Positions 1 to 64,000 of a stretch of DNA of 64,000 nt are shown one piece after another. The stretch lies in NCBI GenBank assembly GCA_030685235.1, contig MU839241.1, positions 26,163 to 90,162 of the forward strand, given 5' to 3'. The notes below the pieces were generated by a model that did no database searches, was not told the origin of the DNA, and was given only the letters and a program-made list of their open reading frames with translations. Each line of letters starts with the position of its first letter. Position 1 is the first letter of the stretch. Source of the stretch: Copromyces sp. CBS 386.78. Lineage: Eukaryota; Ascomycota; Sordariomycetes; Sordariales; Sordariaceae. A program made the translations under genes and the position numbers.

Positions 1-303
1 ACATGAATACCATACGTTGAGGGTTTTCCCCTTCCTCCCTCTTGAAGTTTTCATCCAGATTCATCTATCAGTGGAAGTTCAGAGCAATTGCTGTGCCCAC
101 TTATTATATCTGCTCGCTTGACTTCAACACTGTGGTGCCTAGGGGTACGTTCTGCAAAACTCGAGAGGATCTACCGGAGATTACAGGTAGGCTTCATGAT
201 CAAAGATCCAGGAGAATACCCTACCATAACCTCCTGCGTTGTAAGACTATGGCACTGTAGGAATGCTCGGCCTATCCTAGCCGTTGATGCTGCAAGGACG
301 CAG

Positions 304-745
304 TCAGAGTTCCCTCTCGCCGAGTTCGCGAGCGTATCTGACGATTTGCAACGCGAAGTCTTGCACGTTCTTCCCGTCTCGGCAATCCTGGTAGGTGTAC
401 CTAATGGAGTCGAGTTTGGCGAGGACGTGAGCTCGGGTGGGTCGGAAACGCTGGCTAACCAGGCGTTCCCAACTGTCCAAGTCTGCCCTGACATTGGCCC
501 GTTGGGTAGGGGTCAGCTGGGCAATCCACCATGTCTTGGCCGCGCCATAAAACAGGTCATGGAGGTTGAGCGTCAGGTATTCTGTCCTAGCGTTGGTGGT
601 TGCGTTGCACCGGACGGACTCGAAAAATAAGGGCACGGATTTGAAATACGTGTCCCCTTTGTACTGGTAGTAGTCTTTGCCTTGGCAATCTTTGTCTGGG
701 GCGTCTGGGATCGGTTCGGTGCTTGAGGGTTGTTGGGTTGTATGT
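304..745 (-). pseudogene. retrotransposon gag-like fragment
   Basis: An open frame on the minus strand (ATG-like region near 636, open further upstream to about 745) encodes a stretch typical of retrotransposon gag/capsid proteins: a YYQYKGDTYF segment, then FYGAAKTWW, then WERLVSQRFRP about 25 residues later. Tryptophan and aromatic residues at this spacing are characteristic of the fungal gag core. The frame ends at a stop at 301-303, after a segment rich in charged helix-forming residues. No zinc knuckle, protease or reverse transcriptase follows, so this is a fragment of an LTR element. It is not AT-rich, so it largely escaped RIP. It belongs to a different family from the elements at 8.9 kb and 58.9 kb, because their gag tails do not resemble it. 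The family assignment is by motif only. Confidence 0.6.
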
Positions 746-1149
746 CTTATTATTGTAACCTACAGGTATAGACAGGATTAGATCGTTTGTTCCGATGCTT
801 GGTACCTCTACAACTGACAGGAAAACCATAAATCCATAGCGTTCTAGCTTTTAGCCAAGCGTGGAGCAGGAATGGCGCACAAGGGTGTTAGCAACATCAA
901 AGAAGGGCAATCCTAACCCAGTAACCCTGTGATAAGCAGGCTGAGAAGTTCCTTTAAGAACCTTACCTACCTTAAGGTACCTTCACCAGTAACCGCACAT
1001 ATTGGCCGTGGAAGCTCGAAAGGGATAGTTCGCCAATTTGGATCTCAGCAGCAAAATATTCCACGATTGCTTTCGACAGTGTAGAGTTATGGGGCGTTGT
1101 GACCCGGTGTCGAGTGTACAATGAAAGTTCGGAGATCCAGGCCCCTGTC
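746..1149. other. no supported gene
   Basis: This is unique-looking sequence between the gag fragment and the first small transposon. Only short shadow frames are present. Confidence 0.5.
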
Positions 1150-1806
1150 TACCGCAGCGGAAATATAAGGGCGGCGTCTTGAGCAGACGGGGCCATCTGC
1201 TCATGCCTCAGTTCCTATAGCAGTCTGGTTTACTGGACCAGATGCCTCGTCTGGGCCAGACGGTTGAGGAAGCCTTCTGATTGGTCAGATTTTGGTATGA
1301 AATAATAAAAGCCAAAGACCCCTATAAGGACCTTCTAGAGGCCACTATAGAGGTCTTTTATTAATAGTAGAGGTAGGTAGTCTTGGTACTTGTCGTAGCA
1401 GTCTTTAGGCTAGCGAAGAAAGACTTCGACTTCGAAGTCCGAATGAAGGTATTCACAACCGCGCGAAACTTTTCGCGCGAAAAAAACTTGTCACCAATTG
1501 GAATCGAACTGGTGATCACAAGAATGAAAGCGACGACGAAAACCATTGAGCCACTGGCCCAATTGATTAGAAACGGGCTTCGTTCTTTCCATTCATATAG
1601 GGTAGTTGAGTTTTGACGGGGAAATGAACTTTCGGAAGAACCACCGTCAATGAGTTTTAGCGAGTATCTACAGGGGGCAATCCAATTGGCCAATCAGAGG
1701 GCCTCCTCAACCGTCTGGCCCAGACGAGGCATCTAGGCTACTTAATTCATCTGGGCCAGACGACTCCCTCTGGGCTAGATGTCGCTCGCATTTTTCCGCT
1801 ATGGTA
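1150..1806 (-). mobile_element. family I TIR element, copy A (657 bp, tRNA-like core)
   Basis: The left end (TACCGCAGCGGAAATA, 1150) and right end (TTTTTCCGCTATGGTA, ending 1806) are inverted copies of one terminal repeat, each bounded by TA. Inside each end lies an imperfect 15-bp palindrome, CGTCTGGGCCAGACG (1248-1262 and 1712-1726). Next come inverted copies of a TCTGATTGGTCAGA-like block, near 1275 and 1690. A hairpin-forming block around CCCCTATAAGGACCTTCT lies at 1320-1345. The middle carries a tRNA-like core on the minus strand (separate entry). There is no transposase, so the copy is non-autonomous. The same ends and layout recur at 6.7, 50.9 and 57.3 kb, and the ends recur on the 12-kb element at 15.9 kb. 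Confidence 0.8.
1480..1560 (-). ncRNA. tRNA-like pol III promoter core in copy A
   Basis: Reading the minus strand from 1560: GGGCCAG, then an A box TGGCTCAATGG (1543-1553), then 43 nt start-to-start to a B box AGTTCGATTCC (1500-1510), then a run of seven T (1480-1486), a pol III terminator. The B box sits in the loop of a 6-bp hairpin (arms 1491-1496 and 1510-1515). No 3' acceptor strand pairs with GGGCCAG, so this is not a functional tRNA. It looks like a tRNA-derived internal promoter, as in SINEs. Confidence 0.6.
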
Positions 1807-2057
1807 GGTATTTGGATTAAGAGCGCTGGCGAGATTACATGAAACCAGACCACATCCCTCGGTGTTTATAGGGAAGAGGATGAACGAGACTCTAGTGAAA
1901 CCCAAGACCGGGGCGAAGAATGGCTTTATGTTGGTCACGGAAGTCTGTCGTCTGTTTGAGGACACCAACTTGCACGATTTTTCCGGCAAAATGTTCCAAG
2001 AGATAATGACATCGTATGAAGCAGCGGACGACCGGACGTGGGGGACTTAAGGCCCGT
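1807..2057 (+). other. short unassigned reading frame
   Basis: From about 1862 to 2050 an open frame encodes about 60 residues with a coding-like composition (segment LVTEVCRLFEDTNLHDF). Its first codon in the open stretch is GTG; the first ATG is near 1880. It starts just outside copy A and could be an exon of a disrupted gene. I do not recognise it. Confidence 0.2.
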
Positions 2058-2610
2058 TCGTTTGTACGTTAGTACGTTCCTAGGTTAAGATTTTGTATGT
2101 AGGACGTACTACCGCACTACTGCGATTTTTCGTATTCGGCTTAAAAACCTTATTTTTCATGCACACCCTGCAACCACCTGCAACCACCTGCACTTACCCC
2201 AAATCCTCGATCTGACTAATTAGAAGGCCAGAATCTTCGAAATCCTTAACTATAGTTTTTAACGCACTACGTCTCAAAATCGAAACGTAGTACGTCAAGA
2301 ACTGCGGTTAAGGCTTAACCCCTTATATTTATAGGGGATGGCCGTCGCACTTAACCGCCTATAAATATACCTTAGGGGATGGCCGTCGCAAAGTTCCCAA
2401 TTGAAATCTGTGACTAAAGTGACGATGAGAAGGATAGCGATGATAAAAAGGATGGCGATGATAAGAAGGATGGTGATGATAAGAAGGATGGTGATGATAA
2501 GAAGGATGGTGATGATAAGAAAGATGGCGATGATGATGAAAAGGATGGTAGTGATGATGATAAGAAAGATGGCGATGATGATGAAAAGGATGGTGGTGAA
2601 GGAGGAAGAA
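2058..2610 (+). repeat. dispersed repeat (family II), copy 1
   Basis: This segment matches 58514-58903 almost base for base over its first 270 bp. Both start with TTGTACGTTAGTACGTTCC, contain CAACCACCTGCAACCACCTG-like sequence and CTAATTAGAAGGCCAGAATC, and end with ACTGCGGTTAAG and GCCGTCGCAAAG. GTAC-containing motifs near both ends (CGTACTAC, GTAGTACGT) form a partial inverted repeat, so a small TIR transposon is likely. Both copies run on into an imperfect purine-rich array of AAGGATGGTGATGATAAG units (here about 2427-2600). The long frame across the array is a consequence of the repeat. Confidence 0.65.
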
Positions 2611-2639
2611 AGAGGAGGAAAGAAGAAAGGTAGAAAGGG

Positions 2640-3300
2640 GATGTTAAGCACCTCTTTCCATCTTGCAGCCAAAGTCTTGGCCTACCTTAACGCTGCCTTA
2701 ATGTTGCAGGATTGCAGCTGCGGACCCTGCACGTTAACACGTTTATTTTCTAAAATCCCTAACGCGGACCCGAACAGGCCTTTACAGGATAATATCGGCA
2801 CCTTCTTGCAACTACTATGCAAACTCCAGAGTGTCCCAGTTGGGAGGGACATGGCGATGCATGTGGTTTCCGGACATTGGGCGTTTAAAGAGCTTGCACA
2901 GCACGGAGGGGCATATAAGCAATTGCATGCGTGGTGGTAGCCATGAGGGAATGACATGTGGCTTTAGCAAATCCAAGGCAAGTAACAGAGTGCTTGCGAT
3001 AGTGCATTAGCTCTGCTAATATTGGCTGGCATTTGGCAAGATTCCAAACCAGGCAACGCATGTACAATGTACCTTATGCATATTGTGTTAGCTGACTTGC
3101 CCTAAAAAGGCGCATGTCCGAGGGGCGCATTGTCGTATAATCCAGGACAACCGGAATTAAAATCAGATAGGACCAGACATGCAACGGATGTTCATTTTTT
3201 TCTCTGTCCAAGTATATAACCTCCCATACCCTTCCATCTCTCAACCTTCCTTTCTTCATTCTACATCATCCAAAACCACCTTGAATCTTTCTGAAGATCG
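2640..3300. other. intergenic; promoter side of the 3.3-kb gene
   Basis: There is no recognisable gene. The last 100 bp (3200-3300) are CT-rich with CATTCTACATCATCC-like leader sequence, as is usual upstream of fungal start codons, and end in CGCAATGGCG at the start of the next gene. Confidence 0.4.
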
Positions 3301-3302
3301 CA

Positions 3303-4931
3303 ATGGCGGCTTCATTTAAACTCTCATACGAACTTCAATTGTCTCTGCCATCTCCATCCATGTCGCATCAGACTCCTACTAGAGGCCTAACGGCCACCGC
3401 CTCTCCTTCAACGCAGCCAGATGCCCAAACGTTCCCCGCGATGGAGCAATTATATCACAACCAAACACCGCAAGACGACGTGTGCCCCGATACCGGCGGC
3501 AGCTCGTACTCCGATCTTGACTGCAACCATCAACAATATCCTGGGGCATCCCCCACAGGCAACGAGGCAAGGTTGAACAACGACCAGGCGTTCCTTACAG
3601 ACATGGGAGTCTTTCCTGGTTTCGTCAACCAGTACCAGCCAACTCAGTATGCTAGTCAGCAAAATAATCAGTCTCAGGTAATCCCTACAGTGCCGGTAAT
3701 GCCTCCATCCCACCCTGCCGCTTATCCGGCCTCTCCAGGCGGAACCGCTAACTTGAAGACTCGGGCACAGGCTCAAACAACGAGTTGGAACTTTGCCAAC
3801 GAACTTCACGCAGAACTCTGCGACGACTTCAGTCTTCAGACTGATCTGGACCTCGACCTAAACACTCGCGCTTCTGCCCTGTTTGTCGATATCTGGACCT
3901 CGCAAGCGGCACAAGCGCCGAAGGAGCAGAAGTACTTCAGATATACTGGTCACTCGGTTGAGCTTCCGGTGGACCTGACGAGCTCCCCTCCACCGAGGTA
4001 CATGTATACATCTACATCACCCAAGGCAACCAAAGAATACGGGTACTCCCAATACGACAACCCGTACCTTATCCCAGAGTCTGGACCACAATGGGGTGAT
4101 GCTTGGTGTTCCAACGACGGATCCGACCCAAACATCCACGGTCCTTTCAATCTCGTCAGCCCAGCAGACACGAAGCCGAAACAAGAGGTGGAGGCTGCGA
4201 ACACCCGTACCCCTGACACAGCCAACGTCGTTGACCTCACGGGTAGTCCTCCCCCGGCATATACAGCTGCCAATAGCCCTTTCTACCAACCCCGGCCACA
4301 GAGCAGCCCGCAGAACAATGCTGTCCGTGGCCTCGTCCATAAATCAGAAAAAGACCTATCTACTCTATCTGATTTCATCAACAATGCGGACATAAAGCAG
4401 GAGCAAAAGGCCCAGGAAGACGGCAAGGATGAGAACAACAAAGAGGAGGAGAAGCAGGAGCACGAAGTGAAGCAGGAGTGCGAAGAAGAGCAACTGTCCG
4501 TAAAGGAGGGGTACCCCACCCCCTACTCAACACTCCCAACATTAGCCAGCACTCCTTCGCAACAGCCCGGTAACGAAGAAGCGGGGCTCTCTGACCAACT
4601 CGTTCCTGACAACTTCCTCGAACTGTGTGAGGATGTCTGGCAAAACGAGGCAAAGCCGGCCATTGCCGCCATGCTCAGCAAAAGAAAGCACAATATTGCA
4701 TCATGGGATGACCGGGTGGAGTTCGTCATGCAATGCCTTGACGATTTGACCGAGATAAACTCGGAGGATGTCTATGTAGAGCCATGTGGTGCACTGAACA
4801 TGCCTCCATCGCCACCGAACAGCAAGAGGAGGAGGGATTCCGAAGCACAAGACGAACGCCAATCTGAAGCAAGGCACAGCAAGAGACGCCGTCTGGACAA
4901 CGAAAGCACCAGCACAAGCCAGCTTGGATGA
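3303..4931 (+). CDS. acidic nuclear-type protein with SUMO-interaction and SUMOylation motifs
   Basis: A 542-residue intronless frame starts at an ATG in good context (CGCAATGGCG). I do not recognise the family. It is mostly low-complexity, rich in Pro, Gln, Ser and Thr. Two near-identical short motifs, VELPVDLTSSPPP (219-231) and VVDLTGSPPPAY (309-320), have the hydrophobic-Asp-Leu-Thr core of SUMO-interacting motifs. Two sites fit the SUMO acceptor consensus: IKQE (K365) and VKQE (K390). They lie in a strongly acidic Lys/Glu stretch (365-402). Basic clusters KRRR (508-511) and KRRRLD (527-532) look like nuclear localisation signals. A helical segment (about 436-482) contains W468 and a C478-L479 pair and resembles the small paralogues at 51.8-56.5 kb. 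A nuclear role in SUMO biology is inferred from motifs only. Confidence 0.7.
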   Translation: MAASFKLSYELQLSLPSPSMSHQTPTRGLTATASPSTQPDAQTFPAMEQLYHNQTPQDDVCPDTGGSSYSDLDCNHQQYPGASPTGNEARLNNDQAFLTDMGVFPGFVNQYQPTQYASQQNNQSQVIPTVPVMPPSHPAAYPASPGGTANLKTRAQAQTTSWNFANELHAELCDDFSLQTDLDLDLNTRASALFVDIWTSQAAQAPKEQKYFRYTGHSVELPVDLTSSPPPRYMYTSTSPKATKEYGYSQYDNPYLIPESGPQWGDAWCSNDGSDPNIHGPFNLVSPADTKPKQEVEAANTRTPDTANVVDLTGSPPPAYTAANSPFYQPRPQSSPQNNAVRGLVHKSEKDLSTLSDFINNADIKQEQKAQEDGKDENNKEEEKQEHEVKQECEEEQLSVKEGYPTPYSTLPTLASTPSQQPGNEEAGLSDQLVPDNFLELCEDVWQNEAKPAIAAMLSKRKHNIASWDDRVEFVMQCLDDLTEINSEDVYVEPCGALNMPPSPPNSKRRRDSEAQDERQSEARHSKRRRLDNESTSTSQLG

Positions 4932-5600
4932 AAGCGTCGCAACACCCGAGACGACGACAGCAACCACGACGACGACGACGGCCTCGATGGAACAAAAGAA
5001 CAAAAGGAAGGGCCGAAGGAATCGCCAGAACCCAAGATAAGGAGAGGATCAAGTACCTGCAGAGCTTCCCCGGCGAGTCAGCCAAGAGCTAGTTGGACCG
5101 TATGAAACGGATGAATATGCTCCCGGGAAAAAGTTGGATGCTGAAGCAGGATACCTAGACGGAGCCGTCGCTGGAAACCTGTATTGCCAAACGGGGAGCG
5201 GGCGAGGACGCCCACGCTCAGGGAGAGGGCGATTCAGATGGCAATGTTGCGGAGGATGATGGGAACTGATAAGAAGATGGAGGTGAAGGTTCAATATGTA
5301 CCTAGAGAAGTGTCGGGAGTGTGAGGCATAAAGGAGCGCGTGTTATGGGCTGGATCATGGCAGTAGGTGCGTCTATGTACCTGATTGCTGGGAAGGAAGG
5401 TTTAGTAACGTGTGGGGGATGTTCTTGTTAAGTAAGGTACGGCTTTGCATGTTGATGGCACGGAAGGGAAAGAGCGAAAGTGGATATTCAAGGAGAAAGG
5501 GACGGTATAGCTTGGTTTTGTTATCGAATACAATTGTTAGCGTCCCTCCAAGTGAATGATTCTTTGGTTGAATGATTTTCTGAATGTATGGCATTAACGG
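4932..5600 (+). other. 3' region of the 3.3-kb gene with extended open frames
   Basis: Immediately after the stop codon all three forward frames stay open for 40-60 codons. One has a Thr run (TTTATTTTTTAS) followed by a Lys/Arg cluster; another ends with KERIKYLQSFPGESAKS before a stop near 5092. This may be an unmodelled last exon or alternative 3' end of the upstream gene. The rest, to about 5600, looks like untranslated or intergenic sequence. Confidence 0.3.
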
Positions 5601-5933
5601 AATATTAGGGGGGTTTTGAACAGTTGGTTATATATAACGCATGCCTAGTTAACGATCTCTATATATATATAACCGTTGATAAAAAAATAACTGTTGAAAA
5701 TATCTAACCGTTGTGACCTAGTAAAACTCTAGTGCAGACGGGAGGACGGGAGTTAGCGCATCTTAGGTGGATTTTGGGTCAATTCCTTCCTTCTTTCTAC
5801 TCTACTCTACTCTATTCCTTCCTCTTTCTTTATACTTGTCCTTCAAACCTTCGTCGCCTACCCAATTCTAAAACCACTAAGTTTAAAACTACTAAGTCTA
5901 AAACTACTAAGTCTAAACCGGGTACTTAACTAA

Positions 5934-6150
5934 TGTACGAAGTTTATTACTACTATTACCACTACTATTAGGGCTGTTGTTATTGCTGTTGTTGTCGTTG
6001 TTTTTGGAGTAATTGATTAGGAGCGATGAAGATGATAATAGTTATTTAAGTAATTGAATTCGTTTTATATCCGTCGTTATTGTCGTCGCTGTTGTTGTTG
6101 TTGTTGTTGGTGGTCGTAGTAGTGATGATAATGGTTGTAAGAGGAAGAAG
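5934..6150. repeat. trinucleotide-rich low-complexity tract
   Basis: The tract consists of runs of TTG, TAC/TAT and GATGAT type triplets, with an upstream short repeat of CTAAAACTACTAAGT (about 5870-5920). It has no coding potential. Confidence 0.6.
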
Positions 6151-6707
6151 TTGGGAAATTTAGATATCGGGGGGCTTTACCTTTTTTACTTTATTAACCC
6201 CGCTTTTTTCCTTTTCTTTCGCTTTCTTTCTCTTTTTCTTTCTCCCCCCCTCCCACCTTCCTTTTCTTATTTATCGTACCTTCCTAAAATGGAAGATTTT
6301 TGTTATTTCTTAGGGTCTTGCAGCGGCCCGAGAGCTTATGTTATGTTCGGAAGCCCAGTATGCCAGTAATAGTAAGGAAGTTTATATGGCAGTAAGCAAC
6401 GGCATACTGCCGTGCTTTCTGCGTTCGGCTGTTTTCCAGTATATATCTGCAAGTCGCTGCACTTCCTCCAACTCCCCCAATGGGCTGCATCTGACCAATT
6501 AGAAGCCTAGAAATCGTTGGAGTTCTTACTGCGTTCTTCGCTTTTATACTGCGAGAAAACCCATGTTTATGCCAGTATGAGAGCACTGAAGACTGGAGTT
6601 ATATTGTACCTTACTGGCCTAACGAACACAAGACCGTGATGGGGAAGTTTGGGGTGCATTACTGTTGCATTACTGTACAGCGATATCGCTGCAGGCCATC
6701 AACAGTA

Positions 6708-7373
6708 TACCATAGCGGGAAAATCCCCAGGGCAACAAGCCTTGAAGGGGGGTGTCAATGCTTGTAGTTTGACAAGCCTTGTCTCACCACCCATCACTGT
6801 AGGTTGAGGGAGGCCTCTGATTGGTCGAATTCTGGTCCGCTATAGACGGTCGCTAAAGATCCTAATTCCAAAACCCCAAAGTAACGATGGTTCTTTCCTC
6901 AAGTTCACTCTTTCTCAGAAACGCTACTACCCTATATCAAAAGAAAAAACGAAGCCCGCTTTCAATCAATTGGGCCAGTGGCTCAATGGTTCTTGTCGTC
7001 GCTCTCTTTCTTCAGATCGCCAGTTCGATTCCAGATGGCGACAGTTTTTTTCGCGCGAAAAGTTTCGTGCAGAAGTGTGAATGCCCTCATCCGGCCTGAC
7101 TTTGAAGCCAAAGCCCGACCACCCAAAAGATTACTAAAGTATAAGGTAATAACCACTAGTTAAAGACCCCTATAAGGACCTTCTGAAGGTCCTTATAGGG
7201 GTCTTACGCTTTTTTTTTTTTACCTACCTAAATCCGACCAATCAGAGGCCTTCCTCAGACCACAAGGATGGTTTTGGCAACAAGGCTTGTCCAGTTATCT
7301 TGCCTAACATTTGAACCAAGCCTTGAGGGCCCCCCTCAAGCCTTGTAAGCTTCCTCATAGTACCGCTACGGTA
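6708..7373 (+). mobile_element. family I TIR element, copy B (666 bp), nested
   Basis: The ends TACCATAGCGGGAAAAT (6708) and CCGCTACGGTA (to 7373) are the family I terminal repeat with flanking TA. Its subterminal palindrome is CAAGCCTTG (6736, 6773 and inverted or direct copies at 7281, 7317 and 7338), not the one in copy A. Inside are CCTCTGATTGGTC (left) and GACCAATCAGAGGCC (right), a perfect hairpin AAGACCCCTATAAGGACC near 7162-7205, and the tRNA-like core. It lies inside the 6337-7418 element, so it is the younger insertion. Confidence 0.8.
6972..7051 (+). ncRNA. tRNA-like pol III promoter core in copy B
   Basis: GGGCCAG (6972) is followed by A box TGGCTCAATGG (6979-6989), B box AGTTCGATTCC (7022-7032) and T7 (7045-7051). 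The B box lies in the loop of a perfect 5-bp hairpin, CGCCA/TGGCG (7018-7022 with 7036-7040). A-to-B spacing is 43 nt, the same as in copies A and C. A CGCGCGAAAAGTTTCG block follows the terminator, as in the other copies. Confidence 0.6.
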
Positions 7374-7550
7374 TGCAACCTCTACTATACTGGTATACTG
7401 GGCTTCCGAACATAACATTAGCGTTTTATCCCGGCCTAACGGTTAGGAATTTTTAACGGTTAAGATATTTCAACGGTTGGGAGCGTTGGCCACGGTTAGG
7501 AGCGTTGTGCAACCATTGATATATATCAACCGTTAAAAGCTCCCCTAGAT

Positions 7551-7899
7551 TCCCGGTAATGGGCCTTCTGGTTGGATCTTTATGTCATGTTGTTCTCTGG
7601 AGTTCAGTCACCAAGAATGAACGGCATGTTGGGTAGTGCAGGTAGCGGACGAAATGGATGCCTGCATGACTTCATTGTGAACCTGTACCTCCTTCCTGTG
7701 GTAGTCTCCCTACTGGTTCCATCGTTCTTGCCAATGCCTTTGTTTCATCCTTATAACCTTGAGGGAGAGCGTGGTGATTGGGAGAAGTACTTGCCTCCCC
7801 GCGCACAGATGTTGGCCTGTTGCATGGCTAACGCCTCAAACGCCCTGCCCGAGCAGTTCATCGGCGCCTTGCGTCGTCTTCACCGCCTGCACCTGGCTG
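7551..7899 (+). other. unassigned sequence, possible coding remnant
   Basis: A forward open frame runs from 7572 to 8000 (142 codons) with the segment ALPEQFIGALRRLHRLHLAEV. Its last part overlaps, antisense, the NACHT remnant below. I do not recognise the product and cannot decide whether it was ever translated. Confidence 0.2.
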
Positions 7900-8639
7900 A
7901 GGTCAATGCCGCCGAGTTTGACGGATCCGCCGACAGTCCAATCTCCTTCAAACTCCCGTCCTTAATTACCGCGCTGGGAACCTTGTGGACGATGTTCTGA
8001 AGAGTTTGTTCCGTGCCCTTCTCCGAAAGAAGCTGATAGAGTACCTAGATGTAGGAGGATCCCACGTATGCTCCTCTGGATAGGTGCACCGGCGGCCCAG
8101 AGGAAGTGATGGATTATGAGGGGCGGTTTTAGAGGAGCCACCTCTTGCAGCCACCATAGGTCCGGCTTCGTGCAGAGGAACTTCATCAACGTACTTTTAC
8201 CAGACCCAGCCTTTCCCTGAACCCAGTAAATCTTCTGGTCACCGGATTTCAGCCAACAAGCGAAACAATCCCAGCGAGGAGCAGAGCTGCCGGGCGTGCA
8301 CGTGCGCCTATGGGACGACAACCCTTGCCTTCCAGACGGTTAGGTACAACCCAAGAATTGAAAGACCTTTTGCCGTCCAATCCAAAGTTGCTTCCTTCTA
8401 TACTTGAACACGAAGATCCCATCCAGCCGCTTGATGCTTTTGCCCATCTCAACGCCGAAGGGCTTATCACCGAGACGCCGAACGCCCAAACAAAAGGAAA
8501 ACAGGAGAGAAGAAGATGGTCTCAGCATGCAGTCATGAAGCAACGCCGCGCCACGAAAGCCAACAGCAACAAGGTGTTCTGCCCCAACCAAAATATCCAC
8601 ATCCCTATTCGACCACGACTTTAGCCTTTTGTCAGACAT
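7900..8639 (-). pseudogene. broken NACHT (NLR-type) gene
   Basis: On the minus strand a clear NACHT start is visible: WLKSGDQKIYWVQGKAGSGK (Walker A GKAGSGKS at about 8193-8216), followed by TLMKFL and, about 40 residues on, FLWAAGAPIQRS, the usual second conserved block. After that the frame shifts: VLYQLLSEKGTEQTLQNIV continues in another frame behind a stop near 8050. No Walker B or later domain follows, and upstream (to 8639) only shifted fragments remain. This is a truncated, frameshifted relative of the NLR genes at 13.7 and 30.3 kb. Confidence 0.7.
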
Positions 8640-8885
8640 ATAACGAAAGACGTCAAGGAGACTGAGGTGTATCTATGTGAACTAACCTCTCAAGGACTCG
8701 GCGGGGTGTACTCCTCCTCCTCCTCCTCCACTACCTCTTGGGCCTCCTGCCCTTGCTCAGGTGCAGGCTGCTGAATCTGACCAAGTTGCACGGCTGCTTG
8801 CGTCTCATGCTGCTGATCAAAAACCATTACCTCCCCCCCACCTTCGGATCCGACGCGGACTCTGGCCACGCCCTCCGTAATAACG

Positions 8886-8890
8886 AGCAT
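8886..8890. repeat. target-site duplication AGCAT (left)
   Basis: AGCAT precedes the left LTR and is repeated at 11368-11372 directly after the right LTR. Confidence 0.9.
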
Positions 8891-11367
8891 TGTTGAAGCT
8901 ATTCGCATCTTATCTTATCTTATCAAGATCTTATCTAGATCGTTCCCCACTTTAGGCATATATATAACTCGTAATCCTTACGATCACTCCCTCATCTTCT
9001 CTCTCTCTCTTCAATCAATCAAATATTCTACCCATCTTTATCTTACTCTATATCTTCCACTTCAACAAGTTATAAACCCGGATTACGCGCGCTCATTATT
9101 TACGAAAACGAATAAACTAAATTTATACCCTTTTCACCCTTTTCTCACCTTATCCTTTTCGCACTCAAATCTATCATCTCATAATACACAAAAACGCTAT
9201 ACGGCAACCGCTTAAACCGTACGCCCAAAACTTATTTTATTTCTATCGTATACGGACTACCCTATATCCTATACCTATAATACTAAAATATATATTCACG
9301 CTAAAATTAGCGTTCTTACTAAAATAATCGTTCGTCCGTACTTAATATAATCCTACCCTATTAATCCCGTCGAAAGATTTTTCGAAAGTAAAACGCTAAA
9401 AACGTACCCTACATTCAATATCGCTAAAATCGCACTTTTTAATACAAATCGGAATTAATACTTCGCCAAATCTATCTAAATTATTTCGGAGTAAATAAAA
9501 TTACTTATCTAATTATATTTTAATTAAAATATTTATTATAATTATCCGATTGGAAGCGTACCGGACATTACCTACCCTATAATTCGTTTTTGCAACTTAT
9601 CGTTTATTAGCTTAGCCTAATTGCGAAAATATACCGGAATAGCGTTACAAAATTCTATAACTGAATTATACCGCTTCGGGCTACTATCTACTCTTAATTT
9701 ACAAAATCTATTCTCAATTACCGAAACGTATAAATTCCCCCGGTAGACCTCCACAAATAAATATAATAATATTAAATAGGCGCGGTAATACCGAAAAGAC
9801 CCGGCAATCTTCGGCTTTATAATACTTATATTAATATAATCTCCGGCCTCGGCCTCTTTAGCCTATAACGGTCACCAAATATTTAAACCGTTATAATTTC
9901 CCTCGTTTCGCGCGCAAAATCCGTTCTATATACGCCGCAAAAACGTCTAACAATTCTACCTCTAATACGTCTTATATCCCTATTACTATTACTTTTTTAT
10001 TATTTATTTCTTTCCTATCTATACCCTTTATACTACTTTTACTACTAAATCCTACTAACTTATAAGGTTTTAAAATTATTACCCCTCTAAACTATTTACG
10101 TATTAATATTCAAATTTCCCAAATATTTAATTTGCAAACTTCTTACTCTATAAATTCTATAAATAATCTACAAAATTCCCCCGGTTACTAGAATTCTAAT
10201 AATTCTACTAATTACTCTAACTCCCAAAATTCTAGTAATTCTAAGAATAGTTTACTAAATCCTAGAATTTTAATAAATTCCAATAGAAATTCCCCCAACG
10301 CTCCTTCGGCAAATCCCCCGGCTATCCCACCAAATCTAGCTCTTCGTCGTTAAAGTACTTATTTAACGATATCTAATATAAATAATTTATTTATTAGAGC
10401 TAACAATATTATCAAATTCAACGGCGTAAATAATTAAATACGTTAGAAGAGGGATATTTCGGATTATATCCGTATAGCCGGCGAAGGTAAATTTTTCGAA
10501 TTAAACGCTCCGCCTAAAAAGGCTAACAATAAAATTAATATAACGTTTTAAGCTTAATAGTAAATATAGTACAAACTTTAATCTAAATACGTCACCTTTA
10601 TCGCCTACTATTACTATTCTATAAGCCGTAAACTTATCGAAGCCCCTAATAAACCGATTAAAAGGCTTAAAATTATTAAGCAAGAACTTAATATCCTTTA
10701 AAAGCGTTTTAACCCCAAAAATTCTACCAACTTTATTCGCTTCTACTACGAATTTTAGAACTTCATACTTTCCGACTATATTAATATATATAACTATACT
10801 AACTAATTCCGCCAATTAGCCGACGATTTACTAACGTTAAATAAAACTTACGCAATTCTAACGCTACTATTCAACTATAAATTCCTTTAAGGATTCGGCG
10901 AGAAATACAGCCTCTTTATTATAATTTACTTATAAAACCACAATCTACTTCCAGTCCGCGGGGTTACTGGTAATCAAACCTCCCCGGCGGTCGGCTTCGA
11001 CGATATAATTGAAGCAGCTGTCCGTACCGAGGAGCAATAGAAATCTAACTAAGAAGAAAAGGTGCTGTACGTAGCTAAGGCTACTATAGCCAAAGCCACC
11101 AAGAAGAAGAAGACCAAGACTTCCTGTAAGATTCCAACACCCATGGCAGCTTGAAGAGAGTCGATTCCCAACGTTGGGATCGAGGGGGAGTGTTGAAGCT
11201 ATTCGCATCTTATCTTATCTTATCAAGATCTTATCTAGATCGTTCCCCACTTTGGGCATGTATATAACTCGTGATCCTTACGATCACTCCCTCATCCTCT
11301 CTCTCTCTCTTCAATCAATCAAGCATTCTGCCCATCTTTGTCTTGCTCCATATCTTCCGCTTCAACA
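8891..11367 (+). mobile_element. deleted Ty1/copia-type LTR retrotransposon
   Basis: Two 177-bp LTRs (8891-9067 and 11191-11367) start TGTTGAAGC and end GCTTCAACA, with a 5-bp target duplication AGCAT. A polypurine tract (GGGATCGAGGGGGAG) abuts the right LTR. The interior is only 2.1 kb and heavily RIP-mutated up to about 10,940. After that it is normal and encodes a gag tail (VGFDDIIEAAVRTEEQ, EEKVLYVAKATIAKATKKKK). The same gag tail occurs, RIP-degraded, in the large element at 63.4 kb, so this is an internally deleted copy of that family with pol missing. The two LTRs differ only by transitions of the C:G to T:A kind, nearly all in the left LTR. Confidence 0.9.
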
Positions 11368-11372
11368 AGCAT
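11368..11372. repeat. target-site duplication AGCAT (right)
   Basis: Direct copy of 8886-8890. Confidence 0.9.
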
Positions 11373-11599
11373 ACCTTACTAACGGGCTCTGCCTCTTCGA
11401 GCATGCCAGTGTAGACCCTCTCGAGGGTCCCAGAAACGCTCCTGGACAGGAAGTAGGAGAGAATGCTGCCTAGGATGGTAATCCTGGCAGGGCCATTGGT
11501 GCGGATGAGGCACGTGTTCCTTGCGTGTATGTGGGTTGTAATAGTCACCGAATATACGTTGGCGGCTTCGCGTGTGAGGGAGAGGGAGAAAGACATCTT

Positions 11600-12100
11600 T
11601 GTTCACAGCATGTTAGCTTGTTGATTTTACAGCTTCTTGAGAGTTGTGGATGCCTGGGAATCACTTGACTTCGCGGGGTACTATCGCGTGACTTACCTTA
11701 CTTTGGTGACGCGACGCGGAGAAGGTGATTTCTGTGGTGAGGAGCTGGCGGTTTGGATGAAGACTGGGAGGAGATGGGAGTAGAGTGAAGCTCTTCGTCC
11801 TCTGCTTGTGTGATGTAAGCTGAGGTGTGCTTGGGTTGGTGAGATGGGAGAGCGGATTCAGTTGGATGTGGAAACGCGAAAGAGAGAAGTGACGCGATTG
11901 TGTGGGGAAAAGAAAAGAGAGAAGAGAAAAACCACGGCAGCGAACGGAAGATGAACTGGCACAGCCGGTGAGGGGCAAGATCAGGGAGTGGATACCTCTA
12001 CGGAACAAAAGTTCTATTATCCGCAGACGTTGTAATGGCTTATTGATGTCCGGAGGGATCGGTGACCAGCAGAGTAGGCCCAAGTGGGCTACAGTCCAGC
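11600..12100 (-). promoter_or_regulatory. 5' leader/promoter of the interrupted gene
   Basis: The minus strand is strongly CT-rich and lacks sustained coding bias. A GTAAGTCAC donor near 11,690 and an AACAAAG acceptor just before the ATG at 11596 look like a leader intron with a CTAAC-type branch sequence. Confidence 0.35.
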
Positions 12101-13668
12101 CTTTCTTTAGGCGAAAGGTAGGTAATTTTGGATACCGTCCCTGATTGTAGTCGCGCCATTCTTTTCGAATATGGGATTAAACCTGGTCCCTCTTTTCTAC
12201 CTGACGGATATACGCTGTGCCTCGAGCCCGTTTAGTTCATGTTCCATTGATCCTTTTTGCGCGCCGCCATGCTGTTTGTTGAGCCTTCTGGTTGTAGTAG
12301 GCGTCGAGAAGTTGCGGTATGCTACGGGAGATTCCGATATTTCGCTGACTGACTATAGCTAACGGATGTATTGTAATTAGTGGCAAGAAGATAGTAAGTT
12401 GCATGACATGACGTTGAAATGTGTCCACATCCGCGATTCGCGCAATAGAGGTATATCTAACGCGGCCCCCAACGGGCTCGCGTGTTGTTAGTGTAGTAAC
12501 ACTTATTCGGCTAATTTTCGGGACTTGTGTACATGTATTCAGCGCGCTTTGCCATGTCCCTGCTCCCTAACATGCAACTTGTCCCCCACCCGTCCTGCGT
12601 GCCAGTAAATGCCGGCAATATATGCAACGGGCTTCCGCTGCCGTCGGCGTGGGTGCATGTCTTTATTTTCGCCCAACTTGCGTACTAACTTCTATATGCA
12701 AATACGCACATCCTCCGATCAGTCCACGTTTTGCAAGGAAATATACATCCGGGCCACGCAAAAGAGAAAATGCACAACAGGAAAATGCGACAGAATCCCC
12801 TTGGAGAAGCAAGATATTTCAAAGAAAAACGCAATGGACTTCCGGTGCATTGGAATGTTGTTTTACACACCTGTTATCCTCCTGGTTCTTCGTCCTACCT
12901 CGTTTTATAGTCGCAATGGAGTTAGGATGCATGGTGGCACAGTCGTTTGCAATGATTTTGTTCACAAACAGCGGCGGATGCGTGGAATCAAAACCTATAA
13001 TATAACATAATCAGTGTTACCGTTTGCAATGCAGTATATACGATAGCGCAGTAGCCGGGGCACCAATGGGTCTCACTGGTGCTATATTCATAGTGTGCAA
13101 AAGGGCGGCGCACTGGAACAAGGGGGTTGATGTTGGTGGGGAGAACATTGAAGGAAACCCAAGGTGCAAATTAAGTCAGATTAAATGTTGGGAGGAGATA
13201 GGATGAAAGAGCGGGGAAAAAAACAAGAATGTGCCATAGAAAGGCGGAAAGGAGGGCACGGAGGGGTTCAGGGCATTCAGTCCATTGCGGCTGTAGCACT
13301 GCCAGGAAAGAGCGACGCCCGGTCTGGAGATGCCCCTCCATCCAGCCCACCTGATGTTTATTACCGAAGGAGCATTGGACGTTCACATTTTGTCATAACG
13401 AAGAAAACGCACGCATGGCTGATATTAGAATGTTCCTTCTTCAAATTGTCGATCTCCCTCAGTGGGAGACATTTCGGGAATTGTACATAACACGATCATC
13501 AACCTATAGAAACCCTACGCAGTTGGTGGGTTGACAGCGCATTTTAGCGGGTAACCTTGACCCTGAAAGCGGACTGTCCAATTTCTGTGCCATCAAACGT
13601 ACCTTCTAGATAGTTCCCGTCACGTCGTGACGAACACAAGCTGAACAACCCTGCCCCAAGTAATGATA
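12101..13668. other. intergenic, no supported gene
   Basis: Only short overlapping frames occur on both strands (the longest about 130 codons, at 12.6-13.0 kb, in two forward frames at once). None shows a motif or a consistent frame. Confidence 0.5.
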
Positions 13669-15895
13669 TCAAGAATCAGATGTCCCCCCCGCTCTTGGAA
13701 CCACCCAAAACAATCCCTCTCCGCCGCCCTCGACATCCGTCTCTCCCTCAAGCTCAGCATCCTCAGCGGCAGCCTCCAAGATTGGATTCGGCGAGTACTT
13801 CGCCACCCAAGCCTTCGGGAACATTTCCTCTTCATTGATAGAACCTCCTGCCGGCGCTGCCGCCGACAATTGCTTCTGAGCAAGCGCCAAGTGTTCACGA
13901 TATGGGTGATACCCCAGTTCTGGCTGTTCTGGAATCTCTCCATCCGTTGGAGAAGTGGCTGCCCTCGGAGGTGTCCGTCGAAACAACTTCAGCAGAGATA
14001 TCTTGAAGGCATGCCAGTGTTGCGCCTTCTCCCCATATTCCTCCCATTCTGGCTCAACCTGACGCTGTTGTCGTCTCGGCTGCCTATCCGGATGTGCCCC
14101 CTCTTCCATCAACTTCGGCATCACGAGAACATGCTCCCAGAGCGAAGCAGTTACCATCCACTTCAGGCGATCTGAGCTCGTTTGAGAGGTCCCCGTGTCG
14201 TTGCTTTGAGAGTGGCGCACCTCATCATCAATCCTGAGGAGATTCTTTCCTTCTTCGGTATATGCGAGAATTCGATGCAGGTCTTTGTGCAAGACGGTAA
14301 CTTGTATAGATGCCGCTTGCTTGCTCAGCTCTGCTGTAGAAACCCCAGGTTGGAAATCATCGTTATCAGGTAGAGCCCTCATGAGAATGAATGGGTAGCA
14401 GTCCTTGATGCGTTGAGCCAATGTCGATAGTTTTTGTTGGCAAAGGTCGTTGAGGTCTATCGAGAGATCGTCAAGGGCAGCCCCAACAGGATCCTGCCAT
14501 AATGCCAGGACCTCACACAAAGCTAGCTCCAACAGTGACAACGGGCGGCCGTTGCGGGCGGAAGCAAAGCCACGCGTCTCGTGCAGATGGATGATGTTGA
14601 GAAGAAACGATAGCTTTTCCATGTGAGCTACCGATCCTCCAGCATTTCGGTCCTTGTATTGTGTCAGCATCGTGTTAAACAGGGCCTTTGACCTTCGCAT
14701 CGGCGAAGCACTTGCAGCAGGCCGACCGAAGATGTAGTCAACCTCCTTTTCACAGAGGTCTTCAGCTGCAAGGAACGAGTTTTCCCAGTTCTCCCTGATT
14801 CTGGCCGTAATCCTGGTGCGATCGATAGATAGTAGAGGTAGTCTTCCAAGTTTGCCTTCGCAGAAGGCTTGAATGTCGTCGTGCGTGAACCTCTCCATAG
14901 AGAGGGTCGGAACCTTGAGCACACCTACCAAGGTTTTCCCGGGTGGAAGGTAGAGAGACTTAGACTGATGCCATCCGTAGAATTCACCTTCAGGTCTCGC
15001 TGACACACAGACCTTGACTCCTTCGACGCCTGCTAGGCTTTTGATGAACGCATGGCATTCTTTGTCAAACCCGCTCACTCCGTCGAGGAAGATGTAGACC
15101 GGACCCGATTTCTGAACCTCTTTCAAAGCTTTTTTCAGAGTGTCCCTGAGCAAGACTGACGCCCATGCCTCCTCATCCGCGTCACCCCTTGCCCCGTCAC
15201 AACCGCTGGCAGTGTAAGCCTCGGAAAAACATTGAGAGACATCAGCCGGGAACCTCCTGACCAGTTGCAGAAGAAGATTCTGCAGCATGCCTTGGAAACT
15301 GTACTGCACCCTATGCTGATCTGGCCCATTGCATGCATGAAGAAGTGGCTGACCACAAAAACATCCGGCAGCCATGGCTTCGATCTATCCACACACATCT
15401 CGGGATTTCGTGTCAGTTGTGCAACAAGGGCCTTCATCAAGACACTTTTGCCACTTCCGGGGTGCCCGAAAATCCAGTATATGTTGGCTTTGGTGGATGC
15501 GGACTTCAACCAAGCAGTGAATGCAGCGTATGGCTTGGTTGTTTGACCTGACGCTCTTTCTCTCTGATCAATCAGTTCATCGGTACGTACCAAGATCCAT
15601 TCGAAGGTGCCTGGTAATGGATTAGGAACCATAGAAAGCCGGGAATCCTCGTCTGCAAACTTGTAGCTGTGAAGAATGTCATTTCTGAGGATTTCTGGTA
15701 TTTTCGAGTAGTATCCGCGCCCAGGCTTTTGTCCGGGACACGGAGTACCCTCTTTGACGGGAAAGGCGTTTGCTGTGTCCGTTGAGGCGTTGATCGATTG
15801 AGAATATCTTCGTACGACAACCCCCAAGGCCTTTTCCAAGGCTTCCAATGCCTTATACGGAGTTATTTTCTCTTCGAGGTTATCGCCTTGAAGGT
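13669..15895 (-). pseudogene. NACHT-domain NLR-type protein, main part, cut by a transposon
   Basis: The order of blocks is that of fungal NLR/STAND proteins. A TFEWIL segment and WLKSASTKANIYWIFGHPGS lead into Walker A (GHPGSGKS, about 15444-15467). They are followed by VVSHFFMHA, GMLQNLLLQL, a Walker B-like VYIFLDGVSGFD (about 15070-15100) and VCVSARPE. A C-terminal helical region then contains SARNGRPLSLLELALCE and RLKWMVTASLWEHVLVMPK. Between VVSHFFMHAMG and QYSFQGMLQN the frame shifts by one base (15310-15345), so the protein is broken unless this is a sequencing error. The 5' end runs without a stop into the terminal repeat of the 12-kb element; the start codon is at 27906 on its far side. 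By family, NACHT is an oligomerising NTPase used in heterokaryon incompatibility and related recognition. No repeat domain is seen at the C terminus. Confidence 0.8.
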
Positions 15896-16099
15896 TACCA
15901 TAGCGGAAAAATGTAGCTGGCCTCTGCAGCAGATGGGAGATTCTGTGGAAGATGAAAGCGTTTCGCCCAGTAAAGGCATCTTGTCCAGATTTATCGTCTG
16001 GGCCAGACGCCTGAGGAGAGCTTCTAATTAGCTAAGAACTTCTATTCCTTTCTCCCCCTAAAGGAGTATACTAAAGGCTCAAATTTCAACTATAATTTA

Positions 16100-19000
16100 C
16101 AGCGAGGTCTATCGAGCGCACAAACCTCTTCGAAAAAGCCCCTAAATATAACCGCCAATATTAACAATATAATTATCGCTTATAGTAATTATATTAAAAA
16201 GTACGGACTATAATATTTACCCTATTAATTAATTGCGCTACAGTATGTACTAACCGCCTAGGGTAATACCTAATTAGGCCGTACAATTAAAATTATTACG
16301 AAATTATAGTACTTAATTAGGCTGTACAATTAAAGCTATTACGAAATTACAATTGCGTATTAACTTTTTCGATATACTTGCGTATTAATCGAATAATATA
16401 ATAATAATATATATGTATAGACGTGAAAATTAATATAAATTAGGAAATAGAATAATGGGATAATCCGTTTTTTTTATTCGTTCGTATTATAATATTAAGA
16501 CTAAAGGTAAAAGGGGCGGGGGTTACTGTAACGATGAATTATAATTATTAAAGGAATTTCTATTAATGGACGAGCTAATTGCGAAATCTTTACTTAGAAG
16601 TATAAAAGGTAGTCTAATTACTTAATATAGATTGTAGTCGGTACGGTCTTTTAATATTAGTATATAATCCGATTGTTTTAGTAATAATAATTGTAATATT
16701 ATAATATAGATTTATTATTGCTGTAGGTTTAGATATAATTGGTATGGTATAGAGTGATGCGCTTATTATAAAAATTTATAGGATTAATAGATTTATTAAC
16801 GATTAGATTGTCGAAGTTGAAATCTTTTTAATAATATTAATTAAAAAAGCGAAATATAATATTACCCTTCTTATTACGTTTACCCCTAATAATTCTTCGG
16901 CCGCCTTTAATAAGACCGGTAAATATATCTGCGGGCGGGCTATTAGTAATGCTAAAAGTACTAAGAATACGGCTATTACGAAATTAGGACCGTATATTAA
17001 TATAATTTAAATTAGGCGTAGCCGATATTTAATGGGATACGGCCTTACCTCCTTTAATTAAATTCCGGGTAAATATAATTTATTATAAAGGGGTACTTAT
17101 AGGGTTAATAGATTAGTTAATACTATATACCTTCGATGCGGCAATATTCTGGGTAAATAATGCCCTAGGCTGAAATTTCCGGGTAGAAGAGGTATTTAAA
17201 GGTTCGGGAATATTTGTTTTAGCGGGTATAATAATAGCCGGCGGCGGCGGCGGCGGAGGGGTAGGGAAAGATAATGGCGCTAGTTTAATCGGACTTAGCC
17301 GGTGCTTAAATAATTTCTTTAGCGAAATTTACTTGGGTGTGCCGAAAGTAATGGTTGGCTTAGTTAATTTAGGCAGTAAATGCGGCGATAATTGCGGCGG
17401 GGAAGATAATTCGGATGATTCTATAATACGGGTAGTAGTACGGGTAGCCTCTTCTTTATTAGCCTTTTCCTTTATAAGCCGAATAGCCTCCTCCCTAGTA
17501 GTACGGGCAACTTCCTCTTTAGCAATATAGGTAGCAACCTCTTCTTAAGTAATACGAATAGCAGCCTCTTCTTTCTCTTTAGTAGTACGGGTAGTAATAT
17601 TTTTATCGGCTTTCTCCTTTATAAGCCGAGTAGCCTCTTTTTAAATAGTACGAGTAGTAGCCTCTTCTTAAGTAGCGTAGGCAGCAGCCTCTCTAGTAAG
17701 CCGAATAGCCTCCTCTTAAATAGTACGGGCAATAGCCTCTCTAGTAAGCCGAGCAGCCTCCTTTTTGTCGGCATTCTCTTTTACAATACGGGAAGCCTCT
17801 TCTTTAGTAAGCCGAATAGCCTCCTCTTTCTCTTTAGTAATATAGGCACCTTCCTCTCTTATTTCGGCATTCTCTTTTACAAGCCGGGTAGTATCTTCTT
17901 AAATAATACGAGAAGCCTCCTCTTTAGTAAGCCGAGCAGCCTCCTCTTTCTCCTTAGTAATATAGGCACTTTCCTCTCTTATTTTTTAATATTCAGCTTC
18001 TTTTTGGGCTGCTCTCTTCTATACCCTTTCCGCTTCCTCCCTATTATTGTAGTATATCCTTATAATAAAATAATAGGTATTATTAATATATATAGATTTC
18101 TATTCCTAAATTTAGAACTCTAAGTAAAAGCCTTTATCGACTTTCGCTTTATTTTTATTAAATTTATTAATATATACCTTATAATTAATAGTATAAATCC
18201 GGCGGATATCTTTAAGGAATTCGAAAAATAAAGTTTTAAATTTCTTTTAGGGAATTAAATTAAGCGGTAGAGAAGATTCGTTATATAAACGCCGAAGATA
18301 ATACAAAATATTATTACCTTTAATTATTTAATCGATATTATAATTATTATATTAGGTATCGATATATTCGTCGAACTAAATAATAATATTATAAAGGAAA
18401 TTATATTATAATAATTTAAATTCTATTTCGGTATTAATCTTCTTTTACCTTTTAATTTCTATCTTAGGCGACGGAGGTCCTTTAAGCGAAGGAGACTTCT
18501 AAAGCGAAAGAAACAACGGAAATTCCTCGATAATAGGGGACAACTCTCTAATTAGGTCGGGAATCGGTTTTATTGTAAGTAGTTCGGTAATAATTATACC
18601 CTTTTATTTTAATATTTCCTAAGCTTTTATTTTATATTGGGGTATAAGAACGTTCTTAATATAATCTAATCTCTTTAATATATCGATATTATTATTTTTC
18701 GAAACCTTATTACCCGCCCGGTAAAATTCGTCGTCTAATGAATCCGAAATAGAATATAGTTATATACGAAATATTTCTATATTTTCGGATTGGACAAATA
18801 TATTATATATAGTATGTGTAATATCGAGAGGGGATGAGGGCGGGGATAATTTTAAATACGAAGAGGTTTTAATAATAGGCAATTCGGTAATTAGTATAAG
18901 TTTTAGTCTATACGGTCTAAAGTTAGGAGGAAGTATTAGAGTCTTTTTAACTGCCTTTTTAATAGATCCGGGGGCGGGTATACTCTTAGGCTTCGGCTAC

Positions 19001-20750
19001 GGTACTTATAGAGGAGGGATTAGTATAATTATAGGCGGTTTAAATAGGGTATTCTTTAAATACTATATATATCGCTTTAACCTTATGAAAAATTCGTCGA
19101 AAGTATAGGCTGTAATTAATATTTCGATATATTTAAATAGAGTACTTTTCTATAGCCGTAATATAGGATCCTTTATTTACTTATTGAACTAAGATGTGAT
19201 TTCGGCGTACTAGTTTTATATTATAGTTAACTTCTGCGGTAATATTATTAATAATTATTTCTTTCTAGACGATGGCGGGGGGTCCGGAATCGGCGATTTA
19301 GTCTATGAGCGTTATTATTTTTATTGAACGAATAATTTATTAGAAGGCTTGGAGGTATCCGGCTCGTTAAAAGGGTTTAGGATATTAATATTTGTGATTT
19401 AGCTATTATTATTTAATTGCTTATATATATCGTTATTATTATTACCGATATTAAAATCTCTATATACGCTGTTTATTATAGTATCCGATAAATTGTCCGA
19501 CGATAATAGAGAGGATGCCTCTAGGGGTAGGGTATAAGATATACTATATTAATCCCAATATACGGTAAGATTAAATTGGGTTTCGATAGCTAGTATTAAT
19601 ATAAATATATTTTCGTATTAAATAAACGTGTCTAATTCGACTTTACGAAGGGCTAGGTAGATAGACAAGTTTTAAAATACTTTAGTAGTTTCCTTACGCG
19701 GATCTTTTAATTTAAATTATTTTAATAATTTATATACGAATTTAATGTATTTACAACCCTTTTTAATTATATTCCTACGTTTAAATATATAAACTTAAGT
19801 AATTTTATGTAGCGTTTTAATATAAATCTTCCGAAGAAAAAAGTATTTAAGAAAAGTACGGTCCGTAAAATTCTCTTCCTAATTTAGATATAGTATAATA
19901 AATAAGAATAAGTACGAATAGAATAATTTATTAAATTTAACGTACGCCCAATTTTTAATATATTCGATATTGTTGTTGTCGAAATACCTTTCCTTATTTA
20001 AGTTTGCGTAGTTAATATAAAACCGAAAATCGGTTTTAAAATCCTAGGTCTAGTTTATAATTATCTTATAAAACTGATTCTATATTATTTCTTATTTATA
20101 TATTCCGAACCTTTCTAATATATAAATATATAAATTAAGAAATATTGCGCTAAGTGTTAAGATATTGGGAAAGACGGCGTAGGTAATAGAAATTAATAAT
20201 ATATTCGAATAATATACAAAAAAGACCTTTTAGTTGAAGGGGTCGATTTAATTCTTTATTTTATTTAATTTATCTTTAAATAAGTTAGTTAGGTTACGCC
20301 TCTATTTAATATTCGTTAGGTGAAAATTAATAAGGACGAACTTTTTAAAATTAGATCGCTTAAATAGGCGGAATACGTTAGGGTAGGATTTGTATAGCTA
20401 CTTATATAGAAGTATACGAATTAATTAAATATAAAGCAACGGGTAGTTAATATATTGAAATAATGTAATAAGACCTATTTAATAGTATGCTTCTCCTTAT
20501 TCCTACGTAAGATTGAATTAGTTGTAATAGGTTTACGCCGAGTAGGCTTAACCGGAGTACGGAGTAATAATTGTTTATATCGTTTTAATATTCGTTTTAA
20601 ATTTAATATATTAGCCGTAATAGTATTAGATATATAGTTTATATTCGATTCGTCTGCCGGTATAATTATAAGTATTTATTATATTGCGTTGTATTATTAG
20701 GACTAGGTTTAGGGTAATTGCGAAATGCCGGTTTATGCTTATTAATGTAA
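16100..20750 (-). pseudogene. decayed coiled-coil ORF in the 12-kb element
   Basis: The minus strand can be followed for long stretches broken mainly by TAA/TAG, the outcome expected of RIP on CAA, CAG and TGG codons. Between about 18,060 and 17,430 it encodes an imperfect repeat of REEAxRLxKEEA-type units, an obvious long coiled coil, followed by a Pro-rich segment (TPPPPPPPA near 17,240). The region further upstream (20.7-18.1 kb) is coding-like (TPVKPTRRKPITTNSILRRN) but unrecognised. Its place opposite a transposase gene suggests an accessory DNA-binding protein of the element. That is inference. Confidence 0.4.
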
Positions 20751-21899
20751 TTGGTTAATAAATATTGAATAATGATGTATTATTTTTTATATTACTTATT
20801 TAAGTCGTCGTAATGTTTTAATATATATGTTTACTAGTTGTACTACCTTTAGTGCGCGATGGGGGTAGTGGGACGCTTTCGTTGTCTTTTATAATGGTAG
20901 CGATTGTAGTACGTATAAGATTTAGTTATTATTGTTAGTAAATATTTTTAGGGATAGATGAGATGGAGATAGAGGTTTTTTATTTTTGCGGGTTGATAGA
21001 AAAAGATTTTATAAGTGTAATTTGTACGTTGTTTTAGTAATGCTATTTATTTAACGGGTAATAAATAGTAGATTAGTAGATAAAAGGTATTAGTAAATTG
21101 CTTTACGGTACTTCGTTTATTTGCTTTATTGCGTTGCGTTTAGTAGGTTGGTAAAGTGAAGTGAATAGGCGAATAATAAGGTAAATAATTGTGCGTAGGT
21201 TTACCGCCTTGCTTAAATTACTTTAATATTCCGATTTCTAGTTAATAAAAATTAGAAAAGTCTTTTACTTACGACGATCGAAGCTTATAATATCGTTGCG
21301 TCAATTTACGTCGCGTTTCGCGTAAATTAAATAGGGAAATAAGGAGATTTCCTAAAGCGTAGGCCTCGCCTACCAGGTAGGAAATATTACTGCAATCTAA
21401 ATTTAGGCGATTAGTAAAACGATAATAACGAAGATTATATTTAATATATTAACGAGTAATAACCCGGTTAGGATATTACAATAATAGACTTCGTATTATC
21501 TCTTCCGAATTATTATAATAATGTTGATTTTTTAATTGAAGAGCCGGTCGTTAAGCTGATTGTAGAGGGCGATAATATAATATAAAGTATCGAATAGATA
21601 GTTAGGTCGAATATATTGCCGTTATTAATTAGCGATTAAGGATGGAAGATGGAGTTTAAGTTTAATGAGGACGATAGTAAATTCGAGGCTCCCTTCGTTT
21701 TTTGTAGATAAAATTAATTTAGAATTGGTTTTAATTTTTATTAATGTCGAAGAATTCTGAATTAGTAATTTTGAAAATATTATAGCTTATGCGACGTAGT
21801 CTGGTATATTATTCGATAATATATTAGGTGTTGAAGATTACGAGGATTATATTATTGTCGTAGTAGATTTTAAATTATTTAACGAAATTAATATATTGG

Positions 21900-24000
21900 A
21901 GGAAGAGGGCTTATTTACGCCCTTATATAAAGAGGGTAATAATAAGGATACGTTTGTTCTTGTATTAGTACGTTAAAATAAATCCGTCTAAATAACTGAA
22001 TTCGAAATAGCGATAGCGATATTCGTAGATTTAACCAGGCTTAATTGGAGAAATTAGGAAGCTATACGAAAAATGCTATTTCTATTATGTAATGAAGATA
22101 ATAATATCTTTAAAATAATAAAGCTATTACCCCCGTAAAAATCGATACTCTTAAATCGAATACGAAAACGAATATTAATAATATATATATAAAAGGCTAA
22201 TATTCTATTAAATGTTGTAAAATTGCCTACCCTACTAGCTGGAATTAAAGATAGTGAGCGTTAAAAGATTAAAATAGTTCGAATACGGGAAGAGTTAAAG
22301 AAAGTAATTAATATAGTAAAGAAAATAAAGAATTTTATTAAGCGATATAAGGGAATAATTAAAGAGCTTCGTACGTTGAGGCTAGTTATAGATTGTACGA
22401 AGGCGAAATTAGAAAAATTAAAAGTTAATTTAACGACGGAATTAGTTCGGTTAGGTGTAAAATTAGAATTAAACGATAAAAATACGGGTCCCTTATTGCT
22501 AATTATAATAATTTTAATATTTTTTAATTTATTTATACTATTTAAAAATATTATGGCTTCCGATTTTAGTAGGCGATCCTATTCTGGTCCTAATTATTTT
22601 GTAGATAACCCCCGCGAATTCTACGAATTAGACGCTTAGCTATCGTTAGTGCGTACTATATCTAGATAGTACGCGTATGTTATTTTAGAAGATAGTGTAA
22701 AAGGTCCCGTTATTTTTCTATACGACTAGGTCTATTATTGCTATATTAAGCCACTTGATCGCTATTTATTAGTATATAATAATATACCCAATAAATATAT
22801 TTATATTAAAATATATATTAGTTGTATATAGGCTGTTGGATTTAATTATCGGATAAAAAGAATATATATTTAAAACCCTAATTAATTTTATTTATAGATT
22901 TAAAACGCTTATAAACGCGGAATTACTATTTTCGCTAACGTTAATAATATTATACCCGAATAAGAATTTAGAGAGCTTATTTTAATTAATAAATTAATAT
23001 TTATACCCGAAACGAAAGTATATATATATATTGTTATTAAAGTATATATAAACTATTCGTTTAGTAAAGATTATTGCGATCCCGGCTTTAAAATTAAGTT
23101 ACGATTGGGTATAAGATAAAAATAATAAGTATTATTCCCTAAGTACGATTAGTTAGTTTTATTTACCCCGTAGAATAAGGATACGTATTATAATATAGTC
23201 CGGTGAATAATAATAGTTGGAAGGAATAATGTTGTGCCTATATACTATATAAACTTTATTAGAGCCGAGCTAGAGTTCGATTATTTTTCCCGTAAAGTAT
23301 TCGAATACGAATAGGATTAAATACGAGAAGGGTGTCTACTTATAATATTGTTTTTTTATATTAATTTTATTGATAGATTTAATATATTCTGTAATTCCTA
23401 TTGTATATTAATAGGATATTATTTTATACTAGCGGGCTTAACGATAGAGGAATGTATAAAATCCGGTAGCGTTTTTCCCCTACTTTTCGGATTATATAGT
23501 TCAAACTTCGGCGATATTATTAAAGTAATAACGATAATAGCAGATTTAAATAAGGGTATAATTATCGATATGCTTAGGAAAATACCCGGTTATAAAGGCA
23601 ATAGTATAAAAGTTATATTCTACGTATTTATAATCTATTATATAGGTGATATATTATAATAAACTGAAAATTCGGGATTTAAAGGCCTGCGCGGCACTAA
23701 GTTTTATTGATGTTATTTTATATTTTCTAATGTTAGGAAGCCTACTCGAAATTCCCCCGGTAACCTAAACGTATAGATTAACTTTGATATTATATATTAT
23801 AATTATTACTATTAATAGATTATAAAAATTTAATAATATATAGTATTATTGAATCTTAATAATATTAAGCGATATAGTACCTAATGGGGAATATTTAACC
23901 TATTTCCTACCCTATATCGATTATTGTTAGCACTTGATATTGTAATAAGCCGCCCTCCCGATATAGTATATTCGGAATTTAACGGTATTATATACATACT
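21900..24000 (+). pseudogene. decayed TNP2-like transposase
   Basis: Plus-strand fragments keep the block order I know from large fungal TNP2/EnSpm-like transposases. These are NYFVDNPREFYELDA, then IRAELEFDYFSRKVFEYE, then LFFYINFIDRFNIFCNSY (intact members have an F.DGFGLYRNSY-like segment). AGLTIEE and SVFPLLFGLYSSNFGDIIK (intact: VFPLTLGPHGSNF) follow, and finally IGDIL, two stops, and NSGFKG.RGTKF (intact: GDMPQQ..NSGFK..R). Stops and substitutions fit RIP. A coiled-coil segment (about 22,260-22,480) precedes it. The family call rests on motif memory and should be confirmed by a profile search. Confidence 0.5.
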
Positions 24001-27000
24001 TTATTTACTATTCTGCTTTATTCTATTAAACCCTATTGTAAGGGTCGAATATATTGTTTAACTATAGGCCTAGTTATTCCTTTTTAGATAGGGATATTTA
24101 TAATCGCTATATAAATATCTTAAGAATTATAAAATAAGTGACTATAGTAAATAATTGATTATTATCCCTGCGTTATTATTGTACTAGTTGAAAAGAGACT
24201 ATTTTAACGATAAATTCTGTGAATGAGTAGAAGTAGAGACCGGCGGTAAAGATTTAGTAAAATTGATTATTGAAATAATGGCTAAATTGGCTAAAAGTGT
24301 AATTATATTAATGGGCACTAAGATTTCGAAATATAACTATTGCTGATTATTAGAATTAATTTATGAAATACGGTACTTATTTAACTAATTCTATATATTC
24401 GCTTCGGTTATATTTGGTTCGATAGTTATATTAGGTATAAGATTAGGCGTAGGGACCTTAGGAGTATTCGGGGGTTCGCCGGATTGGCCGCCGCTATTAT
24501 AGGTAGGAGAAGTCGAAGCTGGAGATAAAGCTAGAAATAATGCCCCCGGTAGAAAATTAGGTAAAATTAATAATAGAATTTTGCGACCTAATATATATAT
24601 TATAATATATTATAAGTCTTTTATAAAGGAATACGGTTTACTAATTAATTGTAATATATTGACGGGCGAGGATACGTATAGGTAAGTAAATTTTTAAAGA
24701 AGGAAGGAGTTACTAAGCGGGTAAATATATTGTAAGCAGAAATTATATTATTCTATTACGTAATTATTGTACTTACGTATATTAAAATCGTAGTAAATAT
24801 AAATATTACGTATTAAGATAGTATTATTCAAATATTATTCGTTAGTATTTAAATTCTTTTTTCGTTAATAATTTTTCGAATAGATAATTTAAAGAGAAAA
24901 TATATTAAATTAATTATTCTACTATCGAAAAAGTATTATTAATGAAAATAAATTTCTAGGAATTAATATATTTCACCCTCTTTAATACGTATAAAAATAC
25001 TAATTTCGAACTAACTATATAAATAGCGGAGCTATATTACAAATACTCTATTCTATTTAATAGGACTTTATTATACTCGGATTGGAACGAAATACGAAAT
25101 AAAGAAAAAGAGTTAGAATATAATATCGATATACTGTAAACCGATTTAAATTATTTATTATTAACGGCTATTAACTATATTTTAGTAAAAGAATTAGAAT
25201 TCGTTACATATATCACTAATAAAGGTTAACTACTTCTAAGTATTATTATAATCGATTATATAATAATAATATAGATTAAATTATTACGGTATACTTATTA
25301 GTATAACTATAGCGCGCTATTTAATTACCTACTAGTATTTAACGAATATAAGAAAATCTAATTCTCGTACAAATTGGCTTTTATAAATAAATACATACCT
25401 TTACTATATTATTATTTTATTTCGGAAATTATAATACCTCTATCGATATTTAATAATTATATTTAATATCGACATATATTTTACCCTATTTCTATACTTT
25501 TATTAGTATTTACCCCTTTTATTATTATATTTTTATTAATTTAAATATATTATATATTATAATAATTAATTTCGTATAAATAAGAGCTATTTCGATAACG
25601 GTACTTCTATACGCTATCGAATACTATTTATACGAAAATATTATATTTATATATACTAAATTATATATAAAAATTACTTATTATTTTACCGTATACGTAT
25701 CTGATGCACATTATATATTGTACTCCAAATCCAACTTTATAATTAAATACGTCTACTAGTATCGAATATGCCGGCATTTATTTAATAGCGTATATAAAGC
25801 GCGATAATTAATTAAAAAATATATTTACTTTAATTATAGTAATTTAATTGTTATTAATATCGTTATATTATTTATTTAGACAGTATAATAAATATTATAA
25901 CTTAAATTAATAGTATACTAATAATTCCTATAATATATTTATAATATTACTAATTACTAATATAAATTCAATTATAACGATTATATTAAATTTATCTACT
26001 ACCGTAATAGCGAAAATTAAAGTAAATATTAAATTAGTTATATCGAATATATATTTATTATAGATTATTATAAAGCTAGGTATATTTTCGCCCTCGTTAT
26101 CTTAATTACGTATATTAAAGTTAGGTAACCGCTTTTAGACTTTAACATTGTAGAGGAAATCCCGTATGAATTTATTATTATTAATATACTAATAATTCGC
26201 CCTATTTATTTATATATAGTTCGTATAGAAGGAATAGGAGTAGTTATAGTAGATTAGGATATATATACGCTCTAGCGATATCCGGCTATAATATTATTCA
26301 ATAATAGAATCGATTATTTTACCCCGAATTATAGTACCCTATAATATTTATAATACCCGTAATAAATATTTGCCGGAAAGGTATTAAGTATATAAGTTTT
26401 TGTCCGTGAATTCTTTTATTAAATAAATATACTATACTAACTTACTCGCTTATATATGGTTAACGGCGGGCGATAACGATATATTGTATAATAACGATAT
26501 TAATATAATTATAATTATATTTATCCGTACTTGAATAAATGCTGACTACTAGTGAATTTTGAATTATTATTTAGTAGATTATATATTAATAGGTATATAT
26601 ATAGGAGTACTACTCGTTGGTCGCTGGTAGCGTTTTTAGCCTAGACGAATATATAAAATAATAGAAATTGTTTAAATCTTTAATCTGATTTCGACGGACC
26701 GAATTTCCGGGGCGGATAACTATTACGTATATACTCCTCTATCCTATCTCTATAATCCCGGGCTACGCTTACAGTACTACTTAATTAGGAATATTAATAG
26801 CAAGTTATTTCTATCTATATCATACTAGCGTATAAAGTAGACGGTCGCGTATTAATATAAACTAATTAATAATTATAAGAATAAGTATTTAAATACGTAC
26901 CGTATAACGTACTATACAATATAACCATATATAAAACGATTTTTAAGCGCTAGAAATCTTATAATTATTTAATTAAATATTTTCTTTTCTTTATTATTTT

Positions 27001-27160
27001 CTATTTCGTCGCTTTTATTTATAATCTTATAATATACTTTTACAATATTTACCGATATATATTTTTTATATATAGTAAATAATTAATAAAATAGTAATGC
27101 AATAATATTAGTATAAATTACCTTAATAATAATAGTTTTAATTATATATTATTAATATAA
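24001..27160. other. AT-rich interior of the 12-kb element
   Basis: RIP-mutated sequence with no frame that can be followed far. The C-terminal part of the transposase probably lies in its first kilobase. Confidence 0.5.
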
Positions 27161-27169
27161 CCATACGCT

Positions 27170-27540
27170 TATAGGGTAGCGGGGGCATTCAATCCAATAT
27201 ATAGTATACGGTGTACAATATACGACCGTACGTCGGTATAGGCATTTAATCCGGTATATAGTATACAGTGTACGACCGTGCGTTAGTATGGGCATTCCGG
27301 TGTACAGCCGTGCAGCCGTACAGCCGTATAGCCGTACAGCCGTACAGCCGTAGGAGCGCAACCGCCAGCGGGGTCTGTATATAGATTAGAGTCGCGGATT
27401 AGGGTTGCGGATTGGGGTCGCGGATTAGGGTCGCGGGATTAGGGTCGCGGATTAGGGTTGCGGATTAGGGTCGCGGAATAGTGCTACGGATTAAGGTCGC
27501 GGGATTAAGAATGCGGGTTAGGATATAAATTATTAAATAA
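27170..27540. repeat. GC-rich subterminal tandem repeats
   Basis: Three arrays sit next to each other. About 50-70 bp units containing TATAGTATACGGTGTACGACCG lie at 27,180-27,300. ACAGCCGT units in tandem lie at 27,300-27,350. A 12-13 bp repeat of GCGGATTAGGGTC lies at 27,387-27,530. Unlike the rest of the element they keep CpA. Tandem subterminal motifs are typical transposase-binding regions in EnSpm-like elements; that role here is inference. Confidence 0.65.
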
Positions 27541-27859
27541 AATCCAATACCTATAGTTATAAGCGTAACGACCCGCCTCCTATCCGTATATATAGTCCGT
27601 ACATCCGCGTAAGCAACACCCGAACTTATACACCGGTTCCAGCGCATACTTTAACGTATACTTTAGAGCATTTTCCAATAGAAACCGGATGATAAGATTT
27701 AAATCAATTAGAGGCCTCCCTCAGTCGTCTAGACCAAACGATTTCATCTAGTCCAGATTTCAACGTCTAGTCCAATAAACCAAACTACTATAGGAACTGA
27801 GGCATCGGTAGATAGCCCCTATCTACTCTAGACGCCCCCCTTATTATTCCGCTGCGGTA

Positions 27860-27906
27860 CCGTTTTGAACTTTGCCGCCATCACATTGGTCGTGCGAACT
27901 GTTCAT
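27860..27906 (-). pseudogene. start codon and first codons of the disrupted NLR gene
   Basis: The minus strand has ATG at 27904-27906 followed by an open frame (MNSSHDQCDGGKVQN) that meets the transposon end. With the element and one TA removed, the next codons (GNLQGDNLEEK) are those at 15895 and below, in the same frame. This is the 5' end of the 13.7-15.9 kb gene. Confidence 0.75.
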
Positions 27907-28032
27907 AGTCGTAATCTCTGTGTTAGCATTGAGGCCGGAACAAGTTAGGAAGCGTGAGATGTTGAATCTACAGGCGAGGGGCGAGAGAAAAGAAGAGAGA
28001 ACAATAACCTAAATGGGCAAGGGTAATAAGGA

Positions 28033-28650
28033 TTATAGTGAGACAGTCAACCGGGCAACATATGTGAAAATGGTAAGGTAGCAATGTGAAACCCCGGTGG
28101 TGAGATTTTCAGGGCCAGACACATACCACAACAAAAGTAAAATCCTGACGTCAAACATCTTCTTCCGGGCTTCCATATAGTTTGATGCTAGGAATTGTTC
28201 CGACTCTGGTGTATCATAGAAGCCGAAGATCATAGCTGCATGCTCCCAAGTAGCGCGCAGACATCTCTCGGCAGTAATCATGGGCTCCGCCTTCCCTCTC
28301 AACTCTATGGGTGCAGGCTGCTTGGTAATAAGCCCCTCCAGTAGGGGTTGCAGACCCTTCAAATTCTCGACAAGGTGGCTGAGGACGTGGTGATGCATTG
28401 TTATGAAAGTCTCTTCCACATGCACGTATCGTATTATTCGAAAGACAAGCTGAAGTGCCACGAAGGTATCCAGAGGCTTGTGAACGCTGCGCATCTTAAC
28501 CTGAGACTCGTTGTATGATGGAAGCGGCGATGTCGTTGTGAGGGGATCGTGATTCTCGTGATTCGGTGTATGGAACTGGAAGCCTTGGTGTAGTTCTGGA
28601 AAACAACGAAATTGAGACCCGGATACGCAGACTTCCGTCCGATCTCTCAT
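28033..28650 (-). CDS. hypothetical protein, helical
   Basis: An ATG-initiated frame of 205 codons. The first 50 residues look less conserved. From HKPLDTFVALQLVFRIIRYV to WEHAAMIFGFYDTPESEQF it is rich in amphipathic helix sequence, and a hydrophobic segment (VRILLLLWYV) lies near residue 170. There is no signal peptide and no known motif. It lies directly upstream of the disrupted NLR gene on the same strand and may be part of the same recognition-gene cluster. The flanking sequence is decayed, so its own integrity is uncertain. Confidence 0.4.
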   Translation of the reverse strand: MRDRTEVCVSGSQFRCFPELHQGFQFHTPNHENHDPLTTTSPLPSYNESQVKMRSVHKPLDTFVALQLVFRIIRYVHVEETFITMHHHVLSHLVENLKGLQPLLEGLITKQPAPIELRGKAEPMITAERCLRATWEHAAMIFGFYDTPESEQFLASNYMEARKKMFDVRILLLLWYVSGPENLTTGVSHCYLTIFTYVARLTVSL

Positions 28651-28729
28651 AATGGCCGAGGAGGATATCTAGAGCAAATACACTAGACGGAAACATAGTT
28701 CTTGAGACAACGGAAGCAGGGAGAGCACT

Positions 28730-29465
28730 TAACTTGGATCACGCTGAAGAACCAGGTGAAAAGTCTCATCATCTCGTACATTGGACCAATGACTCAATAT
28801 CTTCTGCCCTGATTGCCATTGTTCGTTAAGCGCCGTGTCGAGCAACTCGGAGCAGAACCAACAGCCATGGTATTTGCCGCCATCACGTCCAGTCGTGTAC
28901 GAATCTGCAGTTGGCTCCCAGTTCTACTCGCCAGGACCAAAAAGTCTTCTCAACCTTTACGCACAAGGGCAAGAAGACGATTCTAATACTAGCGAGTAGT
29001 AGGGTTCGCCAACGCGGGGCACCGGCGGGACGGTGGGACGCCATTTGAACTCGGGTTATCACATCTCGAAAGCCCAATCGTGCCAATTTGAATTGTTGTC
29101 TGTATTCTGCATACCGTCCAAGCGAATATCGTCCCATTGAGGAGGTTGGTCGTCACGTTCGAGATGGTAGGCTTCCGTCTAGTCTTTGACAACAGCCGAG
29201 GATATTGCCAAACGCAACTACAATAGTTAGTAATACACCCCTCAACAACAGGAAGGCTGAAAAGACCACTCAGCTTGAACCAAATCGAATCATCTGCTGG
29301 GGGGTTGTCGATGTCTCCTAGCATCCGGAGCCATCCCCCAACGTCCTTCTTCTGCCGTGCTCGCCATTGTCCGTTAACCGCCGTGTCGAGGAACCGAGAG
29401 CACAACCAACCGTCATTTTCTTTATCGCCGGGTCCGAACCCTGTTTGCAAGTTGCCAGTTGGCAT
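28730..29465 (-). pseudogene. decayed duplicated coding sequence
   Basis: Two related segments are read on the minus strand: GDKENDGWLCSRFLDTAVNG (29.35-29.42 kb) and KYHGCWFCSELLDTALNEQW (28.79-28.87 kb). Both fit the pattern W.CS..LDTA.N.QW. The DNA motif TTTGCCGCCATCAC also recurs (27,871 and 28,874). Stops separate the pieces. The pattern loosely recalls the LDL...I.N..G spacing of cyanovirin-N-like domains, but I would not assign it. Confidence 0.35.
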
Positions 29466-30308
29466 TCAGGCGCATCCAGTTAGAGCGGCAGGCTGTTATA
29501 ATATTCCAAGTGCATGTTGTGGAATCGTAGCCCAGTCGATTATGGGCGGCGTTGTCTGGTGCTGTTCGGGAACAGAGTTCTTGTCAATGCACCGAGAATC
29601 CAGAATTCGGATCAGCTGGAAATGCGAGCCGCTGGTTTCCATCGGGAATAGGTGTTCCAGAGTTATTGTCATGGTCGTGATCGGTAAACTCATGTTGGAA
29701 GTAGTCCAATTCTAGGTGGCTGCACGATCGAGATATGCTGCTAACAGGAACAGCTGGTATTTGGGCGTGAATATATTAAGGTAGTCAGCTAACTGAATTG
29801 GCCATGGACTAGAGCTAGACTGGCAAAATTGCGCAAGGAAACAGGGAGGAGTACGGACAGCATGAGAAAGACTTTTGACATGTGATATGGGAAGATTGAA
29901 AGATATCGTGGAAAGTCTCAACAGCTGGAAAAGTGGTGTTGGAGGAAGACCTGGGATGGAAAACTGGGATCTGCTAGAAGGGAAGAGACTGGTGAACGAT
30001 GCATTGGCCGTTCCTGCCGCTTGGGTGCTAAAAGGTCGGAAAGGGCAACCCCCTCAATCCGGCAGGCGGGACTGCGACAATATCGGCAACATCGAGCTCA
30101 CCATGATTACTAATTAAAATCAACACATTCTCCTGGTCAAATTCGATCACAGGGCAAAGTTGCCCAATGGCCATTGAAGGTGTCATAACAAGTGGATGTT
30201 CAAGCACAGATGTGCACGAATCTTACTACAAATTTGACCATGCGCCTCGTCATCTAGTTGCTCATGCCTCCCTCCATTGCCCGGCAATATCAAGGTGTAT
30301 CCCACAAG
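29466..30308. other. no supported gene
   Basis: Sequence of normal composition with short frames only. It includes the 3' flank of the gene that ends at 30309. Confidence 0.45.
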
Positions 30309-31304
30309 TTATTTCCACTTTTCTTTCTCTCTCCGAACTTCATCCTCCGCCAAAAGTTGTCTTCTCTTCAGCCACTCCGGCTCCACGGAGAACTGTTTTC
30401 TCCAATCCCTCGGGAACAGCTGTTCTTCACCAGCCTTCTCCAATCCAGGCAGCCTCTGTGCAAGCTTCAAGTGCTCTTGATAAGGTCGATAAGTCCGTTC
30501 CAGAACAGGCTGAGTATTAGCTCCTGCAAATGTTGAGCTTGCCAACGACGTTGCCGCCGCAGGGGCAGACCGACCAACCGAAATGGCAACCTTTCGAAGT
30601 AGCTTTCTCGCAGTCCCTGTCGATGACTTGTTATCTGGCAATTTCGGTTCCGCATCTTCTCTCATTGCCTTCGGCATCAACAGTGTGTGCTCGTAGAGTG
30701 AAGCAATCAGCAGCCACCGCAGCCGGTACGACAACACCCGCAACCCATCTGTCTCCAGATCTTCCTCCCCCTTCAACAGGTCCTTCCCCTGCTGTGTGTT
30801 TTCCAAAAACCACCGCAAGCCCGGGCGAATGAACGTGACCTCCTGCGTTGCAGCGGTGTGTATTTCCTTGGTATAGTGATCCAAAACCGCCTGGGTCAGG
30901 GGGGGCTTAGTATCATGGTCCTTAATCCCTATTGTCTCGAAGTAATTGGGCCCAGCAACGGTCATGGTTCGCAGTGAGATAAATGACCCAAAATGCCACT
31001 CGATCCAGTTTTGTGTTTCCTCAATCCTCTCACACACTTGTATTGGGTTGCGCTCTGTGACTAGGCCATGTTCCTGTTGGCTGGGCACCAAGTGTAGGCA
31101 GAGCGATAGCTCCAGGAGGGAAAATGGCCGGTTGTTGCGTGCCTCGTTGAAGTCGTATTTCTCGCGCGTGAGGATCATGTTGAGGTATAAAGAAAGGTGT
31201 TGTCTAGAGGCGTTCTCGCTGACTTTCTGGATCGCTGTGATGAAATCCGCGCATTCAGCCTGGGTTGGTTGGTCTCCTTTTTGTTCTCCAGTGCTATGTG
31301 CCAT
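30309..31304 (-). CDS. NLR C-terminal-half paralogue lacking the NACHT domain
   Basis: The 331-residue frame starts at ATG 31304 (GGCGCCATGGCAC). It aligns by eye along its length with the C-terminal half of the NLR at 13.7 kb. EARNNRPFSLLELSLCLHLV matches ARNGRPLSLLELALCEVL. RLRWLLIASLYEHTLLMPKA matches RLKWMVTASLWEHVLVMPK. RTYRPYQEHLKLAQR matches LGYHPYREHLALAQK, and LFPRDW matches MFPKAW. No Walker motifs are present and no NACHT sequence lies upstream. It is either a truncated pseudogene with a fortuitous start or a stand-alone C-terminal module. The frame is undamaged, which favours recent truncation or function. Confidence 0.6.
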   Translation of the reverse strand: MAHSTGEQKGDQPTQAECADFITAIQKVSENASRQHLSLYLNMILTREKYDFNEARNNRPFSLLELSLCLHLVPSQQEHGLVTERNPIQVCERIEETQNWIEWHFGSFISLRTMTVAGPNYFETIGIKDHDTKPPLTQAVLDHYTKEIHTAATQEVTFIRPGLRWFLENTQQGKDLLKGEEDLETDGLRVLSYRLRWLLIASLYEHTLLMPKAMREDAEPKLPDNKSSTGTARKLLRKVAISVGRSAPAAATSLASSTFAGANTQPVLERTYRPYQEHLKLAQRLPGLEKAGEEQLFPRDWRKQFSVEPEWLKRRQLLAEDEVRREKEKWK

Positions 31305-33806
31305 GGCGCCGAATCGTCGGTTCTATGATTACGGACGACAGTTGTGAAGGTGATTCGGACTCGTACGTGATTTAACGCTAGTCTCCGGTGAGTGTGGAGA
31401 TCTTGGAACTTAAGAGGAGGAGGAAAGAACTGTTGAGCCACAGATTGTTAGCAACAAGACGCTTATCTAGGCTTCTAGAGAACCGGAGGGAGATACACAA
31501 ACTGAGAATGGCCAACGGGCGACAGAGACATGTTTTCCAATAGCTCAAAATGAACTACGGGTAGTTGAAGTCCCTGTTGCTGGCCCAACAAACCGTCCCT
31601 TCGCTCACCATTGTTCATTCCCCCACCATGTTTCTCAAACGGGCGCGTCACCAACAGCACTACACGGCTTTGTCTCCTACCCCGACCTGTCAGTTGGCGA
31701 TCCAGCGCGGCTGAACGCGGGCGGTGGGTTGTTGGCGAGCCGGCGAGACTTTCGTCATATCTAATGTACCTGCAACAATCGCGATTTCTGTACAGATGAT
31801 CAGGGGGACAAAGGCCCGGCCGGTACCCGGGCGCTAGACACGGGGTCGATGCTGTCTGGCGAGAGCCAAGAAAAACGAACATTACTACATTGAAGAAGAA
31901 AAAGTGGAAGAGATTTGGGAATGGCAAAATCCTTGAGGGAAAAGACAAATAAACAACGCGTATGGCTCCTGCCCAATTAGAAAGATAAAGCCAACATCCT
32001 CATTCTCTTCGCCGTGTTCCGCCATGGGTTGTTGGCCGGGTCTTCAGGCAAACACGGCGCACCGCCAACAGCCCGATCGAGGACGCTCTTTGGCACCAGC
32101 GGCGGCTCGCTTGTCCGTGTTGGTTCCCCGGGACGGGACAGCGCAAACGTATGCCAACAAGACAATGAAAACGTGATGTGGAAGAAGAGCAGCCGCTCCA
32201 AGAGCCAAACGGAAAAATAAAACAAGGCTAACAAGTGGAAAATCTGTGTTGGAAAGAAAAGGGGGAGAGAAAATCGGTTGGGGAAAGAAGGACGACCTCT
32301 GAAAATCCGAGTTGCTGAAATACAGCGCTGAAAGTTCCTGCCAGCCACGGCAGCGACAGAAGAAGTGGGGACTGACCTGACCATGCTGACCCGCGGAAGT
32401 CAGATGGAAGGCGCCATGCACATCATAGACACTCCGCGAATCGGAGTGGAGAATGAGGACCAGAAGACCAGGTAATTGTATTAAACGCCCATGTAACGAT
32501 ACTGGACTCTTGACATTCCTCAAACCCAAATTTTAGTGAATGTGGCACGGCTGAGTTGACATCGAACTCTCGCGATGGATAGAGGTACCACAAGCGCCAA
32601 GAGCTTCAGCGCTTTCATAGCGCTTATTAGGGCCGGGGGCTTAGACCACTGAAGCCAGTCTCCCTGCCGTCACCACCAAAACCACCTGGCATCACGAAAC
32701 AACGGCAAAAAACATTATGAACACTACCACCTCGCTTGTAATGTAGACAGAAACGGAAGAAGAAAGGAAGGTTATAGAACTGGATTAGGAGCACAGTACT
32801 ATATAGACTAACTGCAACCAACTGCGCCCGCTGCTATAATATGAAATAAGTGAGTGATATAGAGCCGATAATGCCGGAGGTAGTGTGGTGTGGTGTGGCA
32901 TGGCAGGATGGAGCTGCGAGATTGAAGTTGGCTTCGCCGTGTGCACATATCATTTTGACCGGCCGCGCCGGCGGCCCTGAGCAGGGGTTTAATATAATAT
33001 TAGCGAAGATACAACTATATAATGCGGCTAAGGAGCATCGTAAAAGCCAATCTAGTTGGTCATGTTGGTAAAGGTAGGTACCCCATCCCTAACATCCGGC
33101 GCTTTGTCCATAGTAAACCTCCACTTTTTTCGAATGTCCGATCCGGTTGCGGCCCCACCGGTAATAGCCCCACTTGACCAACGGCGGATCGGCCTAGACC
33201 CGGCCCCACACTATCCGGCGCGGGGTGGGGTCTCGGAGGGATGGATCTCCGGAATTCCCGTCGGTCCGGAAAGAATAAAATTCGCAACGAGAATCAACAA
33301 ACGCATCGAAATTAGTGCGTACAACCGTTAATTGTCGTATACTCAAGACCGATAATAGAATACGATAAGTTGATCGCTTGAATTCCCTCATGGGGCGTAC
33401 TATTGTTTGCGTACACATAGATTATAGACAAGACTCTGTTTCCCCCATAAGAATCAAATCCTTGCAATCCCTCCGCCATTCAAGCCATTCTCTTCCTGTT
33501 CAGTCACTAATACCTCATCCGAGTACCAAACAAGCTTGCGCAAGACCATTTCATTGCTGATCCTTCCTTTCTTCTCATTCATTTGTTCAACCATCAAATA
33601 AGTAACATCCCAAACCAAATTCCAAACTACCCAAACAACAAATCAATCCCGGAAGCAACGCCGTCCATCCCTCACCGAGTCCCGCTCGCTTCGCCTTGTG
33701 CGCCTACTATATGCATCATATCTGTTGTGTACCCTGTATGCGTTCCATTATCTCCTCATCTCCTCCTCTTATGACCCTTAATTGTCGCGACGAACCCTTG
33801 CCGGTG
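31305..33806. other. intergenic, no supported gene
   Basis: This contains several unrelated short frames (up to 160 codons near 32.0-32.5 kb, minus strand), none with a motif. The 33.4-33.8 kb part is the 3' flank of the histidine kinase. Confidence 0.45.
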
Positions 33807-36710
33807 CTATGGCTTCACGACCCTCTCGTACTCATCGGCTCCTTCACGTTCCCATGATGGTTGATCGGTCGCCGCTACACCAGGAGTTCTGGGACTGATC
33901 TCCCCGTCGCTGACCGACACATCATCCCCATTTCCCTCCTCGTCTGGTTTACCCTCCCCAACGCCACCATTTGGCAGACTTTGTCGTCCTTCCTGATCCT
34001 CACTAGCCAGCCACCCCGGCTGATCATCCCCATCCTTGGGCGTAGGCAGTGGCCCCTCTTTGGGTCTCTCTGTCCTCACCGCCGCAATCGGAATCTTCAC
34101 ACACGCCGGCTCTTCAAACGTGCCCTGCGCCACACCAGCATTGTGTACCTTCTCCCCTTCCCTCAGGGGGGACGTCCACCCCTTCTCATCCCCCTCTTCT
34201 CCTCCGAGCGCCATTCCCGGCTTGATGGATACATCCTCACTGTCTCTCCTAACCGCGGCGACTGCCGCGCCCTCACTCGCACTCAGCCGATGCAACTTCT
34301 CATCGCAACTCTTCAACTGCTGCAGCCGCTCATCGTACGCCTTGCGGTAGTCGACCTTCTCGAGGAGCCAGGTAGCCAACACCTTGATCAGGTACTTCCT
34401 GTCGACAGGCTTGGGGACATAGTCGTTCATGCCGAATTCCAAGCACTTCTCACGGTCCCCTTTAAGGGCGTAAGCAGTCATAGCGATAATCGGCACCGTC
34501 ACGCCAGCGTCGCGGATTCTCTGCGAGGCTTCATGTCCGTCCATGACGGGCATGTTAATATCCATCAGCACGATATCATACCCTACAGGTTTGCCCGTCA
34601 CCATCTTCACGGACGCCGCGCCGTCGGCTGCAAGGTCGACGCTCTTGAAGCCAAGGGAGCGCATCATGCCGAGCATGACCTTTTGGTTGATGATGTTGTC
34701 TTCGACAAGCAAGACGCTCTTGCGGCCGGCGACAGACGCGAGGCGTTTTTGCAGGATCGTGACGTCAGGCTGAACAAGAGAAATGGGCGAGCCATCCTTA
34801 GCGGCCATTTGGTGCTTCCAGTCTTGGATCTGTTCAAGACTCTTGATCTTCTTAAAACGTGCGGTGAACCAGAAGATGGAGCCGTGGCGTTCGGGGTTGG
34901 GGCGGTAGCCGATGCGACCACCCATAAGTTCAGCAAGGGATTTGGCGATGGAGAGGCCCAGACCAGTGCCCTTGTAACGCTTAGTGGTGGTCAGGTCAAA
35001 CTGGCTGAAAGGGGTGAAGAGCGAGGCGGATGCGGATTCGCGGATGCCGATACCCGTGTCGATGACTTCGGTCAGCAGGGTGTAGCTGTCACTGTCTTCG
35101 GAGTGGACCGAGGCTCTGACTCGAATGCTGCCTTTGTCGGTGAACTTTGCTGCGTTGCCGACAATGTTCTGGACTATTTGACGGTAGCGCAGCGGGTCCC
35201 CTTGGACGGACTTGGGGAGGTTAGGGGCAAGGAAGAGCTCGAAGTGGACCGCTGGTGGTAATGTCGTCTGGACACTGCGAACCACTGATGTGATGATGCT
35301 GGCAACACCAACCACGTCGGAGCTGACCGAGAAACTGCCCGATGCTAGCTTTGAATAGTCCAGGATGTCGTTAATGACCTGCAACAATATCTGACCAGAC
35401 TCGTCCATGATGTTGACAATGTCTCGCTGCCTCTCAGTAAGAGGCGAGTCAAGCAACAACGCGCAAGCCGAAAGCATGCCGTGCATAGGGGTACGGATCT
35501 CGTGACTCATGTTGGCGAGGAAGTCGGACTTGAGCTTCTCGCTCTCCTCGTAGGCAGCAATCAGGCGGGACTCGGACGCCTTACGCTCCGTTAAGTCGCG
35601 CGTGACCTTGCCAAAGCCGACATGGACACCATTCTTGTAGACCGCTGTGATGACGACGTTGGCCCAGAAACGGGTTCCGTCCTTCTTGTAGCGCCAGCCC
35701 TCGTCCTCTACACGGCCTTCGCGGAGACAGATGTCAAGTTCCATCTCTGGCTTCTTGATGTCGAGATCTTCTTTGCCGTAGAAGATGGAGAAGTGTTTGC
35801 CGATGATCTCCTTCCTTGTGTAGCCCTTGAGCAACTGCGCTCCTGTATTCCATGTCGCAATATGACCCTTCGTATCGAGGAGGAAGATGGCATAGTCCTT
35901 GAGAGCTTGTACGAGAATGCGGAAGGCTTCGTCGGTGGAGAGACCCGGTTCGACAAGTTCGTTGTCGAAGACGTCGGAGGAAGGGCGCTCGTGCCATTCG
36001 AGGTAGACGGCGACCAGCTCGGCCTCTCGAAAGATGGGGATCACACGGGCGCGACAGGTGAAGGAACTCTTGACGGTGATGGCTTTGGAGGTGCGCTCGG
36101 CTCGAGAGGCAACGGCATCATCGACGGCTTCGGCAATGTGTTTGGACTTGCTGGCGCCGGTCTCGCGGACCTGACTTTCGAGGAAGGGCAGTAGGAACTT
36201 GCCGATGCAGTCCTCTTCGGTGACGTGCCAGTCTTGGCAAAATCGTTTCGAGACTCTGGTGATGCAGCCCGACGATGACAGGAGGAGTGATGGGGTGGGC
36301 GAGTAGTCGAAGATGAGGCTCATGTCGGGAGCCGCGAAGGGATGGGTAGGCGGGACATGGTTTTGGAGGGTGATGGTATCGTCGATGGACGGGTTTGTTG
36401 TTGCTGTCGTGGACGCGACGCTCCAGGTGGAGTCATCCTCGATGCTCTGGGTGGTGGGCGTCGAGGTCGAAGCCGAAGCCGAGATGTGGGAGTCGTTGGA
36501 GAGTTCCTGTGACTGGAGACTGTCCGAAATGTCGGGTCCGGGGGCGGAGAAGGGGTCGTCAGCCTTGGTGGTGTCGGGGTCCGAATGGGATTCTGGCTCT
36601 TTTCCGTCCTCATGGCCGTTAATGACCAGGCTGTTTGCCATGTCGGCCATGATGGTGCTGGTTTTGGCCGTAGGCAGATGCATTCTGGTGCCAGAGTCGA
36701 ATGCGCCCAT
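33807..36710 (-). CDS. hybrid histidine kinase with two PAS domains
   Basis: A sensor kinase of about 967 residues from the ATG at 36710. The frame is open further upstream to 36758 without an ATG, and a TTGCTTGCAG acceptor there leaves room for an upstream exon. Order: an acidic, Ser/Thr-rich N terminus; a first PAS-like region (about 130-184); a clear PAS/PAC (about 260-374, FLLDTKGHIATWNTGAQLLK); a HisKA H-box NMSHEIRTPMHG with phospho-His at about 403; an HATPase with N box NIVGNAAKF, G1 DTGIGI and G2 GTGLGL; and a receiver domain (about 665-781) with LLVEDN, phospho-acceptor Asp in LMDINMP at about 717, and VPKP Lys at about 767. There is no transmembrane segment, so it is a cytosolic sensor. 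It should relay phosphate His to Asp and then to an HPt protein. All catalytic residues are intact. The fungal group cannot be fixed by eye. Confidence 0.92.
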   Translation of the reverse strand: MGAFDSGTRMHLPTAKTSTIMADMANSLVINGHEDGKEPESHSDPDTTKADDPFSAPGPDISDSLQSQELSNDSHISASASTSTPTTQSIEDDSTWSVASTTATTNPSIDDTITLQNHVPPTHPFAAPDMSLIFDYSPTPSLLLSSSGCITRVSKRFCQDWHVTEEDCIGKFLLPFLESQVRETGASKSKHIAEAVDDAVASRAERTSKAITVKSSFTCRARVIPIFREAELVAVYLEWHERPSSDVFDNELVEPGLSTDEAFRILVQALKDYAIFLLDTKGHIATWNTGAQLLKGYTRKEIIGKHFSIFYGKEDLDIKKPEMELDICLREGRVEDEGWRYKKDGTRFWANVVITAVYKNGVHVGFGKVTRDLTERKASESRLIAAYEESEKLKSDFLANMSHEIRTPMHGMLSACALLLDSPLTERQRDIVNIMDESGQILLQVINDILDYSKLASGSFSVSSDVVGVASIITSVVRSVQTTLPPAVHFELFLAPNLPKSVQGDPLRYRQIVQNIVGNAAKFTDKGSIRVRASVHSEDSDSYTLLTEVIDTGIGIRESASASLFTPFSQFDLTTTKRYKGTGLGLSIAKSLAELMGGRIGYRPNPERHGSIFWFTARFKKIKSLEQIQDWKHQMAAKDGSPISLVQPDVTILQKRLASVAGRKSVLLVEDNIINQKVMLGMMRSLGFKSVDLAADGAASVKMVTGKPVGYDIVLMDINMPVMDGHEASQRIRDAGVTVPIIAMTAYALKGDREKCLEFGMNDYVPKPVDRKYLIKVLATWLLEKVDYRKAYDERLQQLKSCDEKLHRLSASEGAAVAAVRRDSEDVSIKPGMALGGEEGDEKGWTSPLREGEKVHNAGVAQGTFEEPACVKIPIAAVRTERPKEGPLPTPKDGDDQPGWLASEDQEGRQSLPNGGVGEGKPDEEGNGDDVSVSDGEISPRTPGVAATDQPSWEREGADEYERVVKP

Positions 36711-37765
36711 TTCGAGACCCAAGGTGCCAACCCGCGACAAGTGCTGTGCTGCAAGCAATCAGGGACCTCCAAAATGGTCTGATTTCTGCAGTAGGCGGTT
36801 GTCTGGCGGTCTATTAACCGTAGTCGGGTGGGCGCAAGGCAGAGATGGCCTGACTTTTGCAGCTGTTCCCAGGCACGTACAGGCAGGCAAGTGCAGGCTA
36901 CTGACAGTTTCAGAGAGGAGGTGGGGGAAATGGTAAAGTTGGGGTGACCGGAGAACTCGAAAGGGATCGAAAAGGGGAAAACAAAAAAGATGAACGTGAT
37001 TGAGACAGGGACAAGACCCGCTGATTGTCACTGATCTCGATGTCACGGGCACAACCGTCCGGTAGAGGTTACCGATAGAATTGGATGGTATGTGACACGG
37101 GAATACCGGGAGAGTTTACGACAAATAGAACCAATTGTGGTATTATACCCCGATAATACCAAGGAGCAAGAGACCGGCAAGAAGAGACGGGATCATCAGG
37201 GCCCATAGAATACGGTTCAGTTTGCCGACAGATTGAGCGGCAGTTCATCTTGTCCTCTGTTTGCCAACAATCACTGCGGCAATACCCTAGGATTAACCTC
37301 GGGCTATGTTTATGATTTCCAGACCGTCGGTAAAACGGTAAAGTGGTAACTATGCATTCAACTGTCAAATGTCAATCTGTCCAAGTGCTGTCAAATCGGC
37401 TTCAAAATGCCATCGTCGATGGGATGACCAATGCACATGCAGACTGCACAGATTTATTTCGCTGTCCGCTAAAAGCGAGGGACGTGTGTTGACAGAAAAG
37501 AAGGAAGGGAAACTGGAAGCGATCGTCAGACGCCCCATGGGTCTCCCGGTCTGTCAATGTGTGTTCGGGTACGGTGTCTTGTAATATAATCTGTGCTACA
37601 TGGCCCCCCGACCCAGATCTGCCGGGTCCATTCAGCTGCAGCCAGCGCTAACAAAGGCCTACACATATCTTGCTAGACTCTATAACGAAATAAAAAGTAT
37701 AATTGTATCTATTTATTGCCCTTATTATCGATTATTATTGCCTAGAGTTAAGGTTTTGAGCCATG
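36711..37765 (-). promoter_or_regulatory. upstream region of the histidine kinase
   Basis: No other gene is supported here. The minus strand near 36,900-37,060 is pyrimidine-rich, as in fungal leaders, and a splice acceptor-like TTGCTTGCAG lies at about 36,750, so a 5' exon or leader intron is possible. AT content rises sharply beyond 37,680. Confidence 0.3.
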
Positions 37766-37767
37766 AC

Positions 37768-37995
37768 CAAAAATTTCAAAATCACCATTTTTTTTTCAAT
37801 AACCAAGTTTTTTTTAATAACTGTTTTGTTTTCAAAATGAACAAGTTTTTTTTAAATAACTGAGTTTTTTTCAATAATATTTTTTTTTTAATTACCAAGT
37901 TTTTTTTAATAACTGAGTTTTTTTTAATAATTGAGTTTTTTTCAATAACCGAGTTTTTTTTAATAACTAAAACTGAACAGAGTTTTTTGTACTAG
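37768..37995. repeat. minisatellite of T-tract units
   Basis: About ten imperfect units of 17-20 bp of the form AACCGAGTTTTTTTTAAT. It marks the edge of the AT-rich block. Confidence 0.75.
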
Positions 37996-38465
37996 GTTGT
38001 ATAGTGATATACTCTTTATGAGAAACTATTTCGTTACGTGCCCTTTATTTTTACTAAAGTAAATATATATACTTATTGAGAGTAGGTAGCTATTAGGTGT
38101 ATATAGTACAATTCCTATTAGAAACTACTATATTAGAGTATAGTAGTTAGTTTAGGCTGAGAAAGGTTGTGTATATCGAGGAAATTTTAATATTGCAAAA
38201 CTACTTAATGAAGTTTAAAAACGGGAAGAGTAGAAAAGAAAGCTGCCCTCAGGGATTAACGTTGTATATTTAGTAATAGTCTAAATCCTAAATAGTAACA
38301 ATTTAAACTTACTTTATATATTCTATTACCCTCCCCCTTCTAATTAATAGTAGAGAAGCTTATAGCGTTGGATTATATTAGCAACGTAGTATAATCGAGC
38401 TCTAGTCCTTATATAGCTAGTACTTTAACTTTAATATTATAAGGGTCTTCCTTCTTTTAATTAAT
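37996..38465. other. AT-rich sequence left of the LTR element
   Basis: RIP-like composition; no gene is visible. The last 5 bases (TTAAT) are the left target duplication. Confidence 0.5.
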
Positions 38466-40648
38466 TGTAACGGGTCTGTAAGAGTAAGGTATAGCGAGCA
38501 GTCGTATAATAGTTGAAATGCTATATTTAATAAGGAAGAAAAGGAAGGAAAGACTATATAGAAGGTGTAATTTGGAATGAGGGTTTTGTACACCGTACTA
38601 AGGCTAGGGCAGCCGAGCTAGAGCTTTCGCAAATGGCTATAACTTAATATCTACCAAGTTATAACCCTTGGGCTCTCAGCCCTATAATATTACCCCCCTA
38701 CTCCCCCTTAGCGAGCGCGGCCCTACGTACAAATTACTAAGTAATTAAAATTATACGAGAAAAAAACGAAAATCTAGCCCAAATACTCCCAACTTAACGT
38801 ATAAAAACGGGGAAGAAATTAATAATACTAAAAAATATTTATAATTAAGCCCCTAAATAAACGTTATACGATTACTTACTCCCTACTCGAGTCGGTAGTG
38901 CCCTACTAAATACCTACCTTTATAGAACTATTTTTATATATAAGAACTAAGATTAAATTAAGGAATATATTTAGACTATGCCTATTTAGGAACCTCTTTT
39001 ACCGCGTAGCAAATTTATGCCCGGTTTGATAATTAAATTACAGTTATTACTTAATACTTCGTATTACTCTACTTTTCCTATTAATAAGAGCTATCCTATC
39101 CTCTTGCTAGAAGCGACCTTAGTAGTTTTGTACTTATAAAATATTACGTTTACTACCTTCCTGTAGTTGCGTTTTATAGTAGATATTAGTTCTCCTAGCT
39201 ATATATAGAGAGGTAGAAGGAGGTTGACTAGCTATTTAACTAGTAGACGCCGTATTCTAATAGCCGTAGGGACCCTTCCTATATAGGTATATAAACTTCT
39301 TTCTATTGTATTCTTATTAGGGCGTTACTATTTAGCGATATAATAATTGCTTAGTTTGTATCCTCCTCTTAGCTATTATCGTTATAACCGTCTACGCCCC
39401 CAATTAGTCTAAATTGAACGTTATTTAACCGCGTCTTTTTATACTATTTAAATTAGTAGGAACTATTCCTATAATTAATATATTTACCCTCTTTCTTCTA
39501 CCGATTCTTTTACTTCTAAGACGGCGAAGCTACCGTAATGTTAATAGAAGTATCTATAAGATTATTAGCGTTATTATTAATTATAATCTATTTTAATAAA
39601 AATAAGGAAGAGGAAGTTAAAAAGGAATTGCCGTTAAATTAGCGAAGGTAAATAAATAAATTTAAATATTACTTTAGTACGTTAGTATAGTCGCTAAAAT
39701 AGTCCCTTTAATCATTATTTAAGGCAGCGGAAAGCTAGCTAACCTTAATAGAATCCGGCTAAGAATTTATACGAGTACAGTATAATACTTTTTTAAAACG
39801 GGCGAGGAAAGGAGCTATAAATTTATTACCTTTTTAACGGAAATAATAAAATTCTTACTTAATTCTTTTAACCGCATTAGGATTATTATAAATAAGTTGG
39901 AGCTTTTTAATAAACTCTTACAACGACTGAAGACAGGCGGCGAAAACGACGAACGGCTTCTTAATGGTAGGCAATAAGCAGGCTAATAAATAGTAGAATT
40001 ACGCTTCTATATTACCAATAGCGGGGTTATTTACGTAGAGTTTAGCCTACACGTTTAAAACTTAGGTTTCGAAATTTGCTTTCTCCCTAAAAATTTTTTC
40101 GAAGTAGGGGAGCACCGGTTTGGGAATTAGGGTAATAACCGGGGCAAACGAAGCTTTAAGAGCGGCGATTTCGTTTAATACGTTCGTAAACGCAGTATTA
40201 AATTACTCGAATCGTTCTTAGGGGTCTTAAAACTATAATATTCGGTTCGGTACTATTATTGAAAGGGACGGAAGTCCGGGTAGCGAAAGGGATCGGTCGG
40301 CGGTAAGAATAGTTATTACGGGTAAATAAGGGATTTTATTATTTAGGGATAGGAATAACGAAAGGGAGATTCTCTAGGCGTATAGGCGATGGTACTAGGT
40401 CGTTGAAAAGAGGGTTAAATATAATATAACGGGTCTATAAGAGTAAAGTATAGCGAATAGTCGTATAATAGTTAAAATACTATATTTAACAAGGAAGAAA
40501 AGGAAGAAAAGACTATACAAAAGGTATAATTTAAAACGAGGGTTTTATATACTGTACCAAGGCTGGGGCAGCCGAACTAGAACCTTCGCAAATAGCTATG
40601 ACTTAGTATCCAACAGGTTACAACCCCTAGGCTCTCAGCCTTATAACA
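38466..40648. mobile_element. short LTR retrotransposon, second family
   Basis: Two 224-bp direct repeats (38466-38689 and 40425-40648) start TGTAACGGGTC (right copy TATAACGGGTC) and end in TATAACA (left copy TATAATA). A 5-bp duplication TTAAT lies outside each end (38461-38465 and 40649-40653). The LTRs keep shared landmarks (GGGCAGCCGA, TTCGCAAATGGCTA, GGCTCTCAGCC). The 1.7-kb interior is RIP-degraded and I find no reverse transcriptase or integrase motif. With so short an interior, a non-autonomous element is likely. LTR sequence and length differ from the 177-bp family at 8.9 kb. Confidence 0.85.
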
Positions 40649-40653
40649 TTAAT

Positions 40654-41050
40654 AATAAAAAGGAGATAGATAAATAATATTAGTAATATAATATAAATAG
40701 CAAAGTCTTATAGGACCCCCTCTTCTTATATTAATTATTTATTTATTAGGATTTAATATAGGAGTTCTTTAAAGCGCTAAGCAGTACTTATATAAAGGGT
40801 ATTAAAATTGGAGTAGGTATATATAGTCTAAGTATTTATATAGTAGGTAGTAAATTTAATATATATAGTAAGTGTAGTAACTAGTATAACCGCTAGTGCA
40901 ATTGCTAGTATAATAGTAGAAATAGTAGATATATTGAGCGGACTCTTATTAACCTTCTTAGTAGTAGATAATTAACTAGATTAATAATTGTAAATAGCTT
41001 TATATAAAAGAGCGACGTAGATTTAGTAATATGTACACGGTAAACGTTTA
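40654..41050. other. AT-rich sequence right of the LTR element
   Basis: RIP-like sequence with TAGTATA-type runs and no gene. Composition returns to normal at about 41,040. Confidence 0.5.
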
Positions 41051-41937
41051 GCGCTGCTGGGCGGCTGGGCAGCTTACTTAGCGATAAGTGGGGATTGTAC
41101 GCGCTGAATACCATTTGTGCACGCGCTGGATACCGTTTTCGGTCAGCTCTTACATATTTCCCCAATGTTGGAAGGTGGGGGCATGTCACAATGACGTCGT
41201 ATTCTTTATTGCAGCGTGACATTTCGAGTGCATCTGCAGTTCCTGACCGCTTTCACTCCGCGCTTCGGATGCGTGGCTCCTTCAGCTCAAACCTATCTAG
41301 GCATAGCCATTCGCTAGTGTCTCGAAGTGGAATCTTTCCCTATCGCGCAATGTTAGCTAGTCCGGAAAAGTGACTTTTGAGATTCCACCTCTTTCTTCTC
41401 CTCACGAATCCCAAAACATTTGATGAAGCTATTCCCAAACTGCAATCAGTCACAACTTCATGATGGGTCCAACAAGAGGAGCTTACCCCCTTTGCCTTCG
41501 TATTCGCCACGATAACCACCTTGGCTGGCAGCTGGCAGGTTGCTAGCGGTAGCGGTCACGCCCAACGCGACACCAACCTCCTTCACGATGCCACGCTTCT
41601 GTTTACATCTCCATTCACCTGTGTTGTCGTGTTGTTGTTGTTGTTGTTGTTGTTGACAAGGCGTCAGCTGACGATGCGCCAACGGGGCAACCAGTCATGA
41701 AAACAATGCTACAATGCGACAACAAAGCAACAAGGTTCAAATCCTCCCAAATCGCTACAACTCTCGCTGATTGTTGTCACTAGGTATCTGAAGCTTTGGC
41801 CAGTTCACAGATCTCGATCCCATCGATCGATCACATGCCAACTTCCACTCCCAGCACCTTCCATCCCAAGTCTCAATCACCACCACCCAACGACGCCAAA
41901 GACCAACCACACCAAAAATGACCACCACCACCGCTCC
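41051..41937. other. intergenic with (GTT)n microsatellite
   Basis: No supported gene. A (GTT)n tract of about 25 bp lies at 41,630-41,655. Confidence 0.5.
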
Positions 41938-42692
41938 CTACTTCATAACAGTCATAGTATGCACCAACCTCAACTCTCCCCCCTCCACCCGAAACTCATG
42001 ACTATCCGGCGCCGCCCCCGCAAAATAAAAAAACACATCCACGGTCCCCAAAACCTCATCAACCACATACCTCCGGTTCACATTCTTAATCCCGCTCGGC
42101 ACGCCCACGTTGCAACTAGGCTGCACATAACTGCCTCCCTCCAATCTCGCGCAGGGTGATCCCCAGGGGACTTTGACGCTCTTGTCGTTGAACAAATCCA
42201 GATACGCGTCGCCAGCGGCTTGGATCACGGCGCGGGTGTCACGCTTAGAGGAGGGGATCTCGTCCTATAATCCTTGGGAGGATTCCTGGGAGGAGTACTT
42301 GAGTGTTGAGAACGCATTTGGGTTCTGATGACGTGTTGTTTATTAGGTTCCGTGGTGACGAGCTCGGTGTAGGTGGCGCATTGGGTGGTGTCGTAGGTGC
42401 TGCGGTTGTGGTCGATGCGGAGAGGGGTGGACAATATGCCGGTGGTGATGGTGGCGGTCTTGAAGTTTTGGGTGTAGGTGATAGACATGGAGGCGGCAGA
42501 AGAGTTGGCGAGGAGGAGGGAAGGGGTTTCGGCCTTTTGCGCGGCGACGTACAAGGCCGCTTGGGCTTTGAGGAAGTCGCGGTCGCAGGTGGTGGCTGCG
42601 GCTGCGGCTGCGGGAGCCGGAACTGTAGGAGCCCCGAGAGCGAAGGGCGTGAGGGAGAGGAGAGCGGTGGTGAGGACATGGAGGAGCATCAT
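41938..42692 (-). pseudogene. secreted DUF8021-type protein, damaged
   Basis: The minus-strand ATG at 42692 (a second follows at 42689) starts a signal peptide (MMLLHVLTTALLSLTPFALG) and an N-terminal half ending in CATYTELVTTEPNKQHVIRT. The C-terminal half is in a different frame after 42240: DTRAVIQAAGDAYLDLF, VPWGSPCARLEGGSY, NRRYVVDEVLGTVDVFFYF and PDSHEFRVEGGELRLVHTM. These two halves with these motifs fit the fungal secreted DUF8021 family. Between them about 25 expected residues are missing, the frame has shifted, and a TAG (42247-42255 region) sits where the family has Trp. No splice pair rescues it. The function of the family is not established. Confidence 0.65.
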
Positions 42693-43596
42693 AATTCTGG
42701 TGGTCTGGTGATGTTGAGGAAGCAAAGATGCGGACGCTTCATAACACTGGGACTTCAAGTGAAACCACTACGCTGTTCATCCTCGACATCCCGCTCCATT
42801 TTATAGGTACTCTGCCAGCCTGCATCTTGGATGAGTATCCAAACTGCCGGGCTCCGTGGGATATTTACCAAGTTGCCAGTAGCAATTAGGATATTGCACA
42901 TGTGCGGGGATGTCTGTCTCATTTATACTAGGCACTTCAACTTTGGCCATTCACGATGCGCTCCTTGGCAATCGAGTCTTCAGCCAGTCTTCAGCCAAAT
43001 TGCGAGCTATAGCTATAGCAGCTGTGGCAACGACGTTGACTTCAAGGCTGAGCAGCTCGTTTCCTGATCAGGAAGTGCCGATCATCATCACCATCCATAT
43101 GGCACGGATGCACCCGTCCGTCCGTTCTGTCGATCAAAGCATGGCGGTGTTTCACAGCTGCTGATCGACATTTGCTCCAACTGTCGATGCCTTATCAGGT
43201 ACGCACGACGTGTCCTGCTTACATCACTGGCCCCGGAGGCCGGACGATCTTCGTCATATCGGCGGATCCAGTCAGGCGGTCATAGGCTAGACTAAGCAAA
43301 CGTTTTTTTTGGTTCGTATGGGGCATGCCATAGTAGGAAGAGAGCGAGGTAGGTAGTGTAAGGTCTGGAATCGTTCGCGTATCTAAGGTATCCGTGCCAC
43401 GCCCCACTTTTTTATCCTTTTCTGCCTACATCCATCCAGGGCGCGAGCCAGTCCATCGAAGATGCGAGCGTGGTGGCTGCTTGCTTGGAACTTGCCTGCC
43501 GAGCAAGCACAGGGGGGGACATGGAGATGGCACAGAAGCAGGTGGTCCCCACTGCCCTAAAAGCTTAAAGCTTTCGAAAAGCTGAGATACGAAAGA
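42693..43596. other. intergenic, no supported gene
   Basis: Short frames only. Direct copies of CTTCAGCCA and similar short motifs near 42,980 are trivial. Confidence 0.45.
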
Positions 43597-43626
43597 GTGC
43601 ACAAAGCGCAAGCGAATGGACCCAAG

Positions 43627-43857
43627 ATGAGGGACAGGTGGCATAAGGCCGATTGGGACGGGCCGGAGGGGGTGTGGAAGAATCCCGAGAAGATCTGGTT
43701 GTTGAGGGAGGAGTGGCTGTTGGGGTTTGATGCTGAGGGGGATGCCTATCGCAGGTGGCATGATATTGTGGAGGAGTTGCAAGGGGAGGAGGAGAAGGAG
43801 GGGAAGGGGATAAATGTGGTGGAGTTGGATGGGAAGCGTGGGAAGGCGAAGTTGTGA
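43627..43857 (+). CDS. hypothetical small Trp-rich protein or last exon
   Basis: From the first in-frame ATG (43627) about 76 codons are open. The same frame is open upstream to about 43,565 (AFEKLRYERVHKAQ), so this may be the last exon of a longer gene. The composition is coding-like, with many Trp (MRDRWHKADWDGPEGVWKN), a long helix-forming Glu-rich tail and a basic C terminus. It is not recognised. Confidence 0.4.
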   Translation: MRDRWHKADWDGPEGVWKNPEKIWLLREEWLLGFDAEGDAYRRWHDIVEELQGEEEKEGKGINVVELDGKRGKAKL

Positions 43858-43859
43858 GG

Positions 43860-46415
<2,556 letters not shown>

Positions 46416-47045
46416 GCGGACTGACTTCGCCATGGAGTTTGTGAGCGAGTGGGACGTGTGTGTCTTATCGAGGGATCGGGTTTACTCGGTCTTGAGGCGG
46501 GACTGGAGGGACGCGCCATGGTCAGCTTGAAGGTCAAGTCAATGGATGGCCTGAGGGTCTTTCAGATGTCTGCATGTGCTCGACTGTTCGCGTTGGTGTT
46601 GGCGCCGCAGCCGGTCTGATGGCTCTTGCTAGCAGATTGGGAATCGGCTCGTTGGCGGCACGGCGCGTTGTTAGTTCTCGAACTTCAACTCGCGCATTCT
46701 TGTAAATAGTTGTCTTTTGCTTGCGATATGTTTCGCTAGCGGTATACCGTATATAAACAGTTGTTGTATAACGTTTGGTCTCTTGTGCCAGTTCTGTTGC
46801 GGTGAAGAGGACGGGAGGAAATTGACTTGTCCGCTGACAGCCTCAACTTGTGTGCTCAAACATTCCTTGTTGTGCAGGCACGCAGCAAATAATGTGATGC
46901 CATGGCCAGTACCACCAGCAAGACTGGAAGTACCAGTTGAATTATGAATACCAGTGGCGGTATCTGACACTTGACAAGAGAGGGGGTATATGTATTAGGT
47001 CCGCAGACCTCCTTCCAACAAACAAAGCAAATAAGCAAGCAAAAA
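46416..47045. other. xylanase 3' region and intergenic
   Basis: No further gene is supported. Confidence 0.5.
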
Positions 47046-47169
47046 GCGCGGTTGGCGTAGTGGTCAACGCGTTCGCTCAGTACGCGGGCACTTCGATCAC
47101 CTACGGTGTTCGTGGTTGGGGTGCCTCCCCAACGGTGAGAGTTCCCGGGTTCGAATCCCGGACCGCGCA
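47046..47169 (+). tRNA. intron-containing tRNA gene
   Basis: Acceptor strands GCGCGGT and ACCGCGC pair perfectly. The A box is TGGCGTAGTGG and the B box GGTTCGAATCC. The D stem GCGT/ACGC and T stem CCGGG/CCCGG are perfect, and a T10 terminator follows. The total is 124 nt. A 73-nt tRNA is obtained if TTCGC pairs with GTGAG as the anticodon stem, leaving an insert of about 51 nt one base after the anticodon, the standard place for a nuclear tRNA intron. The insert contains a strong hairpin (GTTGGGG/CCCCAAC). On this fold the loop begins TCAGTA, which would give anticodon AGT but with C instead of U at position 33. The identity is therefore left open. Confidence 0.8.
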
Positions 47170-48886
47170 TTATTTTTTTTTTTTTTCGTTTTTCTCTTTC
47201 TTTTTCTTTTCTTTTTTATTTTCTCTTTTATCAGAGTTTACAAGAGTCGGAAAGAGGATGTGGGACATGATGTACATTGATTGACATGCCAAACGGAACT
47301 GGAAAGAGCTCCTTCCTTGGGCTTGCATCTATTCCGCTCTTGCCCTGACACTCATCTTGTTGGCAACCAACAACGGCATAATCGACAGACAAAGATCTGT
47401 TCATGGCTTGAGGAAGGTGCTTCCCACCTAGGTTCTCCAGAGACGGGTATTTGGATTTGGTTTGGCACGGGATTCTTTCCTTTCCTTTCTTCAACCAAGC
47501 CTCCACTCAAAGAGATTTCCAACTATCGATTTCTATTTCACAAATCATCTACTTGTACACCGATATTCTTTGAATATTTGCAGCGTTGCCCCGAGCATCA
47601 AGACAGCGAACATCATCGATTCTCCTTACCAGCTAGCGGTTTCCAATCATCGATATGAAGTCCAGGAATGCAACATCCTCCAGCGACAAGTGCATATGAC
47701 AACTGGTTGCTTGACGCACCTTGGCGTTGACTTTTTACGAGATCCACACTACGGTACAAACTTGAACCACATCAACCATGTTGTATATAACCTACCTACC
47801 TTATGTTATCCACGGTACCTATTACCCTGCCACCTGCTATATGACGGCTTCCTTGGTCATATTCTCCCCTCCAAGTTCCGCTCATTCCTGGTAGGTACGA
47901 CAGCGTACAGCCGTCCAAAATGAATGAAGCTAACGTCAAACCATCTTTAGACGCTTTTACAACCTTTTTTCCGACAATCCCGCGCAAGAGATTTCGACCC
48001 ACTCTTGGAGTAAGAGACCATTTACGCACTCGGAAGAAGAGAAGGCAGGGCAGAGATATTATATGAGAAGATGGAGTCGCAAGAAAAACTCGAGTGTGCG
48101 CGGAAGACAATCTGTCTGAGAGTGAATTTTTGACAAAGAATTCCGGAACTCCGATAGCGTTGCCACCAGTGTCCAAGCTGCCGACGACGGAGACAACATA
48201 GCCGATAGACCCGTTGGCTGCGATTACTCGACTCCGATGCCGAGGGGTAGACCTACCCGCCTCTACAAGCCTTCTTGATGCTACACCCAATGGACGGACG
48301 AGTGGGACGAAAAGCACGGGAATATACCTCTATGGTAGCATATGTGGTTACAGTGGTACCGGTGGGGAGGAGCATGTCGGAAACGGATTTGAGGATTGTG
48401 TATCGACTATTGGAAGCAGGTGGGAAAACAGAAATTTGGGGAAGGATATACGTTTCGAGAGCCAGGAACGGTGGAGAACGGTTTCCCATGCTGGGCACCG
48501 GTAGAAGGGGGGGGAGCAACATTGCGGCAATACGGTCTTATGCATTTGTCGTTTCCTAGCACGGAGAGTGTCGGAGACGCTATACGACATCAACAACTTA
48601 TCTATTTTCGACGACCAAGCACGAACGACGACTCCTACGAGTCTCCCAAAGCTCTCTTCCAGAGCGGCGAGCGGGAATTGTCGTCGTGCTTTGCGTTGAC
48701 ACGCTCCCGCCAACCTTCAATTCGCCTTATTCATCTTCATTCTCTCAAGCTCCTCTTTCTGCACCGCTATGTACGAACTGCTGGGTGGACTTCGTGGGGC
48801 TGCTCATGGCTGCAGCGCTGATGTCGGCGTAGCGACTGTAGGCCGTCTTGGGAGATGTAAACTACGCCAATCGACAACCCTCGTAT
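47170..48886. other. intergenic, no supported gene
   Basis: A pyrimidine tract follows the tRNA. Frames of up to 173 codons occur on both strands but none shows motifs or dominates. Confidence 0.45.
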
Positions 48887-49262
48887 TCAAATCTCCCCGT
48901 CAAGGTCAATAACCATTGGGCCAGCGACATCGTCATTATCTTCGGCCGCGGGGGCACCAACGAGGACCAGGGCATTACCGGCGTAGGGCTGGGGAGAGGC
49001 AGCTGGAGGCAGCAAGCGGCGGACATCGGTGTGCACGGCCAGCACAGATTGCAAGACGTCGTTGAGGGTGGCGGCGGGCACGGCGGCCGCGGGGAGCTCG
49101 GGCGCCGCAAGATCGGGAGCGGCACTGGGGGTCAGCTGCGGGGGCCGCGTCTTGGAAGTCGAGGTCGAGGGAGCTAACGGCCCAGGGAGCCACCAACTCA
49201 GAGTAAGGCCTGTTGCGAGAGAGGTAAGAGGTGGCTGTGCGGGAGCCTGGAGTCCACGCCAT
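48887..49262 (-). CDS. putative small protein, frame uncertain
   Basis: The ATG at 49262 lies in good context (CACCAAGATGGCG) after a pyrimidine-rich leader. Its frame reads MAWTPGSRTATSYLSRNRPY and SSLDLDFQDAAPAADP and then becomes Arg/Cys-rich. From about 49,110 a second frame looks coding instead: AATLNDVLQSVLAVHTDVRR, then NALVLVGAPAAEDNDDV and PMVIDLDGEI before a stop at 48887. Either a short intron I cannot place or an indel joins them. The product is not recognised; the acidic VIDLD end resembles a SUMO-interacting motif. Confidence 0.35.
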
Positions 49263-50071
49263 CTTGGTGGACTTGGTGATAGAGTCAAGGCTGGCGAAAA
49301 GGTTGAAAAGGCTTGCTGCCTGATTCTAACTTTCCTCCGGAATTGGCACTAGCAAACGGTGCGTGTAGAATATTTGCCTCATACGGTAGTGTGTTTGGGC
49401 GCGGTACTTACCTTACCAGGGCCAAATTTAGTGAGATACCACCACTGCATGTGTCTTCCAGCGACATGTATGAAGTTCGTTAGTAGGATGGGTTTCACGT
49501 GCCTTCAACATATCACATCACCATATCATCAGTTCGGGCAGTTGGCACGGGAGCATCATCGGTCATCATCGGGCTTTTTATTTTTTTGAGGAGCCTCCCT
49601 CCCTCCTCCCACACAAGACAGCACGGCAAGCCGGGCATTTTCTTCCCCGTCGCCGGGTACTGGCCGCGGCCTTCTACCGCCCCCTTTCCCCTCCCATCCT
49701 CCCCTCGGTATTTTCAAGGCGCCGGGTCGCCGTTACTCGTAGAGGCCGTCGTAGTACTGCTCGAAGAACTCTAGATGCTATAAGAACGACAAAAGGGTCA
49801 GCAACTGTTCCATTATCTGACGCGTCTGGGCAGGTGTTGTAAGATGTCGAGGTAGATGCAGACAACTGGCAGCAGAGTGTACACTGTCTAACAACGGGAC
49901 GAGATTGCTCACTGCCCGCCGCCCGTCGAGTGACACATAATGTATCACGTCTGTCTGCGTGCTGCTTGTATGGCTGGGGATAAGGTAGAGGTATTTACGT
50001 ACGTCCAACCACCAGGCATCATCCCCCCCCGGCCTCAGGGGCCGTGGTGGTGTTGGTGGTGGTGGTGATGA

Positions 50072-50105
<34 letters not shown>

Positions 50106-50336
50106 GGTGGTGGTGGTGGGCATTTTGCTGTTGTTGGTAATGATGTCAGTTTGAAATCAGGCTGATATTTGGGAGATATATATTTTGACGCGTTGGACTT
50201 GACGCGACGGACGAGGGAATCAAGAGGGAGGCGAGTGATATGATTGTGAGAGAGGGGAGGGAAAGTGAGATACTACAGGTAGGTAACGCGTAAGGCTGGT
50301 ACGACGCGTAGTAGCCAAGATGGAAACCCATGTTGG
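49263..50336. other. intergenic with GGT/GAT microsatellite
   Basis: No supported gene. A (GGT)n(GAT)n(GGT)n microsatellite spans about 50,040-50,118. Confidence 0.5.
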
Positions 50337-50610
50337 TTGGAGAGACGCAGGGGAAAGACCTTGAAGTTGGGGGTGATAGTTGGGAAGATTTGGGGGTAGG
50401 TAGAGTTTGGAGTTTGGTTTTGAGTGTGTGGGAGGAAGAGGGCAGTGTGCTCGAGTTGATGATACCAGGTACGTGTAGCGATAGAAATGATGAAAGGAAG
50501 GGAGGAAGACGCACTTACTCTGTTGGAGAGACGCAAGGGCAAAAAATCCTTGAAGTTGAGGATGGTGAGGAAGTTTGGAAGATTTGAGAGTGGTATGTAG
50601 AGTTTGGATT
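50337..50610 (-). repeat. direct duplication of a leader-like segment
   Basis: TTGGAGAGACGCAGGGGAAA with about 75 following bases (50337-50416) recurs at 50523-50610 (TTGGAGAGACGCAAGGGCAA). Shared blocks are CCTTGAAGTTG, GGAAGATTTG and TAGAGTTTGGA. Confidence 0.65.
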
Positions 50611-50888
50611 TTTTTGGAAATTGTGGTAAACAGAAGAAAGGAAGAAGGAAAAATAAAAGAAAAGATTGGTACCGTATTGCCTGTTACTCCTCGGGACCGA
50701 ACAACGGAGAATGATTTGACCGGTGGAGGGGTAAAAGCATTTCGTCCAGTCTCAACAGCTACTCCTATGGTTGCCTGGTAACTAAGGTAAGGATTTCATC
50801 TGCTTCCATTTCAGTTTCTCCTGTATTACAGAACGTTATACCTTCCTGAGCCTTGATGCCTGACTTAGGTACCTAGGTATAGTAGAGG

Positions 50889-51121
50889 TACCGTACTGGA
50901 AATATACGCTATATGACATTGAATGTACTGTCCAGGAACTAATGTAAATAAAATATTTAATTAGATTAAAACTTCGGATATTAATTTAACATCCAATATT
51001 TAAAGCCCTATAAATAAAAGAAATAGAAGGCTAGGGTACCTCTTTAGGTACTCTAGCCTTTAATTCTACAAGGTCTTTTAGAAGGCCTTTTAGAAGGCCT
51101 TTTTATAAAGCAGGTAATAAA

Positions 51122-51152
<31 letters not shown>

Positions 51153-51496
51153 ATTGAGAAGAACAAAAATTTTAATCACAACGAGGAATCGAATACGAAT
51201 TTGAAGGTAAAGAACTACTTCATTAACCACTTGGCTACTAAGCTAAATAGTTATTTTTAACGGAAAGAGCGGATTTTCTTAGTTATAAAGGGAAAGTGCG
51301 ATATTGGGAAATGGGAAGGAAAGATTTTGAAACTTTGAAAAAAAAAAAAATTCTCGAAGTTTTTTCCTTCCTTTTTCTTCAGGTGCAACCCCCTATATTA
51401 TAGCGCCTTCAACTTTGAATGTCAAAGCAACATTGGAAGTCTAGGATGTACCTCCTAAACATTGAATGTCCTAATTTGTATTTTTCCGCTATGGTA
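50889..51496 (-). mobile_element. family I TIR element, copy D (608 bp)
   Basis: The left end is TACCGTACTGGAAATA (50889) and the right end TTTTTCCGCTATGGTA (to 51496), each with TA. The subterminal palindrome ACATTGAATGT lies at 50916-50926 and 51459-51469, with partial copies between. A repeated AGGCCTTTTAGAAGGCC-like block lies at 51,080-51,105. The left and central parts show CpA loss (AT-rich), so this copy is older or partly RIP-mutated. It separates the reading frame that begins at 51639 from whatever followed it. Confidence 0.7.
51185..51244 (-). ncRNA. tRNA-like pol III promoter core in copy D
   Basis: On the minus strand the A box TAGCCAAGTGG (51227-51237) and B box TATTCGATTCC (51185-51195) are 42 nt apart, start to start, and a T5 follows downstream. 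The core differs in sequence from copies A-C but keeps both boxes and their spacing. The hairpin around the B box is weak here. Confidence 0.5.
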
Positions 51497-51639
51497 TTTA
51501 TGTCCCTGGCAGGCACGCCTCCGATTCTCAAATCTAGAGTGTCCTCGACATAAGGCATGCCCAGTTCCTCTATTATTCTGACGAATTCCAATAAGGACCC
51601 CTCACAACAGACATACGGAGTCACCTTTGATCTGAGCAT
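51497..51639 (-). pseudogene. hypothetical gene fragment cut by copy D
   Basis: ATG 51639 opens a frame (MLRSKVTPYVCCEGSLLEFV, then LGMPYVEDTLDLRIGGVPAR) that runs straight into the transposon end. If copy D and one TA are removed the frame continues for about 18 codons to a stop. The product is not recognised. Confidence 0.3.
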
Positions 51640-51794
51640 TGTATACCACTAGAGGTAGAGACTCGATTTGGCGTAGACGTTCACATTGTAATGGTTGAAG
51701 ATAATAATTTGGAATTCATTGACATTGAAGCTGCCTAACCCACGGGAGAGTGATTCTAGACTAGCATACGGCCTCTCCTGTTGAATTCTGCCCA

Positions 51795-52346
51795 TCACTC
51801 GCTACCGACCTCAGCTTGACCATTGGTGACAACCTTAATAGCCGTAGTCGCCTTCGTTGTAAATTCGATCGTAATAGGGAAGCCCCTAGCCCAGCTCCTG
51901 CCGGTGACATGTCCTTCAGGTATGCCGGAGGGAGTTGCAGCAGGTTGGTTGCCGTGTTCCACGTTGCCGGCGCTGGGACTTGCCGAGGATTGTGGTGGTA
52001 TTGGAGTTCTGAGATAGGCTTTCATGAGTTTATATCCACCCCATTCTTCCACCTTTTCGACGCGAAGAGTGCTGTTTCCATGAACGTGAAAGACAGCCTC
52101 GGCAAAGTCCTCATCAAGCTCTTTGACATTTACGTGGATTGAGGCAGGGCCTGTGTAGGCATTTAGTACACGGTTCTCTGGAACAGGGCCTCGCATGGCC
52201 ATGTAAAGGCACTCCATAAAGTGGGCTAGCCAGGCGTCTTTGTCCGGATAGGAGGCATATGCATCAGTGAGATCGTCCATTTGCTCTAAACAAGTGAGAA
52301 GAAGCGTCTCGCGGGCGGCTCGGTATTCTTGTTGTGTGGGCGCCAT
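51795..52346 (-). CDS. unrecognised small protein family, member 1
   Basis: 183 residues from ATG 52346 (frame open to 52409 without ATG). The N-terminal helical part has CLEQMDDLTDAYAS, then KDAWLAHFMECLYMAMRGP. The second part has YTGPASIHVNVKEL, then EAVFHVHGNSTLRVEKVEEW, a likely beta-rich domain. A Pro/Ser linker and FPITIEFTTKATTAI follow. Both halves align by eye with the gene at 53.9 kb, and the first half with the one at 56.2 kb. There is no signal peptide after the ATG, no membrane segment and no known motif. The frame is intact with normal codon use. The pattern D-x-W-x2-H-F-x2-C-L is the family signature. Confidence 0.6.
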   Translation of the reverse strand: MAPTQQEYRAARETLLLTCLEQMDDLTDAYASYPDKDAWLAHFMECLYMAMRGPVPENRVLNAYTGPASIHVNVKELDEDFAEAVFHVHGNSTLRVEKVEEWGGYKLMKAYLRTPIPPQSSASPSAGNVEHGNQPAATPSGIPEGHVTGRSWARGFPITIEFTTKATTAIKVVTNGQAEVGSE

Positions 52347-52582
52347 AGTGATTAGTAATATCTGGAAAATAAAGAAAATGGCCAGAGCAGGTACGGTTCC
52401 AACTTCCAATTCATGTGAGCGAGGACTTTGCCGTAAGCTTGTGCGAGGGGATAACCTTTATACTTCTAATCTTTGGCCATATTTCATTGCGGAATGTTCT
52501 ATAGTATTGTAAACTGTAAAGCTGTTTGCAAATCCAACCAAACTAACCTATGCTACAAAGCATTCTCCTCCCTACCGGGTAG

Positions 52583-52834
52583 CAGCTGGAGTTAGGTCGT
52601 CACGTAAAACTAGGCACTATTGCAGACATTGTCGACTACATAGAGTGCCCCATTGAGGAGAGATGGCCCCTCCGAAAAAACCTCGAAGGTCATATCGTAG
52701 CGGACGTCAAGCGCCGCTACAAAGCGATGAAGGACCAAGAGGCATATTCCGAGCTCAAGTTGGAGGCCTTGGTGAAAGATAGCAAGCTCTGCAAGGGTTG
52801 CAAGGATGCAAACAGCAAATGGTACCGTGAATGA
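52583..52834 (+). pseudogene. coding fragment or exon without start
   Basis: An open stretch of 84 codons after a TAG has strong coding character (LGTIADIVDYIECPIEERW, VKRRYKAMKDQEAY, LCKGCKDANSKWYRE) and a CKGCKD motif near its end. There is no ATG in frame, so it is either a last exon or a remnant. It is not recognised. Confidence 0.35.
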
Positions 52835-53062
52835 CTCAATTCTGCCAGGCGGTGTACTTATCTACAAAAATATAGGAGCGGACAGGCAAGCAATGAACAC
52901 ATATACGGCTATCTGCTTCTGGGCATTAGCGTTATCCTTACCTATTTTATAGTGTTCTTATCATTCTTCAGAGCTTACAATACCCAAAAAAGAGAAGCTA
53001 TTCACAACCGCCAAGTAGGAAAAGCGGAGAAGTAAAAGAAAAAAAAACAAATAGCTTAATAA

Positions 53063-53134
53063 TGCCCACAGCCAGAATCGAACTGACGACCTCATCATTA
53101 CTAGTGATGCGCTCTACCACTGAGCCATGCGGGC
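53063..53134 (-). tRNA. tRNA-Thr (anticodon AGT)
   Basis: 72 nt, no intron. The acceptor GCCCGCA pairs with TGTGGGC (one mispair). D stem GCTC/GAGC, anticodon stem CATCA/TGATG with loop CTAGTAA (U33, anticodon AGT, A37), T stem GTCAG/CTGGC and loop TTCGATT are all well formed. The discriminator base is A. A T-rich run follows on the minus strand beyond 53,050. Confidence 0.93.
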
Positions 53135-53937
53135 TTGGTGGGTTATGGTTGTTTCGAGGTCCAAGACATTGAGCTCAAGAATGTGCCATGACAATGGCAG
53201 AACATTGGTTGGTGATAATGTTGTCCACAACAAACAATATATGTCGGCGGCGGGTTTGTGAATGCCGCTTGCGCAGAGAGTGAAATGAAGTTTGGGACGG
53301 GCTTTCATGGGAGATGGGGGATTGAGGGGTCACTGATGCAGGACAATATTCGCAGAATGCAGAATAACAGATATCTACTTGGTGATGAGACGTAAGGTTT
53401 GGTGCTAAAGTCTTGAGGATGTTGGGAATGGAACATGGTAACCAGACGTTAAGTTGTTGAGGTATTGAGGTCGCGGATATGGAGGATGGAAGGCAGAAGT
53501 GAGGATGTGAATCTTCTGTGGTTGTGAAATGCTTGGGGAAAGAGGTAATCACTCTCAAAGAATGCGTGTCGAAAGTAAAGAGCCGTCAAGATTGTGGCGC
53601 TTCGTGCACTCGGAGGGAAAGAGGCATGCAGATATTCTCACACAGCCACCTTCGTTTACCTATACCGGTACATGTACCTTTTTTCACCCACCTACCTCTG
53701 TACACAAACAATAGAGGTACCTTCCACTGCTAGTAAACATTGCTTGTTGAGCTTCAATTCATCTCAAATCACATAATAATCCCGTTCACGCCTATGTTTC
53801 AAGCTTATTTAAATTCTATAAGAACACGCACTTAATAAGAACAACCCAACTCTATCTGAATGTCGACCTTCACCTAGCTGCCTTTCCACCTCTCTAAAGG
53901 TCATTTTAAATCCCTAGCTATGACCTTATTCCTCCTC
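53135..53937. other. intergenic, no supported gene
   Basis: Several short frames; a 3' flank for the gene ending at 53938. Confidence 0.45.
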
Positions 53938-54414
53938 CTACTCCTCTTCCTTCTTCACCTGCGGGACCTTAGTGGTATTAACAGACATTCCATCCACCGG
54001 TTCAAGCCAAACCATTCGCGCCTCATCAACGCGAATAGTAGTAGCAGCCCCGAACCTGAATGATACATTTCCCTCCGTCTTGATGTGAATTGTTGCTGGC
54101 CCGATCACTTTGCAGGTCGCCGGGCCCTTGGTTGTAATGAACCGAGTGGGGCTGTCTGACTGGGAATCTGCTCTATGCCGTTTCCTGCTTCTGCTGCCGC
54201 TGCCGGCCTCCTCTGCATCCTCGGCCGGCGGTCCCTTCTTAATGCTCTCGAGGCAGCGGATGAAGTGGACGTACCACTCAACGCCTTTGCCGGATTCGAT
54301 GTATGCTTTCGTAATATCCTCGCAGCGGTTGAGCAAGACCTTGGAGATTTCGTTGTAGACTTTGTCGAATTCCTCCTCTGCGGGGGTCGTGGCCTTCTTG
54401 TTGCTTTCTGCCAT
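53938..54414 (-). CDS. unrecognised small protein family, member 2
   Basis: 158 residues from ATG 54414. The N-terminal helices include EISKVLLNRCEDITKAYIES, then KGVEWYVHFIRCLESIKKGP. A basic, Ser-rich spacer (SRSRKRHRADSQSDS) could be a nuclear localisation signal. The C-terminal part has VIGPATIHIKTEGNVSFRFG, then TTIRVDEARMVW, and a Lys/Glu tail (PQVKKEEE; VKKE fits a SUMO acceptor site). It is paralogous to the gene at 51.8 kb (GPA-S/T-IH; W-x2-HF-x2-CL). A short, CT-poor promoter of about 180 bp separates it from an AT-rich block. Confidence 0.6.
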   Translation of the reverse strand: MAESNKKATTPAEEEFDKVYNEISKVLLNRCEDITKAYIESGKGVEWYVHFIRCLESIKKGPPAEDAEEAGSGSRSRKRHRADSQSDSPTRFITTKGPATCKVIGPATIHIKTEGNVSFRFGAATTIRVDEARMVWLEPVDGMSVNTTKVPQVKKEEE

Positions 54415-54664
54415 TTTCTTTGTCGTTGAGTTGGTAGAAGTTGTGCGGTGATACGGAAAATGAGTGGTGACTGTCAGGATTGAAAGTCGCGTTTCGATGT
54501 TTTGTATTGTTTGGTTACCAACGAGGTTATAAGATTGGATTCGGTAAAGATTTGAGATTGTAGAATTCGGGGATTTGGATTCCTTTTATAATTGAAAATT
54601 GTTTGTATAATAAATTAAATTATAGTAATTCAATAAATTATTTAATAAAATTATAATATAAATA
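54415..54664. other. upstream region of member 2
   Basis: The composition changes to extreme AT at about 54,600; no gene is seen. Confidence 0.4.
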
Positions 54665-54895
54665 AAATTAAATATTAATATTACAATATAAATTAAATTA
54701 AATAACAATATTACAATATAAATTAAATTAAATATTAATATTACAATATAAATTAAATTAAATTTTAATATTACAATATAAATTAAGTTAAATATTAATA
54801 TTACAATATAAATTAAATTAAATATTAATATTACAATATAAATTAAGTTAAATATTAATATTACAATTAATAAAATTAAATTATAAATTAAATTA
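54665..54895. repeat. 30-bp tandem repeat, about 7 copies
   Basis: Units of 30 bp beginning ATTACAATATAAATTAAATT and ending AAATATTAAT, with scattered changes and no spacers. Confidence 0.85.
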
Positions 54896-55628
54896 AATAT
54901 TACTATAACAAATCGTATACTGTAATTATTTAAATAATGAAAATATTTAATATTCTATATAAATTAAATAAATAATTAATTTATTAAAGATCCTATGTGC
55001 GGATAAAAAATAGAAAATATATTATATAGTTATATTGAGTCCTAAATTCATAATATATAATAAACAATATAGTTTACATCTTTTTATTATTATAATTCAA
55101 TATTATCAATAAATATATTACAATATAACTTGAATATTATAAGAGTATTAATTCTAAATCTTTATAGATATAATTTAAGTATACTTATTTAATTAAATAT
55201 TATATTGAGATTAAACAAAATTTCAAATTAAATATATTAATAATTTCAATATATATTAGAATAAATAATAATACTAATTAAAAAGTAATTATATTACATT
55301 AAATACTTTCAATTTAAATCTTCGTTAGTATTATAAAATTATATTAACTAATATATTTATTAGTTAATATTCTATATAATAAAATTAATCCAACTATATA
55401 TTTCTTATATTAATTTAATATAATATTATTTTTCTTTTAAGCTAAATAAAATAAAACATAAAAATAGATTTATAAATTCCTCTATATTATTATTATATAT
55501 AATAAATTAATATAAATTAATATATTAAATTTATCAATTATAGTATTAAATATAATAGAATTAATTAAACGTAAAATTTGCCAAAAATATTTTAATTAAA
55601 GAATAAATAAATATATATATTTATATTA
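54896..55628. other. AT-rich block without genes
   Basis: RIP-like composition throughout; no element boundary is visible. Confidence 0.5.
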
Positions 55629-56084
55629 AGAAACTCTATCTGCACGGGATAAAAACTCTATCTGTAGGGGGAAGAAAAAGTAACTTTCAATGTTCTCTTT
55701 TGGAGCACTAGAATATATAAAAAGAAGGCAAAAAGTATATCAAATTTTTCCTTATTTTTTTCTCTACCTAGTAGTACCCTTTTAGACAACGTATATACCT
55801 AGTAGCCTGAGAAAACCTTAGGAAAAGAAGTAATTGTAAATGAATATTTAGAAATATTAAAAGTCCAAAATTCTAAGAAAGTACTTAGGATTTCGATAAC
55901 GTCTAAGGCTATAAGGTGGGTACAAAGTCTGTATTTACCCCTAAAAATCCGTTAAAAATCAACGAGTAATTTTGTACTACTTTCAGCTTCATACACCAAA
56001 GTTTGACAAAGTTATACTTAAAAAACGCAAAGTGGATCCCCGTGCAGATAGAGTTTTTACCCCGTGCAGATAGAGTTTCTCTTT
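55629..56084. mobile_element. small TIR element with doubled terminal motif
   Basis: Each end carries two tandem copies of AAACTCTATCTGCACGGGG (55631-55672, and inverted at 56037-56084), giving inverted repeats of about 45 bp around 0.45 kb of moderately AT-rich DNA. There is no transposase. The left copy has G-to-A changes (CACGGGAT, TGTAGGGG). The right end is about 130 bp from the end of the gene fragment at 56.2 kb. Confidence 0.65.
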
Positions 56085-56215
56085 ATATTTACAACATTGG
56101 CCAGACAACGAACGAAGTTAAAAAGCCAACCCTCGCAATCGTGACTGCCATTGTACTTGCCGCTGATGCGGTACGCTCTACTGTGCCAGATGGCGTTGAT
56201 CTCCGTGCTTGCGTT

Positions 56216-56503
56216 CTAGATCTCGAGGACGCGAACCGTAGGGGCAACAGGTTGAGTCCCTGCCGGCGCGTAAGGACGAGGCGCGCTCGGCGCAGGCTCC
56301 GATCCGTTTTGAGGAGGTTCTACCAGCATCGCGGCTAGGCAACGGATCTTGTGGATTATCCACTCGTCGAGGTTGGTGTGGTGGAGGTAGGAGAGCGTGA
56401 TGTTTCTCTCCATGGCCTTCCAGAGGATGTTGAGCTTCTCGTAGTCCGATAGAGGGGCGGTCGGGCTAGAGACTATCGGGGCTTCAGCGTTGCGGGTGGC
56501 CAT
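56216..56503 (-). CDS. unrecognised small protein family, member 3 (truncated)
   Basis: 95 codons from ATG 56503. LNILWKAMERNITLSYLHH, then LDEWIIHKIRCLAAMLVEPP, match the helical half of members 1 and 2 (W-x5-IRCL). After a Pro-rich stretch the frame stops at 56216 (VRVLEI) before any GPA-x-IH domain; only unrelated frames lie beyond. The TIR element lies about 130 bp downstream. It is probably a truncated paralogue. Confidence 0.5.
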   Translation of the reverse strand: MATRNAEAPIVSSPTAPLSDYEKLNILWKAMERNITLSYLHHTNLDEWIIHKIRCLAAMLVEPPQNGSEPAPSAPRPYAPAGTQPVAPTVRVLEI

Positions 56504-57267
56504 GACGACGGCTGAGCTGCTAGAGAGATGGATGGTGACGAGGACTGTAATGAGCGAGATGTTACCTCTAGTGTTCAGTCAAACAAAATTGAAAGCCCCC
56601 TTCCTTGCCAATTTGACATCTTGGGTTTCTATGGGCAAGATGTAATCCCGAGAAGACGAACAGCTTGTATGACCTATATCGCGCCCGGCATTGTTCATTT
56701 TACTCTGCTTTGATGCAATGTTCTTCAGGACTTCAGTTTGACCGCATATACGCCAAAGAACCTACAGCTATCTCCATGCAACCAGGTACATCATGAATAA
56801 CAACCAACAATCCAGACAAGAAGCAACCTGAACCCCGCCAAATTTCCCTTGTCATTTCCCTTCAAAATATTTCCTTGTACAACAGCTCTCTTGTGTCCTT
56901 TGCGCTATGTTTGACATCGTGCACCCTCACCAGTGTCATCCTGGGAGCTTCGACGGGTTCGGGTAGGTCGGAGCACGAGGTGCTTTGCCTAGATCCTTCA
57001 AGATAGGATGTGGACCATTGTTGATGGGAGGGACTGCGTGGGGAGGCACTTGGGCAAAGTCTGCTTGCTTGTCACGTTTTGGTCGTCAGAGAAATGGTGT
57101 TTGGACTGCACATGGGCAAATGATAAAGCTTCTGATCTTGGTGTCGGGCCTGGGGATACCGATTGCTGAGGCAGCTTCAAGGCGATGTGTCGAGCGCTTG
57201 AAGATAGCGCCGAGGATGATGAGCTTGCCCAGGAACACATCGAGTGGAAGGCAGGCTGAGTTATAGG
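56504..57267. other. intergenic, no supported gene
   Basis: Short frames on both strands at 56,985-57,266 overlap each other and have no motifs. Confidence 0.45.
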
Positions 57268-57923
57268 TACCGTAGCGGAAAAATCAGGAAGTTGGGTAGC
57301 CTACTTGAACAAGTAGCCTACTTGATTTGAGTAGGCTACTTGGAAATGGCCACTTCTGATTAGCCGGATTTTTGGTCCGCTATAGCTATTCGCTAAATTT
57401 GGAATTTCAGCGCATTTTTTTCTCAAACTCCAAAGTTCTTTCCTATCCTAACCGCTCCTTCCCTTATATAAGGAGAAGTCACGAACCTCGGTATCAATCA
57501 ATTGGGCCAGTGGCTCAATGGTTATTATCGTTACTCTCATTCTTGTAGTTGCCAGTTCGATTCCAACTAGTAACAAGTTTTTTTCCGTCGCGCGAAAAGT
57601 TTCGCGCGATTACCGGACTTCAAAGTTGAAATCTTCGAACTACCCCCTCCTATACCCAACGCCTACTAACCTAACTACTAACCTAACTACTAAAACAATT
57701 ATTAAAACCTCCTAGGACGGCTTCTATAGTATTATTATAGAAGGTCTTCTAGGGAACCTCCCTTTTTTATTCTTATATTGAAATTCTGACCAATCAGAAG
57801 CCGGCCTCAGCAAGTAGCCTACTTGAGCCAGGTAGGCTACTCCTTAAAAGTGTACACGTTAACCAGAGTAGGCTTCTTACACCCAAGTAGGCCACTTAAC
57901 CTCCTTATATTTCCACTCCTGTA
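57268..57923 (+). mobile_element. family I TIR element, copy C (656 bp)
   Basis: The left end TACCGTAGCGGAAAAATC (57268) is clear. The right end, about 57,923 (ATATTTCCACTCCTGTA), is degraded but falls at the family length. The palindrome AAGTAGCCTACTT (57311-57323, 57812-57824, with half-copies between) is this copy's own subterminal motif. Family blocks CTTCTGATTAGCC, TTTGGTCCGCTATAGC and TTCTGACCAATCAGAAGCC are present, as is the tRNA-like core. Confidence 0.75.
57504..57584 (+). ncRNA. tRNA-like pol III promoter core in copy C
   Basis: GGGCCAG (57504) is followed by A box TGGCTCAATGG (57511-57521), B box AGTTCGATTCC (57554-57564) and T7 (57578-57584). A hairpin around the B box is kept with different bases than in copies A and B (GTTGCCA with TAGTAAC). 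Confidence 0.6.
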
Positions 57924-58513
57924 GGCAACGAGAACTTCTTGGTGACTGATGGTCGCAACATCACGTTAGCGGGATCAACTGGAAGACGGGTCGGAGAACT
58001 CACTCTGCTTGGTGACCTTGGACGCCTCTTCGATGGACAAAGTGGCAGGCCTCTCTAACGTCTTGAAAGCCTTTGTCTTGTGCGTCGGCAAAAGCACGCT
58101 CTGCCTGCTGGTCGCTGTTGGATGGCGCGCTCTTCCTCAAGAGCCAGTCGAAGGTTCGAAGCTGCTAGAGTTCGCAATGCTTGGGGTCGATGTGGTGTCG
58201 CATCGCTCAAGCCGGCTGCCGGTTGGTTTGGAGTTGGGTTGTGAGTTCCGAGACTTTGCAAGTTAGAGAATCAAGTTCAGCTTCTTGTCTTAGGTGGTTC
58301 GATTGATGAGGTCTACCTCGTTGTCGAAAAAAAGTGTGATTGCACGGTGGGGCGCACATGACTTCGGCGCCAGCACTGGCAGGCACAATAGGGGAAGTCG
58401 AAAGTGAGGGCCCTTGCTCGTTCTTCAACGGGAGGCATGTTCGTGGTGTGTGGGGCTGTTCTTGCCTAGAGTCAAGCTTGAATACAAACGGGAGTAGAAT
58501 ACTAAAGACCTAT
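57924..58513. other. unassigned, possible coding remnant
   Basis: The minus strand at 58,207-58,428 encodes a short heptad-like segment (EAELDSLTCKVSELTTQLQT), and related frames run to 58,055. There is no start or context to support a gene. Confidence 0.3.
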
Positions 58514-58903
58514 TCGGTTGTACGTTAGTACGTTCCCAGATTAAGATTTTGTATGTAGGACGTACTAACGCACTACTACGATTTTTCGTATTCGGCTCAA
58601 AAACCTTATTTTTCATACACACCTTGCAACCACCTGCAACCACCTACACTTACCCCAAATTCTCGATCTAACTAATTAGAAGGCCAGAATCTTCGAAATC
58701 CTTAACTATAGTTCTTAACGTACTACGTCTCAAAATCGAGACGTAGTGCGTTAAGGACTGCGGTTAAGCACAACTATAAGGCTCAACCCCCTAAGGTATA
58801 AATATAGGGAATAGCCGTCGCAAAGGAGTTAACGATAGAAAGGGAGGTAACGATGAAAAGGATAGTGGTGATAATAAAAAGGATGGTAATAATAATGAAG
58901 GAT
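58514..58903 (+). repeat. dispersed repeat (family II), copy 2
   Basis: Near-identical to 2058-2610 (see there), including the trailing AAAAGGATGGTAATAATAA purine array, here shorter and directly cut off by the copia LTR. Confidence 0.65.
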
Positions 58904-59081
58904 GTATTGAAGCGGAAGATATGGAGCAAGACAAAGATAGGCAGAATGCTTGATTAATTTGAAGAAGAGAGAGAAGGATGAAGGAGTGATCGTAAGGATC
59001 ACGAATTATATACATACCCAAAGTGGGGAACGATCCTAATAAAATAAAATAAGATGCGATAAAATACAAATAGCTTCAACA
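58904..59081 (-). repeat. 3' LTR of the degraded copia element
   Basis: 178 bp matching, inverted, the LTRs at 8.9 and 11.2 kb (CGGAAGATATGGAGCAAGAC, GTGATCGTAAGGATCACG, GTGGGGAACGATC). It is followed on the right by CTCCCCCTCGATCC, the complement of the same polypurine tract. The outer terminus shows TG to TA. Confidence 0.85.
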
Positions 59082-62000
59082 CTCCCCCTCGATCCTGACG
59101 TTAAGAATTAATTCTCTCTTTAAACTGCTATAGGTATTAGAATCTTATAGGCCGGTAAAACCTAATAGGAAAAAGGTCTCTACGGCTAATACCCTACAAA
59201 GAAAATAAAAAATATAAAAACGTAGTACTTTTAGGATAAGAAAATAGAAAAATAATTTAAACTCCCCTACTTAATATCGTACGTACAAACCGTTAATATT
59301 ATTAGAAAGAGTTCGCTGAAACGGTTCGGAAATTATTGAGAAGTATATAAGAAAGTAGTATTTAATAGAGAAAATAAAGAATAAGTAATAATAAATTTTT
59401 CCTATACAAATGAATTTCGCAGAATTCGAAAAGTTGCAATTTAGACCGTCGGACCGTATATAACTAAGATTAGAGGTCGGTAAATATATAAAAAGAATTG
59501 TTTAGGCGTTAAAATTATAAGGTTAAAAGTATTCCAAATTAAATTAAGGATAGGGGTTTATTATTATAAGCCTAATACGTCCCTAAATTTAATAAAGGCA
59601 TTACGAAGTAGGGGTTTAGTAAAATTATCGGCGATTTATTATTCGGTAGCCATATATTGAAGATCTACTTCGCCGGAAGCCTATTTCTCTCTATAGAAGA
59701 ACTCCTAAACCTCGATATACTTAATTCTAACGTAGAATTAGGAGTTCCTAATTAATATTAAAATTCCCTAGTTATCTCCTTAAATAATTATAATTATTAA
59801 TAATTATTTAATATATAATTTTTATAATAACTTCCGTAATTAAATAGCCTTTTTTATAGCTTAGGTTTACCCTATAAATTTTACCTTATAAGAGGAGAGG
59901 GCTATAATTACCTACTTCTTAGAATTCTAATTAATAATACCGCTACTAATATTAAATATATACCCTAAAGTAAATTTATACTTTTAAGTATTTTACGCCT
60001 AATCGGCGTCGGTAAAACTTATTAGGTCTTCTATTATATTTAAATAAGTAAGGCGAAGGTTAATAGTACCCTTAAAATACCGAAAAATACGTTTAATAAT
60101 AATAATATAAACTTTAATAGGCTTTATTATATAACGGCTATAATAAGAGATTAAGAAGGCAATATTTAGCCTTATATTTAATATTATATATATTAACGAA
60201 CTAATAGTATTTACGTATTATAATTTAGTTTCTAAATTAAATTTAAAATTTTTTAAGAATTCCAGAATTTTATTTATTTTTATTAAAGTAATTATTATTA
60301 ATTTAGCGTCCTAATATTTAAAGGCGTAAATAATCTTCTTAAAGTAGGCCCGTTAATAAAGAAAAATAGTATAGTATTTACAGTCCTTAATAATAACTAT
60401 ATTGAAATAGAACGAGTATAGACTAAGGTCGGATATTTTAAAGCGTTTATTAAGCGCAATCTTTAATTTTCGGATTTCTTTTCGAAAAGGTCCGGCGATA
60501 AATAGGTTATTTATATATATAGCTACGTAAAAATACCCTTTTACGAAAACGCCGTCGTCTATAATTAATAATATAAAGCCTTATTTTTATAAGAACAAAG
60601 AAAATATTTAGTATTAAATCTAAGGGGACTATTTTAAGCTATATAAAATTTTATTTAATTAATAAACTTTATTTAAATCTTTAATAAAGTTTAGGGGTTA
60701 TTTAATATAAATCTTTTTAATAATAGTATTATATAAAAAAGCGGTATATACGTCTATTTATTCGAATTTTAAATTCTAAATTGTAGCGATAGCGAAAATA
60801 GCCTTATAATTTATTAATTTAACTACGGCCATAAAAGTTTCGTTATAATTAATACCTTATTATTATTTAAAGCCGTAAATTACCTAACGTACTTTATAAT
60901 AAAAGATTTCGCCGTTAGCACTTATTTTAACCCTATATACCCATTTTCTAAATAAAATCTTTCGTCCTAGTAGCCGGAGTATTAAAAACTAAATCTAATT
61001 ATTTACTAAAGACTTATATTTATTATCTATAGCGGAATACTATTTTATAATATAAATATCCTTTATAGCCTATTTATAAATTTTGGGTTTAAACGGAGCT
61101 TTATCTTCGTTTACAATAGTGACTATAGCTGTAAATATAATATAGAAATCGGCCGTAGAAGTTTTGAACGGAATTTTTTCAAATTAAGTAATAATATAAG
61201 TATTTAGGCGTAATTCCAAGTATTTAGAATTAATAATTTAAATATAGGTATTGTCAGTTAGGTATAGGGCGCCTCCAACGACAATAGTATTAAAAATTAA
61301 TAATAATAGTAGGGCCGGAACTAGAATTGGAATTAGAATCGATTAAACTAGTATAATAATTAATAATAATAGTAAATCTAGTATTTTATCAGGTATATCC
61401 TATTAGCGCTTTTATAGTTTAGGAATATAGGGGGTATTAGGAATTCCTACGTTTAATATAGGCTCTTCAATATTTCTCCCTAATTATAATATAATAGAAA
61501 AAACTCCCCTTAAATTATAGCCGGGAAAAAGAGGGATTATTAGTAGGCTAATTTAAGTTCCGGGCTACTTATAGACGGTTTAACCGATAATATAAGTAGG
61601 TTATTCGTTAAAAATAATATTATTAATAATAAAAATTTTATTAGAATCGGTAAATATAATATAGTTATATAAACTATTATAATTAAAAAGCCTATAATAA
61701 ATACCCGGGGGTAATATTTTGCCATAGTACTCGTAGTCTAGGATATAGTAATAATTATATAAGCCGAATATATATAAATAGGAGAGATCTAATTTATCGC
61801 TATATTAAGCCTCGTATAAGGTTCTACTAATAATAGAATTAAGGTATTTATTTCTAATATAACTAATGGATTAGAATAAATAGGGCTAATATTTTAATAA
61901 TAACCCTATTTAAAATAGGAGGACGGTAATATATTTAAGGAGAATACCGTTTAATCTTTTTATAATACCGTTCTATTAGTATTATTCGGTCGTAATATAG

Positions 62001-63912
62001 TAAAGAGCTATACTATAATCGAAATATTATTATTTTAAGCGGTTATTAATATTCTCTTTTACTTAATCTAAATAAATATTATAAATATATTATTTAAATC
62101 GTTTAATACTTTTAGCCCACTTAGTAAATATATTAAAAAGGTCGGATTTATAAATAAAAGGAAAAATTTAATAGAATTAAGTAAAGTCGTTTATAATAAA
62201 TAATTAGTAGTATTCTCCGTAGACGCCTTTATATTAAAACGGTTTATTAATATTAAAGTAAATATATTTTAAAGGCTTTATACCGTAGCGGATCTTTCTT
62301 TTATAAGGTACTTATTTAAAGTGGCCAACTATACAATTTTTATATATATAGGTAATTTTAATTAATATAATACTAGTTAATATTTTCTAAAACTCTTTAA
62401 TATTACGTTCGCTAAAGTAGGTAAACTAATTATATTATATTTATAAATACTTATTAAATATATAATAGGTAATAAAGGTATATTAGACGTCCGGAGGCAG
62501 GGTAAACGTAGGCTAATCGAAATAATAGAGGCCGCCGGATTCTATACTAGTAAATTTAATTTCGTTACTAAATATACTATAGAACTAACTTTCCTTCGAA
62601 ATAATAAAGTTAAAACCCTTTTTCTAGAAGGCCGAAATAGAAATAAGGTTATAAATAGCTTTAGGGGTATAATAAATATTTTCTAATAGTAAATAGCCTT
62701 ATTTATTATTAATAATAGTAAGTATTTTAAAAGTGCTAATACCGCTAGGAGTAATTATAATATTCCCGATATTAAAAATTAGGGGGCCGTTATAAGGTCG
62801 TAAAAATATAAACTTTTTATCGGTATATATTAGGTAATATATAGCGCTTATATTTAAGGCGAATAAGTGCCGAAGGTTATTGAAGAAGACGCTAGATTTA
62901 TATTCTATAGCTAGTATAATAATTAAATTACCTAAAATAAAATAGGCTAGAGGAATAATAATAAAATATCTTAAAACTATTATATTTAATAATTTAAAAG
63001 GGAAGATAGGGCCAACGTATTTAAGTTAATTAGGAATCGCCGGATAAAGGACTTCTTAATCCTAATATTAGCGCTTATACGGACGTTCTTCGTCGGTTTC
63101 GCTTATTAGATCTTCTACTTTATAATAGCCTAATATTATTATAAGTTTATTAAATCGATTAGAATTTTAATATTTACCGTTAATTTAATATAAACCGGGG
63201 GTAATTTTGTTAAATAGTTATTATAATATATATTTTCCGATTTTATTTTAATTAAGCTTAAAGTATTATTTATAATACTATTTATTATTATAGAATAGGA
63301 TTTTATATACTAAATAAAGAGGTTAGGCGAAAGTTTTAGTCTTCTTCTTTTTAATAATTTTAGTTATAATAGCTTTAGCCGCGTACAATACCTTTTCTTC
63401 TTAATTTAATTTCTACTATTCCTTAGCGCGGATAATTATTTTAATTATATCGTCGAAATTAATTATTGGGGAGGTTTAATTACTAGTAATTTTATAGATT
63501 AGGAATAAATTATAATTCTATAAGTAAATTATAACGAAGAGGCTATATTTCTTACTAAGGCTTTAAAGGAATTTATAATTAAATAGTAGTATTAGAATTA
63601 TATAAATTTTATTTAATATTAATAAATCGTCGGCTAACTAGTAAAATTAATTAGTATAGTCGTATATATTAATATAGTTGGAAAGGGTAAGGTTTTAAAA
63701 TTTATAAAAAAAATAAATAAAATTAATTGAATTTTTAGGGTTAAAACACTTTTAAAAAATATTAAATATTTATTTAATAATTTTAAACCTTTTAATTAAT
63801 TCGTCGAAGGTTTTAATAAATTTATAACTTATAGAATAATAATAGTAAGCGATAAAAGTAATATATTTAGATTAGAGTTTATACTATATTTATTATTAGG
63901 TTTAAAATAGAG
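59082..63912 (-). mobile_element. degraded Ty1/copia retrotransposon interior (gag-pol)
   Basis: The minus strand reads as a RIP-mutated copia polyprotein in the order gag, integrase, reverse transcriptase, RNase H. The gag tail (63.3-63.6 kb) has NFDDIIKIIIRAKE and EEKVLYAAKAI. Integrase-type sequence (62.1-62.4 kb) has GVYGEYYYLFIIDDFT, matching LLIVDDFTR of the family. Reverse transcriptase (about 60.5 kb) has AIYINNLFIAGPF for the YVDDLLIAG box. RNase H (about 59.6-60.0 kb) has FTDADWA and IIALSSYKVKFIG, then GDNQG and GEVDLQYMATE. Integrase precedes reverse transcriptase, which is diagnostic of Ty1/copia. The 5' LTR is not in the window: the AT-rich sequence stops at about 63,912 within gag. 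The copy at 8.9 kb is a deleted relative. It is not coding-competent. Confidence 0.85.
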
Positions 63913-64000
63913 AATGTCTTTTCGCACCGTAATGAATGTCTTCCGGCACCGTAGCCCCACCCTTCCCGCGCGCCAAGGCACACTAATGCACCCCAAAAAT
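63913..64000. other. GC-rich sequence at the window edge
   Basis: Composition switches abruptly to GC-rich, with a short direct repeat (AATGTCTTTTCGCACCGTA / AATGTCTTCCGGCACCGTA). There are too few bases to assign. Confidence 0.4.

Follow-up and report, generated by a model that had tools for sequence, protein, structure and literature searches.

The window, a 64,000-nucleotide stretch of a RIP-marked 49.8-Mb genome, contains four TIR mini-transposons (MITEs) which, judged by sequence, are non-autonomous members of a multi-class family. Each carries an internal core with a pol III type-2 promoter layout and, next to its ends, palindromes specific to its class. We lean, by a modest degree, towards a reading in which the family is moved by 12-kb relatives, the pol III core would act as an amplification module in cis, and the palindromes would be class-specific protein sites.

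Features of the four mini-elements (position in the window, strand, feature):
1150..1806, - (core strand): element 1, mini-element of class A, palindromes CGTCTGGGCCAGACG
1278..1284, +: element 1, CCAAT-type inner block TGATTGG, core-distal end
1314..1358, -: element 1, longest internal hairpin detected (without shuffle control)
1460-1479, -: element 1, CGCGCGAAAAGTTTCGCGCG-type hairpin, directly after the T7 run
1480..1486, -: element 1, T7 run, putative pol III terminator
1501..1509, -: element 1, B box GTTCGATTC
1543..1553, -: element 1, A box TGGCTCAATGG
1595..1599, -: element 1, pol III TATA motif, 46 nt before the A box
1690..1696, -: element 1, CCAAT-type inner block TGATTGG, core-proximal end
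6708..7373, +: element 2, mini-element of class B, palindromes CAAGCCTTG
6933..6937, +: element 2, TATA motif
6979..7031, +: element 2, A box (6979-6989) to B box (7023-7031)
7045..7051, +: element 2, T7 run
7163..7205, +: element 2, longest internal hairpin detected, 20 bp, loop 3 (without shuffle control)
50889..51496, -: element 3, mini-element of divergent class C, palindromes CATT[CG]AATG
51165-51169, -: element 3, T5 run
51186-51194, -: element 3, B box, TTCGATTC with its first G replaced by A
from 51237 down, -: element 3, A box TAGCCAAGTGG
about 51284-51287, -: element 3, TATA
57268..57923, +: element 4, mini-element of class D, palindromes GTAG[CG]CTAC, degenerate right end
57511..57563, +: element 4, A box to B box, TATA 46 nt upstream
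57578-57584, +: element 4, T7 run

Element set, ends and target duplication

For the genome-wide analysis, 77 candidate end pairs were restricted to 560-720 bp and duplicates were merged, giving 49 oriented candidates; removal of three spurious pairs left 46 delimited elements. Window elements 1 and 2 are L033 and L034 in this set. Its members were delimited by paired ends, which excludes copies with a single recognisable end (e.g. L015, L023, L060), and many loci were retrieved through the core itself. The elements are mutually related, hence the statistics below are not on independent units.

The earlier note on this DNA had described 17-bp ends and TA flanks for all four elements. At up to three mismatches, TACCATAGCGGAAAAAT matched seven times in the window (0.24 expected), a number reached in none of 100 shuffles. 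Elements 1, 2 and 3 have two recognisable ends each, the second end of element 3 lying two mismatches from an 11-mer; the right end of element 4 is degenerate (TACAGGAGTGG). In the 46 end-paired elements, TIRs are present on both ends, with slightly different left and right consensus sequences, and the termini read CC..GG inside TA. Flanking TA was found on both sides of 44 elements (among them L036, whose right boundary had been set some 34 nt beyond its proper place and whose right TA is therefore disregarded), TT/TT in one and TA/TG in one. One element sits within the core of another with TA on both sides, and one TA is common to two elements. The target duplication is 2 bp, nearly always TA.

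A CCAAT-type inner block, also described earlier for all four elements, is clear in elements 1, 2 and 4 (the left copy of element 4 being TGATTAG) and not in element 3. Genome-wide, TGATTGG is present at the left of 36/46 elements, at the right of 34/46 and on both sides of 29/46 (0.05 and 0.6 in shuffles). The four window elements contain no ORF of at least 200 aa, although at 600-670 bp this says little about coding capacity.

The pol III-type core

The A and B boxes gave three exact matches in the window and none in 100 shuffles. Their start-to-start spacing, previously put at 42-43 nt, measures 44 nt in elements 1, 2 and 4 and 43 nt in element 3; across the 46 elements it is 44 nt in 44 and 43 nt in two, both of class C. 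A TATA motif lies 43-51 nt ahead of the A box in 46/46 elements, at exactly 46 nt in 37. A T-run follows 13-21 nt past the B box: at least four T occur within 21 nt in every element, and a T7 run in 43/46. Thus all 46 elements carry every part of a pol III type-2 layout, namely TATA, A box, B box and T-run, with fixed orientation and near-fixed spacing, and the proposed association of a shared A/B-box core with DNA-transposon ends is borne out.

Core presence was also scored in 27 TIR-ascertained loci (one site listed twice; L077 omitted, as it was retrieved via the core). The core scored in 15 of these loci (14/26 sites). The 12 others comprise two class C cores (L001, L075), two 12-kb elements (L080, L083), two truncated loci (L006, L085), one degenerate locus (L078), four weak end matches (L072, L073, L074, L079) and L003, which resembles a large class C relative.

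Neither ARAGORN nor the Rfam tRNA model matched any of the four window elements. The core, earlier called tRNA-like, is therefore not a tRNA there, and "tRNA-type" applies, on sequence grounds, to the promoter layout and not to the RNA. The SINE-like internal promoter claimed earlier is present as a layout (46/46). In mobility, the elements look unlike SINEs: in place of the retroposition hallmarks (a 3' tail, multi-base target duplications, no TIR), these elements have TIRs and a 2-bp duplication. Moreover, no core in the fetched loci lacked an in-register element end (recognised in L060 only with two mismatches), which rejects the core as a free SINE there.

Between classes, identity was 0.906 in the promoter motifs versus 0.569 in their surroundings, a difference that 20,000 random placements of the blocks never reached (p=5e-5). 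By bins, between-class identity was 0.77-0.94 in the core, on a par with the TIRs (0.80 and 0.84), and 0.26-0.59 in the subterminal regions; the two best-conserved 20-nt bins of the whole element fall in the internal pol III layout. These values bear on the proposal that an ancestral MITE simply captured a pol III-type sequence, conserved by a recent split of the classes or by gene conversion and without function for the element, a proposal which we regard as unlikely. Homogenisation would not single out the boxes, yet promoter positions exceed their neighbours in conservation. Likewise, class C compared with A, B and D retains the layout (0.76-0.77 in promoter motifs) despite a core region otherwise diverged to 0.37-0.39. 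The evidence in favour of simple capture comes from core distances, given in the next section.

The selected product might instead be the small RNA itself, for example as a Dicer substrate or guide that includes the hairpin downstream, or as an RNA to which the transposition proteins bind. The T7 run, a predicted 5' hairpin in which 96.8% of cells are paired, and a further internal hairpin detected in each copy (without control) agree with this idea, as does the dependence of major Neurospora milRNAs on pol III stated in the accessible part of PMC3547838. Against it, RNA covariation did not exceed shuffles (31, 55 and 82 of 500 reached three of the observed values, and 268 and 284 the other two), and fold z-scores were merely -1.2 to -2.2 in six sequences. 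The T-run also precedes the longer hairpin, so that hairpin transcription would require read-through. Altogether, we judge an RNA function quite improbable.

Subterminal palindromes and classes

Each window element has its own palindrome. TCTGGGCCAGA occurs in two exact copies in element 1 and once elsewhere in the window; it is readable in the left end of the window's 12-kb element, which the earlier note had overlooked. CAAG[CG]CTTG (five copies in element 2), CATT[CG]AATG (two in element 3) and GTAG[CG]CTAC (five in element 4) do not occur elsewhere in the window. The letters C and D of the earlier note were reversed relative to element order. Its claim of class-specific palindromes in several copies extends to the genome: odd palindromes number 5.41 per element versus 1.10 in shuffles, with C/G at the centre in 215 cases and A/T in 34. 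By sequence, then, odd palindromes centred on C or G make up the subterminal motifs and fall into discrete classes, except in class H, which shows no clear odd palindrome. None of the patterns that the earlier note had set against its own reading (copies without a shared core, randomly varying palindromes, boxes missing from most copies) was observed.

With classes defined by the left-end tag, and ties counted as same class, the nearest neighbour belonged to the same class in 44/44 cases for the right 150 nt and in 39/44 for the core. This rules out random shuffling of palindromes between ends and indicates that end motifs are mostly inherited with the whole element rather than freely swapped. 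The earlier suggestion that these motifs evolve or are swapped as modules has to be corrected to that extent.

Cores are closer to one another than ends are (mean distance 0.159 versus 0.33), and similarity among cores follows that among ends only in part (Mantel r 0.53 and 0.50, against 0.735 between the two ends). In L043, class G ends accompany a class I-like core (0.92 versus 0.84); it looks like a recombinant in which the core was exchanged. These three observations speak for a captured core that does nothing for the element.

The 12-kb relatives

The window also holds a large relative:
15896..27859, +: 12-kb relative, 11,964 bp, class A-like ends, RIP-degraded
15896..15912, +: left TIR of this relative
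27843..27859, -: right TIR of this relative
21599..24595, +: broken ORF of ~950-1000 aa with 46 stop codons, candidate transposase

Eight large elements of 11.7-12.7 kb were found, each with a related broken ORF of ~950 aa in the same orientation, 3.3-3.9 kb from the right end. Five came from end pairing alone, all ORF-positive, and three more from the ORF together with end positions. Unpaired left ends numbered 43/95 and unpaired right ends 41/89; seven same-orientation control pairs occurred at 5.6-15.4 kb, so end pairing alone is no proof of a large element. A 9.1-kb left/right pair (C29:190783) was left out of the count: its first 0.6 kb reads as a core-bearing MITE, and the DNA beyond is repeat-like but different.

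The ORF is a candidate transposase by position and conservation. Pfam gave nothing significant for it (only BAR, E=1.1, and neuropeptide, E=6.3; the scan of the 12-kb element covered four of six frames, leaving out plus-strand frames 1 and 2), and protein searches with it returned no match. A Plavaka model found no match in the genome, where its controls were likewise silent. The fold model of the ORF was unusable (mean pLDDT 31.4). A stretch GD..QQ..N..FK may resemble Plavaka/tnp2-type proteins. A second, minus-strand gene (16.85-18.7 kb, coiled-coil-like repeats) was not demonstrated, several frames scoring alike against another copy.

The ends of four 12-kb elements best resemble MITE classes A, E/G and H (class F by end tag), and five of the seven large-element ends read clearly match one palindrome group. 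The other two, those of the window copy, favour class A only narrowly (0.69 versus 0.67 and 0.73 versus 0.72) but have the class A palindrome. No 12-kb partner turned up for classes B, D and I. The core was absent from the 12-kb sequence read (the whole window copy and the first 1.5 kb of two others); in the window copy, a position-weight scan gave -54, within the range of shuffles (-35 to -55), against 140 for an intact MITE. The transposition reaction as such thus does not require the core.

RIP spares short repeats. The contrast between MITEs (mean GC 0.44) and the strongly RIPped 12-kb copies is therefore confounded by length. This contrast might suggest that the core is a chromatin boundary or a RIP shield for the element, as might the yeast tRNA genes that act as heterochromatin barriers, where the barrier seems to require the whole pol III apparatus (PMC7990762, accessible text). 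However, the MITEs are themselves RIP-marked: their mean TA/AT of 1.21 is at the level of RIPped blocks, although CA+TG has a ratio of 1.02, and C/T differences occur most often ahead of A. Their positions show no boundary bias either. Flanks are GC-normal on both sides in 40/46, and the side-to-side gap exceeds 0.12 GC in 6/46; no boundary role is apparent from flanks so normal and even. We consider a boundary or shield very doubtful. It, the captured core and the RNA function are not mutually exclusive.

Proposed mechanism

In the reading that we favour, the 12-kb relatives, sharing ends with the MITEs, probably mobilise them in trans. Each palindrome class is likely bound by a homodimeric transposition protein that its own 12-kb class encodes; the earlier idea of class-specific DNA-binding proteins fits the likeness of 12-kb ends to particular MITE classes. 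With such proteins, the classes would form parallel systems with little cross-mobilisation. The pol III unit likely binds TFIIIC/TFIIIB and is probably transcribed into an RNA of roughly 95 nt. It would work in cis for amplification and not for the host, being kept because the copies that carry it are those that multiply. The weakest step is how it would do so: the pol III complex may keep the element nucleosome-free and open to transposase, or alternatively may pause replication forks, a moment at which transposition adds copies. At the element ends, the outer CCAAT sites could have the same effect.

A broader formulation is tentative. Cut-and-paste mini-transposons may have taken over the host pol III machinery as a cis amplification aid without retrotransposition, selection among copies preserving the tRNA-type promoter, the terminator and the CCAAT-complex sites. 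Parallel classes would meanwhile diverge in dimeric subterminal codes matched to their own 12-kb donors, a lock-and-key speciation within one genome.

Comparison with known systems

Tc1/mariner elements are short (about 1-2 kb), with a DDE/D transposase of roughly 350 aa; the relatives described here differ in being about 12 kb long and in having an ORF of roughly 950 aa, for which Pfam gave nothing significant. En/Spm elements carry subterminal repeat arrays, and the present family resembles CACTA/EnSpm and the CMCT fungal transposons (Plavaka, ESTA) in its large TIR elements and such arrays. According to the accessible text of PMC12730594, the CMCT clade (CACTA/EnSpm, Plavaka, ESTA) has a DDE transposase bearing C(2)C and H(3-4)H motifs, mostly 5'-CA..TG-3' termini, and target duplications of TA in ESTA and of 2 or 3 bp in Plavaka. 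The TA duplication is shared with ESTA/PHISTA; in contrast to that clade as described there, termini here are CC..GG inside TA and the protein has no family match.

Internal A and B boxes are typical of tRNA-derived SINEs and are present in this family as well. For AfuSINE2, a tRNA-related SINE of filamentous fungi, the part of PMC5063351 available gives direct repeats of 4-14 bp, unlike the TIRs, 2-bp duplication and end-associated fetched cores found here. Neurospora milRNA loci, likewise from a filamentous ascomycete, are transcribed by pol III and have TATA-like elements, a likeness limited here to layout; in the accessible part of PMC3547838 they are mostly intergenic without repeats, and milR-1 lacks an A or B box, whereas the present elements are mobile and have both boxes.

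Among titles and abstract beginnings (most subscription papers being out of reach), we found no report of a conserved pol III unit in a MITE family, and four end strings retrieved only unrelated papers. The internal sequence of MITEs is commonly regarded as filler. Here the two best-conserved 20-nt bins lie within a pol III layout absent from the 12-kb sequence read, and selection on MITE copies thus appears to target a host transcription-factor platform. Whether pol III occupancy aids DNA transposition becomes a testable question, and the palindrome classes, which exist in parallel and in some cases have a 12-kb counterpart that resembles them, form a natural series in which to follow the co-divergence of ends and DNA-binding proteins. 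The family is like other fungal MITEs in its 0.6-0.7 kb length, TIRs, short target duplication and long relatives with similar ends, and unlike them in its full conserved pol III type-2 layout and class-specific odd palindromes.

Genome-wide distribution of the small elements

The four small elements reported in the earlier note proved to be real. Their 17-bp terminal repeat matches the window seven times with up to 3 mismatches, against 0.24 expected, and the claimed A box/B box pair is exact in three of the four and absent from every shuffle.

Transposon features of the window:
1150-1806: mini-element, class A
6708-7373: mini-element, class B
50889-51496: mini-element, class C
57268-57923: mini-element, class D
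15896-27859: RIP-damaged large element, 11,964 bp long, whose ends resemble class A
21599-24595: broken ORF of the large element, with relatives across the whole genome

The assembly (49.8 Mb, 273 contigs) was searched for both ends. Left ends gave 95 matches with up to 2 mismatches (control, 12). Right ends follow a separate consensus, TACCGCAGCGGRADTATRRG, with 95 matches and none in the control; six coincide with left-end sites. From 95 left and 89 right ends, 52 opposite-orientation pairs were obtained: 37 of 614-716 bp, four of 1.0-1.5 kb, five of 5.3-9.1 kb, five of 11.7-12.7 kb and one of 21 kb. The seven same-orientation control pairs all span 5.6-15.4 kb. Pairing thus suffices to establish the small class. 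For the large class it does not; there the support comes from the tight length and the ORF. Exact cores number 29 genome-wide (control, 0), with a gap of 31 nt in every case though 18-46 nt was permitted.

Contig C29 (462 kb) holds 12 of the 95 left-end matches, against about 0.9 expected by genome share, and is possibly a transposon-rich or accessory region. In the window, 62281-62291 is a further exact TACCGTAGCGG, inside an AT-rich block that extends to the edge of the window; this match may mark one end of another RIPped large element.

Anatomy and target of the small elements

After removal of three spurious loci from 49 oriented candidates, 46 elements were analyzed, many of them fetched via the core itself. 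Classes, assigned by the left-end tag, comprise B (11), A (9), F (8), I (5), D, E and G (3 each), and C and H (2 each). TA borders both flanks in 44/46, including one element with a mis-set right boundary, and TT borders both flanks in one, which argues that the dinucleotide is part of the target. One element is inserted inside another's core with TA on either side. Flanks prefer T or A at -4 (38/46) and +4 (44/46).

The two ends are unlike, and the core always has the same strand with respect to them. TATA lies 43-51 nt ahead of the A box in all 46 elements (exactly 46 nt in 37), the A and B boxes start 44 nt apart in 44 elements and 43 nt apart in two, and a run of at least four T follows within 21 nt past the B box in every copy (T7 in 43, T5 in two, T4 in one). 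Visual inspection shows a short CGCG-type hairpin after the T-run in most copies that are not of class C; farther downstream the best hairpin of each copy has 12-33 bp with mismatches, a figure without shuffle control.

Since many other loci were fetched through the core, those fetched via the ends (27 loci, 26 sites) are the fair sample for core presence. The core scores in 15 of these loci (14 sites), and two others have divergent class C cores. The remainder consist of 12-kb elements, truncated copies and end matches that are degenerate or weak; none of the 27 loci showed an intact small element lacking the core.

Locus L006 contains, from position 1501, a mini-element of class A severed right at the A box, with unrelated DNA beyond. 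A different long-inverted-repeat sequence, its arms containing CGTAGTACG/CGTAGTGCG, recurs at 2239-2318, at 58693-58776 and about 1.1-1.2 kb downstream of the TIR in locus L075; at both of its window sites, hits to Rfam miRNA models score far under the gathering thresholds.

The core as a promoter

The layout reads as a pol III type 2 promoter with an upstream TATA. PMC11547032 places the likely TBP site of fission yeast tRNA genes at -36 to -28. With the A box counted as +8, TATA here would begin near -39, at the border of this interval; if transcription began about 15 nt ahead of the A box, TATA would fall near -30. The core might encode a functional RNA. Predicted folding is only mildly better than in shuffles (z -1.2 to -2.2, six sequences), RNA covariation is not above shuffles, and none of the tRNA models used has a match in the window's elements. 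Therefore a promoter is well supported at the sequence level, and an RNA function is not.

Two tRNA genes of the window exceed the Rfam threshold (47046-47169 and 53063-53134). In the first, the anticodon arm has 57 nt against 6 in the model, probably an intron.

With class C excluded, successive 20-nt bins spanning the A-box region through the T-run show mean identities between classes of 0.94, 0.85, 0.79, 0.77 and 0.91; the TIRs reach 0.80 and 0.84, the CCAAT blocks 0.69 and 0.76, and the subterminal zones 0.26-0.59. With class C included, identity in the core region averages 0.906 for the four promoter motifs and 0.569 outside them, a difference reached by 0/20,000 random block placements, columns and elements being non-independent through shared ancestry. 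Outside the motifs of this region class C shares 0.37-0.39 identity with A, B and D, and within them 0.76-0.77. Homogenization of cores is possible; one element (L043, C75:112635-113284) has class G ends and a class I-like core, and is likely a recombinant.

Subterminal palindromes and CCAAT blocks

Elements average 5.41 odd palindromes (4+1+4) each; shuffles give 1.10 and internal spacers 0.67. Of 249 such palindromes, 215 are centred on C or G. Sites of this kind suggest binding by a protein of two-fold symmetry.

Commonest subterminal palindrome by class
Class A: CTGGSCCAG
Classes B and F: CAAGSCTTG
Class C: CATTSAATG (two elements, 2 copies)
Class D: GTAGSCTAC
Classes E, G and I: CTAGSCTAG
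Class H: GTTTGCA-type repeats, with no clear odd palindrome

Further palindromes are GAGGSCCTC (8) and GAAGSCTTC (8) in class A, CCTTSAAGG (11) in class B, and TAAGSCTTA (8) and CTTAWTAAG (8) in class F. One class A element (L004) has CTAGSCTAG in place of CTGGSCCAG. These two motifs differ by CpA-type transitions in both halves, and RIP could be the cause.

The block TGATTGG (outward CCAATCA) fits the CCAAT-complex consensus. Among the 46 elements, 36 have it at the left end, 34 at the right and 29 at both (shuffles, 0.05 and 0.6). A RIP-tolerant pattern, run without control, finds it at both ends of 42/46. By eye, similar blocks occur in most of seven large-element ends.

The 12-kb relatives

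The ORF is present in all five large elements detected by end pairing. At least three more were recovered through the ORF together with end positions and a class F left-end search, giving at least eight altogether. Each of the eight has the ORF (one or two pieces) in a constant orientation, at 5.5-6.4 kb from the left end and 3.3-3.9 kb from the right. All 46 ORF matches listed carry stops, and no protein match that would assign the partners to a superfamily was obtained.

Seven ends from four large elements were readable. Those of the window copy are nearest class A, narrowly (0.69 versus 0.67 for G or lower; 0.73 versus 0.72 for G and E). The ends on C29 are nearest G/E (0.77/0.76) and E (0.83), those on C28 nearest H (0.75, 0.81), and the one on C105 nearest G (0.82). 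Class F has at least three large relatives by left-end tag; no partner for classes B, D or I was identified among the large elements found. Neither the window's 12-kb element nor the opening 1.5 kb of two others contains the core.

On C29 (144595; L003 from position 1501), a class C-type left end with its palindromes leads into DNA that lacks a core; this locus may be a large class C relative. In the window, the 12-kb insertion at 15896 lies within or beside the 5' part of two minus-strand ORFs (13672-16031) with NPHP3_N/NACHT-like matches, one of which exceeds the Pfam cut-off. The window also encodes a GH11 xylanase with CBM1 and a hybrid histidine kinase, and its AT-rich blocks show RIP-like dinucleotide bias, features indicative of a filamentous ascomycete.

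Proposed role of the core and comparison with known systems

In a non-autonomous element, whatever aids its copying should persist. The mini-elements conserve the TIR, the class palindromes, the CCAAT blocks and the pol III layout. As the 12-kb sequence read has no core, this layout would stand outside the cut-and-join reaction and is probably an aid acquired by the small elements. Such an aid might be an open, factor-bound centre and ends, or alternatively replication-fork pausing, which PMC7990762 describes for tRNA genes. No boundary pattern was found in the element flanks, which counts against this step.

On sequence grounds, we lean slightly towards a core acting in cis as an amplification aid, with the palindromes as class-specific protein sites. 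The fuller proposal, in which pol III machinery was taken over for cis amplification and lock-and-key classes each have their own 12-kb donor, is a tentative one that we consider rather doubtful. Both estimates are held down because partners were found for some classes only and large pairs also occur in the same-orientation control.

MITEs, subterminal repeat codes and pol III promoters are separately known; no report of their combination was found in the open-access literature searched. Among known transposons, the TA duplication agrees with the ESTA or PHISTA-like groups (PMC12730594), but the termini of the present elements do not match CA..TG.
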